From contig NZ_BMNZ01000002.1 of the NCBI RefSeq assembly GCF_014646815.1, forward strand, positions 310,001-374,000: DNA of 64,000 bases. Direction: 5' to 3'. Each line of letters opens with the position of its first letter. Positions within the stretch are counted from its first letter, which is position 1. Below the pieces are notes generated by a model. The model was not told the origin of the DNA. It did no database searches and saw only the letters and a list, made by a program, of their open reading frames with translations. The position numbers and the translations under genes were made by a program. This stretch comes from Terrabacter tumescens. Lineage in GTDB: Bacteria; Actinomycetota; Actinomycetes; Actinomycetales; Dermatophilaceae. Below are positions 1-64,000 of the stretch, one piece after another.

Positions 1-473
1 CCGGGGCCGAGGGGGTGGCCGGCTCCGCACTGCGTCGTGCGGCCCGTACCGGTGAGGCGTATGCCGTCGCGCGCGTCTGCGACGTCCCCACCGTCGTGCC
101 CACGCTCCTCGGCAAGGTCGAGTTCGAGATGGGCGAGGAGGGTCGTGAGCGCGACGTGCTGACGCACCTGCTGCGCCTCGCGGTCGCCGAGACCTACCGA
201 GCGCGCCTGTCAGGCCTCGACCTGACCGGCTTCACCGACCTCTTCGCCGAGGGTGCCGTCGTCGAGACCGGAGAGCTCGTGCCCGGCGCCGACCTGCTCG
301 CCCAGGTGGGCCCGATCTCGGGGCTGTCCAAGGTGCTCGACCGGCTCGGCCACGGCGACGACGCGACGCCGGGACAGGTCGCGGCGGCCATCGAGTTCGT
401 CCTCGAGGGCCTGCACCTGACCCGACGCATCGACAAGGACTCCGTCGCCGGCCGCACGGTCTACGGGGCGTAG
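1..473 (+). CDS. Mg-chelatase-like AAA ATPase, C-terminal part (5' end outside window)
   Basis: The frame is open from the first bases, so this is the last ~157 residues of a longer protein. The sequence is the helical lid and C-terminal region of the BchI/ChlI-like AAA+ ATPases that actinobacteria encode directly before a VWA protein (the Rv0958/Rv0959-type pair). No Walker motif is visible because that half lies upstream. The stop is 3 bases before the GTG of the VWA gene, so the two are almost certainly co-transcribed and translationally coupled. Known for the family: MoxR/chelatase-type ATPases act with VWA proteins as chaperones or metal-insertion machines. The actual substrate is unknown here. 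A GTATGCC motif copy lies at 59-65 and is read with the codon TAT for Tyr. Confidence 0.75.
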   Translation, partial: GAEGVAGSALRRAARTGEAYAVARVCDVPTVVPTLLGKVEFEMGEEGRERDVLTHLLRLAVAETYRARLSGLDLTGFTDLFAEGAVVETGELVPGADLLAQVGPISGLSKVLDRLGHGDDATPGQVAAAIEFVLEGLHLTRRIDKDSVAGRTVYGA

Positions 474-476
474 GTC

Positions 477-2588
477 GTGCCGATGACACCGCCGATGCCA
501 CCCAGAGGTCCGGGCGAGGGCGGTGACGTGCACGGGCGCTTCCGCTACACGCCGTGGCACGGCGGGCCCGACCCGCTCGCGCCGCCGTTCGACGTGCGCT
601 CCGCCCTCGACGAGGTGGGCCAGGACGTCCTGGCCGGTGGCTCGCTGCGCGAGGCGCTGCGCGAGCTCATGCGACGCGGCATGGATGGGCGCCGCGGCCT
701 CGACGACCTCGCCGACCGCGTCCGCCGGCTGCGGGAGGCCGCGCGCCGCCGTGGCGACCTCGGCGGCACGCTCGACCAGGTGCGCGCGATGCTCGACCAG
801 GCCCTCGCCGAGGAGCGCGACACCCTCGCCGGCGAGTCCGGCGACGACGCCCGCCTCGCGGAGATGGACCTCGCGACGATCCCCGACGACGTCGCCGGCG
901 CCGTGCGCGCGCTCGGGGACTACGCGTGGCACTCGCCCGAGGCGCAGCAGACCTTCGAGCAGATCCAGCAGATGCTCCAGCGCGAGGTCGTCGGCGCGCA
1001 GTTCGAGGGCCTCAAGCAGGCGCTGTCGGGCAACGACCCGCAGGCCATGCAGGCGGTCAAGGACATGCTCGCCGACCTCAACCAGCTGCTCGCCGCGCAC
1101 GCCCGCGGGGAGGACACCGAGGACCAGTTCCGCGACTTCATGGACAAGCACGGCGACCTCTTCCCGGAGCAGCCCGGATCCGTCGACGAGCTCATCGACG
1201 CCCTCGCCCGGCGCCAGGCCGCGGCCGACCGGCTGATGGCCTCGCTGACCCCCGAGCAGCGCGAGCAGCTCGGCCAGCTCATGTCCGACGCCCTCGGCGA
1301 CCCCGACCTCGCCTCGCAGATGGCGCAGCTCTCGGACAACCTCCGGGCGCTCCGGCCGGGCCTCGACCGCCGCAGCCCGGTGCAGCAGGGGCAGGGCGAG
1401 CCGATGGGCTACGGGGACGCCGTCGGCGCGGTGGCCGAGCTCGCCGACCTCGAGCAGCTCGGCGAGCAGCTCGGACAGGGCTACTTCGGCGCCACCCTCG
1501 ACGACGTCGACGTCGAGCGCCTCGAGCAGTACCTCGGCGCCGACGCCGCCCGCGACATGGAGGCGCTGCGCCAGCTCGAGCGCGAGCTCGAGCGGCAGGG
1601 CTACGTCTCGCGCGGCGACGACGGCCTGCGCCTCACGCCGCGGGCCGTGCGGCGGCTGGGGGAGACGGCGCTCAAGCGGGTCTTCGAGCGCGTCGAGGCA
1701 GCGGGACGCGGTGACCACGACGACCGCGCCGCCGGTCAGGCCGACGAGCTGACGGGCCTCAGCCGGCAGTGGGAGTTCGGCGACGAGCTGCCCATCGACA
1801 CGGTCCGCACCGTCTCCAACGCATTGCAGCGCAACGCCCGAGGGCGTGGAACTGGGCACTCCACCACGAGCGGGTTGCCCCCCACCCCGTCGAGTGCCCA
1901 TTTCCTGACGGGTCCGGGCGACCCGGCATTCCGGCGCAGAGCGCCGGCTCCAGGGAGCGGCGGGGTGGAGCTGCTCGTCGAGGACTTCGAGGTCGCCGAG
2001 ACGGAGCGGCGGGCCGTCGCCGCGGTCGCTCTGTGCGTCGACATGTCCTTCTCGATGATGCAGGAAGGGCGGTGGGGGCCGATGAAGCAGACGGCGCTCG
2101 CGCTCTCGCACCTCGTGCAGACCCGCTTCCGGCACGACGCGCTGCAGATCATCGGCTTCAACCTCACGGCGCGGAAGCTGACGCCCACCGAGCTCACCGA
2201 GGCCGAGCCCGAGTGGGTGCAGGGCACCAACCTCCAGCACGCCCTGATGCTCGCGTCGCGGCACCTGCGCCGGCACCCCGACGCCGAGCCGGTCGTCCTC
2301 GTCGTCACCGACGGTGAGCCGACGGCGCACATCGAGATCGACGGGCGGCCGACCTTCCACTGGCCCGCGACGCAGCAGACCGTGCGTGCGACGGTCGCCC
2401 AGGTCGACGAGCTGCGACGTTCCGGCGCCCAGCTCAACATCTTCATGCTCGGCGACGACCCCGGGCTCGCACGGTTCGTCGACGCCGTGGCGCGCCGGGC
2501 GGGTGGTCGGGTCTTCACGCCCGACATCGCGCGGCTCGGTGAGTACGTCGTCGCCGACTACCTCCGCACCCGTCGCGGGCGGCGCTGA
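477..2588 (+). CDS. VWA domain protein, partner of the upstream AAA ATPase
   Basis: 703 residues from a GTG three bases after the ATPase stop; an in-frame ATG two codons later is an alternative. Residues 1-450 are charged and helical, and the C-terminal ~190 residues form a von Willebrand A domain. The MIDAS motif D-M-S-F-S is at 522-526 and V-T-D-G-E at 610-614, so metal binding looks intact. Length and order match the Rv0959-type partner of Mg-chelatase-like ATPases; the protein is presumably cytoplasmic, as there is no signal peptide. Odd point: the linker just before the VWA domain (about residues 457-477) is encoded by DNA resembling the intergenic GTCGAGTG palindrome found elsewhere in the window (arms at 1848-1864 and 1889-1905), apparently an in-frame repeat insertion. 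Confidence 0.85.
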   Translation: MPMTPPMPPRGPGEGGDVHGRFRYTPWHGGPDPLAPPFDVRSALDEVGQDVLAGGSLREALRELMRRGMDGRRGLDDLADRVRRLREAARRRGDLGGTLDQVRAMLDQALAEERDTLAGESGDDARLAEMDLATIPDDVAGAVRALGDYAWHSPEAQQTFEQIQQMLQREVVGAQFEGLKQALSGNDPQAMQAVKDMLADLNQLLAAHARGEDTEDQFRDFMDKHGDLFPEQPGSVDELIDALARRQAAADRLMASLTPEQREQLGQLMSDALGDPDLASQMAQLSDNLRALRPGLDRRSPVQQGQGEPMGYGDAVGAVAELADLEQLGEQLGQGYFGATLDDVDVERLEQYLGADAARDMEALRQLERELERQGYVSRGDDGLRLTPRAVRRLGETALKRVFERVEAAGRGDHDDRAAGQADELTGLSRQWEFGDELPIDTVRTVSNALQRNARGRGTGHSTTSGLPPTPSSAHFLTGPGDPAFRRRAPAPGSGGVELLVEDFEVAETERRAVAAVALCVDMSFSMMQEGRWGPMKQTALALSHLVQTRFRHDALQIIGFNLTARKLTPTELTEAEPEWVQGTNLQHALMLASRHLRRHPDAEPVVLVVTDGEPTAHIEIDGRPTFHWPATQQTVRATVAQVDELRRSGAQLNIFMLGDDPGLARFVDAVARRAGGRVFTPDIARLGEYVVADYLRTRRGRR
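1848..1905. repeat. GTCGAGTG-type palindromic repeat inside the VWA gene
   Basis: Left arm GGAACTGGGCACTCCAC and right arm GTCGAGTGCCCATTTCC are imperfect inverted repeats of the type seen as intergenic hairpins at 45392-45486. Here they sit in the coding frame and supply a low-complexity linker between the helical part and the VWA domain. Confidence 0.6.
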
Positions 2589-2660
2589 GGGGTGCCGAAC
2601 GGCGCTGGGGGCGCGTCAATTCGGTCGCTCGAGGGTGGCGGTCCCTGTCATCGTGACGGC

Positions 2661-3425
2661 ATGGCACGAGGTCACGACGCGCGGCTGGACCGCATCGAGG
2701 CGTACTACGACTGCGTGCCGCGCGCCGTCGCCTCTGCCGAGGAGGTCGGGCCCTTCACGCTCTTCGTCGCCGACGAGGGCACGGGGTGGCAGTTCTACGC
2801 GCGGCCGCGCCTGGGTGGCCGGGGCGTCTTCACGCCCGAGGACGTATGCCGTGTGCTCGCGCGCCAGCAGCAGCTCGGGGTGCCGCGGGCCATCGAGTGG
2901 GTCGACGAGGTCACCCCGTCGCTGCTGCCCGCGGTGCGCGCGGCCGGTCACGAGCCGCACCTCTACCCGTTGCTCGTGATGCCGGCCGACGTGGTCGTGG
3001 CGCCGGACCCGCGGGCCCGGGCGCTGCAGCCTGCCGAGCCGCACCTCTCGCTCGCCCTGGGCTCGGTGTCGGCGGGGTTCGCCGGGCACGACGAGGTGAA
3101 GCCGAAGGACCCGGGGCGGCGCCCCGAGCTCATGGAGCGCGGCGACCTCGTGGTCGTCGCCTCGTTCGAGGACCACCGTCTGTGCGGCGCGGGGTCGGCG
3201 GCTCCCCGCGGCGACGTCGCCGAGCTGATGGGGATCGCGGTGCCGCCCGGTCACCGGGGACACGGTCACGGGACGGCGATCACGAGCACGCTCGTCGCCT
3301 CGTGCCGCGAGCGCGGCGTCGACACCGTCTTCCTGTCGGCAGGGTCCGACGCCGCGGCCGACATCTACCGCCGCGTGGGCTTCGTCGACGTCGGCACGGC
3401 CTGCATCCTCGGCCTCGACGACTGA
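2661..3425 (+). CDS. GNAT family N-acetyltransferase
   Basis: 254 residues from the ATG at 2661, chosen because the frame open from 2592 has no protein-like sequence before it. The C-terminal half shows the GNAT acetyl-CoA fold: a beta strand with VAELMGIAVPP, then the pyrophosphate-binding loop HRGHGHGTA and a final VGFVDVG segment (roughly residues 190-250). The N-terminal ~120 residues are a domain common to some actinobacterial GNATs (around GWQFYARPRLG). The substrate cannot be inferred. It follows the VWA gene by about 70 bases in the same direction and converges on the decayed phosphotransferase. A GTATGCC copy is at 2844-2850. Confidence 0.8.
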   Translation: MARGHDARLDRIEAYYDCVPRAVASAEEVGPFTLFVADEGTGWQFYARPRLGGRGVFTPEDVCRVLARQQQLGVPRAIEWVDEVTPSLLPAVRAAGHEPHLYPLLVMPADVVVAPDPRARALQPAEPHLSLALGSVSAGFAGHDEVKPKDPGRRPELMERGDLVVVASFEDHRLCGAGSAAPRGDVAELMGIAVPPGHRGHGHGTAITSTLVASCRERGVDTVFLSAGSDAAADIYRRVGFVDVGTACILGLDD

Positions 3426-3427
3426 GG

Positions 3428-4200
3428 TCAGCCGACCTCGGCGAGCGCCTCCGCGAGGTAGGGGCGGAAGGCATCGGCCCACGGCGCGCTGGTGGCCGGC
3501 AGGGTCGGCAGACTCTGCGGTGCCGGCTCGGTCGACCTCGACACGAACGACATCGCCGCGGCGGCGGCGAGGGCGAGCAGGTCCGCCGAGTCCCGGTCGC
3601 GCAGGATGGGGTCAGCGTTTGCCAGCTCGGCCGTGGACGTCTCTCTGCCGCTCATGGAGCAGTCGAGCGCGAGCATTGCGTGGTCCATCCACGCGGCACC
3701 CCGCCCTGCCTGGCCCCAGTCGACGAGGACGGTCCGGTCCGGCGTCAGCACGACGTTGTCGGCACGGATGTTCCAGTGCACGAGGGCATCCCCGTCGATG
3801 AGGCCGGCGGCGCGCTCGGCATGGTGGGCCAGCGCGTCGTGGTGCGCCGCCCACCACGGGTCGACGAGGTGGAGCTGGTCAGCCAGCGCTCGCCACCGGG
3901 TCAGGAAGATGGGTGAGGACTCCACCGCCGCGGCCACGTCGCCGGCGTCGACGGCGTCCAGCACCGACCGCGCTTCGGCGAGTGCGTCGCTCACCCGGAC
4001 CAGGTCGGCGTGGCGCCACGGAGCCGGGGGTGGCGAGCCAGGCAGGTCCCCGATGAGCAGCACGACCCAGTCGGCGACATGCCGCCGACGCAGTCGATGA
4101 CCTGCGCGAGGTCGCCGCCGAGCCGGTCCTCGACCCAGCGCTGCACGTGGCCTGGGGCCTGTGCGTAGGGGATCCGGACTCCGACGCGTGACCACTCATC
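3428..4200 (-). pseudogene. aminoglycoside/APH-type phosphotransferase, decayed
   Basis: The C-terminal lobe of an APH-family kinase is clear, with the catalytic loop read as LVHWNIRADN followed by VLVDWGQA. Two defects are visible. First, the N-terminal part (RVGVRIPYAQAPGHVQRWVEDRLGGD... up to GGMSP) is in a different frame from ADWVVLLIGDLPG onward, with the junction near 4075-4090. The sequence jumps straight from GGMSP to ADW, so about 50-60 residues normally holding the nucleotide-binding N-lobe are missing. Second, the catalytic Asp of the H-x-D-x-x-x-x-N motif is Asn (codon at 3770-3772). I read this as an inactive remnant. It is convergent with the GNAT gene, 2 bases apart. No confident start codon is seen in the N-terminal frame. 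Confidence 0.7.
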
Positions 4201-4303
4201 GGGCGAGCATGCCGACTCGGTGGAGCGGGCTCAACCGGTGATGCGGGTGGTCATTCATGGGCGGGACGGGGCGGGACGGGACGGGACGGGACGCCAGTGA
4301 TGC

Positions 4304-5203
4304 TCAGACCTTGGCGGGGCGGAAGCCGGCGGCCTCGGCGTCGGCCATCGTCGCGAAGCACTGCTCGGGCTTGGTGACGTTGTAGTAGCGGTCGGTCGGC
4401 TCGTGGGCGATCATCGAGCCCTCGTTGCCCTTGACCGGTCGCGACTGCGGGCAGGGGTACTTGTCGCCAGCCTGGGGCCAGGTGCCGGCGAGGCCGTTGC
4501 CACTCGTGCCGCCCGACGTGCTGCCGGCGTTCGGGTCGGCACAGGCGGCCTTCGGGCTCGCGGCGTCGGCGCGCACGTAGGCACCCTCGCGCGGATGGGA
4601 CCCGTAGCCGTCCCGCGAGTCGTAGCGGGCGACGGCATACCCCTGCTTGATGAGGCGCAGCCCGGCGTCGACACCGTTGACGTCGACGTAGCGCAGCGCT
4701 CGGCCATAGCGGTCGACGTCGGTCCGGGCACCCGGCGTCAGGGTGACCCGCTGGCCGCCGATGATGCCGCGCAGGGCGTTGCGGGCCTCGGTGAAGCCGC
4801 ACTGACCCGTCTCCGGGGTGTCGATGCCGATGACGCGGACTTTCTCGGTCACGCCGCCACGTGAGGCCCAGATCGTGTCGCCGTCGACGACCTTGGTCAC
4901 GACCCACGTCGTGGCGGCAGAGGTGGCTTTCGTGGTGCTCTTCGTCGCGGCCTTCGACGTCGTCCCGGTCGTCGCCGGCACTGTCGCCGGGGCCTTCGCG
5001 GTCGGCGTCGTCGAGGTGGTCGCGGGCGCGGGAGGGGCTGTCGCCCGGGACGCTTGCGGCGCCGTGGTGCGGGTGACCGTGACGAGCGGCTCGGGCCCCG
5101 ACCCGGCGAGGGCCACGTCGCCGGACCCCCGCGTCGCGTTGCCGCCGATCGCGGCCAACGCCACGAGGGCGGCGATCGTGACGAGTCCCTTGGTCCTGCG
5201 CAT
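4304..5203 (-). CDS. secreted thermonuclease-like (SNase) protein with C-terminal zinc/excalibur-like tail
   Basis: 299 residues. Residues 6-22 are a hydrophobic signal or anchor segment after MRRTKG. A Thr/Ala/Pro-rich linker follows to about residue 93, and then a staphylococcal-nuclease fold with VVDGDTIWA, VRVIGIDTPETGQ and DRYGRALRYVDV, which hold the usual Asp/Arg/Glu catalytic positions. The last ~45 residues (KGNEGSMIAHEPTDRYYN...CFATMADAEAAGFRPAK) match the short tail domain often found at the end of actinobacterial secreted nucleases. Likely role: extracellular Ca-dependent nucleic acid cleavage. It is divergent from the DUF1801 gene over a 135-base gap. A GTATGCC copy (minus strand) is at 4634-4640. 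Confidence 0.85.
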   Translation of the reverse strand: MRRTKGLVTIAALVALAAIGGNATRGSGDVALAGSGPEPLVTVTRTTAPQASRATAPPAPATTSTTPTAKAPATVPATTGTTSKAATKSTTKATSAATTWVVTKVVDGDTIWASRGGVTEKVRVIGIDTPETGQCGFTEARNALRGIIGGQRVTLTPGARTDVDRYGRALRYVDVNGVDAGLRLIKQGYAVARYDSRDGYGSHPREGAYVRADAASPKAACADPNAGSTSGGTSGNGLAGTWPQAGDKYPCPQSRPVKGNEGSMIAHEPTDRYYNVTKPEQCFATMADAEAAGFRPAKV

Positions 5204-5338
5204 GGTGCTCCCTGGTCCCCTGGTGGTCGGCTCACGCTAGGCGATCGCCGCACCGGTGTCCGGCGAATCGACCATGGCCGCAGGGGACGCCGTCCGTCAC
5301 ACTGGCGAGGGTCAGGGTGGTGAGGACGAGGGGGACCG

Positions 5339-5737
5339 ATGGCCGAGGCAGAGACGACACCCGCGATGGCGCCCGCGACGAAGGCCACGGCGGCGCCGAC
5401 GTCGGTGACGGCATACCTCGACGGGTTTCCGGCCGAGCAGCGCGAGGTGCTCGAGCAGGTGCGCGCAGCGATCCTGCGGGGCGTGCCGGGTGGCGAGGAG
5501 AAGATCCGCTACGGCATGCCGGCCGTGATGTTCGCCGACCGCTACGGCCTCCACTTCGCGGGATGGAAGAAGCACGTCGGCCTCTACCCCGTCGGCGAGC
5601 TCGACCCGGACCTGGAGGCCGAGGTCGCGCCGCACCGGACAACCAAGGACACGGTGCGGTTCTTCTACAAGGACCCGGTGCCCTACGACCTCGTCGAACG
5701 GATCGCCCGCGCGCTCGCGGCCCGCCACTCCAGGTGA
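5339..5737 (+). CDS. DUF1801 (iron chaperone/YdhG-type) protein
   Basis: 132 residues from ATG preceded by GAGGGGGA. The core (YLDGFPAEQREVLEQVR, KIRYGMPAVMF, FAGWKKHVGLYPVG, TKDTVRFFYKDPVPYDLV) is the DUF1801 fold related to bacterial frataxin-like and iron-chaperone annotations. The biochemical function of the family is poorly established. A second member of the family is encoded at 42958-43329. The gene is monocistronic and convergent with the DUF427 gene 27 bases downstream. The GTATGCC motif at 5410-5416 forces a GCA codon before TAC. Confidence 0.85.
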   Translation: MAEAETTPAMAPATKATAAPTSVTAYLDGFPAEQREVLEQVRAAILRGVPGGEEKIRYGMPAVMFADRYGLHFAGWKKHVGLYPVGELDPDLEAEVAPHRTTKDTVRFFYKDPVPYDLVERIARALAARHSR

Positions 5738-5764
5738 CGGAGCCGCGACTGCGCGGACGAGTCC

Positions 5765-6046
5765 TCAGTCGGTGACGGTGACGCCGCGCCAGAAGGCGAC
5801 GCGGTCCTGGATCTGCGCGGCGGCGCTCTTCGGCGTCGGGTAGAACCAGGCGGCGTCGCGGTTGGTGTCGCCGTCGACGGCGATCGAGAAGTAGGAGGCC
5901 TGGCCCTTCCAGGGGCACGTCGTCTGCGTGCTGCTGGCGACGAGCACACTGTCGTCGACGGACTCGCGGGGGAAGTAGTGGTTGCCCTCGACGACCACGG
6001 TGTCGTCACTCTCGGCGATGACCTTGCCGTTCCAGATCGCGCGCAC
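5765..6046 (-). CDS. DUF427 domain protein
   Basis: 93 residues from a GTG at 6044-6046, which has a clear GAGGAG ribosome-binding site six bases upstream; the longer open frame upstream is arginine-rich shadow sequence. The protein has the DUF427 signature: RAIWNGKVIAESDDTVVVEGNHYFP, then TTCPWKGQASYFSI and AAWFYPTPKSAAAQIQDRVAFW. The family forms small beta-barrel proteins of unknown function that are common in actinobacteria. It stands alone, with the small DUF4287 gene in the same direction about 120 bases upstream. Confidence 0.85.
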   Translation of the reverse strand: MRAIWNGKVIAESDDTVVVEGNHYFPRESVDDSVLVASSTQTTCPWKGQASYFSIAVDGDTNRDAAWFYPTPKSAAAQIQDRVAFWRGVTVTD

Positions 6047-6165
6047 GCTCAGCTCCTCGTCGTTCGGTCCCCGGGGTGGGGGCGTCTGAGACGACAACGG
6101 AGAGGCCTGGCGATTCCTTCCGAACGTTGGACAAGCGGGCGGGTCGGTGACGTGGAGCGGACCGG

Positions 6166-6423
6166 TCACGCGCCGGCCGCGATGAGGCCGAGCGTGTGGG
6201 CGACGACGGCGTTGGCGTGGCCGTGCCCGAGGCCGTGCCCGGTCTTGAGCCACGTCACGAGCTCTCCGTGCCCGACCGTGCCGGCGGCGTGCTGCACGCG
6301 GACGAGGCCGATCCAGTGGTCGATCGGCTGGCCGTAGGTGCGCTCGATCGACGGGAAGTACGAGGCCGGGCCCTTGGCCGGCTTGGCTGGCGGCGTGGCG
6401 GCGCTGTCGGACTTCGTGCTCAT
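6166..6423 (-). CDS. DUF4287 domain protein
   Basis: 85 residues from an ATG at 6421-6423 preceded by a strong AGGAGGAG site. After a short Ser/Ala/Pro/Lys tail, the domain GPASYFPSIERTYGQPIDHWIGLV...HGELVTWLKTGHGLGHGHANAVVAHTL is the full DUF4287 unit (an alpha-helical domain of unknown function). It may form a transcription unit with the DUF427 gene, about 120 bases away in the same direction. Confidence 0.85.
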   Translation of the reverse strand: MSTKSDSAATPPAKPAKGPASYFPSIERTYGQPIDHWIGLVRVQHAAGTVGHGELVTWLKTGHGLGHGHANAVVAHTLGLIAAGA

Positions 6424-6516
6424 GGCTCCTCCTGAAGTGGTCTTCATGCCATCACGTCGACCGGCGCGCGCGCATCTCGACACCCCGGCAGCTCCGGCGT
6501 CAGGCGGTGCGGACGC

Positions 6517-7866
6517 CTAAGCGGTGCGGACCTCGGCGAGGTCGGCGTCGGCGGGTGCGGTGGTCGGAGCGGTGCGGCCGCGTGCCGCGTGGCGGGCGAG
6601 GTCCGCCACGACCTGGGCGGCCTTGCGCCGGCTCGGCATGAACCGCAGGAAGAACGTCAGCCGCAGCACCCACGCGACCCAGCCGGTGAACGGAATGCCG
6701 TAGAGCTCGGAGATCGATCGGCCGAAGCCGAAGGACGCCGCTTGGCCGAGGCCGCGGTACGCGAACGGCCGGGTCGGGCGACCACGCAGCGTCCGCGCGA
6801 GGTTGCGGCCGACGTGCTCGCCGCCCTTGATCGCCCACAGCGCGTTGGCCGGCACGGGCTCGCCGCTCGTCGGGTGGACGACGCACGCGGCGTCACCGGC
6901 GGCCCAGACGCCGTCGACGACCGACAGGTCGGGCCGTGTCACGAGCCGGCCCCGGGGGTCGCGGTGCGCGTCGAGGCCGGGGACGTGGACGGGCCGCTGG
7001 CCGATCGTCGCGATGACGGTGCTCGCCGGGAGGGCCGTGCCGTCGGAGAGGTATGCGTGGTCCTCGGTCACCGAGGCGAGGCGCACTCCCAGCCGGACGC
7101 GGACACCGAGCCGCTTCAGCTCCCGCTCGGCCCGGCGTGCCAGACGGGGCTGGTCGTCGCGCAGCTCGGGAAGGATGCCGTCGCCCGAGTGGACGAGCTC
7201 GACACGGACCCGCGCGCCGCCGAGGTCGGCGGCCGCCGCAGCCATCTCGACGCCGGCCATGCCGCCTCCGGCGACGAGCACCGTGTGCCGGCGCAGCCCG
7301 CGGTGGGCGGCTGCCGCGCGGACGCGCTCGGCCAGCACGGCGATGTCTCCGGGGGCGCGCAGCGTGAAGCCGTGCTCGGCCAGTCCCGGCACCGTGGTCG
7401 CTGGCTCGCGGCCGCCGGTGCCGACGACGAGCGCGTCGTAGTCGAGGACCCGTTCCGTGCTCGACGCGCCGGACTCGCCGGACTCGCCGGACTCGCCGGA
7501 CCCGCTGGTCCCGCCGTCAGCGCCGGACGCGGCGGCGAGCCGATAGCGGACGACACGGCGCTCGGCGTCGATCGAGGTCACCCGCCCGAGGACGACGTGC
7601 GCGTGCGGCATCGCCTCGACGAGGGGAGTCCGGGTGCGGTCGTAGGGCAGCAGGCCCGCGAGCACCTCGCCCGTGAAGCCATGGAAGCTGTGGGCGTCGT
7701 CGGTGCTGATGACGACGACCTGGAAGTCGCCGCGGCGGATGGCACGTCCGGCGTGACGCATCAGACCGGCATACGCGTGGAGGGTGACGTAGCCGCCGCC
7801 GAGGAGGACGACGCGGTGGCTGGCGCGGTGGCCAACTCCGTCGCCACCGCGGGCGAGGGTCGTCAC
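6517..7866 (-). CDS. NAD(P)/FAD-dependent oxidoreductase (NDH-2-like)
   Basis: 449 residues from the GTG at 7864-7866, which overlaps the TGA of the upstream gene (GTGA, tight coupling). Rossmann motifs: HRVVLLGGGYVTLHAYAGL at the N-terminus (FAD) and HTVLVAGGGMAGVEMA in the middle (NAD(P)H), then GVWAAGDAACV, the usual FAD/quinone-site motif of pyridine nucleotide-disulfide oxidoreductases. The C-terminus is hydrophobic and basic (WVAWVLRLTFFLRFMPSRRKA), consistent with membrane association as in type II NADH dehydrogenases. A Ser-Gly-Glu linker made of near-perfect repeats (7480-7510) is inserted before the YDALVVGTGG motif. Partnered with an acyl-ACP-reductase-like gene. The electron acceptor is unknown. 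Confidence 0.85.
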   Translation of the reverse strand: MTTLARGGDGVGHRASHRVVLLGGGYVTLHAYAGLMRHAGRAIRRGDFQVVVISTDDAHSFHGFTGEVLAGLLPYDRTRTPLVEAMPHAHVVLGRVTSIDAERRVVRYRLAAASGADGGTSGSGESGESGESGASSTERVLDYDALVVGTGGREPATTVPGLAEHGFTLRAPGDIAVLAERVRAAAAHRGLRRHTVLVAGGGMAGVEMAAAAADLGGARVRVELVHSGDGILPELRDDQPRLARRAERELKRLGVRVRLGVRLASVTEDHAYLSDGTALPASTVIATIGQRPVHVPGLDAHRDPRGRLVTRPDLSVVDGVWAAGDAACVVHPTSGEPVPANALWAIKGGEHVGRNLARTLRGRPTRPFAYRGLGQAASFGFGRSISELYGIPFTGWVAWVLRLTFFLRFMPSRRKAAQVVADLARHAARGRTAPTTAPADADLAEVRTA

Positions 7867-8927
7867 GACGCCACCGCCAGGGTCGTCGTGGCGCGGCGTA
7901 CGGGGACCGGCCGGCCGAAGCTCGTCGGCTCCGCGGCCCGGAAGCCGAGGTGGGCGAGGTCGGCCGCCATGCCGCGGGTGGCGTCGACGAGCTCGAGCGT
8001 CGGCACGCCGATGGAGAAGTGGCCGCGGTGGCCCGAGAGGGCGAGCAACGCGGTCTCGGCGAAGCACGCGTAGGAGCGGCCGTCGGGCAGCCCGATGTCG
8101 CCGCCGACGAGGCGAAGGCTCGGGATGTCGACGACCCCGCCGTCCACGACTATGACGTCGGGCCGTTCGTCGACGAGCGAGGGCGAGGTGTTGCGCGGCT
8201 GCGTGGCGTCGAGCACGACCGCTCCGGGCGCGAGGTGCTGCGGCCCGAGCAGGGCGTCAGCCGAGGCGGTGAGGAGGATGACGAGGTCGGCGGTGGCGAC
8301 GGCGTCCATGGTCGTGGCGGTGCTGGTCGGGACCTGCCGGCCGACATCGGCGGCGAGTGCGTCGAGCCGTCCGGCCGAGCGGGCGACGAGGGTGAGGCGG
8401 GCGACGGCCCGGTCGCGGGCGAGTAGCCGGGTGACGGCCGCCCCGACGCTGCCGGTGGCGCCGACGACCGCGACGTGCGGGTCGGACGCGTGGCCGACGG
8501 CGTCGCGCAGGAGCTGTCGGGCCTGGTCGTCGACGATCGCTGCCGTGAACGCGTTGCCGTTCGTGACGCCGATGTCGGTGCGGCTGCGCAGCGAGACCCC
8601 GCCCGCGGTCACCGTGGCGGTCAGCGCTCCGAGCCCCACGACGTCGCAGCCGAGGGCGCGGGCCTTGTCGACCGCACGGTGAACGCGGGCTCGGCCTTCG
8701 CCGGGCGAGGTGAGCAGGTGGCGCGCCCCGAACGGGACGAGCACGACGTGGCCGACGGGGGCCCCACCGATGTGGATCCCGGCCATGGCGACCGGGCGCA
8801 GCGGGAGACGGCGCAGCGCCGCGTCGTAGACAGGGTCCGGCACGCGGCCGAGCGGCGACCAGACGCGGGCGAGGTCCTCGCCGAGGCGGGCCCGCGGGTG
8901 GACGGTGAAGGCGAACGTGCTGCTCAC
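7863..8927 (-). CDS. acyl-ACP reductase-like NAD(P)-binding oxidoreductase
   Basis: 354 residues from a GTG with an AGGAG site at proper spacing (start 8925-8927). The middle holds HVAVVGATGSVGAAVTRLLARD, a Rossmann fold of shikimate-dehydrogenase type. The preceding LGALTATVTAGG and TNGNAFTA segments resemble the arrangement in cyanobacterial long-chain acyl-ACP reductase (AAR). Likely activity: reduction of a thioester or aldehyde with NADPH, but the substrate is inferred only from resemblance. The last four bases overlap the next gene, a flavin oxidoreductase, so the two proteins probably form a redox pair. Confidence 0.65.
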   Translation of the reverse strand: MSSTFAFTVHPRARLGEDLARVWSPLGRVPDPVYDAALRRLPLRPVAMAGIHIGGAPVGHVVLVPFGARHLLTSPGEGRARVHRAVDKARALGCDVVGLGALTATVTAGGVSLRSRTDIGVTNGNAFTAAIVDDQARQLLRDAVGHASDPHVAVVGATGSVGAAVTRLLARDRAVARLTLVARSAGRLDALAADVGRQVPTSTATTMDAVATADLVILLTASADALLGPQHLAPGAVVLDATQPRNTSPSLVDERPDVIVVDGGVVDIPSLRLVGGDIGLPDGRSYACFAETALLALSGHRGHFSIGVPTLELVDATRGMAADLAHLGFRAAEPTSFGRPVPVRRATTTLAVAS

Positions 8928-9088
8928 GTGGTGCTCCTGAGGGGTCTGCGTGTGCCGGGTGGCGCGGGTCCGCCGCATCGTGGTGCGTGGGGTCGGCGCC
9001 GTTGCAGGAGAGGAGGAGCGGACGGAAGGGGTGATACCTCGCGAAGGGCAGCGGACGGCATACGTCCTCGGATCTGGGTACGCGTGCC

Positions 9089-9094
9089 TAGGCT
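9089..9094 (+). promoter_or_regulatory. leaderless-type -10 box TAGGCT
   Basis: TAGGCT ends 6 bases before the ATG at 9101, placing the transcription start at or next to the start codon. No clear -35 hexamer. Confidence 0.5.
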
Positions 9095-9100
9095 GGGCGC

Positions 9101-9400
9101 ATGCCGAGGTCGCGCACGGGGAAGTGGTCGATCGCGTCGCGGGACTCGTTCCTGTCGATCGGGTCGACGGGGTCGGTGCTCTCGATCGGGAGCGTGGGCT
9201 CGGTGCTGTCGATCGGCGGCGTCGGCTCGTTCGCGTCGTTCCTGTCGATCGGGTCGTCGATGAGCGCGGTGTCGCTGCTGTCGAACATGTCCCGGCTGTC
9301 GGTGCTCTCGCACCAGAGCGACGCGTCAGTGATGTCGGCGCAGTCGAAGCGGGCGGTGCGCGGCTATCGCGTCAACGGGCAGCTGGGGCGGCGTCCCTAG
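9101..9400 (+). CDS. small SIGS-repeat protein of unknown function
   Basis: 99 residues, no recognised domain. Residues 16-42 consist of three consecutive nine-residue units of the form S-x-L-S-I-G-S/G-x-G (SFLSIGSTG, SVLSIGSVG, SVLSIGGVG), with a fourth, degenerate unit to about residue 54. A Ser-rich part (SAVSLLSNMSRLSVLSHQSD) and a basic tail (KRAVRGYRVNGQLGRRP) follow. There is no signal peptide or membrane helix. The regular S/I/L/G pattern suggests a small beta-solenoid or a self-assembling strand (inference). The start is supported by a TAGGCT -10 box giving a leaderless message. The last 29 bases overlap the convergent reductase gene. I know of similar unannotated actinobacterial proteins but no function. 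Confidence 0.65.
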   Translation: MPRSRTGKWSIASRDSFLSIGSTGSVLSIGSVGSVLSIGGVGSFASFLSIGSSMSAVSLLSNMSRLSVLSHQSDASVMSAQSKRAVRGYRVNGQLGRRP

Positions 9401-9962
9401 GGCGGTAGACGAGCCAGAGCGCCCCGGTGGGCGTCGGCGTGGCGCTGACCAGCGTCAGCCGCTGCAGGTCGGTGGCCCGCTCGAAGAGCCGACGGCCCTC
9501 GGGGTCGACGACCGGCGCGACGGCGAGGTGCAGCTCGTCGACGAGGCCCTCGGCGATCAGTGACTGGGCGAGCTCGATGCTGCCGTGCACGCCGATGTCG
9601 TTGCCCGGCAGGGCTTTCAGGTCGCGGACGGTGTCGGCGAGCGTGCCGTGGAGTGCCTCTGCATCGCCCCACTCGGTGGTGAGCGGTGTCGAGGTGACGA
9701 CGTACTTCTTGACGCCGTTGATGAAGTCGGCGAAGGGCTGGACGTCGGAGGTCGGCCAGTAGCGTGACCACGCGTCGTACATGTGACGGCCGAGGAGCAC
9801 GGCGTCCTGCTGCTCGATGAGGGCGGTCTCGCGGGCGATGAGCTCGTCGTCGAAGGTGGGCGGCTCGGGGTGCTCTGGGTCGATGTCGGCCGGGAAGAGG
9901 CGGTTCGGGTCGTCGACGGCGCCGTCGAGCGAGGTGATGACGTAGGCGACGATGCGACGCAC
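9372..9962 (-). CDS. RibD C-terminal/dihydrofolate reductase-like protein
   Basis: 196 residues from GTG (9960-9962) with a GGAG-like site. MRRIVAYVITSLDGAV, then AVLLGRHMYDAWSRYW, KKYVVTSTPL, DIGVHGSIELAQSLIAEGLVDELHLAVAPVV is the RibD_C fold, which binds NADPH (the G-S-x-x-L-x-x-x-L-I pattern). These stand-alone proteins are annotated dihydrofolate reductase family, although most are not true DHFR. A second paralogue lies at 16121-16753. It is just downstream of the frameshifted YcaQ-type gene on the same strand (21 bases). Confidence 0.85.
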   Translation of the reverse strand: MRRIVAYVITSLDGAVDDPNRLFPADIDPEHPEPPTFDDELIARETALIEQQDAVLLGRHMYDAWSRYWPTSDVQPFADFINGVKKYVVTSTPLTTEWGDAEALHGTLADTVRDLKALPGNDIGVHGSIELAQSLIAEGLVDELHLAVAPVVDPEGRRLFERATDLQRLTLVSATPTPTGALWLVYRPRDAAPAAR

Positions 9963-9983
9963 GGGGGCTCCTGGTGTCGGGGT

Positions 9984-11083
9984 CTAGGGCGCGGCGGGAC
10001 CACTGAGGGTGAGGCCGAGCCACGCAGCGAGGTCGGCGATCTCGCGGTGGACGGCCGTCGTGATCGCCTTGGTGAAGCGGACGTCCTCGTGGATGGCGTT
10101 GACGACGAGGGTGCCGGCCTTGCGGTCGGCCTGGGCGTCGAGCTTCCCGACGAGCCGGTCGTGGTGCAGGATCGGCAGCGCGAAGTAGCCCCAGCGGCGC
10201 TGGGGCTTGGGCTTGTACATCTCGAGGATGTACTCGAATCCCCACAGCTGCTCGGCGCGGGCCCGGTCGTGGATCAGCCGGTCGAAGGGGCTCAGCAGGG
10301 CGGTGCGCCCACGGAAGTCGTCGACGACGTCGAGGTATGCCGGGTGGACGCGCCACGTGCCCGGCACCCCTTCGACCTCGGCGGGCTCACCCGCCTCGCC
10401 GACGAAGGGACCCTCGCCCGGCATGACGGTGCCGCTCGAGCGGGCGATGCCGAGGGCGGCGAGGCGGCGCTCGTTGCGGTGGGCGATGGCCTGCTCGAGG
10501 GTGAGCCGCGGCAGGTCGGGCGGGTAGACGCGCCCGGGGAGGTCGAAGTAGCGCTGACGCCCCTTGCGGCCCGCGATGGCGACCTCGCCGCGCAGGGCCA
10601 GGGCCAGGGCATCTTGGTGATGTTGCGGTTGTTGGTCCAGCCGGTCGAGGGCCACGGGACGACGCTGGTGTCGGGGATGTCGCGCGAGAGCAGCGGCCCG
10701 TCGGCCTCGAGCGTGTCGAGGATGTCGCGGCGGAAGGAGTCGTTGGCCTCGAGCCAGTCGGCCATGAAGCGGTAGGGCTCGGCCTCGCGGACCTCGGCGA
10801 GCACGGCCGGGACGTCCTTGGGGCTGCGCACGTAGGCGACGGTCTCGACGAGGGAGCGGTCCTGCTCGATGGCCGCGGTGAGGTGGGCGGGGTCGTAGGT
10901 GCGGCCGAGCCGGCTCCAGAGCACGAGGTCGGCGCTGGGGGCGATGGCCGCGGTCGGGTCGATCTGCAGGATGGTCAGCCGCTCGACCGTCGCGACGAGG
11001 TCGGTGGGGCGCGGCCGGTCGAGCAGCTGCGCGTGCACCGCGATGCGGCGTGCGCGCTCGACCGTGAGCTGGTGGGCCACCAT
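9984..11083 (-). pseudogene. YcaQ-type winged-helix DNA glycosylase family gene with frameshift
   Basis: Two adjacent frames together give one protein of the winged helix DNA-binding/crosslink-repair glycosylase (YcaQ) family. The N-terminal part MVAHQLTVERARRIAVHAQLL...LQIDPTAAIAPSADLVLWSRLG...GWTNNRNITKM is in one frame. The C-terminal part ALALRGEVAIAGRKGRQRYFDLP...LLSPFDRLIHDR...RWGYFALPILH is in another. The total length, 1100 bases, is not a multiple of three. The switch lies at about 10593-10615, next to a triplicated hexamer (CAGGGC x3). The start ATG at 11081-11083 is preceded seven bases upstream by TAGGGT, a leaderless promoter. Either a real inactivating indel or a sequencing error. 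Confidence 0.75.
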
Positions 11084-11090
11084 GCCGCCG

Positions 11091-11096
11091 ACCCTA
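11091..11096 (-). promoter_or_regulatory. leaderless-type -10 box TAGGGT of the YcaQ-type gene
   Basis: On the minus strand TAGGGT is followed by seven bases and the ATG at 11083. Confidence 0.5.
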
Positions 11097-11279
11097 GCCA
11101 CCCCCACCGACACGTGCCGGTCGGAGCGCCGGGCGCGGCCGGACGCGGGCTCCGGTCCCCACCCGCGAGCCTGCGAACCCCTTCCGGAGACACCTGAGAC
11201 ACCCGAGCGGCTCGGGGGACCGGAGCCCCCAGATCCCCCGAGCCCCCGAGCCCCCGAGCCCGACGCGGTGCGCTCGCGC

Positions 11280-11810
11280 TCAGCCGCGGGTGAGCTCGAG
11301 GTCGACGTCGAGCTCGACATCGCGTCCGACGATGAAGGTCGGCACCCGCATACCGAGGCCGGTGCGGTCGAGGCGTCCGGTCACGTGCACCCGCACGCGC
11401 TCGTCGTCGAGGGTCGTCGGCGTGACCTCGAGATCGAGGGGACAGGAGGCGCCGCGAGCCGACAGGTGCGCGTGGACGGTCCATCCGCCGTCGCCCGTCG
11501 TGGTCGTCCCGGCCTCGACGACGATGCGGGGGTGGGCCTCGGCGTCGAGGAAGTGGCGGCCCAGCAGGTCGCGGTCGCGGCGGCCGTTGCCGGTCATGAT
11601 GCCGGCCGTGTCGAGCTCGACCCTGGCGCTGACGACCTGCCCGGCGGCATCCGTCACGACGGCACCGGTGGTGACGGGCAGGCTGCCTCGGACGGTGTGG
11701 ACGAGCTTGTCCTTGATGGCGAAGCGCGCCGTGCTGGCGGGTCCGTCGACGGTCCAGGTCCCGGCCGGGACGGCTGCCGGTCGCAGGGCCCTGTCGGCCT
11801 GGCTGCTCAT
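11280..11810 (-). CDS. YceI family lipid-binding-like protein
   Basis: 176 residues from ATG (11808-11810), the ATGA overlapping the end of the upstream small gene. YceI fold: GTWTVDGPASTARFAIKDKLVHTVRGSL, GHFLDAEAHPRIVVEA-like, and the final LTRGLGM-like region (RTGLGMRVPTFIVGRDVELDVDLEL). The family binds isoprenoid-type lipids in a beta-barrel. No signal peptide is seen, so this copy appears cytoplasmic. It is the second gene of a two-gene operon and is followed by a 200-base gap containing CCCGAG simple repeats. Confidence 0.85.
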   Translation of the reverse strand: MSSQADRALRPAAVPAGTWTVDGPASTARFAIKDKLVHTVRGSLPVTTGAVVTDAAGQVVSARVELDTAGIMTGNGRRDRDLLGRHFLDAEAHPRIVVEAGTTTTGDGGWTVHAHLSARGASCPLDLEVTPTTLDDERVRVHVTGRLDRTGLGMRVPTFIVGRDVELDVDLELTRG

Positions 11811-12142
11811 CGCGCACCCGCCGTCTCCGCGACGAACGCCTCGGCCACGGTGTAGCGCTCGGCCCGGGACGCCCCCGGAAGCAGCGCCGGGTCCTCCCCG
11901 GGGACGAGGTCGGACGTCATGATGAGCTCCGTCATCGCGTCGAGGGTGGCCTCGGACCCGGTGACGATGAGCATGGCGCGACCGCCGTCGGGCTGGCGCA
12001 GGTCGTAGCGCGCGACGATGTCGTCGCGGATGCGCGCATTGGCCTCGACGAGCGGCCTGATGCGTTGCGAGTCGGCGAGCTCGGCGGCCGCGAGCAGCTC
12101 GGGCGACTGCGGTCCGTCGAAGATGATGAGCTGGGCGTGCAT
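11807..12142 (-). CDS. conserved hypothetical protein coupled to YceI gene
   Basis: 111 residues from ATG with an AGGAG site. The sequence MHAQLIIFDGPQSPELLAAAELADSQRIRPLVEANARI...MLIVTGSEATLDAMTELIMTSDLVPGEDPALLPGA looks like a small ferredoxin-like alpha/beta protein, perhaps a dimeric antibiotic-monooxygenase-type fold, but I do not recognise a named family. It is translationally coupled to the YceI gene by a 4-base overlap. It is divergent from the large LuxR-type regulator, which could control the pair. Confidence 0.65.
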   Translation of the reverse strand: MHAQLIIFDGPQSPELLAAAELADSQRIRPLVEANARIRDDIVARYDLRQPDGGRAMLIVTGSEATLDAMTELIMTSDLVPGEDPALLPGASRAERYTVAEAFVAETAGAR

Positions 12143-12321
12143 GGTGTCTCCTTGGGTTGGCTGTCCTGGTCCTGGCTGTCCCGGACGGGCGATTCGGTGA
12201 TCCGGTCGGGCGATGCGACCACCGTCCCGCTCGGGGGGCAGGTCGCGCCTCAGTGGAGCCACGGAGGTCGCCACTGAAAACGCGGGCGACGCGCGACCGT
12301 GGCGAGCGGGATACTCGCCTC

Positions 12322-15192
12322 GTGGTCGCGATCGTCGGTCGCTCGGAACAGCTCGCCGTCATCGACGGGGCGCTCGCCGCCGCGGCGGCGGGCCGGGGTG
12401 GTCTCGTGCTCGTGACGGGTGAGAGCGGCATCGGCAAGACATCGCTGGCCGACGCGGCCCGGCAGCGGGCGGCGGCCCTGGGCCTGCAAGCCGCTCACGG
12501 GTATGCCGTCGACGACCCGGGTGCGCCCGTGCTGTGGCCGTGGCGCCGGGTCGGCACGCGGATCCCGGAGCTGGAGGAGGTCCTCGGGGCCGTGACCGTG
12601 CCGGACCTCGACGACGACGTGGTGCGTTTCGGCGTCAGCGAGGCCGTGGCCGACGGGCTGCGACGGGCAGCGGGCGCGGCGGGGCTGCTCATCCTCCTCG
12701 AGGACCTGCACTGGGCCGACTCGCTGTCGGTGGCGCTCCTGCGACACGTCGCGCTCGACATCGCGGCGTCCCCGGTGCTCGTCGTGGCGACGGCCCGCGA
12801 CGACCCCTCGACGCCGTTCGGTCGCACGCTGCCCGACCTGTTGCGGGGGAGCGCTGCCGAGTCGCTCCCGCTGCGGGGGCTGAGCCCGGGCGAGGTGGTG
12901 CAGTGGCTGGCGAGCGACGAGGCGACGGCGGCATGGTGCCCGCTCGCCGACGAGCTCGTGGCCCGGACCGATGGCAACCCCTTCTACATCCGCGTCCTCA
13001 CCTCGGAGGCGCCGCCGCCGTCGGGCAGCCTCCACGACGTGCTGGCCGAGCGGAGCGGGATGCGGGGACTGCTCGTCGCGCCGCTCCTCCGGCTGACCGA
13101 CGAGGCCCGGCACACCATCGCCACCGCCGCGCTGATGTCCGAGCGGCTCTCGCCGACTCTGCTGGCAGCGGCCACGGGCCGGACGGTCCCGGTCGTCAGC
13201 GACCACATCGCGGCGGCCACGCGGGCAGGCCTGCTGGAGCACGGCGTGACGGGCCTGTCGTTCGTGCACGCCCTCGTGCGGGACGCGGTCGTCGCCCACA
13301 CGGACCCGCAGGAGCGGTCGAGCGCCGAGGCCGCCATCGCCGCAGCGATGGAGGGGACCGGCGACACGCTGCTCGTCGGCGCCGCTGCCGCGCACTGGGA
13401 CCGGGCCGGCACCCCGGAGGCATCGGTGCGCTGTCGGGAGGGCGCGCGCACCGCGGCCGCCCAAGCGGCCGCCGCACGCGCCCACGAGGAGGCGGTGGCC
13501 TTCGCCCGGATGAGCCTGCGCCACGCGCGTCGACTGGGTGCGGAGGGAGCGGACCTCGCCGAGCGCCTGGTCGAGCTGGCGCGCTACGAGTGGCTGGCCA
13601 ACCTCGTGCCCGACGGGGTCGCCTCGTGCGTCGAGGCCGTCGACGTGGCCGAGGCTGCGGGGCGCCCGGACCTCATGGCGCGGGCAGCCCTGGTGCCGCA
13701 GGGGATCGGGTCCGTCGAGACCGCGCAGGTCGCCGGCCGGCTGTGCCGCCGGGCGCTGGCCCTCATCCCGGAGGATCAGCTGGCCGAGCGGTCCGGGCTC
13801 ATGTGCCTCATGGCCGTGGCTGCTGCGGACGAGGCCGTCGACGAGAGCGCCGGCCCCCTGTCGGCCAGTGCTCTGGACCTCGCTCGCCGGTCCGGCTCTG
13901 CCCAGGCCGAACTCGAAGCCATCGCCGCGCGGCACTACGTCCTGTCGTATCCGCAGGCCATCGAGGAGCGCACCGTGCTCGCCGACCGCGCGGTCGAGCT
14001 TGGGCGCACCTCCACCACGGCCATGGGCGGCCTCTGGGGACACCTGTGGCAGTGCGAGATCGCCCTGCAGCAGGGTGACCTCGGTTCGCTCAACCGGTCG
14101 ATCGAGGAGGTCGACCGCGTTGCGGCCCAACGGTCCTCGCCCGTCGGCCGCTGGCACACGCACCGCCTCCGCGCAGCCCAGGCGGCCGTGACCGGTGCGT
14201 TCGACGAAGCACGGCGCGAGTCCGACGCCGGCCTACAGATCGCCGAGCGCGTCGGTGACATCTCGATGGTGGGCATGTGTCACGCCCTCAGCATCCAGCT
14301 GGCCATCCTGCGCGGGGACCCGGGCGACGTGCCCGAGGGCGCACTTCCGCTGATGGAGAGGGGCGCACCGCCGATCCCGCTCCTGCACGCCTCGATCGCC
14401 CAGACCCTCGTGCTCGTGGGCCAACCGGAGCGGGCCGTGGCCGTCCTCGAGCCGTTGCGCGACCTGCCGGGACGCCTGCCGCTGGGCCCCCGGTGGATGG
14501 GCACCATCGGCCAGGTCGGCCTCGCCGGAGCAGCGGTCGGTGACGCAGAGCTGGCAGGCCGATGCCACGCGCTGCTGGCGCCGATCGCGCACTGGGGTTC
14601 CGCGGACGGGGGCGGGAGCCCCTTCACCTACGGCTCGAACGAGTACCTCGTCGGCACGCTGGCGCTCGCCGTCGGCGACCTCGACGTGGCCGCCGGCCAC
14701 TTCCGGCGAGCGGTGGACGCCGACCTGCGGCTGGGCGCCCGTCCGTTCGTCGCGCTGTCGCGGCTCCGCTGGGCGCAGTGCCTGTCGCGCTCGACGGGCT
14801 CGACGGGCTCGACGGGCTCGACGGGCGCGACGGGCTCGACGAGCCCCACGAACACGACGGACGCGGCCAGGACGCCCTCGTCGCCGTCGGTCCGTGCGCT
14901 GGCCGAGTCGGCGGCGGAGGAGCTCCGCGTCCTCGACATGCCGGGGCCTCTCGACGAGGCCCGACGCCTCCTCGCCGACCTCGCGCCGGACAGCGAGGCC
15001 GGCCCGCTCACGGCCCGCGAGCTCGAGGTGGCGCGGCTCGTCGCCGACGCCTGCACCAACCAGCAGATCGCCGAACGTCTCGTCCTGTCGGTGCGCACGG
15101 TCGAGTCCCACGTCCGCAGCGCCCTGGCCAAGCTGGGCTTCAGCACGCGGACCGAGCTGGCCCTCTGGGTGCGCCACCACTCCCGCGGCTGA
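12322..15192 (+). CDS. large ATP-binding LuxR-family (LAL-type) transcriptional regulator
   Basis: 956 residues from the GTG at 12322; upstream sequence in the same frame is not protein-like, and a GATACT box lies six bases before it. N-terminal AAA/STAND ATPase: Walker A GESGIGKT at 33-40 and Walker B-like LLILLEDLHWADS near 128-140. The middle is TPR-like helical repeats. The C-terminal LuxR helix-turn-helix spans about residues 894-952 (LTARELEVARLVADACTNQQIAERLVLSVRTVESHV). A Ser-Thr-Gly linker of near-identical units is encoded by a (CTCGACGGG)n repeat at about 14790-14850, a likely site of length variation. Divergent from the YceI operon. The ligand is unknown. Confidence 0.85.
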   Translation: MVAIVGRSEQLAVIDGALAAAAAGRGGLVLVTGESGIGKTSLADAARQRAAALGLQAAHGYAVDDPGAPVLWPWRRVGTRIPELEEVLGAVTVPDLDDDVVRFGVSEAVADGLRRAAGAAGLLILLEDLHWADSLSVALLRHVALDIAASPVLVVATARDDPSTPFGRTLPDLLRGSAAESLPLRGLSPGEVVQWLASDEATAAWCPLADELVARTDGNPFYIRVLTSEAPPPSGSLHDVLAERSGMRGLLVAPLLRLTDEARHTIATAALMSERLSPTLLAAATGRTVPVVSDHIAAATRAGLLEHGVTGLSFVHALVRDAVVAHTDPQERSSAEAAIAAAMEGTGDTLLVGAAAAHWDRAGTPEASVRCREGARTAAAQAAAARAHEEAVAFARMSLRHARRLGAEGADLAERLVELARYEWLANLVPDGVASCVEAVDVAEAAGRPDLMARAALVPQGIGSVETAQVAGRLCRRALALIPEDQLAERSGLMCLMAVAAADEAVDESAGPLSASALDLARRSGSAQAELEAIAARHYVLSYPQAIEERTVLADRAVELGRTSTTAMGGLWGHLWQCEIALQQGDLGSLNRSIEEVDRVAAQRSSPVGRWHTHRLRAAQAAVTGAFDEARRESDAGLQIAERVGDISMVGMCHALSIQLAILRGDPGDVPEGALPLMERGAPPIPLLHASIAQTLVLVGQPERAVAVLEPLRDLPGRLPLGPRWMGTIGQVGLAGAAVGDAELAGRCHALLAPIAHWGSADGGGSPFTYGSNEYLVGTLALAVGDLDVAAGHFRRAVDADLRLGARPFVALSRLRWAQCLSRSTGSTGSTGSTGATGSTSPTNTTDAARTPSSPSVRALAESAAEELRVLDMPGPLDEARRLLADLAPDSEAGPLTARELEVARLVADACTNQQIAERLVLSVRTVESHVRSALAKLGFSTRTELALWVRHHSRG

Positions 15193-15230
15193 GACCCGCC
15201 CGGTCGGCCCGGGCGTCGCCGGGACGCCAC

Positions 15231-15236
15231 TACTGT
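15231..15236 (+). promoter_or_regulatory. leaderless-type -10 box TACTGT
   Basis: TACTGT ends six bases before the ATG at 15243, so the message probably starts at the AUG. Confidence 0.5.
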
Positions 15237-15242
15237 GGCGGC

Positions 15243-15446
15243 ATGGCTGGTGAGGTGCAGGCGCCCTTCTGGGCCAAGGTCATCGCGACGTTCACCGGGT
15301 GCGCGTCGATCGGGGCGCTCGTCGGGCTCCTGGCCGGCGCGCTGACGAAGGACGTCGGTCGCGGGCTCGTGGTCGGCATCGTCGCCGGGATCGTCGTCGC
15401 GGCGGCGCTCGTCGTGCTCAAGCCGGAGCGCATCCGGGGGGAGTGA
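15243..15446 (+). CDS. small two-helix membrane protein
   Basis: 67 residues. After MAGEVQAPFWAK, two hydrophobic segments (VIATFTGCASIGALVGLLAGAL and LVVGIVAGIVVAAALVVL), each long enough to cross the membrane, are separated by TKDVGRG and end with a charged tail KPERIRGE. No family recognised. A leaderless promoter (TACTGT) supports the start. Confidence 0.65.
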   Translation: MAGEVQAPFWAKVIATFTGCASIGALVGLLAGALTKDVGRGLVVGIVAGIVVAAALVVLKPERIRGE

Positions 15447-15564
15447 CGGGGCGGCCACGCGGCACGGACCCCGCCCGTCACGGCATACGCCCGCCGGTGG
15501 TCAGGGGAGCGGTCCCGAGGTGCTGCACTGCCACGATCCCCGGTGAGCCCACCGCCCGTGAAGG

Positions 15565-16038
15565 TCAGACGGGCGGCAGCTCCACGCCGTCGCGCTCGTC
15601 GTCCCACGCGGCCGCGCTGATGCGCCAGCCGCCGGCGGTGCGGACGAGCTGGATCGTCTTCATCCCGCGCCCGGTGAACGGCTCGCCGTCCTGCGTGCCC
15701 GCCTTGGCGTAGCTGCCGAACCAGTGCGCGATGTCGCCGAAGACCTCGACGCGTCCCTCGACCGGCCACTCGCGGAAGTGCTCGAGGGTCCCCCCGGTCA
15801 GCAGCGCCTCGCGCGGGGCGATGAAGTCCTCGACGCCCATGACCGCCGGCTCCAGACCGCACGTCCGCACGACGACGGCCTGCGGGAGCAGCAGCGCGCG
15901 CAGCCCGTCCATGCGCTCGCCGCAGCCCGGTCCGGAGACGAACGCGCCGAAGAACGCGTCGACGATCTTGAGGACCTCTGCCCGGTCGCTCGCCGTGGTG
16001 GTCGTCGCCGTGGTGGTCGCCGTCGCGTCGCTCGTCAC
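15565..16038 (-). CDS. NTF2-like/SnoaL family protein
   Basis: 157 residues from the GTG at 16036-16038, preceded seven bases upstream by TAGCGT (leaderless). After a Thr-rich start, the domain runs DRAEVLKIVDAFFGAFVSGPG..., LLLPQAVVVRTCG, FREWPVEGRVEVFGDIAHWFGSYAKAG, GRGMKTIQLVRTAGGWRISAAAWDDER. This matches the nuclear transport factor 2-like (DUF4440) cone fold. The substrate is unknown. It stands alone between a small membrane protein gene and the second RibD/DHFR-like gene. Confidence 0.75.
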   Translation of the reverse strand: MTSDATATTTATTTTASDRAEVLKIVDAFFGAFVSGPGCGERMDGLRALLLPQAVVVRTCGLEPAVMGVEDFIAPREALLTGGTLEHFREWPVEGRVEVFGDIAHWFGSYAKAGTQDGEPFTGRGMKTIQLVRTAGGWRISAAAWDDERDGVELPPV

Positions 16039-16045
16039 GGCGCAC

Positions 16046-16051
16046 ACGCTA
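16046..16051 (-). promoter_or_regulatory. leaderless-type -10 box TAGCGT
   Basis: TAGCGT on the minus strand, seven bases before the GTG at 16038. Confidence 0.5.
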
Positions 16052-16120
16052 GCCGCGCCACCCCCACCGATGGCGTATGCCGTGTGGCCGGGTCGGTGGG
16101 TGGGTCGACGCGCGCGACCG

Positions 16121-16753
16121 TCAGGAGGTCTTGCGCGTGAAGGTGAAGTGCGTGACGCCGCTCGGGGAGGCGACGGTCTCGACGTCGAAGGCCTCCTCGA
16201 CGCCCTCGAGCCCGTCCCAGAGGCGGACGCCGCGACCGAGCACGATCGGGACCTGGACCAGGTGCATATGGTCGACCAGGCCGGCCGCCAGGAAGTCGCG
16301 GACCACCGTGGCGCCACCGCCGATCCGCACGTCCTTCCCGTCCGCGGCCGCCCGTGCCGTCTCGAGCGCCTCCGCGGGGGAGGCCTCGAGGAAGTGGAAG
16401 ACGTTGCCGCCCTCCATCTCGAGCGGGGGACGGGTGTGGTGGGTGAGGACGAAGACCGGGGTGTGGAACGGCGGGTTGGGGCCCCACCAGCCCTTCCAGT
16501 CCGGGTCCTCGTGCCAGCCGGGTGGGCCGAACTTGTTGGCGCCCATGATCTCCGCGCCGATGCCGGGACCGTGGCGTTCGGCGTAGGCGTTGTCGACCCC
16601 GTCGCTCCCGTCTGGGTCCCAGGACTGCGTGCGCATCATCCAGGTGTGCAGGCGCTGGCCGGCATGGCCGAAGGGAGCCTCGAGCGACTGCGGCTCTCCG
16701 GTGGCGAAGCCGTCGAGGGAGATCGAGAAGTTGTGGATCCGGGTGCGTGACAT
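16121..16753 (-). CDS. RibD C-terminal/dihydrofolate reductase-like protein
   Basis: 210 residues from ATG with a GGAGGA site. Starts MSRTRIHNFSISLDGFATGEPQS, then EIMGANKFGP, FVLTHHTRPPLEMEGGN, DVRIGGGATVVRDFLAAGLVDHMHLVQVPIVLGRGVRLWDGL: the RibD_C fold with an NADPH-binding glycine turn. Paralogue of the protein at 9372-9962 but only distantly similar. Divergent from the YCII gene, about 180 bases away. Confidence 0.85.
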   Translation of the reverse strand: MSRTRIHNFSISLDGFATGEPQSLEAPFGHAGQRLHTWMMRTQSWDPDGSDGVDNAYAERHGPGIGAEIMGANKFGPPGWHEDPDWKGWWGPNPPFHTPVFVLTHHTRPPLEMEGGNVFHFLEASPAEALETARAAADGKDVRIGGGATVVRDFLAAGLVDHMHLVQVPIVLGRGVRLWDGLEGVEEAFDVETVASPSGVTHFTFTRKTS

Positions 16754-16931
16754 CGGTGTCCTCCGTGGTGGTCCAGGGCGCTAACCGGTCGTGGTGGCCG
16801 TCGAGGTGCTCGGCGACCGAGCCCGACTCTAGTGCGGTCAAAGAAATCTCGAAGTGCATGTCGAAGAGCGCCACAGCCGCTCGACGAGGGAGTACGAAGG
16901 ACACTCGAAAGCAACCAGAGGAGAGATCGAC

Positions 16932-17330
16932 ATGCCGCGTTTCATGGGATTCGTGAGGATGGAAGAGGGAATCGGGACGCCTCCGCAGGCGCTCTTCGAC
17001 GCGATGGACGTCTTCATCGGCGAGCGGGCCGCCTCCGGCGTGTTCCTCGACGGCGGGGGCCTCTACGGGACGGAGGACGCCGTGAACTTCGTCGCCAGCA
17101 ACGGTGAGGTCACCCAGCACGACGGGCCGTACGCCGAGTCCAAGGAGGTCGTCGGAGGGTGGTCGATCATGCAGTACGACAGCCTCGAGGAGGCCGTGGC
17201 CGACCAGCGGAAGTTCGCCGAGCTGCACGCCGAGTACTGGCCCGAGGTCACCGTGGTCGCGACCATGCGCCAGATCTCGGACGGCCCGGACGCCCCCGAC
17301 GCTGCGGACGCCCCCGGCGAGCATGACTGA
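16932..17330 (+). CDS. YCII-related domain protein
   Basis: 132 residues from ATG with a GAGGAGA site. The sequence RFMGFVRMEEGIGTPPQALFDAMDVFIGERAASGVFLDGGGLYGT...DGPYAESKEVVGGWSIMQYDSLEEAV is the YCII/DGPF domain often found with ECF sigma factors, although no sigma gene is present here. The final eight bases overlap the start of the MBL-fold gene, indicating translational coupling. Confidence 0.85.
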   Translation: MPRFMGFVRMEEGIGTPPQALFDAMDVFIGERAASGVFLDGGGLYGTEDAVNFVASNGEVTQHDGPYAESKEVVGGWSIMQYDSLEEAVADQRKFAELHAEYWPEVTVVATMRQISDGPDAPDAADAPGEHD

Positions 17331-18006
17331 GTCACGGACGGTGACGGGCGAGGTGCCCGAGGGCAGCTCGACGGCGGTGACGGTCACGCCCGTCCTCGTC
17401 GCCGAGCTGCTCGCCGACGGTGAGCGGATGCCGGTCTACGTCCATGTCATCGACCACCCCGACGGGCGGGTGCTGGTCGACACCGGCCTGACGCAGCTGC
17501 ACCCTGCGGTCGAGGACATGGATCCGCGGCTCATGCCACTGAGCACGCAGGAGGGCTTCGACGTGGCCGGGATCGACGTCGTGGTCAACACCCACCTGCA
17601 CTTCGACCACTGCGGCGGCAACCACCTCTTCGCCGGCAAGCCGGTCTACGTCCAGGGCGTGGAGCTCGAGGAGGCTCGGAGCCGGGACGACTACACGATC
17701 CGCGCGTGGGTCGATGCGCCGGGAGTGGACTACGTGGCCGTCGACGGCGGCCACGAGCTGCTGCCCGGGGTCCGGCTCGTCCCGACTCCCGGCCACACGC
17801 AGGGGTCGCAGGTCGTCGTGGTGCAGGCCGGGGGCCGGTCGGTCGTCGTCGCCGGTGACACGGCGGTCTTCTACGACGAGCTCGACCGTCCACGGACCGA
17901 GGGCCAGCGACTGATCCGGGAACTGGCCCCCGACGAGGTCTGGCTCTCGCACCAGCACGAGCCCTGGCGCCCCGCGAACGCGTCACGGGCCGTGCTCGCG
18001 GACTAG
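17323..18006 (+). CDS. MBL-fold metallo-hydrolase (lactonase-like)
   Basis: 227 residues from the ATG at 17323, which overlaps the end of the YCII gene. Metallo-beta-lactamase fold: the H-x-H-x-D-H motif HLHFDH, an upstream VLVDTGLTQLHP strand, then VPTPGHTQGSQVVVV (third metal His) and VVVAGDTAVFYDEL (bridging Asp), ending with LSHQHEPW. This resembles the AHL-lactonase/MBL hydrolase group more than antibiotic-degrading beta-lactamases. It has no signal peptide. Its stop TAG doubles as the start of the -10 box for the next gene. Confidence 0.8.
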   Translation: MTESRTVTGEVPEGSSTAVTVTPVLVAELLADGERMPVYVHVIDHPDGRVLVDTGLTQLHPAVEDMDPRLMPLSTQEGFDVAGIDVVVNTHLHFDHCGGNHLFAGKPVYVQGVELEEARSRDDYTIRAWVDAPGVDYVAVDGGHELLPGVRLVPTPGHTQGSQVVVVQAGGRSVVVAGDTAVFYDELDRPRTEGQRLIRELAPDEVWLSHQHEPWRPANASRAVLAD

Positions 18007-18009
18007 CCT
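18004..18009 (+). promoter_or_regulatory. leaderless-type -10 box TAGCCT overlapping a stop codon
   Basis: TAGCCT includes the TAG stop of the MBL gene and ends six bases before the GTG at 18016. Confidence 0.45.
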
Positions 18010-18015
18010 CGCGAC

Positions 18016-18609
18016 GTGCCCGAGTTCAGCTGGAGACCGGCCAACGAGGCGACGACCGCGGACGTCGAGGCGGTGTTCGACGCCGGTGGCGCGCGCAAGT
18101 GCCGCTGCCAGGCGCTCAAGGTCCCGGGCTGGATCTGGCGCGACACGACCCAGGACGAGCGCGACGCTGCCCTCGTCGAGCAGACCGGCTGCGGCACGAG
18201 CGGTCCCACGTCCGGTCTCATCGGCTACGTCGACGGCGAGCCGGCCGGCTGGGTCGCGGTCGAGCCGCGGGAGAACTACCCGAGGATCTGGGCCCGGCAG
18301 AAGCCGTGGATGCGTCAGGATCCCGAGGCCGAGGGCGTCTGGTCGGTCACCTGCTTCGTCGTGCGCAAGGGCTTCCGTCGCCAGGGACTCATGTACGAGC
18401 TCGCCGCCGCCACCGTCGAGTACGGCAGGCAGGTCGGCGCCCGCGTCCTCGAGGGCTACCCGACCGAGCCGACGCCGGGGAAGACCGTGATCTGGGACGA
18501 GGCGTCGGTCGGGCTGCTCCAGGTCTTCCTCGACGCCGGCTACGAGGTCGAGGCGTCCCCGACCCTGCGGCGGAGGGTGGTGCGGCACCGGCTCGGCGCC
18601 TCGTCCTGA
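18016..18609 (+). CDS. GNAT-type acetyltransferase
   Basis: 197 residues from GTG, supported by the leaderless -10 box. The conserved GARKCRCQALKVPGW segment near residue 25-40 is followed by GYVDGEPAGWVAVEPRENYPRI, VTCFVVRKGFRRQGLMYELAAATVEYGRQVGARVLEGYP (GNAT motif A, R-x-x-G), and a C-terminal DAGYEVEA segment. Substrate unknown. Convergent with the MmcQ-type gene, 25 bases away. Confidence 0.75.
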   Translation: MPEFSWRPANEATTADVEAVFDAGGARKCRCQALKVPGWIWRDTTQDERDAALVEQTGCGTSGPTSGLIGYVDGEPAGWVAVEPRENYPRIWARQKPWMRQDPEAEGVWSVTCFVVRKGFRRQGLMYELAAATVEYGRQVGARVLEGYPTEPTPGKTVIWDEASVGLLQVFLDAGYEVEASPTLRRRVVRHRLGASS

Positions 18610-18634
18610 CGGCCGGTGCCGTCCCAGCCGGACG

Positions 18635-19045
18635 TCAGCGACCCAGTCGCTGCCTCAGCATGCGGGGCGCGCAGAACCGGTAGCTCTCGGTCACGAGCTC
18701 GGCGACCTCGTCCCAGTGGGTGTCGTCGTCGAGCACCATGCCGACGACGGTGGGCGACCACGGCGGCCGGTAGAACGGTGGCCCCGCGTTGACCAGGGCC
18801 GACAGCTCGTCGCCGGACGCCCGGAAGGTCAGCACCGTGGTCGGCTCGGTCACCCCGGTCACGTCCCGGTACGCCGAGGTGTAACCCTCCTGGGCGACCA
18901 GGACGTGGGCGAAGGTCTTGCTCCGCACCCGCCACCGGACGCCGGTCCAGGCGTCCTCCTCGTATGCGTCGGGCAGGCTCAGCGCGATGGAGCCGATGCG
19001 CTCGACGACGTCGCCGGAGGGCTCGATGCGCGGCGGCCTGGACAC
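18635..19045 (-). CDS. MmcQ/YjbR family protein
   Basis: 136 residues from GTG. The sequence VVERIGSIALSLPDAYEEDAWTGVRWRVRSKTFAHV...LTFRASGDELSALV...PFYRPPWSPTVVGMVLDDDTHWDEVAELVTESYRFCAP matches the MmcQ/YjbR DNA-binding-like fold (CyaY-type). Function in the family is uncharacterised. It lies between a GNAT gene (convergent) and the GMC oxidoreductase (divergent). Confidence 0.8.
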   Translation of the reverse strand: MSRPPRIEPSGDVVERIGSIALSLPDAYEEDAWTGVRWRVRSKTFAHVLVAQEGYTSAYRDVTGVTEPTTVLTFRASGDELSALVNAGPPFYRPPWSPTVVGMVLDDDTHWDEVAELVTESYRFCAPRMLRQRLGR

Positions 19046-19175
19046 ACCGCGAGTCTGCCAGCGCCCACCGACGCCGGGGTGCCCTGGACGACTCCCTTGT
19101 CTCCCCTCCCGGAGTGTGGTTGCGTGGCGAGACCGTCCCCGCCACTCGGCGAGGCACCACGACGAGGTGGTATCG

Positions 19176-21020
19176 ATGGGCTCGACGTACGACTACGTGA
19201 TCGTTGGCGCGGGATCGGCGGGCGCCGTGGTCGCTGCCCGGCTGAGCGAGGACCCGGACGCCACGGTGTGCCTGCTCGAAGCCGGTGGTCCGCCGCCCCC
19301 CGCGGAGCTCGTGCCGGCCGCCGTGGCGAGCCTGCAGAACAATCCCGCGACCGACTGGATGTTCAACGCCGACCCCGGTGGGGTCGGCAAGGGCCTGGTC
19401 GGCGGTCAGATGATGGTGCCCCGCGGCAAGATGCTCGGCGGCTCGTCCGGTCTCAACTACATGGCCTACGTGCGCGGGCACCCCGGCGACTTCGACTCGT
19501 GGGCCGCCGGTGGCGCGGAGGGCTGGTCCTATGCGGACGTGCTGCCCTACTTCCTCAAGGCGGAGGGCTTCGTGGACAGCCCCGAGCTGCAGCCCGACCG
19601 CGACAGGCACGGCCATGACGGACCCGTGGGGGTGTCGGTGCGCCAGCCGATCCTGCGTGCCTCGAACCAGTTCGTCGAGGCCGCGGGCGCCACGGGTCTG
19701 AAGCAGGGCGACTACAACGGCCGCGACCGCCTCGACCCCGAGGGGGTGGCCTCGCTCTTCCAGACGACGACGAAGGACGGCCGACGCAGCTCGACCTTCC
19801 ACGCCTACCTCGAACCGGCGATGGACCGCGCGAACCTCACCGTGGTCACCGGCGCGCTCGTCGAGCGGATCCTGCTCGAGGTGGATGAGGAGGCGGACGG
19901 CGAGGTGGTTCGGGCCACCGGGGTCGCCTACCGCGCCGAGGACGGCGCCCACGAGGAGGTGGCCGCCGGTACCGAGGTGGTGCTGTGCGCGGGTGCCATC
20001 GGGTCGCCGCACATCCTGCTGCTCTCCGGGGTCGGGGCGCGCGACGAGCTCGCCGCCGTCGGGGTGGACTGCGTCGTCGACCTCCCGGACGTCGGTCGGC
20101 ACCTCAAGGACCACCTCCACACACCCCTGATGTTCGCCGCCGACGGCATCGGCGAGACGATGACCGAGGTGGCCATGTCCCTCGGCCCGGACGCGTTGCG
20201 GGCCCCGGCCGGACCGCTCCCGGCCGATCCCGCCGACGACGTCGACCTCCCCGAGCCGCTCGCCGCGGCGAAGGCCGAGGCCGAGCGCCGCATCGCCGAG
20301 TGGTTCACGACCGGTCGTGGCCTCGCGTCGTCCTCCCTCTACGACGCGGTCGCCTTCTTCTCGACCGGGCTGGGCGACGAGCACACCCACGACGCGCAGA
20401 TCGGCTTCCTCGCGACCGGCTACACGCCGCCGATCTGGGAGGCCGTCTTCCGGCTCCCGCCGTCAGCGTTCTTCGAGGACCCGGAGTCCTTCCTCGACCC
20501 GACCCGTGGCCAGGTCGTCGTGCTGCCCAATCCCGTGCAGCCACACTCCGAGGGCTCGGTGACGTTGGCGAGTTCGGACCCCGCCGTCCCGCCACGCATC
20601 GAGCTCAACTACTTCGACGACCCGCACGACGTCAGGGTCATGGTCGCCGTGATGCGCAGGGCCCTCGAGATCGCGAAGGCCTGGCCGGGCGGTGGTCTGG
20701 GTGACCCGGTCATCCCGCCGCACCTGGCGCGGGCGCACGGCCATCAGGCCGGCTCCGAGCCGAGCGACGCGCTGCTGGAGGACATGGCCCGCCACTACGC
20801 GCTGACCGTCTACCACGAGACGTCGACGTGCCGGATCGGTGAGGTCGTCGACCCACGTCTGCGGGTGCACGGCATCGAGGCCCTGCGAGTGGCCGACGCG
20901 AGCGTCATGCCGAACGTCGTCAGCGGCAACACCAACGCTGCGGCGATCATGATCGGTGAGAAGGCCGCCGAGCTGATCGCCACGGACCACGGCGTCCACC
21001 TCCACGAGATGGTCGGCTGA
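19176..21020 (+). CDS. GMC family oxidoreductase (choline dehydrogenase-like)
   Basis: 614 residues from ATG at 19176 with a GAGGTGG site. FAD motif DYVIVGAGSAGAVVAARL at 6-23, then LEAGGPPPP, GGSSGLNYMAYVRGHPGDFDSWA (GMC signature 1), and IGSPHILLLSGVG (signature 2). The C-terminus has YHETSTCRIG with the catalytic His and NVVSGNTNAAAIMIGEKAA. Likely oxidises an alcohol using FAD. The length is ~60-80 residues above typical choline dehydrogenase, mainly an extra acidic/Ala-rich helical insert (about residues 340-385, PAGPLPADPADDVDLPEP...). Apparently monocistronic. Confidence 0.85.
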   Translation: MGSTYDYVIVGAGSAGAVVAARLSEDPDATVCLLEAGGPPPPAELVPAAVASLQNNPATDWMFNADPGGVGKGLVGGQMMVPRGKMLGGSSGLNYMAYVRGHPGDFDSWAAGGAEGWSYADVLPYFLKAEGFVDSPELQPDRDRHGHDGPVGVSVRQPILRASNQFVEAAGATGLKQGDYNGRDRLDPEGVASLFQTTTKDGRRSSTFHAYLEPAMDRANLTVVTGALVERILLEVDEEADGEVVRATGVAYRAEDGAHEEVAAGTEVVLCAGAIGSPHILLLSGVGARDELAAVGVDCVVDLPDVGRHLKDHLHTPLMFAADGIGETMTEVAMSLGPDALRAPAGPLPADPADDVDLPEPLAAAKAEAERRIAEWFTTGRGLASSSLYDAVAFFSTGLGDEHTHDAQIGFLATGYTPPIWEAVFRLPPSAFFEDPESFLDPTRGQVVVLPNPVQPHSEGSVTLASSDPAVPPRIELNYFDDPHDVRVMVAVMRRALEIAKAWPGGGLGDPVIPPHLARAHGHQAGSEPSDALLEDMARHYALTVYHETSTCRIGEVVDPRLRVHGIEALRVADASVMPNVVSGNTNAAAIMIGEKAAELIATDHGVHLHEMVG

Positions 21021-21135
21021 CGAGGACCCACCTTGGTGGGCGGATTCGCCCCGTTGGGCGCGGTGGTCGGCTGCCATGGCCGCTCGGCGGGGTGTCCTGG
21101 AGACGAGAACTGCGCACATCCGGCACAGTGACGAC

Positions 21136-21642
21136 ATGTCACTGATGGACAAGCTGGGGCGACGGTGGGAAGCGCGGCAGAGGGGCACCGAACCCATCCG
21201 GGTCGACACCGACGTCGTCATATCGGCGACGAGGGAGCGCGTCTGGTCGTTCGTCATGCACCCGGACAGCGCCCGGCTGCTCGACCCGGAGGTGGTCAAC
21301 GCCTTCCGGGTCCCCGGTTCTCCTGAGATGGCGGTCGGCGAGCAGCACTGCACGGTGCTACGGCACGGAGCGGTGCTGGCGGCTCACATCACCGAGGTCG
21401 TCGGGATGGACGCACCCCGGTCGGTGTCGTTCCGCTCGTTGACCGTTCCCGGGGCTTTCGTCGCGAGCTACCTGTTCGAGGAGCTCGGGAGCAAGACTCG
21501 CTTGACCTATCGGGTGGAGGGCCAGGTGGCGGCCGGGGCCAAGGCACAGGCCGAAGAGTCGGCCCGAACCAGCGCCGCTCATGCCCTGAACCAGATGCGT
21601 GCCGTGGTGGAGAGCGGTGCCAGTCTCTCCTCGGACCCCTGA
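21136..21642 (+). CDS. SRPBCC-superfamily protein
   Basis: 168 residues from ATG at 21136; a CACAGT box lies six bases before it. PIRVDTDVVISATRERVWSFVMHPDSARLLDPEV, SFRSLTVPGAFVASYLFEELGSKTRLTYRVEG and a long C-terminal helix form the START/SRPBCC hydrophobic-pocket fold. Ligand unknown. It lies downstream of the GMC oxidoreductase and convergent with the BatB-like gene. Confidence 0.75.
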   Translation: MSLMDKLGRRWEARQRGTEPIRVDTDVVISATRERVWSFVMHPDSARLLDPEVVNAFRVPGSPEMAVGEQHCTVLRHGAVLAAHITEVVGMDAPRSVSFRSLTVPGAFVASYLFEELGSKTRLTYRVEGQVAAGAKAQAEESARTSAAHALNQMRAVVESGASLSSDP

Positions 21643-21708
21643 CCCACGGGCGGGTGACGTGCTTGCGTCCCGGCCTGTCACGCGTCGTCCCTCGGGGCTC
21701 GAACCGGG

Positions 21709-22830
21709 TCAGGACGTCGAGCGGCGAAGTGCCACGCCCAGTCCTGCGAGCAGCACTGCGGCGGCCACAATGCCGACGGTGGCGCTGAGGTCGACGTCCT
21801 GCTCGGCGACGGTGACGTGCTTGGGCAGGTCGGCGAGGACCTTGGTCAGGCCTTCGGCATCGGTCGCGGCGAAGTACTCGCCACCGGTCGTCCGAGCGAC
21901 GTTCTTCAACGCCGGCTCGTCGACGACGAGGAAGTTGCGGCCGCCGATCGTTCCGCCTCCGGCGCCGCCGAAGTCGCGCATCCGCGGAGTGAACCCGCCG
22001 TACTGCTCGCGCGTGCATGCCATCTGGGTCGGGTTCGTCGTGCCGAAGCCGATCGGGTAGACGCGCACCCCGCGCGCGGCGGCCTGCTCGGCCGCCTGGG
22101 CGGGGGTCACGCCGCGCGTGTTGGCGCCGTCGGTCAGGAGGACGACGATCTCCGGCGCCACGTCGGCTGTCGCGCCCGCGCCCGCGCCACCACTCCCACC
22201 AACGGACGGGCTCGGGGCGGGTGCAAGGTCGCCGAGGCCGGGACCGTCCGTCGACGGCTCGTCGACCGGGTCCGACGGGGGCACGTTCGGGTCGAGCTCG
22301 GCGATCGCGTCGATGGACCGGAGGATCGCCGCGCCGATCGTCGTCCCGCGTCCCGTCGTCACGGCATCGAGGGCGGCGAGCAGCTCGTCCCGGTCAGCGG
22401 TGGGCGCCACCGCCAGCTGCGCGAACCCGGAGAAGACGACGAGCCCGATCCTCGTCTCGTCGTCCCGCCCCTCGACGAACGACCGCACCGCAGCCTGGGC
22501 TGCGCTGAGCCGGTTGGGCGCCACGTCCGTCGCGCACATCGAACCCGACACATCGAGGGCGAGGATCACCGTCGCGCTCGAGGTCGGCACGCTCGCCCGC
22601 ACGGTCGGTCGGGCGCTCGCCAGGCCCAGCAGCGCCAGCGCCCCGAGCACCAGCGCGATCGGAACGTGCCGCCGCCACGACGCCGAACCGGCGCCGGCCG
22701 CCCGCAGCAGCGCCACGTTCGAGTAGCGCACCGCCTGACGCCTCCGCCGCCGCAGCTGCCAGACGTAGATCCCGAGCAGCACCGGCACGAAGACCAGCGT
22801 TGCGAGCAGCAGCGGCACACCGAAGCTCAC
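21709..22830 (-). CDS. VWA-domain membrane protein, BatB-like
   Basis: 373 residues from GTG, one base after the stop of the upstream VWA gene. Membrane segments at 5-25 and 57-72, a VWA domain with intact MIDAS D-V-S-G-S at 93-97 and VVLLTDGANT, and a final helix (VGIVAAAVLLAGLGVAL) before RRSTS. A Gly/Pro/Ser-rich insertion sits inside the VWA domain (near residues 195-220). In the Bat/aerotolerance architecture, VWA proteins of this type face outward and interact with MoxR-activated complexes. Last gene of a five-gene operon. Confidence 0.8.
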   Translation of the reverse strand: MSFGVPLLLATLVFVPVLLGIYVWQLRRRRRQAVRYSNVALLRAAGAGSASWRRHVPIALVLGALALLGLASARPTVRASVPTSSATVILALDVSGSMCATDVAPNRLSAAQAAVRSFVEGRDDETRIGLVVFSGFAQLAVAPTADRDELLAALDAVTTGRGTTIGAAILRSIDAIAELDPNVPPSDPVDEPSTDGPGLGDLAPAPSPSVGGSGGAGAGATADVAPEIVVLLTDGANTRGVTPAQAAEQAAARGVRVYPIGFGTTNPTQMACTREQYGGFTPRMRDFGGAGGGTIGGRNFLVVDEPALKNVARTTGGEYFAATDAEGLTKVLADLPKHVTVAEQDVDLSATVGIVAAAVLLAGLGVALRRSTS

Positions 22831-22831
22831 C

Positions 22832-23836
22832 TCAGATCACCCGCCCCTGCCGCAGCACCGACACCGTGGCGCCGCCGAGCAGCAGGACCGCCGCCAGAGC
22901 CGCGACCCAGGACGTCACCTCGTGCGGCACCGTCCTCGTCGTCCACTGCAGCTCGATCGCGTCGTAGACCGCGGCCAGCGACGCCGCGTCGGACGCCCGC
23001 CGGTACGTCCCGCCCGTCGTCTCCGCGACGGCTCGCAACGCCGACTCGTCGAGCGCCGTCGCGAGGGTGAAGCCGTCCACCGTGATCGTCGTCCCGGTCG
23101 TCGTCCCGAGCCCGATCGGCTCGATCTTCACCCCGGCTGCCGACGCGAGCTCCGCTGCGCCCGAAGGGCTTTCGTCGGTCGTGTCCTCACCGTCGGTCAG
23201 CAGCACGATCGCGGTCCCGCCGTGGTAGCCGACCGGCGACTCCTCGGCCGCGCCTGTCCCCGCGCCCTGCTCGGTGTCGCTCGGGGGCTTCACCGGCTTG
23301 CCGACGATCGCGCTCAGCCCGCCCAGGATCCCGTCGGTGAGCGAGGTGTCGCCCGCCGGCCGGAGCCGCGCCACGGCCGCCAGCACCGCGGCCCGGTCGT
23401 CCGTCGGCCGCTGCGTCACCAGGCCGGTGCCACCGAACGCGACGACCGCGATCCGCACCGACGCCGGCTGCTTCGCCACGAAACCCCGAGCCGCCGCCTT
23501 GGCCGCCTCGAGCCGCGACGGCTTCACATCCGTCGCCGCCATGCTGTTGGACACGTCGAACGCGAGCACGACGGTCCCCTCCCGGTGCGGCTCCGCGACC
23601 GACGCCATCGGCCGTGTCAGCGCCAGCACCATGACGCCGAGCGCCCCGATGAGCAGCGCCGGGCCGAGGTGCCGCCACCGTGACCGAGCCGGCGCGGGGA
23701 CGACGAGCCCGTCGGCCGCCAACGCGGCACGACGTGCCTCCTGCATCCGCAGCCCGCGACGGTAGCCGACGACGAGCAGCGGCACGACGAGCAGCCCCGT
23801 CAGCGCCCACGGCCACGTCAGCGACAGCTCGCTCAT
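22832..23836 (-). CDS. VWA-domain membrane protein, BatA-like
   Basis: 334 residues from the ATG at 23834-23836. It begins MSELSLTWPWALTGLLVVPLLVV (helix 1), second helix about 57-75, VWA MIDAS D-V-S-N-S at 94-98, VLLTDGEDTTDE, and a C-terminal helix (VTSWVAALAAVLLLGGATVSVL). The region before the start is four 14-base tandem copies, each with its own GAGGTGG site, so alternative in-frame starts exist upstream (a GTG nine bases earlier). Paralogous to the next VWA gene, as in Bat operons. Confidence 0.8.
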   Translation of the reverse strand: MSELSLTWPWALTGLLVVPLLVVGYRRGLRMQEARRAALAADGLVVPAPARSRWRHLGPALLIGALGVMVLALTRPMASVAEPHREGTVVLAFDVSNSMAATDVKPSRLEAAKAAARGFVAKQPASVRIAVVAFGGTGLVTQRPTDDRAAVLAAVARLRPAGDTSLTDGILGGLSAIVGKPVKPPSDTEQGAGTGAAEESPVGYHGGTAIVLLTDGEDTTDESPSGAAELASAAGVKIEPIGLGTTTGTTITVDGFTLATALDESALRAVAETTGGTYRRASDAASLAAVYDAIELQWTTRTVPHEVTSWVAALAAVLLLGGATVSVLRQGRVI

Positions 23837-23892
23837 CGCTGCCACCTCATCGCGCCCACCTCATGGCTGCCACCTCATCGCGCCCACCTCAT
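23837..23892 (-). repeat. four 14-bp tandem units, each a ribosome-binding site plus ATGA
   Basis: Plus-strand units CGCTGCCACCTCAT, CGCGCCCACCTCAT, GGCTGCCACCTCAT, CGCGCCCACCTCAT. On the coding strand each reads ATGAGGTGG-N5, a stop/start plus a strong Shine-Dalgarno. The DUF58 stop codon lies in the most upstream unit and the BatA-like ATG directly after the last. Confidence 0.8.
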
Positions 23893-24908
23893 CGCCGCCG
23901 CCTCCGCCGCAGCTCGGAGATCCGCAACAGGGACCGAACGAGGTCGTCGTCCGTCTGCACCGGATAGAGGTCGACCCCGGCCTTGCGTGCCCGGGCCTCG
24001 AGGTCCGCCTGCCGCGCCCCCGCCACCTCGGCCAGTCGGGCCCGGAACCCGGCGTCGCTCGTGTCGACGAAGATCTGCTCGCCCGTCTCCGCGTCCTCGA
24101 CGTAGATGCCACCCGCGTCGGGCAGCTCGCTCTCGCGCGGGTCGACGACCTGGAGCGCGACCACCTCGTGCCGCTGCGCCAGCCGCGCCAGCGGCGCCTC
24201 CCACCCGTCCGCCGTGATGAAGTCGGACACGACGAGCACGAGCGAGCGCCGCTTCACGATCCCGTATGCCGCCGCGAGCAGGACCCCGAGGTCCGTGACC
24301 GTCCCCGACGGGGCTGGGACTCCGGCGGACGCCCCGCGACCCAGCACCCGGCGTACGCCACGACGCAGCGATGACGCGACTCCCCGGTGTGTGGCCTTTC
24401 GACGGTCAGAGGGGGTGGGGGTGGGGGCGGAGCGGGACTCGCGGCGGTCGAGGAGCGTCTTGGCGATCCGCAGCACCTGGTTGCGTCCCGACGCCGGCGG
24501 GATGACGAGGTCGACCCCCGTGTCCATGACGATCGCCCCGACCCGGCTGCCCCCGCGGGTCAGCACGTGCGCGAGCGTCGTCGCCACCTCGGCGAGCACG
24601 AGGTCCTTCTGCCGGTCGACGGGACCGAAGCCCATCGACGCCGAGTGGTCGAGCAACAGCCATGCCGTCAGCTCCCGGTCCTCGACGAACTCGCGCACGT
24701 AGGGCTCGTCGAGGCGCGCCGTGACGTTCCACTCGATGTGCCGCAGGTCGTCGCCCGGCACGTACTCGCGCAGGTCGGTGAAGTCGAGCCCTGCCCCGCG
24801 GAAGAGGGTGCGGTAGTCGCCCTGGAGTCGCCCGTCGAGCCGCCGCACCACCCGCCACTCGAGACGGCGCAGCAGGCTCTCGGCGCTCAGCGGGGTGGTC
24901 GCGCCCAT
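23889..24908 (-). CDS. DUF58 protein of the MoxR/Bat operon
   Basis: 339 residues overlapping the end of the MoxR gene by 22 bases. DUF58 hallmark GDDLRHIEWN at 52-61, a VWA-like D-H-S-A-S at 87-91, and a C-terminal strand region ending in a run of arginines. A basic, low-complexity insertion (about residues 150-190, RRKATHRGVASSLRRGVRRVLGRG) interrupts the domain. In MoxR clusters DUF58 proteins are thought to link the ATPase with the membrane VWA proteins. Its stop lies in the tandem repeat preceding the BatA-like gene. A GTATGCC copy is at 24264-24270. Confidence 0.85.
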   Translation of the reverse strand: MGATTPLSAESLLRRLEWRVVRRLDGRLQGDYRTLFRGAGLDFTDLREYVPGDDLRHIEWNVTARLDEPYVREFVEDRELTAWLLLDHSASMGFGPVDRQKDLVLAEVATTLAHVLTRGGSRVGAIVMDTGVDLVIPPASGRNQVLRIAKTLLDRRESRSAPTPTPSDRRKATHRGVASSLRRGVRRVLGRGASAGVPAPSGTVTDLGVLLAAAYGIVKRRSLVLVVSDFITADGWEAPLARLAQRHEVVALQVVDPRESELPDAGGIYVEDAETGEQIFVDTSDAGFRARLAEVAGARQADLEARARKAGVDLYPVQTDDDLVRSLLRISELRRRRRR

Positions 24909-26068
24909 GTCGAGTCACCCGGTCCTGCCGTGCCACCCGCCGGGATCCCGCCCGACTCGACGCCGTACGCCCCGCCGTTCGACCCGCCGTTCGACCCGCC
25001 GTACGTCCCGCCGTTCGACCCGCCGTTCGACCCGGCCGCCGTCCCACCGGGGCCGGCCCGCATGGCCTGCCGCTCCTGCTCTCGCAGCGGAGCCGTCGGC
25101 GCCGGCACCGCCTCGAGGATCGGCGTGAGCAGGTCGTCGGCCGTCAGGTCCTCGGCGAGCGCCTCGTAGGACAGCACGATCCGGTGGCGCAGCACGTCCC
25201 GCGCGAGATCGCGCACGTCGCCCGGCAGCGCGAAGTCCCGTCCGCGCAGGAAGGCCAGCGCCCGCGCCGCGAGCACGAGGTTGATCGACGCGCGGGGGCT
25301 CGCGCCGTACGTCAGCAGCCGGGCGAGGTCGTCCCGGCCGACGCCCGCCGGCTCGCGGGTCGCGGTGGCCAGCCGGACGGCATACTCGATGACCGCCGGG
25401 TCGACGTAGACGGCGTCCGCCTCGCGCTGGAAGCCGCGCAGCATCTCCGGGTCGAGCACCTGCACCGTCGCCGCGGCGGCCGAGATCTGGCGCTCGACGA
25501 CGACGAACTCCTCAGCGGCAGAAGGATATCCGATGAGCACCTTGAGCATGAAGCGGTCGACCTGCGCCTCGGGCAGCGCATACGTCCCCTCCGACTCGAT
25601 GGGGTTCTGCGTCGCCATGACGAGGAACGGGTCGGGCGCAGGGTAGGTCTCGCGCCCGATGGTCACCTGCCGCTCCTGCATGACCTCGAGCAGCGCGCTC
25701 TGCACCTTCGCCGGTGCCCGGTTGATCTCGTCGGCGAGCACGAGGTTGGCGAAGACCGGCCCGAGCGAGACCTGGAACTCACCGTCCTTCTGGTTGTAGA
25801 TCCGCGTCCCGACGAGGTCGGCCGGCACGAGGTCGGGCGTGAACTGGATGCGCTGGAAGTCTCCGCCGATCGCCTGCGCGAGCGTCTTGACCGCCATCGT
25901 CTTGGCCAGGCCCGGCACGCCCTCGACGAGCAGGTGCCCGCGCGCGAGCAGGGCGACGAGCATCCGCTCGACGAGCAGGTCCTGCCCGACGATCGTCCGC
26001 TTCACCTCGTAGAGCGCCTGCTCGAGCGCGTGCCGCGCGTGCGGGCCCGTCGATGTGTCGCCGTCCAT
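24887..26068 (-). CDS. MoxR family AAA+ ATPase
   Basis: 393 residues from ATG (26066-26068) with a GGAG site. Walker A G-V-P-G-L-A-K-T at 50-57, Walker B in LVLADEINRAPAKVQSALLEVMQE, sensor MATQNPIESEGTYALPEAQVDRFM, then an AAA lid. This core is typical MoxR (~320 residues). The last ~50 residues are an unusual Gly/Ser/Asn tail of GSNGG-type repeats, with tandem coding DNA at about 24960-25045. The GTATGCC motif is present at 25379-25385. It probably powers the DUF58/VWA complex. Confidence 0.9.
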   Translation of the reverse strand: MDGDTSTGPHARHALEQALYEVKRTIVGQDLLVERMLVALLARGHLLVEGVPGLAKTMAVKTLAQAIGGDFQRIQFTPDLVPADLVGTRIYNQKDGEFQVSLGPVFANLVLADEINRAPAKVQSALLEVMQERQVTIGRETYPAPDPFLVMATQNPIESEGTYALPEAQVDRFMLKVLIGYPSAAEEFVVVERQISAAAATVQVLDPEMLRGFQREADAVYVDPAVIEYAVRLATATREPAGVGRDDLARLLTYGASPRASINLVLAARALAFLRGRDFALPGDVRDLARDVLRHRIVLSYEALAEDLTADDLLTPILEAVPAPTAPLREQERQAMRAGPGGTAAGSNGGSNGGTYGGSNGGSNGGAYGVESGGIPAGGTAGPGDSTWARPPR

Positions 26069-26138
26069 GCCGTGCTCCTGCCGTTCGGGAGTGCTGTTCG
26101 CGTATGCCGTGTGCTCGCCTCCGCGCGGAGGCGTGGTC

Positions 26139-27068
26139 TCAGCGGGGCGGGCTGCCCGCGGCCCCTCCCGCCGTCGCGATGGGCACCGCGAAGCCGATGC
26201 CGACGAAGAGGGCCTGGTCGGTGGGGTTGGCGAGGCCCGTGACGATGCCGACGACCTGACCGGCCCGGTTGAGCAGCGGGCCGCCGGAGTTGCCGGGGTT
26301 GACCGCCGCGTCGATCTGGATGAGGTGCTCGAGCTTGCGGTTGCCCTCGACCCGGACCGTCCGGTCGAGCGCCGAGACGACCCCGGCCGAGAGCGAGTCG
26401 GTGAGGCCGAGCGGGTGGCCGACGGCGAAGACGGGCGCACCGACCGGCACCGCGCCGCCGAGGACGGCCGGCACGACGGTCTGCGGCAGCCGCGTCGGCG
26501 TGAGGGTGGCGATGTCGCTCTCGGGCTTCGCGCTCCCGACCTTCGCCGGCGAGGTCGTGCCGTCGGCGAAGGTGACCGTGATCGCCGTGGAGTCCTGGAC
26601 GACGTGCAGCGCGGTCAGCACGGTGCCGTCGGCGTTGACGACGACGCCGGCGCCGCTGCCCTCGGCCGGGCGGCCGCGGATGGTGTCGCGCGTCTGGATG
26701 AGCACGAGGGACGGAGCGATCGCGGCGTGCGCGACGGTGCCGTCCGCCGGGGCGGCCGCCTGCGCCTCGGCCTGCTTCTCGATCCCGCGCTGGACGCTCG
26801 TGTCGACGTCGCGCTGGGTCAGGACGGGCGGGCCGGGAGGCCGGGTGACGGCATACCCGATGACGAGCGCGACGATGACGACGAACGCGACGAGGCCCCA
26901 CCACGCGGCACGCGGCACGCGGGACAGACCGCCCAGCCGGTCGCGGATCCGGTCCCAGCGGCCTGGCGGGGGAGGCTCCTCGGGCTGCGGGTCGGGCGCG
27001 CCGAGCAGAGGCCGGGCGCCAGGGGCGACGGCGGCGTCGATCGCAGGGGGAGCGGTGACCCGTGCCAC
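26139..27068 (-). CDS. HtrA-like trypsin-family serine protease (S1C), membrane-anchored
   Basis: 309 residues from the GTG at 27066-27068, seven bases after a TACAGT box (leaderless). A Pro-rich cytoplasmic head, one membrane helix (57-75), then the protease domain with catalytic H155 (TALHVVQD), D185 (ESDIATL) and S261 (NPGNSGGPL). There is no PDZ domain; the protein ends shortly after the barrel with a Gly/Ala tail. Seventy bases upstream of MoxR in the same direction, so likely the first gene of the stress operon and a partner in envelope quality control (inference). The intergenic gap holds a GTATGCC copy at 26102. Confidence 0.85.
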   Translation of the reverse strand: MARVTAPPAIDAAVAPGARPLLGAPDPQPEEPPPPGRWDRIRDRLGGLSRVPRAAWWGLVAFVVIVALVIGYAVTRPPGPPVLTQRDVDTSVQRGIEKQAEAQAAAPADGTVAHAAIAPSLVLIQTRDTIRGRPAEGSGAGVVVNADGTVLTALHVVQDSTAITVTFADGTTSPAKVGSAKPESDIATLTPTRLPQTVVPAVLGGAVPVGAPVFAVGHPLGLTDSLSAGVVSALDRTVRVEGNRKLEHLIQIDAAVNPGNSGGPLLNRAGQVVGIVTGLANPTDQALFVGIGFAVPIATAGGAAGSPPR

Positions 27069-27075
27069 CTTTTCG

Positions 27076-27081
27076 ACTGTA
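27076..27081 (-). promoter_or_regulatory. leaderless-type -10 box TACAGT of the HtrA-MoxR-DUF58-VWA operon
   Basis: TACAGT on the minus strand, seven bases before the GTG start at 27068. Confidence 0.5.
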
Positions 27082-27164
27082 CGTTTGTCGCGACGCGAGC
27101 GGCAGAGCCTTGTTGACACTTCACAGGATCCGGCGAAGCGAGGACGGGCGCCATGCGCTCCGGG

Positions 27165-27170
27165 TATAGA
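27165..27170 (+). promoter_or_regulatory. -10 box TATAGA for CHAD gene
   Basis: TATAGA ends five bases before the ATG at 27176. A TTGACA upstream at about 27112 is too far away to pair with it. Confidence 0.4.
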
Positions 27171-27175
27171 GAGGT

Positions 27176-28114
27176 ATGCCGACCGTCGGGACCCTCGTGC
27201 GACAGCGCCTCGCCGACCAGCGCGACGCCCTGCGCGCGGCCGAGGCCGCCGTCCGCGCCGGCGAAGCCACGGGGCTGCACGACCTGCGCGTCGCCATGCG
27301 CCGCATCCGCTCGCTGCTCGCGACCTTCCGCCCGGTCTTCGACCGGTCCGTCACCGAGCCGCTCCGCGCCGAGCTCAAGGACGCGTCGGGCCGGCTCGGG
27401 TCGTCCCGCGACGCGGAGGTCGCCACCGACAACACCGACCGCCTACTCGAGGACGTCGAGCTCGCCGGGGTCGACGAGGACGCCGTGGCCGGCCTGCGCG
27501 CCCGGCTGCGCCTCGACGCCGTGGCCGCCGGTGACGTCGTCGAGGAGACGCTCGACTCGACGAGGTATGCCGCGTTGACCCTCCTGCTCGACGAGCTCGT
27601 CACGCACCCGCCCCTCGTGGACGCCAAGGCGCAGCGCGACGCCGTCAAGGTCGCGCGCAAACGGGTGCGCCACGAGGCCCGCCGCTTCGCCGACGTCGCG
27701 GCCACCGCCCGGGCGGACGCGGGTGCCGGTGGGGACGGTGCAGAGCGAGGGGGGCAGGACCCCGGGTCGTCGGCGCACCGCGCCCTCGACCATCCGGCCC
27801 AGCTCCACGAGGTGCGCAAGGCGGCCAAGCGCCTGCGCTACGCCGCCGAGACCGCCCGCCCGGTCGACGAGGAGGCGATGAAGCCCGTCGTGAAGAAGGC
27901 CAAGGCCGTGCAGTCGGCGCTCGGCGAGCACCACGACGCCGTCATGACGCGCGCGATCCTGCGCCACCTCGCGCTCGACGAGGCGGTCGGCGAGGCAGCT
28001 GCGTTCCTCCTCGGCCACCTCGACGCCGACGAGCAGCGCGCCATGGTCGAGCTCGAGCAGCGGGCCTGGGCGTCGGTCGACGACCTCCAGGACACCCTCG
28101 ACGCGACCCTCTGA
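27176..28114 (+). CDS. CHAD domain protein (polyphosphate-binding type)
   Basis: 312 residues. The CHAD fold is a helical bundle with conserved histidines and basic residues: LHDLRVAMRRIRSLLATFRPVF, RDAVKVARKRVRHEARRFADV, LHEVRKAAKRLRYAAETARP, LGEHHDAVMTRAILRHLA. Known for the family: CHAD proteins bind inorganic polyphosphate granules. The polyP kinase gene is not in the window. A GTATGCC motif overlaps the start codon (27174-27180) and another lies at 27565. Divergent from the protease operon. Confidence 0.85.
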   Translation: MPTVGTLVRQRLADQRDALRAAEAAVRAGEATGLHDLRVAMRRIRSLLATFRPVFDRSVTEPLRAELKDASGRLGSSRDAEVATDNTDRLLEDVELAGVDEDAVAGLRARLRLDAVAAGDVVEETLDSTRYAALTLLLDELVTHPPLVDAKAQRDAVKVARKRVRHEARRFADVAATARADAGAGGDGAERGGQDPGSSAHRALDHPAQLHEVRKAAKRLRYAAETARPVDEEAMKPVVKKAKAVQSALGEHHDAVMTRAILRHLALDEAVGEAAAFLLGHLDADEQRAMVELEQRAWASVDDLQDTLDATL

Positions 28115-28144
28115 CCGGTCCGCGCTGTCGGTCAGCGGTAACGG

Positions 28145-29629
28145 TCAGCGGTTGCCGGCTGAGACGAGGCGCGGCACGGGCTGGTCCGGATGGGGGTCGT
28201 CGCCGACCTCCTTCTGGGCCAGCCACATCCGCGCCTCGAGCTCGTCGCGCACCTGCGCGTAGGCGGGGTCGTCGGCGACGTTGACGAGCTCCTCCGGGTC
28301 GGCCTCGAGGTCGTAGAGCTCCCACTCCTGGGCGAAGCGGCGGTCGGAGCAGCCCGGCAGCCCGAGCCCGTCGTTGTAGAAGAAGATCAGCGTGTAGCGG
28401 TGAGTGCGGTAGCCGTAGTGCGCCCCGACCTGGTGGCTGCGGTCGTCGTGCATCCAGTAGCGGTAGTAGAAGCCCTCGGCTTCGCGGTCTCGGTTCGACT
28501 GTCCCGCAACAGGATCGGTCAGGTCAGGCCAGAACGACCGGCCCTGCATGCGCGCCGGCACCTCGACCCCGGCCGCCTCGAGCAGCGTCGGCGCGATGTC
28601 GACGTTGGTGACGATCCGGTCGAGGGCCTGCCCCGGTGCGATGCCCCGTGGGTAGGACAGCACGAACGGCATCCGGATGGACTCCTCGTACATGAACCGC
28701 TTGTCGAACCAGCCGTGGTCGCCGAGGAAGAAGCCCTGGTCGGAGGAGTAGATGACGATCGTGTCGTCCAGCTCGCCCCGGTCACGCAGCCAGTCCGTGA
28801 GGCGCCCGACGTTGTCGTCGACGGACGCCACGCACGCGAGGTAGTCCTCCATGTAGCGCTGGTACTTCCACAGCGCCTCCTCGTCGTGGCTCAAGCCCTC
28901 GGGCACCGGCTGCTTGAGGTCCTCGGCCGTCAGGTGGTCGGCCACGCGCATAGCGGCGCGGCGAGCGGTGTCCGAGCGACCGGCGAGGTCGTCGGTGAAC
29001 GTCGGGGGCACCGGGATCGGCGCGCCCCCGAGAGCCCCGCCCTCGGCATACAACCCCTCGTGGGCCGCGTCGGGCTCCCACGGCCGGTGCGGCGCCTTGT
29101 GCCACACGAGCACGCACCACGGCTGCTCATCTGCGAGCGACTCGACCCAGTCGATCGCGAGGTCGGTGATGAGCTCGGTGGCATAGCCCCGCTCGACCCG
29201 CAGCCCGTCGGGGGAGAGGAAGCGCGGGTCGTGGTACTCGCCCTGGTCGATGAGCGCGTCCCAGCGGTCGAAGCCCTGCGGGTCGTGCTCGACCCCGCCG
29301 CTCGATCCCTGTCCCATGTGCCACTTGCCGACGAACGCCGTGCGGTAGCCGGCCTCGCGCAGGGCCGTGACGAACGTCGGCTGCGACGCGTCGATGAACG
29401 TGTCGAGCGTCGTGACGCCGTTGACGTGGCTGTAGGTGCCGGTGAGGATCGAAGCCCGGCTCGGCGCGCACAGCGAGTTCGTCGCGAAGAGGTTGTCGAG
29501 CCGCACACCCGCGCCGGCAACCCCGTCGATGTGCGGGGTGCGGTTGACGACCGAGCCGTAGGTGCCGATGGCGTGCGCGGCGTGGTCGTCGCTCAGCACG
29601 AAGACGATGTTGGGCCGGCGCGGGCTCAC
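28145..29629 (-). CDS. type I sulfatase-family hydrolase
   Basis: 494 residues. N-terminal PNIVFVLSDDHAAHAIGTYG holds the metal-binding Asp pair. The formylglycine motif C-x-P-S-R is C54-A-P-S-R58 (NSLCAPSRASILTG). It continues VGKWHMG, DTIVIYSSDQGFFLGDHGWFDK (metal site) and WELYDLEADPEELVN at the C-terminus. Cys54 needs conversion to formylglycine for activity; no FGE gene is in view. No signal peptide is apparent. ATGA overlap with the upstream DinB gene. Likely hydrolyses a sulfate or related ester, substrate unknown. Also carries a GTATGCC site at 29045. Confidence 0.85.
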   Translation of the reverse strand: MSPRRPNIVFVLSDDHAAHAIGTYGSVVNRTPHIDGVAGAGVRLDNLFATNSLCAPSRASILTGTYSHVNGVTTLDTFIDASQPTFVTALREAGYRTAFVGKWHMGQGSSGGVEHDPQGFDRWDALIDQGEYHDPRFLSPDGLRVERGYATELITDLAIDWVESLADEQPWCVLVWHKAPHRPWEPDAAHEGLYAEGGALGGAPIPVPPTFTDDLAGRSDTARRAAMRVADHLTAEDLKQPVPEGLSHDEEALWKYQRYMEDYLACVASVDDNVGRLTDWLRDRGELDDTIVIYSSDQGFFLGDHGWFDKRFMYEESIRMPFVLSYPRGIAPGQALDRIVTNVDIAPTLLEAAGVEVPARMQGRSFWPDLTDPVAGQSNRDREAEGFYYRYWMHDDRSHQVGAHYGYRTHRYTLIFFYNDGLGLPGCSDRRFAQEWELYDLEADPEELVNVADDPAYAQVRDELEARMWLAQKEVGDDPHPDQPVPRLVSAGNR

Positions 29630-30255
29630 GACCCGGCCTCCCCGCCGGACGGTGTCTCACGGTGCGCGTCGGCGGCGGCCTGGATGCGGGCGAGGTGGGC
29701 GGTCCACCACTCCTCGCCGCCCATCTCGTCGTGGTCCCGCCCGCCGCGTCCGTCGATGGACTCGCGCAGCACGTCGGCGTGCCCGGCGTGCTGAGACACC
29801 TCCGCGACGCACCGCACGAGCAGCGAGCCGAGCGTCGTGCGGCGACGCTCCTCCGGCCACCACTCGACGCTCGCCGGGGCGTCGAGCCCGAGCTCGCGCA
29901 CGGCGGCGTCGCAGTGCGCCCACGCCTGCTGGTAGAGCCTGACGAGGTCGTCGCCGGACTCCTCGGCGGTCGCCCACATGTCGGCGGAGTCCCAGATCGA
30001 GCCGTCCTCGACCCACGACAGCCGCTCGCCCGACGGCCGCCCCACCGAGTCGGCGAGGTAGGCGAGCTCGACCCCGGCCACGTGCTTGACGAGCCCGAGC
30101 AGGTTGGTGCCGCTGGGCGTGAGCGGCCGCCGCACGTCGTAGTCACCGAGCCCGTCGAGCGACCGGAGCAGCGCGTCGCGCCCCTGTTGGAGGTAGCGCA
30201 GCAGCTCCTCGGTCAGGGACGGCTGGGCCAGGGTCGTGCTCGTCTCTGAGGTCAC
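29626..30255 (-). CDS. DinB/DUF664 family protein
   Basis: 209 residues from the GTG at 30253-30255, supported by TAGCGT seven bases before it; an in-frame ATG 14 codons upstream is less likely. The sequence LTEELLRYLQQGRDALLRSLDGLGDYDVRRPLTPSGTNLLGLVKHVAGVELAYLADSVG, VRCVAEVSQHAGHADVLRESIDG matches the DinB four-helix metal-binding bundle (His positions in KHVAG and QHAGH), common in thiol-dependent transferases such as mycothiol enzymes. Four-base overlap with the sulfatase gene, probably one operon. Confidence 0.8.
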   Translation of the reverse strand: MTSETSTTLAQPSLTEELLRYLQQGRDALLRSLDGLGDYDVRRPLTPSGTNLLGLVKHVAGVELAYLADSVGRPSGERLSWVEDGSIWDSADMWATAEESGDDLVRLYQQAWAHCDAAVRELGLDAPASVEWWPEERRRTTLGSLLVRCVAEVSQHAGHADVLRESIDGRGGRDHDEMGGEEWWTAHLARIQAAADAHRETPSGGEAGS

Positions 30256-30262
30256 CTCGTCC

Positions 30263-30268
30263 ACGCTA
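30263..30268 (-). promoter_or_regulatory. leaderless-type -10 box TAGCGT of the DinB-sulfatase operon
   Basis: TAGCGT on the minus strand, exactly seven bases before the GTG at 30255. It lies within the longer reading frame, which favours the shorter start. Confidence 0.5.
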
Positions 30269-30321
30269 GACGCCACCTCTGACGTCCGCGAGGGCATGGC
30301 GTATGCCGTGTGGCCGGCCCC

Positions 30322-31185
30322 TCAGGAGCCCGCACCTTCCAGCGCCGTGGCCTCCCGACGCGCCGCAGCCGGCGAGCCCGGCGTCGGCGCGAACCGCCAG
30401 ATCAGGCCCTGCTGGGCGAACGTCCACGCGTTGTTGAAGAACCAGTAGACGACCAGGCCGGCCGGCACGAAGACGGCCGCCGCGAGCACGCCGACGGCGC
30501 CGAGCCACGGCATGAGCCGCTGGACCGTCGCCATGCCCTCGGGCAGGTCGGCCACGTCGACCATCGGCAGCACGAACCAGCGCTGCGTCAGCAGGCTGAG
30601 CGCGGCCGCCCCGAGAGCGACGGCGACGAGCGCGAGCCCGGCCACGGGGTTCGACGCGGCCGTCGCGCCGAGGTGGCTCGTCAGGTGCAGGCCCGCGACC
30701 GAGGCCGCCGACGCGGAGGCGACGAGCCCGGCATCGAGCGCGCCGACCGCATGACCGACCGACTGGCCGGCCGTGAGGTCGGAGACGACGCGGTAGAGCG
30801 CGTAGAAGAGCGGCAGCTGGAGCAGGGCCGGTGCGAGGCTCCACCCCGAGACGCCGTGCTCGGCGTGGATCGCCTTCTGCTCGGCGCGCATCGCGGTCAG
30901 CTGGTCGAGGTCCCGGTTGCCGGCATACCTCTGCCGCAGCTGGCGCAGCTGGGGCGCGGCGTGGGCGCGGGCGTGCGACGAGCGGACGCCGTGGACGGTG
31001 ACGGGCAGCAGGACGGTGCGCACGGCGACGACGAGCAGCAGGATCGCGAGCAGCCATGCCCCGGCGGAGCCGGGACTCAGGCCGATCGCGCCGGCGACGT
31101 CGTGGGTGGCCGCGAGGACAGCGGCGACAGCATGGGTGACGGGGGACAGCAGGGCAGGAAGAATGTCGGACATCTGGGCAGGCAT
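30322..31185 (-). CDS. YidC/Oxa1-family membrane protein insertase (paralogue)
   Basis: 287 residues from ATG with GAGGAG. About five membrane helices: near 10-30, 43-62 (AWLLAILLLVVAVRTVLLPVTV), 118-140 (GWSLAPALLQLPLFYALYRVV), 178-200 and 228-248 (MPWLGAVGVLAAAVFVPAGLVVYWFFNNAWT). The basic loop PQLRQLRQRYAGNRD and the final FNNAW..AQQGL motif are typical of YidC. This is likely a second copy rather than the essential one, which normally sits near the origin (rpmH-rnpA). It is coupled with a DUF6412-type gene, an arrangement I associate with actinobacteria. A GTATGCC copy lies at 30922. Confidence 0.85.
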   Translation of the reverse strand: MPAQMSDILPALLSPVTHAVAAVLAATHDVAGAIGLSPGSAGAWLLAILLLVVAVRTVLLPVTVHGVRSSHARAHAAPQLRQLRQRYAGNRDLDQLTAMRAEQKAIHAEHGVSGWSLAPALLQLPLFYALYRVVSDLTAGQSVGHAVGALDAGLVASASAASVAGLHLTSHLGATAASNPVAGLALVAVALGAAALSLLTQRWFVLPMVDVADLPEGMATVQRLMPWLGAVGVLAAAVFVPAGLVVYWFFNNAWTFAQQGLIWRFAPTPGSPAAARREATALEGAGS

Positions 31186-31283
31186 GGGTGAGCTCCTCGG
31201 CTCGGCCCGCTCGTGACGGTGCGGGCCAGTTCTCGAACTGGGTCAGGGCAGTGGCCCGACCGCCGCGGGTGCGGCGGGCGGGG

Positions 31284-31622
31284 TCAGGGCCGACCCGGAG
31301 CCCGAGGTCGCTGCGGACAGCTCGGCGCGTCGAGGGCGCACCAGTAGGCCGTCGACGCGGGCACGGCGCCCGGGACCCCCGAGGACTGCACACGCACGGG
31401 GACCGGCGGCGCGGCCTGCCGGCCGGCCGACGCCATGACGGCGGTGAGCAGGCCGACGGCTGCGGCGGTGAGGAGCACCTGGCCGGCGCTCGCGTCGGTG
31501 ACCGAGCCGGTGACCGAACTGGTGAGCGACCCGAAGAGGACGACGACCGTCGCGGCCAGGCTCGCCACGAGAGCGGGCATCGCGGCTGCGGCGGAGGAGG
31601 CGCGCTCGCGCACGTCGCTCAT
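31284..31622 (-). CDS. DUF6412-like small membrane protein, partner of YidC paralogue
   Basis: 112 residues from ATG (31620-31622). Two hydrophobic helices (ALVASLAATVVVLFGSL and VLLTAAAVGLLTAVMASA) precede a periplasmic-looking tail with two cysteines, STAYWCALDAPSCPQRPRAPGRP. This layout fits DUF6412 proteins that occur beside YidC paralogues. The assignment is from memory of that context, so moderate. It lies about 100 bases upstream of the YidC gene on the same strand; the gap has no recognisable feature. Confidence 0.6.
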   Translation of the reverse strand: MSDVRERASSAAAAMPALVASLAATVVVLFGSLTSSVTGSVTDASAGQVLLTAAAVGLLTAVMASAGRQAAPPVPVRVQSSGVPGAVPASTAYWCALDAPSCPQRPRAPGRP

Positions 31623-31666
31623 GCGTCGTCTCCTCCCACTCGTCACGGACTCACCTCGAGCGTACG

Positions 31667-32095
31667 TCAGTGAACGTGCCATACCGCCTCGACCGGCGCA
31701 GAGAGCCCGTCGGGGTCGAGGTCAGCCGTGTCGAGCACGTGGTCGGCGGCGAGGTCGACGGCGAGGTCGACGGACGCGTCGGTCGCATGGAGGGCGTCGA
31801 ACTCCTCGTCGTTCAGCCACACCGGGCGCGTCGCCGCTCGCCGACGCGCCTGCTCGATCGGTACCCGTAGGTGCACGACGAGGCAGTCCGGCAGCAGGTC
31901 TCGGTAGAGCGCGACCGTCTCGGGGGTCAGCGCGTCGGCGACGACGACGTCGACGCCTGCTGCCGAGAAGTTGCCGGCCAGGGCGCACGCTGCGCGAGGG
32001 CGCCGGGGGTGGCCCACTGGTTGTGGCGCCGGCTCGAAGGCGCGGGCGGCGTGCTCCAGCCAACCGATGTCGGTGTTCTCCGGGAAAGTGGTCAT
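31667..32095 (-). pseudogene. fragment of a nucleotide-kinase-like protein, N-terminal P-loop missing
   Basis: 142 residues are open. The C-terminal part (LAGNFSAAGVDVVVADALTPETVALYRDLLPDCLVVHLRVPIEQARRRAATRPVWLNDEEFDALHATD) looks like the lid and core of a P-loop kinase of the AAA_33/shikimate-kinase-like type. No GxxxxGKS/T loop is present in any frame upstream before the lower-GC island begins at about 32100. Within the N-terminal part a neighbouring frame reads HNQWATPGALAQR, which fits better than the open one, so a pair of compensating frameshifts is possible. I call it a truncated remnant at the island edge. Confidence 0.4.
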
Positions 32096-32125
32096 CCAAC
32101 CCTACGATTCAGGAGCATGTAACCG

Positions 32126-32698
32126 ATGAGCACCGCCGCCACGAATCTCTTCAAGTACGGCCCCCTGAAGGACGACCTCAAGGATCACCTCGCGATGGTG
32201 CAGCGGGAGATTCATCGACTGGAGGCGTCCGCCGTTGCGCCGAGCGGTGAGGCTGCTCTGGTAGAGCGCTTCGAGTACAAGCCAGTCATCCTGTTGCGGG
32301 AGCGCGCCGAGCTAGTTCCGGAAGAGTCTGGGGGCAAAGTCCGAGTGCGCCTGAAGATCCCACTCGAAGGAAACAGCCGAGCCTTCTCCTTCGCGCCCGG
32401 ACCTCTAGATCGGTCGTGATACGGAGAAATCCGAGATGGCAGAAACTGGACCGGGGGCAGCGACGAGGCATCCGTAACGTTCGCTGAACACTTTCCATCT
32501 GGGGTCACTCCCGGACAGATTCGAGAGTGGGCCAAAGAGCTGGTGGATGACCTCCAGACGATCCTCGGCCGAGGACAGATGGAGATCGACAAGTTCAACC
32601 AGGCGCTGCCGGCCCATGTGGCCAAGTTCGCGCGTGAACGACGCGAAGTGCTCGGCAACATCGCGTCCCTGAGCGATGAGTTGAAGGGTGGCATCTGA
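32126..32698 (+). pseudogene. unknown island gene interrupted by an in-frame TGA
   Basis: The frame from ATG at 32126 stops at TGA 32417-32419 (97 residues) but continues open in the same frame to TGA at 32696-32698. The downstream part (FAEHFPSGVTPGQIREWAKELVDDLQTILGRGQMEIDKFNQALPAHVAKFARERREVLGNIASLSDEL) has clear protein character, amphipathic helices with phased charge. Replacing one TGA by TGG would restore a 190-residue protein. The upstream half has a beta-rich core, KVRVRLKIPLEGNSRAFSFAPG. I recall similar N-terminal modules in hypothetical proteins near defence genes, but cannot name the family. Base composition is well below the genome's GC. Confidence 0.5.
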
Positions 32699-32763
32699 GG
32701 CTCGCCCGTGTGTGGTGGCCGGTGTGCGTCCGGGCGCCGGCCTTGCCCATCCGTCTGGGCAGC

Positions 32764-32787
32764 GCCGGTCCCCTAGTCGACGACCCG
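32764..32787 (+). repeat. 24-bp direct repeat, copy 1
   Basis: GCCGGTCCCCTAGTCGACGA followed by CCCG; matches 33578-33601 at 23 of 24 positions. The two copies flank the septum-formation-domain gene. Confidence 0.7.
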
Positions 32788-32887
32788 TCCTCGCCGAGCC
32801 GCCCCGCGGTTCACCCGAATATTGAGACGGTCCGGTCAGATCACGCGGAATCGACAATTTGCTCAGCGCGGAAACTACGGTCGACCC

Positions 32888-33499
32888 ATGGTCGCATCCG
32901 CAGCAGGCTCCGGGAGCGCCCAAGCGCAAGCACCTGCACCGTCGAGCGGCAAGAAGGAAAGATCTTGGGCCACGGTTTGGACGGCGGTCGCGTCCCTGCT
33001 TGGCGTGTTGGCGTTCGCGTGGAACGTCGCCCTCGCCTTCAACCCGGATATTCCCGAGGCCGTTGGCTCGCTGGTCAGGCGACTGCAGTTGCAAAAAGTC
33101 GAAGACCTCGCGGTCGGCGATTGCGTGAACGTCGAAGACATCGACCCTCCGGTCCCCAACGGGTCACGATCGCCGGAATTGGGGTTTCGAGTCGTGTCAT
33201 GCAACGCGCGACATTTGGTCGAGGTCATCGGCGTAGCAGTGGTGCCGTCGCGGGCCGATGACCCATGGGAGGGGCAAGACCGGGCGGTCGAGCTGCTCTT
33301 TCCAGTCTGCAGTTCCGCAGCCAAAGCAGTGGTCGCGAAGCCGCTTCAAGGCAAAGTGAGAGTGGCGATGTACGGACCCTCGGAGAAGAGCTGGGATGAG
33401 GGTGACCGAATGGTGGTCTGCATTGTGTACGAGGACCGCATTGGATCCGTCGTCGAGCGACCCGTTGGAGTAAGCACCCCAAAGCCGGGAAAGGTCTGA
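32888..33499 (+). CDS. membrane-anchored septum-formation-domain protein
   Basis: 203 residues from ATG at 32888. A charged/Ala-Pro-rich N-terminus, one membrane helix (about 28-50, WATVWTAVASLLGVLAFAWNVALAF), then an exported domain with VEDLAVGDCVNVEDIDPP, FRVVSCNARHLVEVIGVAVV and a third Cys-containing strand DRMVVCIVYE. The AVGDC...V.C...H..EV pattern is that of the septum formation family (PF13845-type) in actinobacteria. It lies in the low-GC island between 24-bp direct repeats, so probably acquired or duplicated. No companion gene is in the same operon. Confidence 0.65.
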   Translation: MVASAAGSGSAQAQAPAPSSGKKERSWATVWTAVASLLGVLAFAWNVALAFNPDIPEAVGSLVRRLQLQKVEDLAVGDCVNVEDIDPPVPNGSRSPELGFRVVSCNARHLVEVIGVAVVPSRADDPWEGQDRAVELLFPVCSSAAKAVVAKPLQGKVRVAMYGPSEKSWDEGDRMVVCIVYEDRIGSVVERPVGVSTPKPGKV

Positions 33500-33737
33500 G
33501 CGGCAGCGTCCGTTGGCCGGTGTGGCGCGTCCGTCTCCTGGCCAACCTCACCGCCCAGGGCGTGGTGCAGCGAGGCTGCCGGTCCCGTAGTCGACGACCC
33601 GACCGGCGAGGTTTGGGGGCTCTTCCCAGTTGAGGGTGTAGAAGGCGGTCGGCTGGAGCGCGGAGGGGTCGGCGCGTCGGTGCCCGGGTAGGGGTCGAGG
33701 CCTCCCGAGGATGGGAGCTCAGACACTGCCCACCTAG
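33500..33737. other. intergenic island segment with a likely gene remnant
   Basis: Contains copy 2 of the 24-bp direct repeat (33578-33601). On the minus strand, about 33553-33726, one frame starts MSELPSSGGLDPYPGTDAP and a neighbouring frame continues ADPSALQPTAFYTLNWEEPPNLAGRVVDYGTG. Both look like real protein, so this may be a small frameshifted gene. In repeat copy 1 the same stretch reads RVVD-stop-GTG. No family recognised. Confidence 0.35.
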
Positions 33738-34574
33738 CTAGGCCGGCTTGCGGACGAGGGCCTCAAGTACGCTCAAACGGCCCTCGTCCGCACTCCGGGC
33801 CGCGTTGATCTGATATTCCCCGATCCGCTCGCCCATGAGCGTCTGCAGCCCCAGCGGCGGCAGCCCGTGTTCCTCCAACCGCCGGCGGTTCTCCCGCAAG
33901 TCCGGCAGGACCTCCTCCGTCTTGTCCCGGAAGATCACGATCTCGAACCCCGCGGTGAGAACTTGCTCCCGTGTCTCCTCGGGCGAACACAAAAAGCTCG
34001 TGCCCGGCCCTGCCGCCCAGGTCAGCGGGTAGTCGGGCTCGCCTTTCGGCCCGGCTCCGTAGTGGGAGAATGCGAACACCGCGCCGGGGCGAAGCACACG
34101 AAGCGCCTCGGCAAAGAAGCGCCGCTTGTCGTCGATGTTCATCGCCACGTTCTCGGAATAGGCTCGGTCGAACCCATCGTCCTCGAAGGGCAGATCGGTC
34201 GCGCTGCCCTCCACCACGCGCACGCGATCCGAGAGGCCGGTCGCGGCATTCAGCTCCTCCGCCGCGCGGCAGAACTCCGGCGTCAGGTCGAGCGAGGTCA
34301 CGTGGCAACCGAAGTGCGTCGCGGTCCACCGCGCCGGTCCGCCGATCCCGCCGCCGATGTCGAGGATGCGCTCGCCGGAGAGGGGTTCGAGGAGCGCTAC
34401 CGTCTCCTTTGTCGCCTTCAGCCCCCGGCCGTGGAAGTGGTCGAGTGGGGCGAGCGCGTCGGGCGTAATCGGGCCCGCCTCGCTGCCTCCTGCCGCCCTA
34501 AGCGCAGCGAGGATGCGGGCTGCGATGCCCTCGATGGCGTAGTGGTCTTGGACCTTGTTACCGGCTGCGGTCAT
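33738..34574 (-). CDS. class I SAM-dependent methyltransferase, likely horizontally acquired
   Basis: 278 residues from ATG with GGAGGAG. SAM motif I is GERILDIGGGIGGPARW (about residues 67-83), then HVTSLDLTPEFCRAAEELN (acidic residue at the end of strand 2), VRVVEGSATDLPFEDDGFDRAYSENVAMNI and a C-terminal sheet. This resembles sarcosine/dimethylglycine- or ubiquinone-type methyltransferases; the substrate is not predictable. GC is visibly lower than in neighbours, and the sequence is more like proteobacterial homologues, suggesting transfer. Short CTAGCTAGG copies sit at both ends (33734-33742, overlapping the TAG stop, and 34652-34660), next to a truncated ISL3 transposase. Confidence 0.8.
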   Translation of the reverse strand: MTAAGNKVQDHYAIEGIAARILAALRAAGGSEAGPITPDALAPLDHFHGRGLKATKETVALLEPLSGERILDIGGGIGGPARWTATHFGCHVTSLDLTPEFCRAAEELNAATGLSDRVRVVEGSATDLPFEDDGFDRAYSENVAMNIDDKRRFFAEALRVLRPGAVFAFSHYGAGPKGEPDYPLTWAAGPGTSFLCSPEETREQVLTAGFEIVIFRDKTEEVLPDLRENRRRLEEHGLPPLGLQTLMGERIGEYQINAARSADEGRLSVLEALVRKPA

Positions 34575-34651
34575 GTTTCGTTCTCCTCCCGAGCCGCCCG
34601 AGGTCGAGGGCTTGCGAGGTTTCGTATGACAAATCCCTGAGAGGCTCAAGG

Positions 34652-34660
34652 CTAGCTAGG
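34652..34660. repeat. CTAGCTAGG direct repeat (second copy at 33734-33742)
   Basis: Nine identical bases flank the methyltransferase gene. ISL3-type elements make 8-bp target duplications, and CTAG is rare in this genome, so it may mark an insertion. Confidence 0.4.
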
Positions 34661-34671
34661 AAGACCTCGAC

Positions 34672-35328
34672 GTGCCTGACGCTACCTTCGCGACCCCTGA
34701 TGTGACGACGTTTTGCCGCCTCGACGAGCTGGGTCTGGTGGTGGTCGGCCACCACCACCAACCGGATCGAGCGGTGCTGGCCTGCCGGGTCGCCGACGAC
34801 GCGGTCGAGGAGGCGGACCGCTGGTGCCGGCGCTGCGGCTGCGAGGGTCGCCCGCGGGACACCGTCACCCGTCGCCTGGCGCACGAGCCGGTGGGCTGGC
34901 GGCCGACGACGCTGCTGCTGTCGATCCGCCGCTACCGGTGCGCTGGCTGCGGGCATGTGTGGCGCGAGGACACCAGCCGCGCCGCGGAGCCGCGGGCGAA
35001 GCTGACCCGCACCGCGCTGCGGTGGGCGGTCGGGCTGGTCTGTCGGCACCTCACCGTCGCGCGTCTCGCCGAGGCCCTCGGGGTGTCGTGGAGCACCGCC
35101 AACACCGCCGTGCTCGCCGAGGGGCAGCGCGTCCTGCTCGAGGACCCGACTCGCTTCGACGGGGTCCGGGTGATCGGCGTCGATGAGCACGTGTGGCGGC
35201 ACACCCGCCGCGGCGACAAGTTCGTCACCGTCGTCATCGACCTCACGCCGGTCCGGGACGAGACGGGCCCGTCGCGGTTGCTGGGCGCGCGGGCCGTCGT
35301 GGACTTGCCGACCGCGGGCGGCCGGTGA
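34672..35328 (+). mobile_element. ISL3-family transposase, 3' truncated
   Basis: 218 residues from GTG. N-terminal zinc-finger-like region with C-x-x-C pairs (WCRRCGCEGRPRD and YRCAGCGHVWRED), a helix-turn-helix (LTVARLAEALGVSWSTANTAVLAEG), then the first strand of the DDE catalytic core GVRVIGVDEHVWRHTRRGDKFVTVVIDLTPVRD with the first Asp. Full ISL3 transposases are about 400+ residues; here the frame ends soon after, in ARAVVDLPTAGGR, so the other two catalytic acids are lost. Remnant, not autonomous. Forms the right edge of the low-GC island. I could not define terminal inverted repeats. Confidence 0.75.
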
Positions 35329-35346
35329 GCACGAGGACGCGGCGGG

Positions 35347-35392
35347 ACGGCATACGACCCATGCTCTCGTACGGCCTGCTCTCGTATGCCGT
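35347..35392. repeat. inverted pair of GTATGCC motifs
   Basis: ACGGCATACGA (35347-35357) and TCGTATGCCGT (35382-35392) form an 11-bp inverted repeat between the truncated transposase and the potassium channel gene. Confidence 0.6.
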
Positions 35393-35504
35393 GTGGCGGG
35401 CTCCGTCCGCTGCCGGGCCGCGCGTGACGACCTGCCCGCGCGGACGGGCCCGCCGCCCTATCCTCGGTCTCGGGGCGTCGCCTCACGAGCGAGAGGAGGC
35501 GCGG

Positions 35505-36254
35505 ATGGCCACAGCCAGCACGCCGCCGCCCTCCCGGGGCGACCTCATCGCCGGCAACCGGCTGCTCGACCGCTTCGACCTCGTGCTGCTGCTCGTCCTC
35601 GCCGTCATCGTCAGCCAGACGCTCGTCGACACGCGCGGCTCGGTGTGGGGCTCGCTCGTCACGCACTCGGTCACCGGGCTCGCGCTCGTCGTCGCGACCC
35701 GGGCGTCGGGGGCCCGGCGGCGGGTCCGGCGGATCCTCGACGTGCTCGTCGTCCTGACACTCGTCAGCAACGTCGCGCTGCTCCTGCCGTCCGGCGGCGC
35801 GCCGATCCCGCCCGACTCCCTGCAGCCCGAGGGCGTGTGGCTGCTGCCGGCGCTCGTCCTGCCCGTCATCATCGGCCGCCGGCTGCTCCAGCACCAGGTG
35901 GTCCGCGTGCAGACCGTGCTCGGCGCCGTCGCCGCCTACCTGCAGATCGCCGTCGCCTACGCCACGCTCTTCCAGAACATCGACGGCCTCACCGCCGCGC
36001 ACTTCTTCGGCACGCAGGTCTCGACGACCGTCTACACCTACTTCAGCCTCACGACGATCTCGACGGTCGGCTACGGGGACTTCACGGCGACGACCGACCT
36101 GGCCCGGCTCGCGGCGACGAGCGAGGCCGTCATCGGGCAGGTCTTCCTCGTCACCTTCGTCGCCCTGATCGTGTCGCGCTTCGCGGCCGGACCGGGACGC
36201 GGCGCCGCGACCGAGGTTCCATCGGAGAGCGCCACGGGCGACGCCGCGAGCTGA
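35505..36254 (+). CDS. two-TM-type potassium channel protein
   Basis: 249 residues from ATG with GAGAGGAGG at good spacing. Several hydrophobic helices in the first 150 residues; the pore helix and selectivity filter T-V-G-Y-G-D is at about 187-192 (SLTTISTVGYGDFTATTD), followed by the inner helix (VIGQVFLVTFVALIVSRF). No RCK/TrkA-N regulatory domain, only a short cytoplasmic tail. K+ flux across the membrane. Convergent with the DUF389 gene (2 bases apart). Confidence 0.85.
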   Translation: MATASTPPPSRGDLIAGNRLLDRFDLVLLLVLAVIVSQTLVDTRGSVWGSLVTHSVTGLALVVATRASGARRRVRRILDVLVVLTLVSNVALLLPSGGAPIPPDSLQPEGVWLLPALVLPVIIGRRLLQHQVVRVQTVLGAVAAYLQIAVAYATLFQNIDGLTAAHFFGTQVSTTVYTYFSLTTISTVGYGDFTATTDLARLAATSEAVIGQVFLVTFVALIVSRFAAGPGRGAATEVPSESATGDAAS

Positions 36255-36256
36255 GC

Positions 36257-37255
36257 TCAGGTCGTCGAGCCGAGGTCGATGCTCTCGCCGACCGACCTCT
36301 CGAGCACGACGGGTATGCCGGTCGGCAGCTTTGCGCTGAGCTCGCTCATGAGCGTCGTGGTCGGGGGCAGGTCGTCGGGTGCTCGGACGTGGACGACGAG
36401 GGTGAAGCCCTGGTTCGTGATGTCGACGACCTCCGCACCGGGCGTCGACGCGAGCCAGGTGCGCGTCGTCTCGCGCCCGATCTCGGTCAGCTTCGCGACG
36501 GCCAGGCTGATGACCGAGTTGAGGGCGACGGGTACGAGGACGAGCAGCACGAGCAGCCCGAACGTCACGCGCACCCTCCTCCGGGAGGGGCCTCCCTGCT
36601 CGCGGATCGCGCTCGTGTAGCCCAGCGTCGTGAAGACGAGGCTGCCGGCGAAGACGAGCGCGAGGAAGTTCGAGAGGAAGAGCACGAGCGCCCCGAACGC
36701 GAGGCTCGGGCTGCCCTCGGCGAGGCAGATGCCGACGACGCAGAGCGGCGGCACGAGCGAGATCGAGATGGCGACGCCCGGCAGGATCGCGGCGACGTCC
36801 CGCCGGGCCAGGGCGATGGCGCCCGCGAACCCGGTGGCGAGGGCGCCGACGAGGTCGACGAGGCGGGGGCTCGTGCGCGCCGCGACCTGAGCGTTGCCGA
36901 GCAGGTCGTAGGGGCTCGGCAGCATGAGCGAGAAGAGCGCCCCGACCGCCATGACCATGAGGCCGCCGAGCACGACGAACTTGACGCCCCCGGTGCGCTC
37001 CCGCTTCACGAGCGCGAGGGCGGTCCCCATGATCGGCGTCGAGAGCGGCGCGATGATCATGGCCCCGATGACGGTCGCGGTCGAGTCCGCGATGACTCCC
37101 GCGCTCGCGATGCAGGCGGCGAGGAAGAGCATCGTCCAGTACGCCGACCGCTTCGCCCGCAGGTCGCCCTCGTTGAGGTCGAGGTCCGAGGTGAGCTCCT
37201 CGAAGGTCCGGCGCTGGTTCTCGGGCAGCACGCGGGCCCGGATCGCGGTGAGCAT
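36257..37255 (-). CDS. DUF389 membrane protein
   Basis: 332 residues. Six or more helices with DUF389 signatures: SAYWTMLFLAACIASAGVIADSTATVIGAMIIAPLSTPIMG, GFAGAIALARRDVAAILPGVAISISLVPPLCVVG, and a C-terminal cytoplasmic domain of ~80 residues (about 245-332). The family is implicated in small-molecule transport but poorly characterised. Start ATG at 37253-37255. A GTATGCC copy is at 36313-36319. Confidence 0.85.
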   Translation of the reverse strand: MLTAIRARVLPENQRRTFEELTSDLDLNEGDLRAKRSAYWTMLFLAACIASAGVIADSTATVIGAMIIAPLSTPIMGTALALVKRERTGGVKFVVLGGLMVMAVGALFSLMLPSPYDLLGNAQVAARTSPRLVDLVGALATGFAGAIALARRDVAAILPGVAISISLVPPLCVVGICLAEGSPSLAFGALVLFLSNFLALVFAGSLVFTTLGYTSAIREQGGPSRRRVRVTFGLLVLLVLVPVALNSVISLAVAKLTEIGRETTRTWLASTPGAEVVDITNQGFTLVVHVRAPDDLPPTTTLMSELSAKLPTGIPVVLERSVGESIDLGSTT

Positions 37256-37309
37256 GGCTCAGTCTGTCCGAGCAGCGGTCGCGCCGTCCGTCGTTCGTGC
37301 CGCGTCCTT

Positions 37310-37353
37310 GGGTGCTGCGTGGGTGCTGCGTGGGTGCTGCGTGGGTGCTCCGC
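37310..37353 (+). repeat. 11-bp tandem repeat, four units
   Basis: GGGTGCTGCGT three times and a degenerate fourth unit GGGTGCTCCGC, between the divergent DUF389 and acetyltransferase genes. Confidence 0.8.
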
Positions 37354-37373
37354 GCGTGCCCCGGCCCGGGCCC

Positions 37374-37379
37374 TAGCAT
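37374..37379 (+). promoter_or_regulatory. leaderless-type -10 box TAGCAT
   Basis: Seven bases before the ATG at 37387. Confidence 0.5.
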
Positions 37380-37386
37380 CGGCGAC

Positions 37387-37923
37387 ATGTCCGAGCTGCT
37401 CGTGCGTGACGCCACCGCCGACGACGCCGAGGCGTGTGCGGCGATCTACGCGCCCTACGTCATGGGGACGACGATCACCTTCGAGACCGAGCCGCCCGAC
37501 GCGCCGGAGATGGCCCGGCGGATCGCCAAGGCGCAGGCGAGGCACGCCTTCCTCGTGCTCGAGCAGGACGGCGCCGTCGTCGGCTACGCGTATGCCGGGC
37601 CGTTCAAGGAGCGCGCCGCCTACCGCTGGTCGTGCGAGGTGTCGGTCTACCTCGCGACCGACCGGCAGGGACGGGGTGGTGGCCGCCGGCTCTACGAAGC
37701 GCTGCTCGAGCGGCTGGCCGCACGCGGCTACCGGATGGCCGCCGCCGGGATGACCCAGCCCAACGAGGCGAGCGGCCGCCTGCACGCGGCGATGGGGTTC
37801 GAGCCCGTGGGCACCTACCGCGCCATCGGCTGGAAGCTCGGCGCCCCGCGCGACGTCCTCTGGGTGCAGCGCGCGCTCGGCGACCCCCTCGCCCCGGGCG
37901 AGACACCGCCCGAGCCCACCTGA
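37387..37923 (+). CDS. PAT/Bar-type GNAT N-acetyltransferase (MnaT-like)
   Basis: 178 residues from ATG at 37387, supported by TAGCAT seven bases before it. The N-terminal sequence LLVRDATADDAEACAAIYAPYVMGTTITFETEPPDAPEM is typical of the phosphinothricin/methionine-sulfoximine acetyltransferase group. GNAT motif A at about 99-115 (VSVYLATDRQGRGGGRRLYEALLE), then GMTQPNEASGRLHAAMGFEPVGTYRAIGWK. Likely acetylates an amino-acid-like amine with acetyl-CoA. Followed by a perfect hairpin terminator. Confidence 0.85.
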   Translation: MSELLVRDATADDAEACAAIYAPYVMGTTITFETEPPDAPEMARRIAKAQARHAFLVLEQDGAVVGYAYAGPFKERAAYRWSCEVSVYLATDRQGRGGGRRLYEALLERLAARGYRMAAAGMTQPNEASGRLHAAMGFEPVGTYRAIGWKLGAPRDVLWVQRALGDPLAPGETPPEPT

Positions 37924-37934
37924 CCCGCGCGCGA

Positions 37935-37971
37935 AAGTGCCCACTCGACGTGAGACGTCGAGTGGGCACTT
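37935..37971. terminator. GTCGAGTG-family hairpin between convergent genes
   Basis: Perfect 17-bp arms (AAGTGCCCACTCGACGT and its complement) around a GAG loop, 11 bases after the acetyltransferase stop and before the convergent OYE gene. No U-run. Belongs to the GTCGAGTG palindrome family. Confidence 0.75.
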
Positions 37972-38037
37972 CGTCACCAGGCCGTATGCCGCGTGGCCGG
38001 GCCGTGTCAGGCCGTGTCAGGCCGTGTCAGGCCGGCA

Positions 38038-39108
38038 TCAGGGGAGGGCGGGGTAGTCCGTGTAGCCCTCGGCGCCGCCACCGTAGAAGGTCTGCGGGTT
38101 CGGCTCGTTGAGCGTGGCACCCTCGCGCCAGCGACGGACGAGGTCCGGGTTGGCGAGGAACTCGCGGCCGACGGCGACGGCGTCACCGAGGTCGCGCTCG
38201 AGGATGTCCTCGACGTCGGCGAGCTCGGTCACCTTGCCGAAGCCGGTGTTGAGGATGACCGGACCCCCGAAGCGCTTGCGCAGGTCGCGCACGATGTCGG
38301 ACTCCGGGTCGCCGAGGATGCTGAGGTAGGCCAGGCCGAGCGGCGCGATGCCCTCGACGAGCGACTCGTAGGTCGCTGCGGTGTCGGCCTCGTCCTCCTC
38401 GAGCACGCCCTGGATGTTGTGCGCGGGGGAGATGCGGATGCCGACGCGGTCGGCGCCGATCGCCTCGGCCACGGCCTTGGTGATCTCGACGGTGAGGCGC
38501 GCGCGGTTCTCGGGCGAGCCGCCGTAGGCGTCGGTGCGCTGGTTGCTGCTCGGGGCGAGGAACTGGTGCGGCAGGTAGCCGTTGGCGGCGTGGACCTCGA
38601 CGCCGTCGAGCCCGGCCGCGACGGCCTGACGCGCAGCGTGGACGAACTCGGCCACGAGCGCGGGGATCTCGTCGGTCTCGAGGGCGCGCGGGACGGCATA
38701 CGCCTGCTGACCCTTCGGGGTCACGATCTCGCCCGGCGCGGCGATGGCGCTCGGGGCGACGCTCTCGAGGCCACCCTTGTTGTCGGGGTGGGCCACACGG
38801 CCGGCGTGCATGAGCTGGACGACGACGTGGCCGCCGCCCTGGTGCACGGCGTCGGCGACGAGGCGCCAGCCGGCGACCTGCTCGTCGGAGTGCATGCCGG
38901 GGGTGTCGAGGTAGCCCTGGCCGACGGCGCTCGGCTGGGTGCCCTCGGTGATGATGAGGCCGGCGCTGGCGCGCTGGCCGTAGTACTCGGCGTTGAGCTC
39001 GGTCGGCGCCTGGCCCTCGCCCGCGCGGTTGCGCGTCAGCGGTGCCATGACGAAGCGCTGGGGGAGGTCCCAGCGGCCGATGCGGATGCTCTCGAAGGCC
39101 GTGGACAC
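38038..39108 (-). CDS. alkene reductase (old yellow enzyme family, FMN)
   Basis: 356 residues from GTG at 39106-39108 with GAGGAG. OYE TIM barrel: FVMAPLTRNRAGEGQAPTELNAEYYGQRASAGLIITEGTQPS, VVVQLMHAGRVAHPDN, FVHAARQAVAAGLDGVEVHAANGYLPHQFLAPSSNQRTDAYGGSPENRARL, then GRPFLANPDL-type ending. The catalytic His-Asn pair position (EVHAANGYL) is present. Reduces activated alkenes with NADPH. A convergent terminator lies before its 3' end, and a 250-base gap follows upstream. Confidence 0.9.
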   Translation of the reverse strand: MSTAFESIRIGRWDLPQRFVMAPLTRNRAGEGQAPTELNAEYYGQRASAGLIITEGTQPSAVGQGYLDTPGMHSDEQVAGWRLVADAVHQGGGHVVVQLMHAGRVAHPDNKGGLESVAPSAIAAPGEIVTPKGQQAYAVPRALETDEIPALVAEFVHAARQAVAAGLDGVEVHAANGYLPHQFLAPSSNQRTDAYGGSPENRARLTVEITKAVAEAIGADRVGIRISPAHNIQGVLEEDEADTAATYESLVEGIAPLGLAYLSILGDPESDIVRDLRKRFGGPVILNTGFGKVTELADVEDILERDLGDAVAVGREFLANPDLVRRWREGATLNEPNPQTFYGGGAEGYTDYPALP

Positions 39109-39281
39109 AGGCCTGCTCCTCACGTGTAGGGGGCTGTCGGTGACGGTTGGCGGCGCCACCGTGGTCGATGGAGCCTTCAACTACCTAGGCGACAAGGCGT
39201 GCGGGTCGGCGATCATTCCCGCGTGTCCAGGGTTGGCCGTGTGGGCGATCCCACCCGACTGCGGCGTTCGTGGGGGCATGA

Positions 39282-39315
39282 CGAAGGGGAGGATGCCGCA
39301 GCATCCTCCCCTTCG
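39282..39315 (-). terminator. hairpin terminator downstream of the CHAP gene
   Basis: CGAAGGGGAGGATGC, loop CGCA, then the perfect 15-base complement; 45 bases past the CHAP stop. No U-run, as usual in high-GC actinobacteria. Confidence 0.75.
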
Positions 39316-39359
39316 CGTGCGCTCAGTTCGCGTGGAACTCCGCGGTCATCGACGGACCG

Positions 39360-40235
39360 TCACGGCGCGTAGATGTACTTCATGCCCGGACCGTCGGTCA
39401 GCGTGCGCGTGTTGTAGTTGTACGCGCCGGCGAGGGCGTTCATCTCGATGATGGTGACCTGGTTGCCGTTGACCGCGGTCACCCAGGCGACGTGGCCGAC
39501 GCTCGAGGAGCCGTGGACGCCGGGCTCCATGACGAGGATCGAGCGCGTGCGGGGCGTGCCGCTCACGGTGTAGCCCGCGGAGGCTGCGCCGGTGTCCCAG
39601 ACCATCGCGTTGCCGGTCCAGCCGCCGGGGTAGTAGCCCTCCGACTTGTACCACTGGGCGAGAGCGCCCCAGGTGCACTGGCCGGCGGTGGCCCAGTTGT
39701 GCGAGGAACGCATGCCGGACGAGGCGCTCGGCACGGAGGTGTTGACGCTGACCTTGGCCGACGAGGTGGTCTTCGTCAGGGTCTTGCGGGTCAGGTCACG
39801 CGAGGCGCGCTGGGCGGCGAGCTTGCGCTCGGCAGCAGCCTTCTTCGCGGCGGCACGCTCGGTCTTGACCTGGACGTCCTCGATGACCTGCGGCTTCGGC
39901 TTGGCGACGCGTCCGGCGACGGCCTGCTGCACCGCGGGGGCGTAGCCGATCTTCGACAGGGCGGTCGACACGGCGGGAGCCGCGGCGGTCGCGGGGCCGA
40001 CAGCAGCCGGGGCCGCGGCCTCGGAGCCTGCCGCAGCGACGTTGCCCGAGTTGGGCGACAGGGTGTCGGCGCTCGCCGGGTTGGCGAAGGTGGCGACGAG
40101 GCCACCCGTTGCGGCGACAACGGCCCCGGCCTTCATGGCCGGCTGAGCCGACTCACGGGCGAGGAGCTTGAGTTCGTTGAGGGGGTTGTGGCGGCCAGGT
40201 GCACGGTGGCGACCGCGGATGTTCTCTGAGTTCAC
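39360..40235 (-). CDS. secreted CHAP-domain peptidoglycan hydrolase
   Basis: 291 residues from GTG. A basic start, hydrophobic signal segment (about 34-57, MKAGAVVAATGGLVATFANPASA, Ala-x-Ala type cleavage), an Ala/Pro/Ser-rich region, a Lys/Ala-rich coiled stretch (~125-155), and a C-terminal CHAP domain with ATAGQCTWGALAQWY (catalytic Cys) and SVGHVAWVTAVNGNQVTIIEMN (catalytic His, Glu/Asn). It cleaves amide bonds in cell-wall peptidoglycan. Its leader holds a c-di-AMP riboswitch, so expression likely tracks c-di-AMP, linked to osmotic and wall stress. Confidence 0.9.
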   Translation of the reverse strand: MNSENIRGRHRAPGRHNPLNELKLLARESAQPAMKAGAVVAATGGLVATFANPASADTLSPNSGNVAAAGSEAAAPAAVGPATAAAPAVSTALSKIGYAPAVQQAVAGRVAKPKPQVIEDVQVKTERAAAKKAAAERKLAAQRASRDLTRKTLTKTTSSAKVSVNTSVPSASSGMRSSHNWATAGQCTWGALAQWYKSEGYYPGGWTGNAMVWDTGAASAGYTVSGTPRTRSILVMEPGVHGSSSVGHVAWVTAVNGNQVTIIEMNALAGAYNYNTRTLTDGPGMKYIYAP

Positions 40236-40245
40236 GCTTGATGCC

Positions 40246-40415
40246 TCTCCGCGCCTACGAAGTTAGCTGTCGGGTTCGGGCGGAAAGGTGCCCGGCCTCG
40301 GACCCGAGAGACGTGACTTCGTCGCGCGGGGGCCAAGGCTTAACCCCAAGGACGTCCGGAGTCGTTGCGCCGGACGCCCGGAGAAACGTGTGGTTCCTCC
40401 GCTCCTGTCACAAGG
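40246..40415 (-). ncRNA. cyclic di-AMP riboswitch (ydaO/yuaA type) in the CHAP gene leader
   Basis: Reading the minus strand: GACAGGAGCGGAGGAACCAC at the 5' side, then CCTTGGGGTTAAGCC in the middle and ACCCGACAGCTAACTTCGTA followed by GGCG at the 3' side, about 10-25 bases before the GTG. These blocks are the conserved core of the ydaO/yuaA (RF00379) class. Known: this riboswitch is common upstream of wall hydrolases in actinobacteria, where c-di-AMP binding represses. Predicted effect here: less hydrolase when c-di-AMP is high. Confidence 0.85.
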
Positions 40416-40726
40416 TTTGATCTCTCTCGTCAGGCGGTGACAGGACTAGGCGGTCCACCTCACGAGAGCCCGACCTGGTGGCCGGACTTGGGAAGAGTAA
40501 ACGAGTCAACTGGCAAATGTCACGCCACGGTAACGACGACGCGCGGGGAACGCCCCTGAATGTCCGGAGTGCGTGCCTATACCCGCGCTTTACCTTGCGT
40601 TGGCTGAGACGTGGATCACAGTGGGTCGTCGTATCCCGAGATCCTCTCCCGGGTAGGCCGCCGGTCCCGTCAGCCGGCGCTGGGAGGGGCCCGACGGCAT
40701 ACCTCGCAGTGAGCGGGCGCGTGGCC
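40416..40726. other. promoter-side gap upstream of the riboswitch, no gene
   Basis: 311 bases with no protein-like frame. AT content is higher than average; the minus strand holds TTGCCAGTTGACT near 40510 and several possible -10 boxes, none paired convincingly. A GTATGCC copy is at 40696-40702. Confidence 0.4.
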
Positions 40727-41533
40727 TCAGCTCGTGCCGGTGAGGTGACCGAAGACCACGACGTTGTCGCGGTACTCGTTGCGGCTGTCGGTCGGGCCGC
40801 CGCACGTCACGAGGCGAATCTCCGCCTTGGTGAAGTCGCCCCGGTAGACGGCCTCGGTCGGGAACTGCGTCTTCTTGTAGGCCGCGACCGTGTCGACGGT
40901 GAAGCGCAGGTGCGAGCCGTCCCGGCGCGACACCTTGACGACGTCGCCGGCGCGGACCCTGCCGAGCTCGTAGAAGATGCCCGGCACCCCGGAGGGGGTG
41001 TCGACGTGCGCGGCGAGGACCGCGGGGCCGAGCTGTCCCGGGGTGGGGCCGGCGTCGTAGAGGCCGACCTCCTGGGCCGTGCCCGGCACCGAGATCGTGC
41101 CGTCACGCTGGATGCTGAGCGGCACGAAGTGGGACGAGCGCACCCCGATCGACGGGATCTCGATCGACGTCGGCTCGGACGCCTCGAGGAAGTCCCCGAA
41201 GCCGTTGTCGTCGCTCGTGCCCGGCTCGGCGCTCGGCCTGGTGCCTGCCGAGGTGCTCGGAGATGGGCCGGTTGTCGGTGTCCCGCCCTGACCGGGGGAG
41301 GCCGTCGGGCCCGCCGGGGACGTGCTGGCCGAGGGCACCCCGGCCGCCGCGGGTTGCGGCGGGCCGGGGGTCCCTGACGTCCCTCGGAGGCCGAGGACGA
41401 GCGCGATGACCCCGACGACGACCAGGGCGGCCGTGACCGCGACGGCTGCCCTGACACCCGCGCCACTCACGCCACTGCGGCGAGCGGGGCGGGTGGGGCG
41501 GTCACCGTCGGGGGACTGGGTGCGCTCGCTCAC
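40727..41533 (-). CDS. class F sortase
   Basis: 268 residues from GTG. One membrane helix (about 29-48), a Pro/Ser/Thr/Gly-rich linker to ~115, then the sortase barrel with catalytic His176 (LAAHVDTP), Cys244 (LVTCGGP) and Arg255 (NEYRDN). The short length and the HVDT...TCGG motifs mark class F. Sits 17 bases downstream of a CHRD protein with a sortase-like tail, so the pair is probably one operon: enzyme plus substrate. Confidence 0.9.
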   Translation of the reverse strand: MSERTQSPDGDRPTRPARRSGVSGAGVRAAVAVTAALVVVGVIALVLGLRGTSGTPGPPQPAAAGVPSASTSPAGPTASPGQGGTPTTGPSPSTSAGTRPSAEPGTSDDNGFGDFLEASEPTSIEIPSIGVRSSHFVPLSIQRDGTISVPGTAQEVGLYDAGPTPGQLGPAVLAAHVDTPSGVPGIFYELGRVRAGDVVKVSRRDGSHLRFTVDTVAAYKKTQFPTEAVYRGDFTKAEIRLVTCGGPTDSRNEYRDNVVVFGHLTGTS

Positions 41534-41550
41534 GGGAGGAGTCCCGTCGC

Positions 41551-42330
41551 TCAGGCGCGCGAGCGCGCGCGACGGGCGGCGAAGGCGCCGGACCCGGCCG
41601 CGGCGAGCAGGGCGCCGCCACCGACGAGCATCAGGGCCTCGTTCTGGCCGCCGGTCTTGAGGTTGTCGGCGGCGAGGCCGCCACCGGTGTGCATGCCACC
41701 GGCGGGCGCGACGCGAAGAGCGCCACAGAGGGCCGGGTCGGTCGCCTCGGTGGGCAGCGACGGCATGAGGTCGCTCTTGGTGTCGCCGGAGTACTTGCCG
41801 TCCTTGTTGTAGTCGACACCGTGGATGACGACGACGGACTCGCCGGCCGAGATCGCCTTGGCGACGGCGCTCGAGACCTTGATGCTGCCGCGCTGGTAGG
41901 CGATCTTGCCGCCGGGGGCGGTGCTGAAGCGGTCGATGGCGAGGCCGGACTTCGGGCTCGTGTCACCGGTCTTGGTCAGCGAGACGACGATGTCGCCGTA
42001 GGCCGGTCCGCCCTCGGTCGTGTTGAGGTGGCCGTCGCCGTTCTTGTCGTCGGACAGGACCGGGCACTCGTGGCGGGCCTCGGCGCCGAAGTGGATGTGC
42101 GCGGCGTGCGGGTTGTCGGGGAGCAGGCCGTTGGCGGCCATGGTGACGGTGATCTTGTTGCCCTGGACGTCGACCATGGCGGTGCCGCTGCCGTCGACGC
42201 CGTTGCCGGCGACGGGCTTGAGGTTGGCGCTGACCCAGGTGTCCGCGGCGAAGGCCGGTCCGACGCTGAGGGCCATGGCTGCTGCCGCGGCGAGGCTGGC
42301 GCCGGCGATCCGAGTGGTGGTGGTGCGCAT
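41551..42330 (-). CDS. secreted CHRD-domain protein with cell-wall sorting-type tail
   Basis: 259 residues from ATG with AAGGAGG. Signal peptide 1-28 (MRTTTTRIAGASLAAAAAMALSVGPAFA). The mature part holds a CHRD-like domain (NPHAAHIHFGAEARHECPVLSDDKNGDGHLNTTEGGPAYGDIVVSL) with DKNGDGH and DYNKDGKYSGDTK acidic loops that look Ca-binding. The C-terminus has LKTGG, a hydrophobic helix (EALMLVGGGALLAAAGSGAFAA) and RRARSRA, a sortase sorting signal in which Pro of LPxTG is Lys. Likely substrate of the adjacent class F sortase. Confidence 0.8.
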   Translation of the reverse strand: MRTTTTRIAGASLAAAAAMALSVGPAFAADTWVSANLKPVAGNGVDGSGTAMVDVQGNKITVTMAANGLLPDNPHAAHIHFGAEARHECPVLSDDKNGDGHLNTTEGGPAYGDIVVSLTKTGDTSPKSGLAIDRFSTAPGGKIAYQRGSIKVSSAVAKAISAGESVVVIHGVDYNKDGKYSGDTKSDLMPSLPTEATDPALCGALRVAPAGGMHTGGGLAADNLKTGGQNEALMLVGGGALLAAAGSGAFAARRARSRA

Positions 42331-42546
42331 CTGTGTTCCTCCTTGACGAGGAGACAAACCGTCCATCCTGCTCTGCTTCAGACGGGGGGTCGTCGTCGAC
42401 CGTCTCCGCGCGGGGGTTCGCCGCGCAGGGCGCGACTGGATTGGGGTTCCAGCGAAATTTCTCGATGGGAACCCCGCCACGACCGGCGGCCGAGGTCTTG
42501 ACTGGGTGGAGCGGGCGCACCCCGTGCCCCGGAGAGAGGACCGACC

Positions 42547-42930
42547 GTGCTCCAGGACTCCCACGCGTTCAGCGGCTTCTCCGTCGACGACATCTCCGCG
42601 GCCAAGGCGTTCTATGCCGACACCCTCGGCCGGCGCGTCACCGAGGAGAACGGCATGCTGACGCTCCACCTCGCCGGCGACGGCGGCGACCGCCCGACAC
42701 TCGTCTACCCCAAGCCGAACCACGAACCGGCGTCGTTCACGATCCTCAACTTCCCGGTCGACGACGTCGAGGCCGCCGTCGACGACCTGACCGCGAGGGG
42801 TGTCACCTTCGAGACCTACGCGGGCACGCCGATGGAGACCGACGCCAAGGGCGTCTTCCGCCAGGGCGGCCCGCTCATCGCCTGGTTCACCGACCCCGCC
42901 GGCAACGTCCTGTCGGTCGTCGAGCGCTGA
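42547..42930 (+). CDS. VOC (glyoxalase-type) family protein
   Basis: 127 residues from GTG with an upstream GGAGAGAGG. Two beta-alpha-beta-beta-beta units: [27 protein letters not shown] and [26 protein letters not shown], ending [17 protein letters not shown]. Metal ligands are at the usual places, and the DPAGN ending is the typical VOC motif. Substrate unknown. Upstream is a 216-base gap holding a GGGGTTCC...GGAACCCC inverted repeat near 42443-42475. Confidence 0.85.
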
Positions 42931-42957
42931 CCTGGCCGCGCCACACCGGGACCCTCG

Positions 42958-43329
42958 TCAGGTCTCGGAGCTCTCCGCGGCCGCCCGCCGCTCGAGGCAC
43001 AGCGCCGTGATCTGGGAGATCAGCTCGAGCGGCACCGGAGCGTTCATCGGGAAGCGCACCGTGTCCTTGGCGCGCCGGTAGGGGGCGATGGCCCGCTCGA
43101 ACACCGCGTCGCCCGTGGGCACGGGGTAGAGCCCGACGTGGTTCTTCCAGCCGGCGTAGTAGATGAGGGGCTTGCCGTCGACCGTGAAGGTCGCCATGCC
43201 GTAGCTGATCTTCTCCCCGGCGTGGGGCGCCGCGTCGTGGATCGTGCGCCGAACCTCCGCAAGCTGGGTCCGCGTCTCCTCGGGGTAGGAGGCGATGTAG
43301 TCGTCGACGGACGCAAATCTCGGGGCCAA
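42958..43329 (-). CDS. DUF1801 (iron chaperone-like) protein
   Basis: 123 residues from TTG (43327-43329) with a GAGG site. VDDYIASYPEETRTQLAEVRRTIHDAAPHAGEKISYGMATFTVDGKPLIYYAGWKNHVGLYPVP...KDTVRFPMNAPVPLELISQIT matches the family of the gene at 5339-5737. Paralogues are not adjacent. Function uncharacterised. Confidence 0.8.
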   Translation of the reverse strand: MAPRFASVDDYIASYPEETRTQLAEVRRTIHDAAPHAGEKISYGMATFTVDGKPLIYYAGWKNHVGLYPVPTGDAVFERAIAPYRRAKDTVRFPMNAPVPLELISQITALCLERRAAAESSET

Positions 43330-43482
43330 GCCAGGTCCTCACCTAGTTCCGGACCGGTCGTTGGAGGGGATGCCCCCGACTGTATTGGCCCAATGGGGCG
43401 TCTGCAAAGGAAGTTCGCATTGCAGGACCTAATGGTCACTCATTCCCAAAAGGGGCATCCGGCCGGGGTGAGCCTCTCGGCC

Positions 43483-44160
43483 TCAGACGTCGACCCACTC
43501 CTCGCCGGCGAGGATGCGGCCGACGACGCCGCCGGGGTGGCGTCCGAGCAGGGTCGCGGCGGCGAAGTCGGCAGCGAGCTGGTCGAAGACCTGGCCTCGG
43601 CGCAGCATCGCGTGCTTGCCGCCCTCGACGGTGACGTAGCCGACCAGGTCGGCGGTACGGCCGAGGTCCCGGGCGACCGCAGCGGAGTTCGTCGGTCGGG
43701 CGATGCGGTCGTCGTCGCCGTGGACGACGAGCACCCGGCGACCGGCGAGGTCGAGTCGTCCCTCCGTGGGGTAGACCCACGGGTTGAGGGCCACGGCGCT
43801 GACGACGCGATCCTCGCCGGCGGCGAGCAGCGCAGCGCGCCCGCCGAGCGAGTGGCCCACGAGCCCCACGGGCAGGTCGGGGCCGAAACGCTCGGCGACC
43901 TGCCCGAGCGCCCACCGCACGTCGTCGACGGGGGTGTGGTGCGCGTCCCAGCCGCGGGTCGAGTTGAGCAGCCGCAGCACGGCGAGCTCACCCTTGGCGG
44001 CGCGCGCGATCCGACCGGCGATCGGCACCATCCGCAGCACCGACAGCTGGGTCGGGCTGACCCGCATCGGACGCCGCCGCGCGGCGCCACCGTGGAGCAC
44101 GAGCGCGACGCCGCGGGGCGCGCTCGGCGCCGCCGTGTCGATGAGCCGCGCGTGCGTCAT
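43483..44160 (-). CDS. alpha/beta hydrolase
   Basis: 225 residues from ATG with GGAGGA at good spacing. RGVALVLHGGAARRR (oxyanion strand with HGG), LPVGLVGHSLGGRAALLAA (nucleophile elbow G-H-S-L-G-G), RRVLVVHGDDDRIARPTN (acid) and TVEGGKHAMLRRGQVFDQL (catalytic His). Complete catalytic triad. No signal peptide. Natural substrate unknown. Confidence 0.85.
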   Translation of the reverse strand: MTHARLIDTAAPSAPRGVALVLHGGAARRRPMRVSPTQLSVLRMVPIAGRIARAAKGELAVLRLLNSTRGWDAHHTPVDDVRWALGQVAERFGPDLPVGLVGHSLGGRAALLAAGEDRVVSAVALNPWVYPTEGRLDLAGRRVLVVHGDDDRIARPTNSAAVARDLGRTADLVGYVTVEGGKHAMLRRGQVFDQLAADFAAATLLGRHPGGVVGRILAGEEWVDV

Positions 44161-44206
44161 GTGGTCCTCCGCCTTCCGGGCCAGGGCCGCCGTGGGGCCA
44201 TCGATG

Positions 44207-44291
44207 GGGTATGCCGTGTGCTCGGGTTCGCGGGTCACGTCCGGACTTCGGAGCGCGAGCGTCCACGGCTTGGTGCGCACACGGCATACCC
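44207..44291. repeat. inverted pair of extended GTATGCC motifs
   Basis: GGGTATGCCGTGTGC (44207-44221) and its complement GCACACGGCATACCC (to 44290) form a 15-bp perfect inverted repeat about 55 bases apart in the gap between the hydrolase and the alcohol dehydrogenase gene. Confidence 0.7.
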
Positions 44292-44336
44292 GATCGGTGT
44301 CGCCGGGCGGCGGCTGTCGAAGGTTGGCGGCGCTGC

Positions 44337-45353
44337 TCAGGGACGCAGGAGGACCTTGATGGCGCGGCGCTCATCCATGGCCTTGTAGCCCTCGGCGACG
44401 TCGGCGAGCGGGAGGGACAGGTCGAAGACCTTGCCCGGGTCGATGCGGCCGTCGAGGACGCGCTCGAGCAGGTCGGGCAGGTAGGTGCGCACGGGTGCCA
44501 TGCCGCCGGCGAGCCCGACGTTGCGCACGAACATCTGGCGCACCGGGAGCTCGACCCCGTGCGGGGCGCCGACGAAGCCGACCGTCGAGCCCGGGCGGCC
44601 GATGCGGAAGGCGGTCTTCATCGACTGGTCGGTGCCGACGCACTCGAGCACCGAGTCGGCGCCGATGCCGCCGGTCAGCTCCATGACGGCCTCGACGCCG
44701 GCGTCGTCGCGCTCGGCGATGACGTGGGTGGCGCCGAACTCGCGGGCGAGGGCCTGGCGCGGCTCGTGGCGCGACATGGCGACGATGCGCTCGGCGCCGA
44801 GCTCCTTGGCGGCGATGACCCCGCACAGGCCGACGGCGCCGTCACCGATGACGACGGCGGTGCCACCGGGCTTGACGCGCGAGCTGACGGCGGCGTGCCA
44901 GCCGGTCGCCATGACATCGGCGAGGGTCAGCAGCGACGGGATGAGCGCGTCGTCGGGCATGCCGTCGGTCTTGACGAGGCTGCCGTCGGCCTGGTTGACG
45001 CGGACGAGCTCGGCCTGGCCGCTCTCGGTCCAGCCCTGGTGGTCGCAGACCGAGGTCATGCCGGCGAGGCAGTGCGGGCACGTGTTGTCGCAGTGGACGA
45101 ACGGGATGACGACGAAGTCACCCTTGGCGACGTGGCTGACGTCGGAGCCGATCTCCTCGACGACGCCGACGGCCTCGTGGCCGATGGTCGAGCCGGCCGT
45201 GATCGGGTTGGCGCCGCGGTAGGGCCAGAGGTCCGAGCCGCAGATGCAGCCCGCCACGACGCGCACAATGGCGTCGGTGGGCTCCTCGATCTTCGGGTCG
45301 GGAACGTCGGTCAGGCGGATGTCGCCGGGGGCATGGATCGTCGTCGCGCGCAT
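44337..45353 (-). CDS. zinc-dependent alcohol dehydrogenase (MDR family)
   Basis: 338 residues from ATG at 45353 with GGGAGG. The catalytic zinc motif GxCGSD-like CICGSDLWPY and GHEAVGVVEEIGSDV, structural zinc cysteines in CDNTCPHCLAGMTSVCD, cofactor fold AVVIGDGAVGLCGVIAAKELGAERIV, then ADSVLECVGTDQSMKTAF. Threonine/alcohol dehydrogenase group; NAD(P) specificity not clear. Upstream of the GTCGAGTG hairpins, which probably terminate the pirin transcript before this gene. Confidence 0.9.
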   Translation of the reverse strand: MRATTIHAPGDIRLTDVPDPKIEEPTDAIVRVVAGCICGSDLWPYRGANPITAGSTIGHEAVGVVEEIGSDVSHVAKGDFVVIPFVHCDNTCPHCLAGMTSVCDHQGWTESGQAELVRVNQADGSLVKTDGMPDDALIPSLLTLADVMATGWHAAVSSRVKPGGTAVVIGDGAVGLCGVIAAKELGAERIVAMSRHEPRQALAREFGATHVIAERDDAGVEAVMELTGGIGADSVLECVGTDQSMKTAFRIGRPGSTVGFVGAPHGVELPVRQMFVRNVGLAGGMAPVRTYLPDLLERVLDGRIDPGKVFDLSLPLADVAEGYKAMDERRAIKVLLRP

Positions 45354-45391
45354 GCGGCCATCCTCCCCCACTCACCCGACTGCCCCACTCG

Positions 45392-45486
45392 GTCGAGTGC
45401 CCAGTTCCCGGCGTCGGGAACTGGGCACTCGACCAGAAACTCTCGTCGAGTGCCCAGTTCCCCGCGTCGGGAAGTGGGCACTCGAC
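45392..45486. terminator. two tandem GTCGAGTG palindromes
   Basis: First palindrome: 18-bp perfect arms, GTCGAGTGCCCAGTTCCC (45392-45409) and complement (45416-45433), 6-base loop. Second: 45445-45462 and 45469-45486, one mismatch. A third half-copy follows at 45498. They lie downstream of the pirin gene, upstream of the ADH gene, both on the minus strand. Confidence 0.75.
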
Positions 45487-45521
45487 GGGTGTCTGGCGTC
45501 GAGTGCGCGGTTGCCGACGGG

Positions 45522-46520
45522 TCAGCCGCGGGAGCGGAGGCGCAGGTTGGGCAGTCCCGGGGCGGGGAGGGTGTGGTCCCAGACGTCGGGGAAGGTGCCG
45601 TAGGCCTCGGAGCCGCCCGTCTCGCGGGCCTGCTGCCACGCCTCGCGGAAGCCGACGACCTCGTCGTGGCTGCGGCCGATGAAGTTCCACCACATGACGA
45701 TCTGCTCGCCGAACGGCGCTCCGCCGAGCACGAGGAAGCGCGCCGGCTCGTCGGGGCCGGCCTCGACGGTGATCCGCTCGGTGCCGACGGCGTGGAAGGC
45801 GATCTCGCCCGGCTTGGCCGTGGCCTGCCCGACCGTGAGCAGGCCGGTGTCACAGAGGAGCCCGTGCTCGTGCCCGGGGTCCACGTCGAACGTCAGCGAG
45901 GCGCCGGGCTCGAGCGTCACCTCGGCGCCCACCAGGTCGGAGAACATCGTCACCGGTGAGGTCTGCCCGAAGAGCGTGCCGAGGAAGACGTGGACCCGCG
46001 CGCCGTCGACCTCGGTGACCGGCGGCGCGTAGTGCTCGAAGCCCGGCTCCGTGGAGCGGTCGGCGTCGGGGAGGGCGACCCACAGCTGCGCCCCGTGGAG
46101 CACCGTCGTGGCCGGGGTGGAGTACTCCGAGTGGGCGATGCCGCGGCCCGCGGTCATGATGTTGAGCTCGCCGGGCCGGACGAACGCGTGGACGCCGGTC
46201 GTGTCGCGGTGCTCGACCTCGCCGGTGAAGAGCCATGACACCGTCTGCAGCCCGGTGTGCGGGTGGCCGGGGACGACCATGCCGCCGGTCTGCGACACGT
46301 CGTCGGGGCCGTAGTGGTCGACGAAGCACCAGGCCCCGATGAGCGAGCGCTCGCGCTGCGGCAGGCTCCGGCGCACCGGCATCGCGCGCGGACCGCCGAG
46401 CGGCACCTCGCGGTAGGGGAGCACGACGGCCTCGGGCTGCTGCTCCGACTCTGGCTGCGACGACGGGGGCGCGTCCTCTCCGCAGACGATCTCGGTGGGG
46501 TGGCGGTCGGGGTTGCTCAC
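45522..46520 (-). CDS. pirin family protein
   Basis: 332 residues from GTG, six bases after a TAGCCT box (leaderless). Cupin domain with metal-site motifs GHPHTGLQTVSWLFTGEVEHRD and ELNIMTAGRGIAHSE, then a C-terminal cupin-like half and the WWNFIGRSHDEV motif typical of pirins. Known pirins are Fe-binding and some are quercetinases. Divergent from the MFS gene; the intergenic gap has two back-to-back leaderless promoters. Confidence 0.9.
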   Translation of the reverse strand: MSNPDRHPTEIVCGEDAPPSSQPESEQQPEAVVLPYREVPLGGPRAMPVRRSLPQRERSLIGAWCFVDHYGPDDVSQTGGMVVPGHPHTGLQTVSWLFTGEVEHRDTTGVHAFVRPGELNIMTAGRGIAHSEYSTPATTVLHGAQLWVALPDADRSTEPGFEHYAPPVTEVDGARVHVFLGTLFGQTSPVTMFSDLVGAEVTLEPGASLTFDVDPGHEHGLLCDTGLLTVGQATAKPGEIAFHAVGTERITVEAGPDEPARFLVLGGAPFGEQIVMWWNFIGRSHDEVVGFREAWQQARETGGSEAYGTFPDVWDHTLPAPGLPNLRLRSRG

Positions 46521-46526
46521 CTGATC

Positions 46527-46532
46527 AGGCTA
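46527..46532 (-). promoter_or_regulatory. leaderless-type -10 box TAGCCT of pirin gene
   Basis: On the minus strand, six bases before the GTG at 46520. Confidence 0.5.
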
Positions 46533-46555
46533 GGCCCGCTGGCAGGTCCGGTTGC

Positions 46556-46561
46556 TAGGTT
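46556..46561 (+). promoter_or_regulatory. leaderless-type -10 box TAGGTT of MFS gene
   Basis: Seven bases before the ATG at 46569; divergent from the pirin promoter. Confidence 0.5.
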
Positions 46562-46568
46562 GCCGCGC

Positions 46569-47864
46569 ATGACCGACGCGACCGCCGCTCCTGCCGACGC
46601 CGGAAGCCCGGGCCGCTGGTCGGCTTGGCGCGTCGTGTGGTGGTTCGGCTTCGTCAGCCTCGCCGCGGACATGGTCTACGAGGGTGCGCGCTCGATGTAC
46701 GGCCCGCTGCTCGCCTCGCTCGGGGCGACCGCGCTCGTCGTCGGCCTCGTGACCGGCGCCGGCGAGGCGATGGCGCTCGTGCTGCGCCTCGTCTTCGGGC
46801 CGCTCGCCGACCGGACGGGTCGCTACTGGGGCCTGACGATCGCCGGCTACGGCCTCACCGCCGTCTGCGTGCCGCTGCTCGCCGTGACGCCCTTCATCGG
46901 CGGCGCGGGCCTCGTCGTGGCCGCCGTCCTCATCCTGCTCGAGCGCTCCGGCAAGGCCGTGCGCAGCCCCTCGAAGTCGGCCCTGCTCGCGCACGTCGCC
47001 TCGGCCGTCGGCCGCGGCCGGGGCTTCGGCGTGCACAAGGCGCTCGACCAGGTCGGAGCCTTCGCCGGGCCGCTCCTCGTGGCCGCCGTCATCGCCGCGG
47101 CCGGCGCCATCTGGCCGGGCATGGCCGTGCTCGCGATCCCCGGGGTGGCAGCCATGCTGCTCCTCGCCGTCATCCGCTCGCGCGTGCCCGACCCGTCCGT
47201 CTACGACGTGGAGCCCGTCGCCGCGAACGACCCTGCGGCACAGCCGGTTGCGGACGCGTCGCCACCCCGCGGCGGGCTGCGTGGCTGGTTCGCCGATGCC
47301 GTCGGGTCAGGTCTGCCGCGCGAGTTCTTCGGCTACGCCTTCGCCGCCGGGCTCATGACCGGCGGGCTCGTCACCTTCGGCATCATCGGCTACCACCTGA
47401 CGGTCGGCGGGCTCGTCCCCGTCGCCACCGTCCCGGTCGTGTACGCCGGTGCCATGGCCGTCGAGGCGCTCGCGGCCCTCGGAGTGGGTCTCGTCTACGA
47501 CCGCCGCGGCGGCGCCGTGCTGTATGCCGTGCCGATCCTCGTCGCGCTCGTGCCCCCGCTCGCACTGGCCGGGTCCGTGTGGCTCTCGCTCGTCGGGGTC
47601 GCGGTCTGGGGCTTGGCCTACGGCGTCCAGGACTCGACGGTGAAGGCGCTCGTCGCGGAGGTCGTCGAGGCACCGAGGCGCGCGACGGCATACGGCGTCT
47701 TCGCAGGGGTGCAGGGAGCGTTCGCGATCATCGGCGGGCTCGTGGCCGGGTGGCTCTACGACCGGTCGCTGCCCGCGCTCGTGATCGTCGTCGCGGCGAC
47801 CCAGCTCGTCGCGCTCGTCCTCCTCGCGCGCACCGTCCGCTCCCTCCACCACCGGACCGTGTGA
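46569..47864 (+). CDS. MFS transporter
   Basis: 431 residues. About 12 hydrophobic segments; the first half has FVSLAADMVYEGARSMYGPLLASLGA and PLADRTGRYWGLTI (MFS signature loop after TM2), a central acidic/Pro-rich loop (VYDVEPVAANDPAAQPVADASPPRGG), and the second half has a similar VYDRRGGAVLYAV loop. The substrate is not inferable; the fold resembles actinobacterial permeases of the YitG/EmrD style only loosely. Two GTATGCC copies lie within the gene (47522, 47687). Terminated by the hairpin at 47921. Confidence 0.85.
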   Translation: MTDATAAPADAGSPGRWSAWRVVWWFGFVSLAADMVYEGARSMYGPLLASLGATALVVGLVTGAGEAMALVLRLVFGPLADRTGRYWGLTIAGYGLTAVCVPLLAVTPFIGGAGLVVAAVLILLERSGKAVRSPSKSALLAHVASAVGRGRGFGVHKALDQVGAFAGPLLVAAVIAAAGAIWPGMAVLAIPGVAAMLLLAVIRSRVPDPSVYDVEPVAANDPAAQPVADASPPRGGLRGWFADAVGSGLPREFFGYAFAAGLMTGGLVTFGIIGYHLTVGGLVPVATVPVVYAGAMAVEALAALGVGLVYDRRGGAVLYAVPILVALVPPLALAGSVWLSLVGVAVWGLAYGVQDSTVKALVAEVVEAPRRATAYGVFAGVQGAFAIIGGLVAGWLYDRSLPALVIVVAATQLVALVLLARTVRSLHHRTV

Positions 47865-47920
47865 CGACGAGGCCACTCGAGTTGGCGCCCCGACCGTCGA
47901 GTGAGCGCCCCGCCCCACAC

Positions 47921-47966
47921 GAGTGAGCGCCCCGCCCCATAGAAGCGTGGGACGGGGCGCTCACTC
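47921..47966. terminator. GAGTGAGCGCCCCG hairpin between convergent genes
   Basis: 19-base arms with one mismatch (47921-47939 and 47948-47966), just before the stop of the subtilase; a half-copy GTCGAGTGAGCGCC precedes it at about 47895. Serves the convergent MFS and subtilase genes. Confidence 0.75.
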
Positions 47967-47979
47967 GAGGTGTTGAACG

Positions 47980-49504
47980 TCAGCTCACGGCGTCGAGGGC
48001 GTCGATGATGCCCTCGCCGTAGTAGCTGTTGTCAGCAGCCGGTCCCGTGCAGGCCGGGCCGTAGTTGAGCTCGGCGGGTGCACACGCGTGGTCGTCGGCC
48101 TGCGCGCGGAGCTTGTCGACCATCTGCGCGGGCGTCCACGTCGGGTGCACCGACTTCATGAGGGCGAGCACGCCGGCGACGTGCGGCGACGCCATGGACG
48201 TGCCGCTCTTGTTCCCGTAGCCGTTGTTGGCGACGACGGTCGAGAGGATCGTGCGACCCGGAGCGGCCACATCGATCTTGCCGAGGCCACGGTTCGAGAA
48301 GTACGCGAGCGCGCCGGTGCGGGTGACAGCCGAGACCGTCACGACGCCGGGGAGCTCGGTCGGGATGTCCTCGCAGCCGCTGTTGAGCGTGCGCGAGACC
48401 TGGCCCGAGGCCGGCTGGTCGTCCGGGCTGCCGGTGTCCTTGAACGACGACTTGTCGCTCAGGTCGTGGGCGGAGTTGCCGGCCGCGGCGGCGTGGACGA
48501 CACCCTGCTTCGTCGACCAGGCGACGGCGCGGCGCACGGCCTCCTTGGCGGCGTACTGGTCGGGCTGGTCCTCGCAGTAGAACTCGAACGGGTCGACGTA
48601 GTAGCTGTTGTTCGTCACGTCCATGTGCTTCATGCCGGCCCAGATGAACCCGCACACGGCGTACTCCGGGTAGATGAAGCCGTCGTCGTTGACGACCTTG
48701 ACGGCGGCCATCCGCACGTTCGGGGCGACGCCGACGATGCCGACACCGTTGCGGGCCGCGGCGATCGTGCCGGCCACGTGGGGTGCCGTGGTCGCTCGTC
48801 GTCGGGTACCAGCCGGTGGCGGAGAGGTCGGGGCGGCCGGCGTCGGAGCAGTTGACCGAGTCGGCGACGTCGATGTTCTTGACGAGGTCGGGGTGGTCGG
48901 GGTCGATGCCGCTGTCGAGCACGCCGACGAGGACGTTGCGCGAGCCGTCGGTGATCTTGTGGGCCTGGTCGGCCTTGATCATCGTCATGTCCCACTGCTC
49001 GGTCTCGCGCGGGTCGGTCGTGGCGGCCGGCGAGGCGTCGGACTCGACGTCGCCATTGAATGCCTTCTTGGCGCCCTTCATGTAGCCGGAGGCGCCGCGC
49101 CCCCAGGACGCCCCGACGGCCTCGGGGGTGCCCTCGGTGACGGCGACCGTGCGGCTGGCCCCGACCGAGTCGACGGCGTTGCCGCCCTTGGCGACGACGT
49201 CGGCGCGGAAGGTCGAGACCTTCGAGTGCGCGACGACGACACCGATCTGCGGCCACGACTGGACGACGACGCCGCCGGCGGCACGGACGGCCGACTCGAC
49301 GAGACGGGTCTGGCCGGGGTTGGCGATGCGCGCGTTGACGATGTAGCTCATGAGCTGCCCGTCCGGCGCGCTGATGGTGACGGGCGTCGAGACCGGTTCG
49401 GCGTCGGTCGAGGCGACGGCGACCCCACCGACGGCTGCGGTGGAGGCGAGGGCGAGTGACGCGACGGCGACGGCGCCGCGTCTGGTCAGGCTGAGGTGTC
49501 GCAT
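47980..49504 (-). pseudogene. secreted S8 subtilase, frameshifted just after the catalytic His motif
   Basis: The N-terminal frame encodes a signal peptide (1-33) and propeptide, then VLVGVLDSGIDPDHP (catalytic Asp197) and SDHGT; it then goes out of frame. The other frame resumes with HVAGTIAAARNGVGIVGVAPN and continues to GTSMASPHVAGVLALMKS (Ser). Removal of one base from the CCCC run at about 48780-48783 would join them. Total length is 1525 bases, one too many. Either inactivated or a homopolymer sequencing error. The C-terminus ends after the Ser motif with no extra domain. Convergent with the MFS gene. Confidence 0.8.
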
Positions 49505-49646
49505 GTGGTGAGCTCCCAGGGTGTGAGTGGGACTGTGCTGGCGCCCGGATCGGGCGCACCGTCACATCCTCGGGGGCTACTCGCCGGTTCGGGGCCGAGA
49601 GGCCGGGGCAATTTCGGGCGACTCTGGAAAGCCTGATCGGGCGGCT

Positions 49647-50363
49647 TCAGACCGTCTCGGCGGACTCGGGCCGAGTGAGCGGCGCGAGCGCGATGAGCAG
49701 CACGAGGGAGCCGAGCGGCCCCAGCCCCCAAGGGAGCACGAGCAACAGCGCGCCGATGGCTGCGAGTGCGAGTGCGCCCACCGGCATACGACCCTCGAGC
49801 GCCAGCGCGACGAGAACGGCCGCGAGTGCCAGACCGGTGAGCACGGCACCGCCCGACGCGAGGACCGACGGGATCGTGTCGTCGAGCAGCCCGGTGAGCC
49901 GGCCCAGCCAGACCGCGCCCGTGGCGCCGGCGCCGAAGGCCGCGAGCAGCGCCGTCGGCACGGCGAGCGGCAGGTGGCGCAGCCGGACGCCGAGGCTCGT
50001 CGTGAGCCACGCGAACCCGGCGACGGACAGCACGAGCAGCACCCCCGCGGCGACGGACAGCGCGCCGTCGGCGTGCGCGGCGGCCAGGCCTCCGAGCCCA
50101 CCGAGGTTGCCGAGGCCGCCTGCGTCGTCGAGCGTGTCGAGGCCGTCGACCCACTCGACGATCCCGTGGGCGAAGAGCAGCAGGGGCGCCAGCAGCGCGA
50201 GCAGCGGCACCCGGTCGGACGACACCTGGCCCGCCGTCGCCGCAGTCGCGCTCGGGTGGGACGTCGTCGGCCGGGAGGTGGTCGTATGCGTGTTCGCCGG
50301 TCGCGTCGTCACCGTGGCCGTCTGCATCGGCACCCGTGCGGGGGCCAGCGTGCTCGTCGTCAT
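49647..50363 (-). CDS. multi-TM membrane protein of unknown function
   Basis: 238 residues from ATG at 50363 (the open frame starts 12 codons earlier with GTG). After a Thr-rich cytoplasmic head of ~55 residues, five or six helices (LLALLAPLLLFAHGIVEW, SVAAGVLLVLSVAGFAWL, PLAVPTALLAAFGAGATGAVWLG, ASGGAVLTGLALAAVLVALAL, ALALAAIGALLLVLPWGLGPLGSLVLLIAL). No family recognised. A divergent gap (~200 bases) separates it from the PGWP gene. Confidence 0.65.
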   Translation of the reverse strand: MTTSTLAPARVPMQTATVTTRPANTHTTTSRPTTSHPSATAATAGQVSSDRVPLLALLAPLLLFAHGIVEWVDGLDTLDDAGGLGNLGGLGGLAAAHADGALSVAAGVLLVLSVAGFAWLTTSLGVRLRHLPLAVPTALLAAFGAGATGAVWLGRLTGLLDDTIPSVLASGGAVLTGLALAAVLVALALEGRMPVGALALAAIGALLLVLPWGLGPLGSLVLLIALAPLTRPESAETV

Positions 50364-50559
50364 GCGTCCAGCGTGGCCGTCGGCGGCGGTGGTGCCCATC
50401 GGGGTCGACCCCGAGCCGTCCCCCAGCGTCCCCTGAGAGGAGGGAGGTGCAGCCGGGTGTTTTTGTGCATTTCGGAGACTTTGACCGCCTTTGGTCGTAG
50501 CGTGCGGCTGAGGGGTCGAGGTCAGGGTCGGCCCTCAGGCTCTGGTCAAAGGGGTAGAC

Positions 50560-50970
50560 ATGTCGGTGCGCTTCAACGCTCCTCCGGGATGGCCGGTTCC
50601 GTCGTCGTCGTGGGCTCCGGGTGACGACTGGATGCCCGATCCCAGCTGGCCCACGCCGCCGCGCGGATGGACCTTCTGGATCGTCGACCGTCCGGCCGCG
50701 TCCGCCCCCGGTGATGCCGGGCTGTCCCGCTTCGGCACGCCGCCCCGCTCGACGGCCGCCACCGCTGCGCCCACTGCCGTCAGGTCCGGCGCCTACGGCA
50801 CCGACCGCGGCAGCTGGCTCGCGAACCTCCGGGCCCGGGCTGCGTCCAAGTCCCTCGTGACAGCAACCTCGTCGGGGCCGGCCGCCGAGCCGGTGCGCCA
50901 GCGGAAGGTCGCCGACAGCGCCTGGGAGCTGGACGGCCTGCTCGCGTCTGCGGGCCGGCTGGACCTCTGA
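50560..50970 (+). CDS. PGWP-motif small protein (N-terminal half of split paralogue)
   Basis: 136 residues from ATG with AAAGGGG. N-terminal ~45 residues, SVRFNAPPGWPVPSSSWAPGDDWMPDPSWPTPPRGWTFWIV, contain repeated PGWP/PDPxWP/PPxGW motifs with many Trp and Pro, resembling other PGW-x-D-P domain proteins. The rest is Ala/Ser-rich. It is strongly similar to residues 1-40 of the 644-residue protein at 54553. Together with the next gene it looks like the same protein split in two (TGA then GTG one base later). Function unknown. Confidence 0.7.
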   Translation: MSVRFNAPPGWPVPSSSWAPGDDWMPDPSWPTPPRGWTFWIVDRPAASAPGDAGLSRFGTPPRSTAATAAPTAVRSGAYGTDRGSWLANLRARAASKSLVTATSSGPAAEPVRQRKVADSAWELDGLLASAGRLDL

Positions 50971-50971
50971 G

Positions 50972-52126
50972 GTGGATCTGCTGCTCAGGGTCGCACCCGA
51001 GGTGCGACTCAGCTCCTCGACGTCCGGACTGCGTGCCTCGCTCGAAGGCGCCACCGTCCGGGTCGGCACCGGCGTCGGGTCCCGGACCCTGTCGCCCGGC
51101 ACGGCCGACGGCAACGCGGTGCACCACAGCCTGACCGAGCTCGAGACGCAGGCCCGGCAGGCCCAGGAGTCCGGCGACCTGCACGCGCTCGGCTCGATCG
51201 AGGAGGCCTTCGGCTCGCTCCACCTCGAGCATCACCCGCCGCGTCGCCGCCCCGAGCCGCCGGAGCCCGCGACGATCTCCGCCAAGGAGCGGAGCCTGCT
51301 CCAGCGCAAGGCGTTCCGCGCCGCCCTCCCGCAGGTGTCGGTGTTCCGGCGCGTGGCGCGCACCAAGGCCCGGGCCATCGCCGAGACCGAGGCCGACAGC
51401 TTCAGCCACACCCTCGACCTCGCGCACACCGTCATCGCCCAGCACCGCGCCGCGGCCCTTGACGACCAGTGGAGCGACCTCGCCGACCACGACCGCTGCG
51501 CCGTCATCGCCGAGCTCGAGGCCGAGTTCGAGTCGGCGGCGTGCGGCTGCACGTGCGTCGACGCCGGGTGGGAGCCCGACACCTCGCGCGGCTACGTCAC
51601 CATCGTCTCGCGCTATCCCGGCTTCGACATCGTCGCCGAGCGCGGGCCCGGCGTCTCGTCGAGCGGCCGCCGGATGCTGCGCCGCCGCACCCGCGCCGAG
51701 CGCAACGCCCTCTACCTCAGCGGTCTCGCGTCGTTCGCCCTCGCTGCGGCGCGCCGGGCCATCATCGTCGCCGTCGCCGCCGACGACGTGCACCTCGTGA
51801 TCGTCCGCCCGACCGAGGCCGGCGAGGGCCTCGAGCCGATCTACGTCGGCACCCTCAGCCGTGAGGCCGTGACCCTGCGGCCGTCGCTCGCCGACCCCGT
51901 GCCGCTGCTGCTCGGCTCCGCCGTGCGGCCACTGCAGTTCGAGGGGCCGGCACACGACCTGGTGGCCGTCGCGCCGGACGGCGACGTCATGGACATCGTC
52001 CGGCTCTGTGTCGAGGCCATCGGTGAGGCGGTCGGTGTCGAGGGCATCGGTAAGGACATCGGTGACGCGAACGTCGCCGCGGACGGCGAGGTGGTTCAGG
52101 CGGGGAGCCTGCACGACGCCGACTGA
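50972..52126 (+). CDS. C-terminal half of the split PGWP paralogue, unknown function
   Basis: 384 residues from GTG one base after the upstream stop. Similar over most of its length to the C-terminal half of the 54553 protein: shared HALGSIEEA/RRALAAR helices, DLxxLHxHTF-like region, CVDAGWEPDTSRGYVTIVSRYPGFDIVAERGPG, RRTRAERNALYLSGLASFALAAARRAIIVAVAADDVHLVIVRPTEAGEGLEPIYVGTLSREAVTLR. The conserved nucleotide-binding-like sheet (DDVHLVIVRP) and the Cys-rich GCTCVDAG are noteworthy, but I cannot name a family. Its end overlaps the convergent frameshifted gene. Confidence 0.7.
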   Translation: MDLLLRVAPEVRLSSSTSGLRASLEGATVRVGTGVGSRTLSPGTADGNAVHHSLTELETQARQAQESGDLHALGSIEEAFGSLHLEHHPPRRRPEPPEPATISAKERSLLQRKAFRAALPQVSVFRRVARTKARAIAETEADSFSHTLDLAHTVIAQHRAAALDDQWSDLADHDRCAVIAELEAEFESAACGCTCVDAGWEPDTSRGYVTIVSRYPGFDIVAERGPGVSSSGRRMLRRRTRAERNALYLSGLASFALAAARRAIIVAVAADDVHLVIVRPTEAGEGLEPIYVGTLSREAVTLRPSLADPVPLLLGSAVRPLQFEGPAHDLVAVAPDGDVMDIVRLCVEAIGEAVGVEGIGKDIGDANVAADGEVVQAGSLHDAD

Positions 52127-52948
52127 CCCTTGGCCGCCACGGCCTGGTAGCCGGGCAGCGTGGCCAGCCCCTTCTTCCACAGCACCCGCCACGCCGCCTC
52201 GGCTGCGGCTGGGGTCATGCCGCCCGCCTTGAAGTGCGACTGGTCCTTGAGGTGCGTCTCCCACGGCGCGATCGCCACGCGGGCCTGGGTGAGCATGCCA
52301 TCGACCGTCTTCATGGACGCCGCGCAGCCGCGGACCGCGTCAGCCGCGCTGCCGGTGGCCGAGGCGTCCACCGCGCAGCTGTCCTTGGAGGCCGCCAGAG
52401 CCCTGTCGGCGGCGCGGAACGCGGCGACGTTCTCGGGAGCCTTCTCCGTCGTCGCCGGCCACGCGGCCTTGGCCTGGGCGAGCGTGAGCTTGCCGGCCTG
52501 CAGGTTGTTCATGATGTCGAGGTGGCGGTCCCACTGGGACGGAGCGGTTGGCGTCGGCGCGGGCCGCCGACTGCAGCCCCCACTTGGCCCGGCACGAGGC
52601 GACGGCCCGGGCGACCGGGTCGGCGGTGGGGGTGGGCGTCGGCGTCTGTGTCTCCGTCGTCTGTTTCTCCGTCGTGGTCTCCGACGGTGTGGCTGTCGTC
52701 GGCGTTGCCGTCGCCTCCGACGTCGTTGCCGACGTCGTCGTCGGGTCGGGCGTCCCCGTCAGTGGCGCGGCGAGACCGGGGATCGCCGACGGTGAGCCGT
52801 CCGGGGACGACGAGGCGAACAGGCCCTTCCCGACCCACACGGCTGCGCCGAGGACGACCACGGCCAGCACCCCGATCACGACGGGCACGACTCCCCGTCG
52901 TCGCTCGCGATCCCGGATCGCCCGTCTCGTCTGTGGCTGCTCATCCAT
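52096..52948 (-). pseudogene. anchored Thr-rich protein, frameshifted
   Basis: N-terminal frame: MDEQPQTRRAIRDRERRRGVVPVVIGVLAVVVLGAAVWVG (one helix), then a Thr/Pro/Glu-rich linker and VARAVASCRAKWGLQSAARADANRS. The C-terminal domain SQWDRHLDIMNNLQAGKLTLAQAKAAWPATTEKAPENVAAFRAADRALAASKDSCAVDASATGSAAD is in another frame; one base must be removed near 52540-52545 to join them (853 bases total). C-terminal part is all-helical with two Cys. Unknown family. Start ATG at 52948. Overlaps the end of the split PGWP gene. Confidence 0.65.
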
Positions 52949-53357
52949 CGCATCCCCCTCGACCACCCGCGCAGCTGCCCGATCCCCCCGAGACACCTGC
53001 GACCTCGTTTGCACCATAACTGCTACCCATGCGTACTGGCCCCGAAACCCATTGGGATCTGGTCGAATACGGCATACCGTCGGAGGTGCGCTCTTGTGGA
53101 CGAGGTTGTCCGGGCGGCGGTCGAGGGTGAGGCGCCGAACCACCTGACGCTGCCGTCCGAACGAATCCTGTTGTGTCATAGTGCATTTGAAGCCACTCGG
53201 GGGTGTGGGACGGGGGTGGTGGCGTGGCTGGGTCCAGGCCTGACGTGAGTCCTGATGTCGGTGATCTGTGCCATCGAATGCGAAAAAGCGTCCTGCACAG
53301 TGCATTTCACCCCAAAGTGGGTGAAAGATCCGTAGCCATCAGCGCCGGGTCGGCGAC
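52949..53357. other. gap without convincing gene
   Basis: 409 bases. Contains GTATGCC at 53071 and two GTGCATTT octamers (53181-53188, 53300-53307), a word also present at 50465-50472. A plus-strand frame from about 53096 to 53248 is open but has no gene-like features. Confidence 0.5.
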
Positions 53358-54322
53358 ATGAGCCAGCCCCCAGCCACCTCCCGGGCGATCGGCACCACTC
53401 TCGGGCCGGCGTTCACTCCGGTGCTCGCCGTCCTCGCTGGTCTCGTCGCGTGCGTCGTCGCGGCCAGCTCGACCGGCGCGATGGACCCGCTCGTCTTCGT
53501 CGAGGACGCCGGGCCGCTCGTGCGGTGGTCGGTGCCGCTCGTCCGCGTCGGGCACGACGTCGCTGCGGCCGTCACGCTCGCCTCCCTGGTCTTCGCCGCG
53601 TCCCTCGTGCCCGCCCCCGCCCGGTCGGGCCCGAGGATCCGCGCTCTCGCGCCGTCGGTGCCGATGCACCTCGCGGCGGGCGCCGCCTTCGTCTGGGCCG
53701 CTCTCGCGCTCGTCGGGGTCGTGCTCACCTTCGCCGACGCGGCGGGGCTGTCGCTGTCGAGCCCGGCGCTGGGGCCGCAGCTGCAGGCGCTCGTGTGGCA
53801 GATCGACGCGACCCGGATCGGCCTGCTCACCTCCGGGGGCGCGCTCGTCGTCGCGACGGGCGCGGCCCTGGCCCGCAGCCGCGTCGCAGCCGTGTGGCTG
53901 GCCGTGCTCGCGGCCCTCGGCGTCACGGTCCTCGGGCTCTCGGGGTCGGTGGCCTGTGGGCGGCGGCGATGCTCGGGACCGGCGATGGCACCAGTTCAGC
54001 AACAATCCCAGCCGCAAGCCCAGCAGCTACGGCAGCCACGCCCGGCTCACGGACCGGCACGGGGCAGGGTTCGCGCACCGTCCTGGCGTGTCTCGGGGCC
54101 GTCGTGCTGTGCGCGTTCGCCGCTGCGGTGTGGCTCGCGCGGACCTCGACCGTCCTCGTCGCCGATGCACTCAGCGGCCTCGACCTGCCGTGGCTGCGGG
54201 ATCTCGCTGCCGACCAGGTGCGGGCCGGGGCCGTGGTGCTCTTCGTCGTCGTGCCGGTCTGCGTGCTGCTCGTCGCCGTCACCACCGTCCGGGTGCAGCG
54301 CGCCGGCACGCGACAGGCCTGA
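53358..54322 (+). pseudogene. CopD/cytochrome-assembly-like membrane protein, frameshifted and shortened
   Basis: The N-terminal frame from ATG at 53358 has five or so helices (LAVLAGLVACVVAASSTGAMDPLVFVEDAG, HDVAAAVTLASLVFAASLVPAP, HLAAGAAFVWAALALVGVVLTFADAAGLSLSS, LLTSGGALVVATGAALA, VAAVWLAVLAALGVTVLGLSG), typical of the start of CopD/CtaG-type copper-resistance membrane proteins. The expected following part is missing: a second frame picks up VGGLWAAAMLGTGDG and encodes a shorter two-helix end (SRTVLACLGAVVLCAFAAAVWLA, GAVVLFVVVPVCVLLVAVTTV). Length 965 is not a multiple of three. Confidence 0.55.
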
Positions 54323-54552
54323 CTGCCCGCGCTCGCCCTGGGTTGCCGGCGACGGCGAGGGTGCACACGGCATACGCCCTCCTGAAACAGCTCGTCACGT
54401 GCCTTCGACGCGAGCCGACCACGGGCGCGAATCCGGCGCTACGCTGCGACGACGGGCTCGCGGACTTCCGGACCATCCCTCCGCCGCGTGCCCGCGAGCG
54501 CGACGTTGCCCGGCGGGGAGGGCCATGAGGGGTGGCCGAGGGGGGCCGTGCT

Positions 54553-56487
54553 GTGACCATTCGCTTCAACCCGCCGCCGGGGTGGCCGATGCCACCTGCG
54601 ACGTGGGTGCCGCACGACGAGTGGCTGCCCGACCCCGACTGGCCCGAGCCCCCTGCTGACTGGACGTTCTGGTCCGCGACCGCGCCCCGGCCAATCGCTG
54701 GTGCGGATCATGGCGGTGATGACGGGGGACGCGACGGCGGGCGCGGTGGCCGCGGTGGCAACCGGCTCGGCCGCGTGTCGTTCCCGATCGCGACGGTGGC
54801 CGCGCAGTCGACGGTGTCGCTCGCTGCGCTCTTCCCCGAGCGCGGCCGCTCGGGCGGCACGACGAACGGCTACGGCACCTACGCCGGCGCGGTCGCCGGA
54901 GCCGGCGGGGCGACCGGCCCGACCGGCCCGACCAAGGCGGGGCGGGAGTACTACCAGCCGGCAAGCGCGCGCTCGGGCTCAGCCACCCACGTCCTCGCCG
55001 GGGGCTCGCCGGGCCAGGGGGGTGGGCCCAACGGCTTCGGCCCCGGCGGGTCGGTGCTCGACGGCGCCGGAAGCGTGCTCGCCGACGTCGTCGACGTCGC
55101 CGACGGCCTTGGGGCCTGGGGCATCAGGACCGAGAGCACTGGGACCCAGACCACTGGGACCGGGCGCCCAGGGACCGGAACCTCAGCGACCGATGCCGAG
55201 GAGACGGCGAAGACGCCGGGCATCCGGCTCTCACCGATCCTGCGACTCGTGGCCCACCCGTCCGGCCTCCGGGCCCAGTTCCGCGTCGGCGGCCCGGTCG
55301 CGGCCGCCCTCGCCGACGTCATGACGCCGGCCATCGAGGCAGCGACCCCCGGCCTCGCCGATCGCAGCGGTGACGAACGCGCGTCGGCCGAGCGAGCAGG
55401 CGGCCACGGACGGGGCCGGCGCGGGGGCGGGCTTCGGCGGCTGTTCGGGGCGCGCCGGGGCGCGAGCGGGAGCCCCGCTGAACTCGGCGCTGGTGTCGGA
55501 GACGCGGTCGCGGGTCCCGCCGGCCTGCGAGCCGCAGCCGGTGCGCTCTCGATCCACGAGCTCGCGCGCCGGGCGCTCGCCGCGCGCCGGGACGGCGACC
55601 GGGACGAGGCGCTCGCCGTCGACCGTGACCTCTGCAGCCTGCACCGCCATACCTTCACCGCGATCCATCCGCCCGCGGTGGAGCCGTTCGTGCCGGTCAC
55701 GCCGGCGGAGGAGTCGGCTATCCGCGGCAAGCTGCTCTCGGCGACGGGCGCCACGGCGAAGGGCCTTTCACGCGCCGACAGCGCTGAGCTCAAGGCGCTC
55801 GCCGCCGAGCGTGCCGCGGCCGTCGTCCGCGCGAGCAACGTCGCGCGCCACGTCTTCGCCGACCGCCGGGCAGCCCTCGCCACCGGCGCCTGGCAGCTGC
55901 TCGAGGCGCACGACCCGGCGGCTGTCGTCGCGGTCGTCGACGAGGCGTTGCGCCGGTCGGGCAGCGACGTCACGTGCCTCGACGCCGGCACCGACCCGGT
56001 CACCCACCGCGGCTACGTCACCGTGCTCGTCCGCTTCCCGACCATCGGGATCGTCGCCGAGGAGCAGCGTGCGGCCGGTCCCTCCGGTCGCGCCGCGTGG
56101 CGCCCGCGGACGGCGGGGGAGCGCAACACCGTGTATGCCGCGGGCCTGGCCTCCACGGTCCTCGCCGCGGCCAAGCACGTCGTCACCATCGCCCCCGCCA
56201 CCGACGACGTCAACGTCGTCGTCGTCCGTCCGACCCGCAACGGTCGAGGGGTCGTGCCGGTCTACGTCGGCCGGCTCGACCGTGAGGACGTGACGTTGCG
56301 GCATCCCGACGCCGACCCGGGGCCGCTCGTGACGAGCTCGGCGGTGCCACACGGCATACGCGTCCACGGGCCCGACCGTGAGGTCACCGCGCTCGAGCAC
56401 GTGGCCGACGTCGACGGCGCGCTGCGCGAGATCGTCGACGCGTGCCGGGCGGCCGACGCTAGAGGTCGGACCGGACCAGGCGCCTGA
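54553..56487 (+). CDS. PGWP-domain fusion protein (paralogue of the split pair at 50560/50972)
   Basis: 644 residues from GTG 54553, chosen because it aligns with the start of the split paralogue. N-terminal Pro/Trp repeats (TIRFNPPPGWPMPPATWVPHDEWLPDPDWPEPPADWTFW), a Gly/Thr-rich linker with tandem-like DNA (GTQTTGTGRPGTGT), and a C-terminal part similar to the 384-residue protein: RALAARRDGDRDEALAVDRDLCSLHRHTFTAIHPPAVEPF..., CLDAGTDPVTHRGYVTVLVRFPTIGIVAEE, ERNTVYAAGLASTVLAAAKHVVTIAPATDDVNVVVVRP. One protein here versus two genes at 50.6-52.1 kb suggests the parts work together. Function unknown. GTATGCC copies at 56133 and 56353. Confidence 0.75.
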   Translation: MTIRFNPPPGWPMPPATWVPHDEWLPDPDWPEPPADWTFWSATAPRPIAGADHGGDDGGRDGGRGGRGGNRLGRVSFPIATVAAQSTVSLAALFPERGRSGGTTNGYGTYAGAVAGAGGATGPTGPTKAGREYYQPASARSGSATHVLAGGSPGQGGGPNGFGPGGSVLDGAGSVLADVVDVADGLGAWGIRTESTGTQTTGTGRPGTGTSATDAEETAKTPGIRLSPILRLVAHPSGLRAQFRVGGPVAAALADVMTPAIEAATPGLADRSGDERASAERAGGHGRGRRGGGLRRLFGARRGASGSPAELGAGVGDAVAGPAGLRAAAGALSIHELARRALAARRDGDRDEALAVDRDLCSLHRHTFTAIHPPAVEPFVPVTPAEESAIRGKLLSATGATAKGLSRADSAELKALAAERAAAVVRASNVARHVFADRRAALATGAWQLLEAHDPAAVVAVVDEALRRSGSDVTCLDAGTDPVTHRGYVTVLVRFPTIGIVAEEQRAAGPSGRAAWRPRTAGERNTVYAAGLASTVLAAAKHVVTIAPATDDVNVVVVRPTRNGRGVVPVYVGRLDREDVTLRHPDADPGPLVTSSAVPHGIRVHGPDREVTALEHVADVDGALREIVDACRAADARGRTGPGA

Positions 56488-56848
56488 GCGCGAGGGCGGC
56501 GAGCGGGCGGTAGCCGATGACGGCGAAGGCCGGCGCGTCGATGACGAGCTCGGTGCTGCAGCCGCCCGGCGCGGGACGCACGGCGTGGTCGAGCGTCGCG
56601 TCGACCGGGCCGAGGCGCACGTGCCAGCTCCACTGCATCGCCTCGGCGTCGACCGACAGCACCTCGAACGGCACGCGGATCCCGAGTGGCCCGACCACGA
56701 GCCCGTTGAGTCCGGGCGCGATGCGCGGGGTGGCGGCGATGACCTCCTGGATCTGCGGCGACCACGTCGGCCACAGGGCGAGGTTCTCGTAGCGGCTCCA
56801 CGCCACCGCCGGGTCGGCGCCGCCGGTCTCGGTGATCGTCGTGCGCAT
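56459..56848 (-). CDS. SRPBCC/polyketide-cyclase-like protein
   Basis: 129 residues from ATG at 56848 with AAGGAG. MRTTITETGGADPAVAWSRYENLALWPTWSPQIQEVIAATPRIAPGLNGLVVGPLGIRVPFEVLSVDAEAMQWSWHVRLGPVDATLDHAVRPAPGGCSTELVID: the START-like hydrophobic ligand-binding fold. The 3' end overlaps the PGWP gene by 29 bases. Ligand unknown. Confidence 0.8.
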   Translation of the reverse strand: MRTTITETGGADPAVAWSRYENLALWPTWSPQIQEVIAATPRIAPGLNGLVVGPLGIRVPFEVLSVDAEAMQWSWHVRLGPVDATLDHAVRPAPGGCSTELVIDAPAFAVIGYRPLAALALRRLVRSDL

Positions 56849-56873
56849 CGCGGGACTCCTTGTCGCCGAGGGC

Positions 56874-57383
56874 TCAGTGGCCGTGGGACGTGTTGCCCGA
56901 CGTGTTGCCCGACGTGCTGCCCGAGGTGCTGCCCGAGGTGCTGGCTGGTGCCGGGCCGTCGACGTTGACCGTCGGGGTGCCCGACCCGCAGCGCACGATG
57001 ACGGCGCGTGACGCGTCGTCGCCGGGGTTCGACTCACGGTGCACCGCGCCCGCGGGCACGCGCAGGAAGTCGCCCGGGCCGGCCTCGACGACGACCTCGC
57101 CGCCCGGGCCCGACTCGAGGCGCATGCGCCCGGAGACGACGTAGAGGGTCGTGTCGTGGTCGCCGTGGTGGTGCCACCCGGAGACGGCGCCGGCCTCGGT
57201 GTCGACCGTGCCCGACCACATCGACTCGGTGTGCAGCGCCACCTGACGGCTCATCCCCGGCGTCGGGTCGGCGGGGCTGAGTGCGTCGCCGGCGACGTGG
57301 GTGCACGGCTGGGCCGCGATGCCCAGCTCGTCGGCGTGCGCGTCGGGTTGCGCGTCGGATTGCGCGTCGAGGTGCTCGGTCAT
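56874..57383 (-). CDS. cupin-domain protein with repetitive C-terminal tail
   Basis: 169 residues from ATG. Cupin core with metal ligands SGWHHHGDHDTTLYVVSGRMRLESGPGGEVVVEAGPGDFLRVPAGAVHRESN. The C-terminal ~22 residues are S/G/T/N repeats (STSGSTSGSTSGNTSGNTSHGH) from GTGTTGCCCGAC-type DNA repeats at about 56885-56945, probably a disordered tail of variable length. Probable small-molecule or redox enzyme; substrate unknown. In tandem with the SRPBCC gene (25 bases). Confidence 0.8.
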   Translation of the reverse strand: MTEHLDAQSDAQPDAHADELGIAAQPCTHVAGDALSPADPTPGMSRQVALHTESMWSGTVDTEAGAVSGWHHHGDHDTTLYVVSGRMRLESGPGGEVVVEAGPGDFLRVPAGAVHRESNPGDDASRAVIVRCGSGTPTVNVDGPAPASTSGSTSGSTSGNTSGNTSHGH

Positions 57384-57466
57384 GCCCCCATCAAACCCCC
57401 ATCAGCCCCACATCGACCCGCCGGAGTCCTAGCCTTGTCGTGTCCGTCGGCGAGATGAGGTGGCCT

Positions 57467-58819
57467 ATGACGGGTGGACGCAAGGGTCGGGTCGTCGTCG
57501 TGGGCGGCAGCATGGCCGGACTGCTCGCGGCCCGCGCGCTGGCCGACCACGCCGAGTCGGTCGTCGTGCTCGAGCGCGATCACCTGCCTGACGACGTAGC
57601 GCCGAGGGCGCGCGTGCCGCAGGGCCGGCACCTGCACGCGCTGCTGTCGGCCGGACTGGACCTGTTGCGCGACTGGTTCCCCGGCATCGAGGAGGAGCTC
57701 GAGGGCCATGGCGCGGTCCGGATCGACGGCGAGTCCTCGTGGGTCCACCAGGGTGGCGCCTACCGGGCGCGCGGCTACTGGGGGCGCCCGGGTCTCGGGA
57801 TGACTCGGCCCCTGCTCGAGCACGTCGTCCGGAGCCGGGTGGCTGCGCTGCCCGAGGTCACGCTCGAGGACGGCGTCACCGTGGAGCGCGTGTCCCTGAA
57901 CGGGCGCCGCGTCACGGGCGTGGTGGTCGCCGGGCAGACACGCCCCGCGGACCTCGTCGTCGACTGCTCGGGACGCAGCTCGCGCATCGCCCACGAGCTC
58001 GCGGCATCCGGAGTCCTCGACCCGCCGACGACGCGTGTCGGCATCGACATCGGCTACACCTCCTTCTTCCTGCGCCGCTCGCCCGGCGACTTCGAGGGGC
58101 TGCTCCTGCTCAGCATCGAGAACCCGGGCTCCTTCCGCGGCGGAGCCGTCGTGCCGGTCGAGGGCGATCGCTGGCAGGTGACGCTCTCGGGCGTCCACGG
58201 TGACGTGCCGCCCGCGACCGACCCCGAGATCCGGGACTACGCCGCGACCCTGTCCTCGCCGGCGATCGCCCAGCTCATCGCGCACTGCGAGCGGGTCTCC
58301 GACATCGAGGTCTACCGCTTCCCGTCGAGCCAGCGTCGCCACCACGAGAAGGTGGCCGCCCTGCCGGCCGGTCTCGTCACGCTCGGCGACGCCGCCAGCA
58401 GCTTCGACCCGATCTACGGGCAGGGGATGACGTCCGCGGCGTTGCAGGCCGCCGCGCTGGGGGACGTCGCGGGTAGGGAGGGCGTGCTCTCTGACGATCT
58501 GCCGAAACGCTTCCACCGCAGGGCTGCTCGCATCATCGACGCGCCGTGGCGCATCGCCGTGGGTGGCGACTTCGGGCACCCTGCGACGGTGGGCGAGCGG
58601 CCCTTCGGCACCGGGTGGCTCAACGGCTACACGGAGCGGGTCATCCACGCGGCGCACACGTCCCTGCCGGTCGCGCGCACCTTCAACCGCGTGCTCCAGC
58701 TGGCCGACCCGCCGCCGATCCTTGTGCGGCCCGACGTCGTCGCGCGGGTGCTCCTGGCGTCCCGGCGCTCTCCGGTCGCGACCGGCGCCGAGGTGCGCCA
58801 CCCCCGCGTCGGCGCCTGA
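57467..58819 (+). CDS. FAD-dependent monooxygenase/halogenase-like flavoprotein
   Basis: 450 residues from ATG with GAGGTGG SD; a GTG 27 bases upstream also follows a TAGCCT box. FAD motif GRVVVVGGSMAGLLAARALADHAESVVVLERD at 7-38, DG-type motif RPADLVVDCSGRSSRIAHELA, and GLVTLGDAASSFDPIYGQGMTSAALQAAALG (second FAD motif with GD). Group A flavin monooxygenase/geranylgeranyl-reductase-like. Substrate unknown. No operon partner is obvious; GH31 follows 87 bases downstream. Confidence 0.85.
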   Translation: MTGGRKGRVVVVGGSMAGLLAARALADHAESVVVLERDHLPDDVAPRARVPQGRHLHALLSAGLDLLRDWFPGIEEELEGHGAVRIDGESSWVHQGGAYRARGYWGRPGLGMTRPLLEHVVRSRVAALPEVTLEDGVTVERVSLNGRRVTGVVVAGQTRPADLVVDCSGRSSRIAHELAASGVLDPPTTRVGIDIGYTSFFLRRSPGDFEGLLLLSIENPGSFRGGAVVPVEGDRWQVTLSGVHGDVPPATDPEIRDYAATLSSPAIAQLIAHCERVSDIEVYRFPSSQRRHHEKVAALPAGLVTLGDAASSFDPIYGQGMTSAALQAAALGDVAGREGVLSDDLPKRFHRRAARIIDAPWRIAVGGDFGHPATVGERPFGTGWLNGYTERVIHAAHTSLPVARTFNRVLQLADPPPILVRPDVVARVLLASRRSPVATGAEVRHPRVGA

Positions 58820-58905
58820 CCCGCAGCCTGACACGCAGCCTCACGCCGGCCCGACATCGGCGGCCGCCTGTCGTCAGCGGGCCCGGTCTTTGACAGGGTG
58901 GTCGC

Positions 58906-61272
58906 ATGAGGACCGACCACTTCATCCGATTCGAGCGCGTCGACTCCGTCGAGGAGGCCGAGCACGGGCTGCTGGCGCGGTTGCACGGTGAGCTGCTGCG
59001 CATCGACGCGGTGCGCCCCGACGTCGTGCGCCTCCAGCTGAGCCGGGGCGGGTCGTTCGACCCCAAGCCGACGTATGCCGTGTGCGTCGACCCGCTCGCG
59101 ACCCACCCCGACGAGCCGGTGACCTGGCGGGCCGAGCGTGAGGACGTGGACGGTGAGGACGTGTGGCGGCTCGTGACGGACGAGCTCGTCGTGACGCTGT
59201 GGCTCGACCCGTTCCGGATCGACGTGCACCGCGCCGACGGCTCAGTCGTGCTCGAGTCGGTCCCGGACGCCGAGGGCCGCTACTGGACCTACGCGACGCT
59301 CAACGACGCGTGGACGACGCGGCGCCGGATCGGGCGTGACGACGCGATCTACGGCCTCGGCGAGAAGGGCGGTCACCACAACCGCCGCGGCCGCGACTTC
59401 ACGATGTGGAACACCGACGTGCTCAACGAGCACGCGACGGCCGAGTTCCGGGCCGGCCTGGCGGCAGACGACCCGCGCGCCGACATGTCGAGCACCGAGT
59501 TCGACCCGTACTACGTGACGATCCCCTTCTTCTACCAGCGCGACGCCGAGACCGGTTCTGCCGTGGGCTCGTTCGTCGACAACGGCTACCGGGGGGAGTA
59601 CGAGTTCAGCCGCGACGACGAGTACCGCGTCACCTTCCACGGTGGGCAGTGGACCGAGTACGTCTTCGGCGGTCCGTCGATGGCGAGCATCCTGGAGCGC
59701 TACACGTGGCTGACGGGCAGGGCGTCGCTGCCGCCGATCTGGGCGCTGGGCTACCACCACTGCCGGTGGCACGCCTACAAGCAGCAGGACATCGAGGTCA
59801 TCGCGAGGCGCTACCGCGACGACGAGTTCCCCTGTGACGCCATCTGGCTCGACATCGACTACATGGACGGCTATCGCGTCTTCACGTGGGACTCCGAACG
59901 CTACCCGGACCCGGCCGGCATGCTCAAGGGCCTGGCCAACCAGGGCTACCGCGCGATCTCGATCGTCGACCCCGGCGTCAAGCACGACCCCGGCTACGCC
60001 GTCTACGACGACGGTCTCGAGCAGGACGTCTTCTGCCGCACCGAGGGTGGCGACACCTACGTCGGGCAGGTCTGGCCGGGCAACACCGTCTTCCCCGACT
60101 TCGCGACGCCTGAGGCGCGCTCGTGGTGGGGTGCGCTCAACGCCAAGCACGTCGAGTCGGGCCTGGCCGGCATCTGGAACGACATGAACGAGCCCGCGAC
60201 CGGCGAGATCCCCTCTCACACCATGCTGTTCGACAAGGGTCGCGCGTCGCACGACCGCTTCCACAACCAGTACGCGCTGCTCATGGCGATGGGCACCATC
60301 GAGGGGCTCAAGGCCGCCCGCCCGCAGGACCGCACCTTCATCCTGTCCCGCGCCGGCTTCGCCGGCATCCAGCGCTACGCCGCGAACTGGATGGGTGACA
60401 ACCAGGCCCGCTGGGACCACCTGTGGGTCAGCATGCCGATGGCGTGCGGCTTCGGCCTGTCGGGCCAGCCCTTCGTCGGCGCCGACATCGGCGGCTTCCA
60501 GGGCGACACGAACCCCGAGCTGTTCCTGCGCTGGATGCAGATGGGGGCGCTGACTCCCTTCTGCCGCAACCACTCCGAGACCAACAACATCGACCAGTAC
60601 CCGTGGTCGTTCGGTCCCGAGATCCACGACCTGGCCCGTGAGGCGGTGCGCCTGCGCTACCGGCTGCTGCCCTACATCTACTCCGCCTTCGTCCGGGCGA
60701 GCGAGACGGGCGAGCCCGTGCAGCGCCCGCTCGTCCTCGACCACCAGAGCGACCCGCAGGTCGTGGACATCGACGACCAGTACCTCTTCGGCCGCGACCT
60801 GCTCGTCGCGCCGGTCACCGAGCAGGGCCAGACCTCGCGCAGCGTCTACCTCCCCGAGGGCGACTGGTACGACTGGCACACCGGCGAGCTGCACCCCGGC
60901 GGCCAGCGGATCACCGTCGAGACGCCGCTCGAGCGGATCCCGCTCTACGCCCGCGCCGGCGCCGCGATCCCGATGTGGGCCGAGGCGCCCGCCTCGACCG
61001 ACGGCCACCACCCCGAGACCGTCGAGCTGCACGTCTTCGACCCCGTCGTCGACGGCCGCTGGGAGTCGCTCCTCGTCGAGGACGACGGACTCACGGTGGC
61101 GGCCGAGGGCTGGGGTTCGGGTATCGGCGCCGCCGAGCCCGAGCGCCTGACCACCACCGTCGTCGTCACCCGCGCCGGCGGCGAGGTCACCGTCGAGCAC
61201 GAGACCACCGGGCGGGGGTATGCCGGCCACGCGCGGACCCGCTTCGACGTCGTGCGCCACGCCCCGGCGTGA
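58906..61272 (+). CDS. glycoside hydrolase family 31 (alpha-glucosidase/xylosidase type)
   Basis: 788 residues from ATG. (beta/alpha)8 barrel with IWLDIDYMDGYRVFTWD, the nucleophile D426 in GIWNDMNEPA, and the acid/base D498 in RYAANWMGDNQARWDHL; N-terminal beta-sandwich has AIYGLGEKGGHHNRRGRDFTMWNTD, C-terminal beta-domains end near DGLTVAAEGWG. GH31 cleaves alpha-linked glucose or xylose from oligosaccharides; no signal peptide, so cytoplasmic. The sugar-binding lipoprotein and DeoR regulator 1.3-2.5 kb downstream suggest a link to alpha-glucoside uptake (inference). GTATGCC at 59073 and 61218. Confidence 0.9.
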   Translation: MRTDHFIRFERVDSVEEAEHGLLARLHGELLRIDAVRPDVVRLQLSRGGSFDPKPTYAVCVDPLATHPDEPVTWRAEREDVDGEDVWRLVTDELVVTLWLDPFRIDVHRADGSVVLESVPDAEGRYWTYATLNDAWTTRRRIGRDDAIYGLGEKGGHHNRRGRDFTMWNTDVLNEHATAEFRAGLAADDPRADMSSTEFDPYYVTIPFFYQRDAETGSAVGSFVDNGYRGEYEFSRDDEYRVTFHGGQWTEYVFGGPSMASILERYTWLTGRASLPPIWALGYHHCRWHAYKQQDIEVIARRYRDDEFPCDAIWLDIDYMDGYRVFTWDSERYPDPAGMLKGLANQGYRAISIVDPGVKHDPGYAVYDDGLEQDVFCRTEGGDTYVGQVWPGNTVFPDFATPEARSWWGALNAKHVESGLAGIWNDMNEPATGEIPSHTMLFDKGRASHDRFHNQYALLMAMGTIEGLKAARPQDRTFILSRAGFAGIQRYAANWMGDNQARWDHLWVSMPMACGFGLSGQPFVGADIGGFQGDTNPELFLRWMQMGALTPFCRNHSETNNIDQYPWSFGPEIHDLAREAVRLRYRLLPYIYSAFVRASETGEPVQRPLVLDHQSDPQVVDIDDQYLFGRDLLVAPVTEQGQTSRSVYLPEGDWYDWHTGELHPGGQRITVETPLERIPLYARAGAAIPMWAEAPASTDGHHPETVELHVFDPVVDGRWESLLVEDDGLTVAAEGWGSGIGAAEPERLTTTVVVTRAGGEVTVEHETTGRGYAGHARTRFDVVRHAPA

Positions 61273-61294
61273 CGGCAGCGGCCGCTGGGACGGG

Positions 61295-61331
61295 CCGAAC
61301 GGCATACGCCCCCATCGGGTATGCCGTTCGG
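61295..61331 (+). terminator. hairpin built from two inverted GTATGCC motifs
   Basis: CCGAACGGCATAC (61295-61307) and GTATGCCGTTCGG (61319-61331): 13-bp perfect arms, 11-base loop, 22 bases after the GH31 stop. No U-run. Probable terminator whose stem is the motif itself. Confidence 0.75.
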
Positions 61332-61399
61332 GATGTCCCGCTCGAGCGCCCACCCGGCGACCCTTGAGCGGGTGACCCCCGGACGGAAGACTGACGAGC

Positions 61400-62404
61400 A
61401 TGGCTGAAACGGCGCAGCAGGAGCAGGGCCAGAAGAGCGAGAGCCTCACCACCGTCCTCATCGCGCTGGCGGCCAACACGCTCATCGCGATCGCGAAGTC
61501 GATCGTCGCCGTCATCACCGGCTCGGCCTCGATGGTCGCCGAGGCGGCGCACTCGTGGGCCGACGCCGGCAACGAGATCTTCCTGCTCACTGCCGAGCGT
61601 CGCGCGGCCAAGCCGCGCGACGCCACGCACCCGTTCGGCTACGGGCGCGAGGCGTACGTCTGGTCGATGTTCGCGGCCTTCGGCCTCTTCGGCGCCGGCG
61701 CGGTCGTGTCGGTGTGGCACGGCATCTCGGTGCTCGGGCACGAGGAGCCGGAGACGTCGTACACGTGGGCGTATGCCGTGCTCGCCATCGCCTTCGTGCT
61801 CGAGAGCGTCTCGTTCGTGCAGGCCACGCGACAGACCCGGTCCGAGGCCAAAGCGCGCGGGCTGCGGCCGCTGAAGTTCATCGCCAACACCTCGAACCCG
61901 ACGCTGCGCGCGGTCTTCGCCGAGGACGCGGCGGCGCTCATCGGCCTGCTCATCGCCGGCATCGGGATCTTCCTGCACCAGGTCACCGGCAACGCCGTGT
62001 GGGACGCGGTCGGCTCGATCCTCGTCGGCCTGCTGCTCGGCGTCGTCGCGATCTTCCTCATCGGGCGCAACCGCGACTACCTCGTCGGCCAGGCCGTGCG
62101 GCCCGAGCTGTGGCGCCAGGCCTACGACGAGCTCAACGGCAGCGACGAGGTGGAGCGGGTGACGTTCCTGCACCTCGAGTTCGTCGGGCCGGGGCGCGTC
62201 TTCCTCGTCGCCGCCGTCGACCTGACCGGCGACGACACCGAGTCGCGCGTGGCCGGCCGGCTGGCCGAGCTGGGCCGCCTGATCGAGGAACGCGAGCTCG
62301 TCGAGCGCGCCATGATCACGCTGTCGCGCAGCGACGCCCCGACGCTCGACCCCGACGAGTCCGCGACGCCGGCGACCCGCCCGGCCGGCGGGCGCATGTC
62401 CTGA
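61400..62404 (+). CDS. cation diffusion facilitator (CDF) transporter
   Basis: 334 residues from ATG. Six helices; the metal site is in SMVAEAAHSWADAGNEIFLL (H-x-x-x-D type) in TM2 and an Asp-rich pattern in AVFAEDAAALIGLLIAGIGIFL in TM5; loop RPLKFIANTSNPTLR. A C-terminal cytoplasmic dimerisation domain (~70 residues). The divergence from the Zn-type HxxxD/DxxxD pattern makes metal specificity uncertain (Zn, Mn, Co). GTATGCC at 61771. Stands alone. Confidence 0.85.
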   Translation: MAETAQQEQGQKSESLTTVLIALAANTLIAIAKSIVAVITGSASMVAEAAHSWADAGNEIFLLTAERRAAKPRDATHPFGYGREAYVWSMFAAFGLFGAGAVVSVWHGISVLGHEEPETSYTWAYAVLAIAFVLESVSFVQATRQTRSEAKARGLRPLKFIANTSNPTLRAVFAEDAAALIGLLIAGIGIFLHQVTGNAVWDAVGSILVGLLLGVVAIFLIGRNRDYLVGQAVRPELWRQAYDELNGSDEVERVTFLHLEFVGPGRVFLVAAVDLTGDDTESRVAGRLAELGRLIEERELVERAMITLSRSDAPTLDPDESATPATRPAGGRMS

Positions 62405-62480
62405 GCTGACCCGCTGGCTCGCACCTGAGCAGCGCTCGGCCGGGGTCACTCGCAGGGACGCACGACACCGCTGACCCGGA

Positions 62481-62513
62481 AATGCGCATTGGGTGCGCAA
62501 CAACGCGCATTTT
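62481..62513. promoter_or_regulatory. operator-like TGCGCA repeats before the DeoR gene
   Basis: Three copies, ATGCGCA (62482), GTGCGCA (62493) and ACGCGCA (62503), at 10-11 base steps, so on the same face of DNA; the first sits in the perfect palindrome AATGCGCATT. Located 30-60 bases before the DeoR start. Probable binding site of the regulator itself (inference). Confidence 0.55.
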
Positions 62514-62540
62514 CGATCACTGATGTGTCACTGTGCTTGA

Positions 62541-63305
62541 GTGCGCTACGCGCGGCATCGGGCCATCACCGACGAGCTACGAGACGGGGCCGTCTCCGTG
62601 CAGGACCTCGTCGCGCGCCTGGGCGTCTCGGCCGCGACCATCCGTCGCGACCTTGCCGAGCTCTCCGACGCCGGCCTCGTACGTCGCGTGCACGGGGGCG
62701 CTGCGCCGCTGACCGTCGCCGACGTGCCCGCCGAGGTCGACCGCCCCTACGAGGAGGTCGCCGACGACGCCGCGGCGGACAAGCAGGCCATCGCGCGGCG
62801 GGCAGCCGAGCTCGTGCGCGACGGCGACACGATCCTGCTCGACATCGGCACGACCACGGGAGCGCTGGCCCACGAGCTCAAGGGCCGCTCCATCACCGTC
62901 ATCACGCCCAGCCTCGCCGTGCTCGACGCGTTGAGAGGCGACCCGGCCGTCGACATCGTGCTGCTCGGTGGTGCGCTGCGCCGCTCGTACCACTCGCTCG
63001 TCGGGCCACTCACCGAGGAGGCGCTGCGCCGGGTGCGCGCGTCGACCGTCTTCCTCGGCACGAGCGGGGTCGACGCGCAGGGCTGGGTGCTCGACACGAC
63101 CTCCGTCGAGGTGCCCACCAAGCGCCTCCTGCTCGAGGCCGGCGGACAGGTGGTCATGCTCGCCGACCGCACGAAGTTTCCCGGCCAGGGCTCCATCCGC
63201 GTCTGCGACTTCGGCGCGGTGTCGACCCTCATCACCAACGCCGACGCCCAGCACCCGACCCTCGTGCTCGCCAGAGCCCACGGTACGGACGTCCTCCTCG
63301 CCTGA
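62541..63305 (+). CDS. DeoR/GlpR-family transcriptional repressor
   Basis: 254 residues from GTG. N-terminal winged helix (VSVQDLVARLGVSAATIRRDLAELSDAGLVRRVHGGA, about 18-52), the family's usual RRDL pattern, then the sugar-phosphate-sensing C-terminal domain with DTILLDIGTTTGALAHELKGRSITVITPSLAVLDAL, LGGALRRSYHSLVGPLTEEAL, VFLGTSGVDAQGWVL, LADRTKFPGQGS. Preceded by TGCGCA repeats that fit autoregulation. Followed 54 bases downstream by a sugar ABC binding protein gene in the same direction; it likely controls that operon in response to a phosphorylated sugar. Confidence 0.9.
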   Translation: MRYARHRAITDELRDGAVSVQDLVARLGVSAATIRRDLAELSDAGLVRRVHGGAAPLTVADVPAEVDRPYEEVADDAAADKQAIARRAAELVRDGDTILLDIGTTTGALAHELKGRSITVITPSLAVLDALRGDPAVDIVLLGGALRRSYHSLVGPLTEEALRRVRASTVFLGTSGVDAQGWVLDTTSVEVPTKRLLLEAGGQVVMLADRTKFPGQGSIRVCDFGAVSTLITNADAQHPTLVLARAHGTDVLLA

Positions 63306-63358
63306 CCCGACCCACAGCTTCGACCACCTTCCACCACCCCAGAGAAGGAGCTCACCCG

Positions 63359-64000
63359 ATGAAACCCACCACGACCCACGGTGTTCGAACCGGTGTCCGC
63401 AAACGCGTGCTGGCCGTCGTCGCGACGTCGCTCGCCCTCGTCGGGGCCGCGGCCTGCGACCGCAGCTCCTCCACCGGGACCAGTCCCTCCCAGAATGCCG
63501 GCGCCAAGGACGTGACTCTGACGATCACCTCCAACTCCATCGCCGGCGGCAAGAACGCCGACGAGGCCGACTGGTACGCCAAGTACGTCATCCAGACCTT
63601 CACCAAGCAGCAGAAGGCCAAGGGCGTCAACGTCACGCTGACCTTTCAGCCCTCCGGTGTCGACGACGAGCAGTACAAGACCAAGGTCGCGCTCGACCTC
63701 AAGAGCAAGGCCGGCGCCGACGTCATGGCGCTCGACGGGATCTGGGTCGGCGAGTTCGCGCAGGCCGGCTACCTCAAGCCGCTCAGCGACGTCGCCGGCG
63801 CGGGCGTGACCTCGTGGGAGGGCTGGTCGCAGATCCCCAAGGCCGTGCAGGCCAACGTCTCCTTCGAGGACAAGACGTACGGCATCCCGGCCGGCACCGA
63901 CGGCCGCGTCCTCTACTTCAACAAGAAGCTCTTCGCCCAGGCGGGCCTGCCGGCCGACTGGCAGCCGAAGTCGTGGCAGGACATCATCGACGCCGGCACG
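63359..64000 (+). CDS. sugar ABC transporter substrate-binding lipoprotein (3' end outside window)
   Basis: Starts at ATG 63359 with AGAAGGAG; 214 codons are visible and the frame runs off the window. Lipoprotein signal peptide with the lipobox G-A-A-A-C and lipid-attachment Cys33, then a Ser-rich linker and the extracellular solute-binding domain type 1 (KDVTLTITSNSIAGGKNADEADWYAKYVIQTFTKQQKAKG, DDEQYKTKVALDLKSKAGADVMALDGIWVGEFAQAGYLKPL, YGIPAGTDGRVLYFNKKLFAQAGL). Binds an oligosaccharide or sugar outside the membrane for import. Downstream permeases would be expected beyond 64000. Confidence 0.85.
   Translation, partial: MKPTTTHGVRTGVRKRVLAVVATSLALVGAAACDRSSSTGTSPSQNAGAKDVTLTITSNSIAGGKNADEADWYAKYVIQTFTKQQKAKGVNVTLTFQPSGVDDEQYKTKVALDLKSKAGADVMALDGIWVGEFAQAGYLKPLSDVAGAGVTSWEGWSQIPKAVQANVSFEDKTYGIPAGTDGRVLYFNKKLFAQAGLPADWQPKSWQDIIDAGT

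Follow-up and report, generated by a model that had tools for sequence, protein, structure and literature searches.

The 64-kb stretch of Terrabacter DNA that we analyzed (the window) contains 40 copies of a short word, 21 reading GTATGCC and 19 reading GGCATAC, each at exactly the position given in a preliminary description of this DNA (Table 1). That description proposed an enriched 7-letter word; the enrichment stands, but the base following GTATGCC is G in all 40 copies, so we took the 8-letter GTATGCCG as the core. When classed by our own gene calls, 14 window copies are intergenic, 19 are coding sense, and 7 are antisense. The earlier statement that many copies are intergenic applies to 14 of the 40.

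Table 1. Copies of the word in the 64-kb window, with strand and context according to our gene calls
Feature	Positions	Strand	Context
GTATGCCG	59..66	+	sense coding, frame Tyr-Ala
GTATGCCG(TGTG)	2844..2851	+	sense coding, frame Val-Cys
GTATGCCG	4633..4640	-	sense coding, frame Tyr-Ala
GTATGCCG	5409..5416	-	antisense coding (Ala GCA-Tyr)
GTATGCCG	7767..7774	-	sense coding, frame Tyr-Ala
GTATGCCG	9056..9063	-	intergenic
GTATGCCG	10335..10342	+	antisense coding (Ala GCA-Tyr)
GTATGCCG	12501..12508	+	sense coding, frame Tyr-Ala
GTATGCCG	15481..15488	-	intergenic
long form GGCGTATGCCGTGTGGCCGG	16075..16082	+	intergenic
GTATGCCG	24264..24271	+	antisense coding (Ala GCA-Tyr)
GTATGCCG	25378..25385	-	sense coding, frame Tyr-Ala
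long form GTATGCCGTGTG	26102..26109	+	intergenic
GTATGCCG	26849..26856	-	sense coding, frame Tyr-Ala
GTATGCCG	27174..27181	+	overlaps called start codon, frame Met-Pro
GTATGCCG	27565..27572	+	sense coding, frame Tyr-Ala
GTATGCCG	29044..29051	-	sense coding, frame Tyr-Ala
long form GGCGTATGCCGTGTGGCCGG	30301..30308	+	intergenic
GTATGCCG	30921..30928	-	sense coding, frame Tyr-Ala
GTATGCCG	35348..35355	-	intergenic; inverted pair with 35384
long form GTATGCCGTGTG	35384..35391	+	intergenic; inverted pair with 35348
GTATGCCG	36313..36320	+	antisense coding (Gly-Ile ATA)
GTATGCCG	37590..37597	+	sense coding, frame Tyr-Ala
GTATGCCGCGTGGCCGG	37984..37991	+	intergenic
GTATGCCG	38694..38701	-	sense coding, frame Tyr-Ala
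GTATGCCG	40695..40702	-	intergenic
long form GTATGCCGTGTG	44209..44216	+	antisense within called gene
long form GTATGCCGTGTG	44282..44289	-	intergenic
GTATGCCG	47522..47529	+	sense coding, frame Tyr-Ala
GTATGCCG	47686..47693	-	antisense coding (Ala GCA-Tyr)
GTATGCCG	49782..49789	-	sense coding, frame Met-Pro
GTATGCCG	53070..53077	-	intergenic
long form GTATGCCGTGTG	54368..54375	-	intergenic
GTATGCCG	56133..56140	+	sense coding, frame Tyr-Ala
long form GTATGCCGTGTG	56352..56359	-	antisense within called gene (Gly-Ile ATA)
GTATGCCG(TGTG)	59073..59080	+	sense coding, frame Tyr-Ala
GTATGCCG	61218..61225	+	sense coding, frame Tyr-Ala
GTATGCCG	61300..61307	-	intergenic; inverted pair with 61319
GTATGCCG	61319..61326	+	intergenic; inverted pair with 61300
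GTATGCCG	61771..61778	+	sense coding, frame Tyr-Ala

Base composition predicts 5.7 occurrences of GTATGCC on both strands of the window, close to the approximately 6 estimated previously, and Markov models of order 1, 2, and 3 predict 2.0, 2.6, and 4.1, respectively. The expectation rises to 20 at order 4 and 38 at order 5, since the sub-words of the motif occur mostly within it, as do 40 of 42 TATGCC occurrences. A 464-kb sample of this genome that includes the window contains 247 copies of GTATGCCG versus 7.5 expected from an order-2 model, a 33-fold enrichment, while GTATGCCA and its T and C counterparts occur once, twice, and once. The whole 4.7-Mb genome contains 1,158 forward and 1,200 reverse copies (2,358 in total), compared to 111 and 88 for the reversed-word control, and the 13-mer CGTATGCCGTGTG occurs 164 times, with a control count of 0. 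A count near expectation, which would have spoken against the earlier proposal, is thus excluded. Among the 24 words with a single mismatch to GTATGCCG, 16 are under and 8 over the order-2 expectation, and only two are well over it (GGATGCCG, 83 versus 46; GTAGGCCG, 45 versus 29). Between genes, the long form is approximately CGAKGGC-GTATGCCG-TGTGSC, with T, G, T, and G at bases 9 to 12 in 67%, 53%, 49%, and 80% of intergenic copies (n = 142). The 3' part of the extended consensus proposed earlier thus belongs mainly to the intergenic copies and is weak in coding copies (n = 310). Information around the core stops about 7 bp on the 5' side and 6 bp on the 3' side.

Within genes, the word is maintained against codon preference. 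In 904 kb it accounts for 195 of 359 TAT codons and 25 of 47 ATA codons. The TAT share is 195/235 in the context xxG-TAY-GCC-Gxx versus 58/535 in other Tyr-Ala contexts, and that of GCA is 65/156 in xCG-GCN-TAC versus 13/457 elsewhere, bearing out the claim that TAT and GCA codons preserve the word; for ATA, the share is 25/164 in word-compatible contexts and 4/673 elsewhere. The Tyr-Ala frame is used by 195 of 310 coding copies, and all six frames are occupied.

Intergenic regions hold 142 of 452 copies, at a density of 1.26 per kb compared to 0.39 per kb in genes, and density is higher between convergent genes (2.03 per kb) than between divergent genes (0.93 per kb). The number of copy pairs no more than 60 bp apart (18) is near the 13.6 expected; 17 of these 18 pairs are inverted, 16 of them intergenic, in agreement with the hairpin-like pairing reported previously (35348/35384 and 61300/61319 in the window). 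Intergenic copies within co-oriented gene pairs ignore the direction of transcription (31 co, 40 contra).

The copies are also evenly spaced, with a variance-to-mean ratio per 5 kb of 0.62, the lowest among 157 similarly abundant octamers, the word itself included. We found 36 same-strand pairs within 1 kb versus 99.6 expected and 93 opposite-strand pairs versus 101.5 expected; in 41 stretches from 14 other genera, the corresponding values are 61 versus 110.5 and 114 versus 121.1. Mutual avoidance within about 1 kb is thus confined to copies on the same strand, which is a new observation. Neighboring copies tend to alternate strand (152 same, 267 opposite). The near-equal strand split noted earlier holds overall (1,158:1,200), but strand matters locally. 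A model in which one copy anywhere in a fragment suffices does not predict strand-specific repulsion. No replichore polarity was seen in a 600-kb contig, where each of the twelve 50-kb bins holds copies on both strands, as the earlier argument against KOPS-like polarity had held, and none was seen in 200 kb of genome G047, where strands are also mixed.

Comparison with related genera, which the preliminary description had recommended, showed that 30 of 53 genera of the GTDB family carry 900 to 4,700 copies, the remaining genera having altered dialects or none; counts were near background in 46 genomes from other families of the same order. The dialects are GTATGCCGCTGGGCT in G023 (with CTG continuing 17 of 17 sampled copies), GGATGCCG in G034, GTATG[CAG]CG in G011, G012, and G035, and GTATGCGG in G028, whose dialect GTATGCGGT has TGCGGT. 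In 8 near relatives with 81 to 88% DNA identity, 43 of 51 aligned copies are exactly conserved, and across 72 ordered pairs of nine genomes, comparisons that are not independent, 399 of 529 copies are kept versus 352 of 1,696 composition-matched octamers. At the comEC locus of more distant motif-bearing genera, few of the Terrabacter sites are kept (1/2 in I. oryzae, 0/3 in Pedococcus, and 0/3 in a Phycicoccus), indicating turnover of sites. Copies are few in low-GC genes (5 in 76 kb), a pattern that foreign DNA would fit, but the codon score lacks such a trend and the second-longest copy-free desert is the cytochrome bc1/aa3 operon. Signs of depletion in foreign DNA are mixed.

Competence genes, a check raised with the original proposal, are present, as are Tad/Flp genes: the genome encodes ComEA (HHH, SLBB), ComEC, Flp, RcpC, and TadZ-like and TadA-like proteins. 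Among 117 genomes, family matches were found for ComEC in 111, HHH_3 (ComEA) in 115, TadE in 115, and T2SSF in 116. None of these competence and pilus genes tracks the word across the 117 genomes; they fail to separate motif-bearing from motif-free genera because almost all members of the order have them. In the 71 family genomes, ComP_DUS had no match at an E value of ≤0.001; its 3 matches among the 117 genomes all fall outside the family. PilM is absent from this genome. Our literature search found no uptake or transformation data for Intrasporangiaceae. In Micrococcus luteus, a member of the same order, both tad clusters are required for transformation, according to an excerpt of PMC4322843.

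We consider it likely from these sequence patterns that GTATGCCG is a DNA uptake sequence of the Intrasporangiaceae, a Gram-positive family. Sequence-level predictions of such a role, which the preliminary description had suggested, held for genome-wide enrichment on both strands, codon override, location, conservation among near relatives, even spacing, dialects, patchy absence, and the presence of com and tad genes; homology to the Neisseria machinery was not supported, given the lack of ComP_DUS and PilM. The best reading is that uptake would use ComEA/ComEC and Tad pili, not ComP and type IV pili. A surface receptor, which we guess to be a Tad/Flp pseudopilin or a partner protein, would prefer word-bearing DNA; ComEA and ComEC would import one strand; and recombination of kin DNA would spread and maintain the word. 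Since repulsion over about 1 kb affects same-strand copies and not opposite-strand copies, the action of a copy is probably one-sided, and each strand would therefore need its own series of copies. Thus, the word is probably read directionally, with uptake or processing beginning at the word and then running one way. More tentatively, and with somewhat less than even confidence, we suggest an independently evolved, Tad-pilus-based system of self-DNA uptake with a one-directional signal, in which each copy would serve about 1 kb on one side and the copies would form two interleaved, independent, and evenly spaced series.

The asymmetric 8-bp core and the strand-specific redundancy within about 1 kb would also fit a Chi-like signal, read in one orientation by a helicase-nuclease moving from a double-strand end, such that both strands need copies and a nearby second copy on the same strand is redundant. 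We regard this as unlikely. This genome lacks RecC, although G001, from the same genus, has it; in a survey of RecC in one genome per genus, the protein is absent from 24 of 30 motif-rich genera and 9 of 19 motif-poor genera (Fisher P = 0.028, kinship ignored). Escherichia coli Chi (GCTGGTGG) is likewise an asymmetric, over-represented octamer, but in the same test on 500 kb of K-12, it was enriched only 3.1-fold (126 versus 40.9), with unequal strands (86:40), random spacing (variance-to-mean ratio of 1.05), and no same-strand repulsion (17 versus 17.9 expected). Nor are long flanks, an excess between genes, or patchy absence typical of Chi. Any coevolving DNA-binding protein, including one that organizes or segregates the chromosome (KOPS/SRS-, matS-, or Noc-like), could give rise to genome-wide presence, even spacing, dialects, and losses, but the mixing of strands in every bin and among neighboring copies shows no polarity, and such a site leaves the inverted pairs at gene ends and the same-strand repulsion unexplained, making this explanation slightly more doubtful still.

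A target of methylation or restriction, or the product of a word-creating repair bias of the very-short-patch type, is in our view very improbable. The octamer is asymmetric, and two possible source words are under expectation (GCATGCCG, 49 versus 77.5; GTGTGCCG, 24 versus 36.4), but GTACGCCG is not depleted (43 versus 40.7), restriction selects against a word and not for it, and a repair bias accounts for neither the even spacing nor the strand-specific repulsion nor the excess between genes. We give almost no credence to an origin in codon or dipeptide usage, to a signal acting in transcription, or to dispersed repeats. Despite the prevalence of the Tyr-Ala frame, TAT is rare outside the word, six frames are used, and many copies are intergenic, which excludes the dipeptide explanation named as a possible refutation at the outset. 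The disregard for transcription direction argues against a transcription signal, and the other refutation named, a single repeat family (REP/BIME-like), is excluded by the lack of homology beyond the short flanks.

Why uptake sequences exist (safe sex, drive, or receptor bias) is debated. If our reading is correct, the word would add an independent case from a different phylum, and its at least 5 dialects and many absences within one family would provide natural replicates for that debate. It would place an uptake sequence in Gram-positive bacteria, with genomic evidence of signal directionality, and would imply that kin-specific transformation operates across many soil bacteria, for which we found no study; it would also suggest that a receptor specific for the sequence sits in or close to a Tad pilus and offer a practical tag for transforming Intrasporangiaceae. 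The strand-specific spacing sets a quantitative limit that every model of uptake has to respect, and the genomes of Neisseria and Haemophilus allow an immediate check of it. A requirement for uptake sequences is described as unique to Neisseria and Pasteurellaceae in an excerpt of PMC3630211. In its spread and dialects, GTATGCCG resembles the self-recognition tags that these two unrelated Gram-negative families use in DNA uptake.

The neisserial DUS is 5'-AT-GCCGTCTGAA (AT-DUS), with ComP as its receptor, and the same paper gives 943 to 5,918 copies per genome in Neisseriaceae. In the portions of the DUS literature consulted, copy number, lineage dialects, intergenic inverted pairs, and strong conservation in permissive core DNA are shared with GTATGCCG, and strand-specific repulsion is not mentioned. 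Both words contain the letters ATGCCGT; CTG, which every DUS dialect conserves, is missing from the Terrabacter consensus, yet is found in the G023 dialect. Unlike Neisseriaceae, Terrabacter belongs to another phylum, has 72% GC, and lacks ComP_DUS and PilM. The two types of Pasteurellaceae USS, AAGTGCGGT and ACAAGCGGT, combine a short core with a weaker flank, as seen here, but host and core differ and the USS flanks are AT-rich; the Terrabacter core matches neither USS core, and the G028 dialect shares only TGCGGT with them. Excerpts of PMC1626085 report USS 8-mer enrichments of 26- to 63-fold in five Hin-type genomes, 36- to 48-fold in two Apl-type genomes, and 16-fold in H. ducreyi. In the Pasteurellaceae sources excerpted, inverted USS pairs act as terminators, and uptake peaks are centered on the USS, not one-sided (PMC7811141). 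The phrase "uptake sequence" does not occur in the M. luteus paper (PMC4322843). Natural transformation in M. luteus involves com genes and tad-1/tad-2 Flp pili, and similar machinery is encoded in Terrabacter.

In the window, all 40 copies listed in the preliminary description (21 GTATGCC and 19 GGCATAC) are exact, and the next base after GTATGCC is G in 40/40, giving the octamer core GTATGCCG, here called the word. In 464 kb of the Terrabacter tumescens genome, window included, we found 247 copies of this octamer against 7.5 expected (order-2 Markov model, our default except where stated), with counts for the other eighth bases of 1 (GTATGCCA), 2 (T), and 1 (C). The proposed genome-wide excess was also borne out, with 1158 forward and 1200 reverse copies in the whole 4.7-Mb genome, where the reversed word, used as a control, has 111 and 88 copies; the proposed 13-mer has 164 copies and its control 0. 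Order-4 and order-5 models of the window alone did not flag the 7-mer because its sub-words are dominated by the motif itself.

To describe the word in its gene context, we used 904 kb of the same genome, which holds 452 copies (236 on the plus and 216 on the minus strand), and gene calls from a simple codon-usage caller of our own rather than a standard program. The 142 intergenic copies share a long form, roughly CGAKGGC-GTATGCCG-TGTGSC, with information extending from about 7 bp upstream of the core to 6 bp downstream, and the 310 coding copies keep little outside the octamer and the following T. Among the 24 single-base variants in 464 kb, 16 are under and 8 over expectation, and only two show a large excess (GGATGCCG, 83 versus 46, and GTAGGCCG, 45 versus 29). 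Thus, every one of the eight positions appears to be needed for recognition, and the flank would help where coding permits.

Within reading frames, the word is kept through TAT and GCA codons, as had been claimed. TAT is used in 195/235 contexts that permit the word and in 58/535 other Tyr-Ala contexts; the corresponding fractions are 65/156 and 13/457 for GCA and 25/164 and 4/673 for ATA. The word holds 195 of the 359 TAT and 25 of the 47 ATA codons of called genes while making up only 0.3% of coding DNA. This concentration of rare codons excludes the Tyr-Ala dipeptide as the cause: the word is kept in reading frames whatever the cost, by selection at the DNA level.

Copy density is 1.26/kb in intergenic DNA versus 0.39/kb within genes, with a maximum between convergent genes (2.03/kb) and the intergenic minimum between divergent genes (0.93/kb). 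Two copies lie within 60 bp of each other in 18 cases (13.6 expected at random); 17 of these pairs are inverted, 16 of the inverted ones being intergenic, so that the bias of close pairs is one of orientation, not number. Several inverted pairs in 464 kb form perfect hairpins, in agreement with the hairpins first noted. Orientation is unbiased relative to flanking co-directional transcription (31 co, 40 contra). Genes in the lowest GC decile hold few copies (5 in 76 kb), and codon score gave no matching foreign-DNA trend, its best-scoring quarter being the poorest (0.197/kb). Of the two longest word-free stretches, one has a phage-type integrase gene close to its end and the other is a respiratory operon (cytochrome bc1/aa3).

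Longest stretches lacking the word in 904 kb of the T. tumescens genome (G000)
Feature	Coordinates
Word-free stretch	G000:C4:352326-365661
Word-free stretch	G000:C1:454918-467125

To ask whether copies are conserved, we aligned the comEC locus with those of eight relatives at 81 to 88% DNA identity, taken from 20 named loci, and found 43/51 aligned T. tumescens copies to be identical. Over all 72 ordered pairs of the nine genomes, 399/529 copies are kept, the corresponding fractions being 352/1696 for octamers matched in composition and 34% for octamers taken at every third base. Under a looser alignment of ten loci, near relatives keep 5 to 8 of 8 sites, Intrasporangium oryzae keeps 1/2, and none are kept in Pedococcus (0/3), Phycicoccus Soil802 (0/3), Kytococcus (0/2), or motif-free I. 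flavum (0/3, a small sample of only three aligned sites). Since distant genera keep few sites, sites turn over between genera.

The ComEC of T. tumescens clusters with its counterpart from Terrabacter aerolatus (family Intrasporangiaceae, order Micrococcales), the best segment being 83% identical. Among the 20 named loci, 6 to 16 copies are present in 13/14 loci of seven groups (Terrabacter, Terracoccus, Humibacillus, Intrasporangium, Pedococcus, Phycicoccus, and another member of the Intrasporangiaceae), and 0 copies in I. flavum, Kytococcus, and five Geodermatophilaceae. In a ComEC tree of these loci, the motif label takes two changes, so that one gain and one loss are enough for these rows; support for the fork that places I. 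flavum is only moderate, and Kytococcus sits on a long branch. We also searched 117 genomes, 71 of them in the GTDB-type family of T. tumescens (f1, wider than the NCBI Intrasporangiaceae), and within f1 found copy numbers to be bimodal. With one f1 genome per genus, 30/53 have at least 900 copies (939 to 4724), 19/53 have at most 120 (including G034, which has a dialect), and 4/53 are intermediate; none of the 46 genomes from the order's other families exceeds 167 copies, with counts within about fourfold of controls. The word was rejected as a viral feature: 89 viral stretches carry GCGTATGCCGTGTG, and the 80 of these that were listed together have just 34 additional copies of the core in 705 kb, with GC over 0.65 in only 2/80, so these matches are by chance.

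Some other genera of the family carry dialects. The core is unchanged and the flank differs in genus G023 (GTATGCCGCTGGGCT, where CTG follows 17/17 copies in 40 kb) and in the I. oryzae locus (GTATGCCGCTCAGC). The core itself is changed in G034 (GGATGCCG, 43 versus 3.6 expected), in G028 (GTATGCGG, 16 versus 0.7 expected), and in G011, G012, and G035 (GTATG[CAG]CG). For 16 further motif-poor genera (G009, G010, G016, G018, G021, G022, G027, G031, G032, G036, G045, G048, G049, G053, G057, and G064), 40-kb samples showed no comparable word besides those of G045, G031, G032, and G048. Motif-free G045 has CGAAGGGG (39 versus 4.9 expected in two 20-kb stretches, L109 and L110), present on both strands and lacking strand alternation; this different abundant word is perhaps another signal. 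GTACGCC-type words are over-represented in G031, G032, and G048 (GGCGTACG, 33 versus 4.2 in G048). Other repeats noted were a tandem repeat in G034 (L041/L042), with some ten copies of an approximately 15-bp unit (GCCGTTGCCGTGCGC or GCCGTTGCCGTGCTG), a spaced repeat containing GTGCCACTCG in G011 (L063 to L065; GTGCCACT 17 times within 60 kb, several of them clustered as short arrays), and the palindromic CGCACGTGCG in G015 (L133/L134; 14 times, counting both strands, versus 0.4 expected in 40 kb).

In T. tumescens, copies are evenly spaced, with a variance/mean of 0.62 for counts per 5 kb (P = 1.4e-5), the lowest among 157 similarly abundant octamers, itself included. This evenness arises from same-strand copies: at distances of 100 to 1000 bp, same-strand pairs number 36 versus 99.6 expected, and opposite-strand pairs 93 versus 101.5 expected. 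Shuffling strand labels with positions fixed gave 63.9 ± 5.8 same-strand pairs (minimum of 45 in 2000). Neighbors more than 100 bp apart lie on opposite strands in 267/419 cases (P = 2e-8), 159 control octamers gave 0.37 to 0.55 in this test, and the gene-strand bias of coding copies acts counter to the observed alternation. The same pattern emerged from 14 further motif-bearing genera, sampled as 41 stretches of 20 kb each (G033, G035, and, from G047 and G060, four tad stretches lay outside this pool), with 61 same-strand pairs versus 110.5 expected, 114 opposite-strand pairs versus 121.1 expected, and 130 same and 231 opposite neighbors (P = 1e-7). Opposite neighbors outnumber same in 13/14 genera, the exception being G051 (12 same, 10 opposite). 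Dialect words also alternate in G034 (12 same, 22 opposite), G028 (4, 9), G035 (19, 34), and G012 (17, 29), and not in G011 (24, 22) or, for GGTATGCC, in G055 (10, 11); the counts for G011, G055, and G051 run counter to strand alternation. A one-sided strand polarity considered for G047 was rejected, as its DNA carries copies on both strands.

Simple uptake, for which a single copy on a fragment suffices whichever way it points, would predict repulsion irrespective of strand. The observed repulsion is strand specific, so the orientation of the word matters. The likeliest explanation is a one-sided start, in which uptake or strand selection would begin at the word and run to one side, and an opposite-strand copy would serve the DNA on its other side. 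A recombination signal resembling Chi would likewise be read directionally; we consider this improbable, however, because RecC is absent from the T. tumescens genome, the statistics of Chi differ, and the remaining features of the word favor uptake. In 500 kb of Escherichia coli, Chi has 126 copies versus 40.9 expected, split 86:40 by strand, with a variance/mean of 1.05 and 17 same-strand pairs versus 17.9 expected. As a separate observation, RecC (RecBCD) is rarer in motif-rich (6/30) than in motif-poor (10/19) genera of f1 (P = 0.028, uncorrected for kinship); loss of a nuclease attacking DNA that enters the cell would be consistent with a competent lifestyle.

In line with the uptake role first proposed, competence genes are present in T. 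tumescens, encoding ComEA (HHH and SLBB domains) and ComEC, and one locus encodes Flp, RcpC, AAA_31 (TadZ-like), and T2SSE (TadA-like) proteins. In Micrococcus luteus, both tad clusters are required for transformation, according to PMC4322843. Our guess for the receptor of the word is a Tad pseudopilin. Among the seven families tested, ComEC, HHH_3, TadE, and T2SSF are near-universal and show no correlation with the presence of the word. Among the literature matches listed, judged by title and the opening of the abstract, none reports an uptake sequence for Actinobacteria.

The likeness to the uptake sequences of Neisseria and Pasteurellaceae that the preliminary description had seen holds for abundance, symmetry, intergenic inverted pairs, conservation, permissive placement, and dialects, all of which are features reported for DUS and USS in PMC3630211, PMC2397512, PMC1626085, and PMC7811141. 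The family's dialects and word-free genera likewise resemble the eight DUS dialects and DUS-free genomes of the Neisseriaceae described in PMC3630211. ComP_DUS is absent from all 71 f1 genomes and PilM from the T. tumescens genome. There is also a likeness of letters, noted post hoc, in that the Neisseria AT-DUS 12-mer has ATGCCGT in common with GTATGCCGTG and the Haemophilus USS has TGCGGT in common with the G028 dialect GTATGCGGTG; because the machinery is unrelated, this is probably chance. Thus, the combination of DUS- and USS-like features with the absence of ComP_DUS and PilM points to a word that would behave as an uptake sequence yet stands outside the Neisseria and Haemophilus systems.
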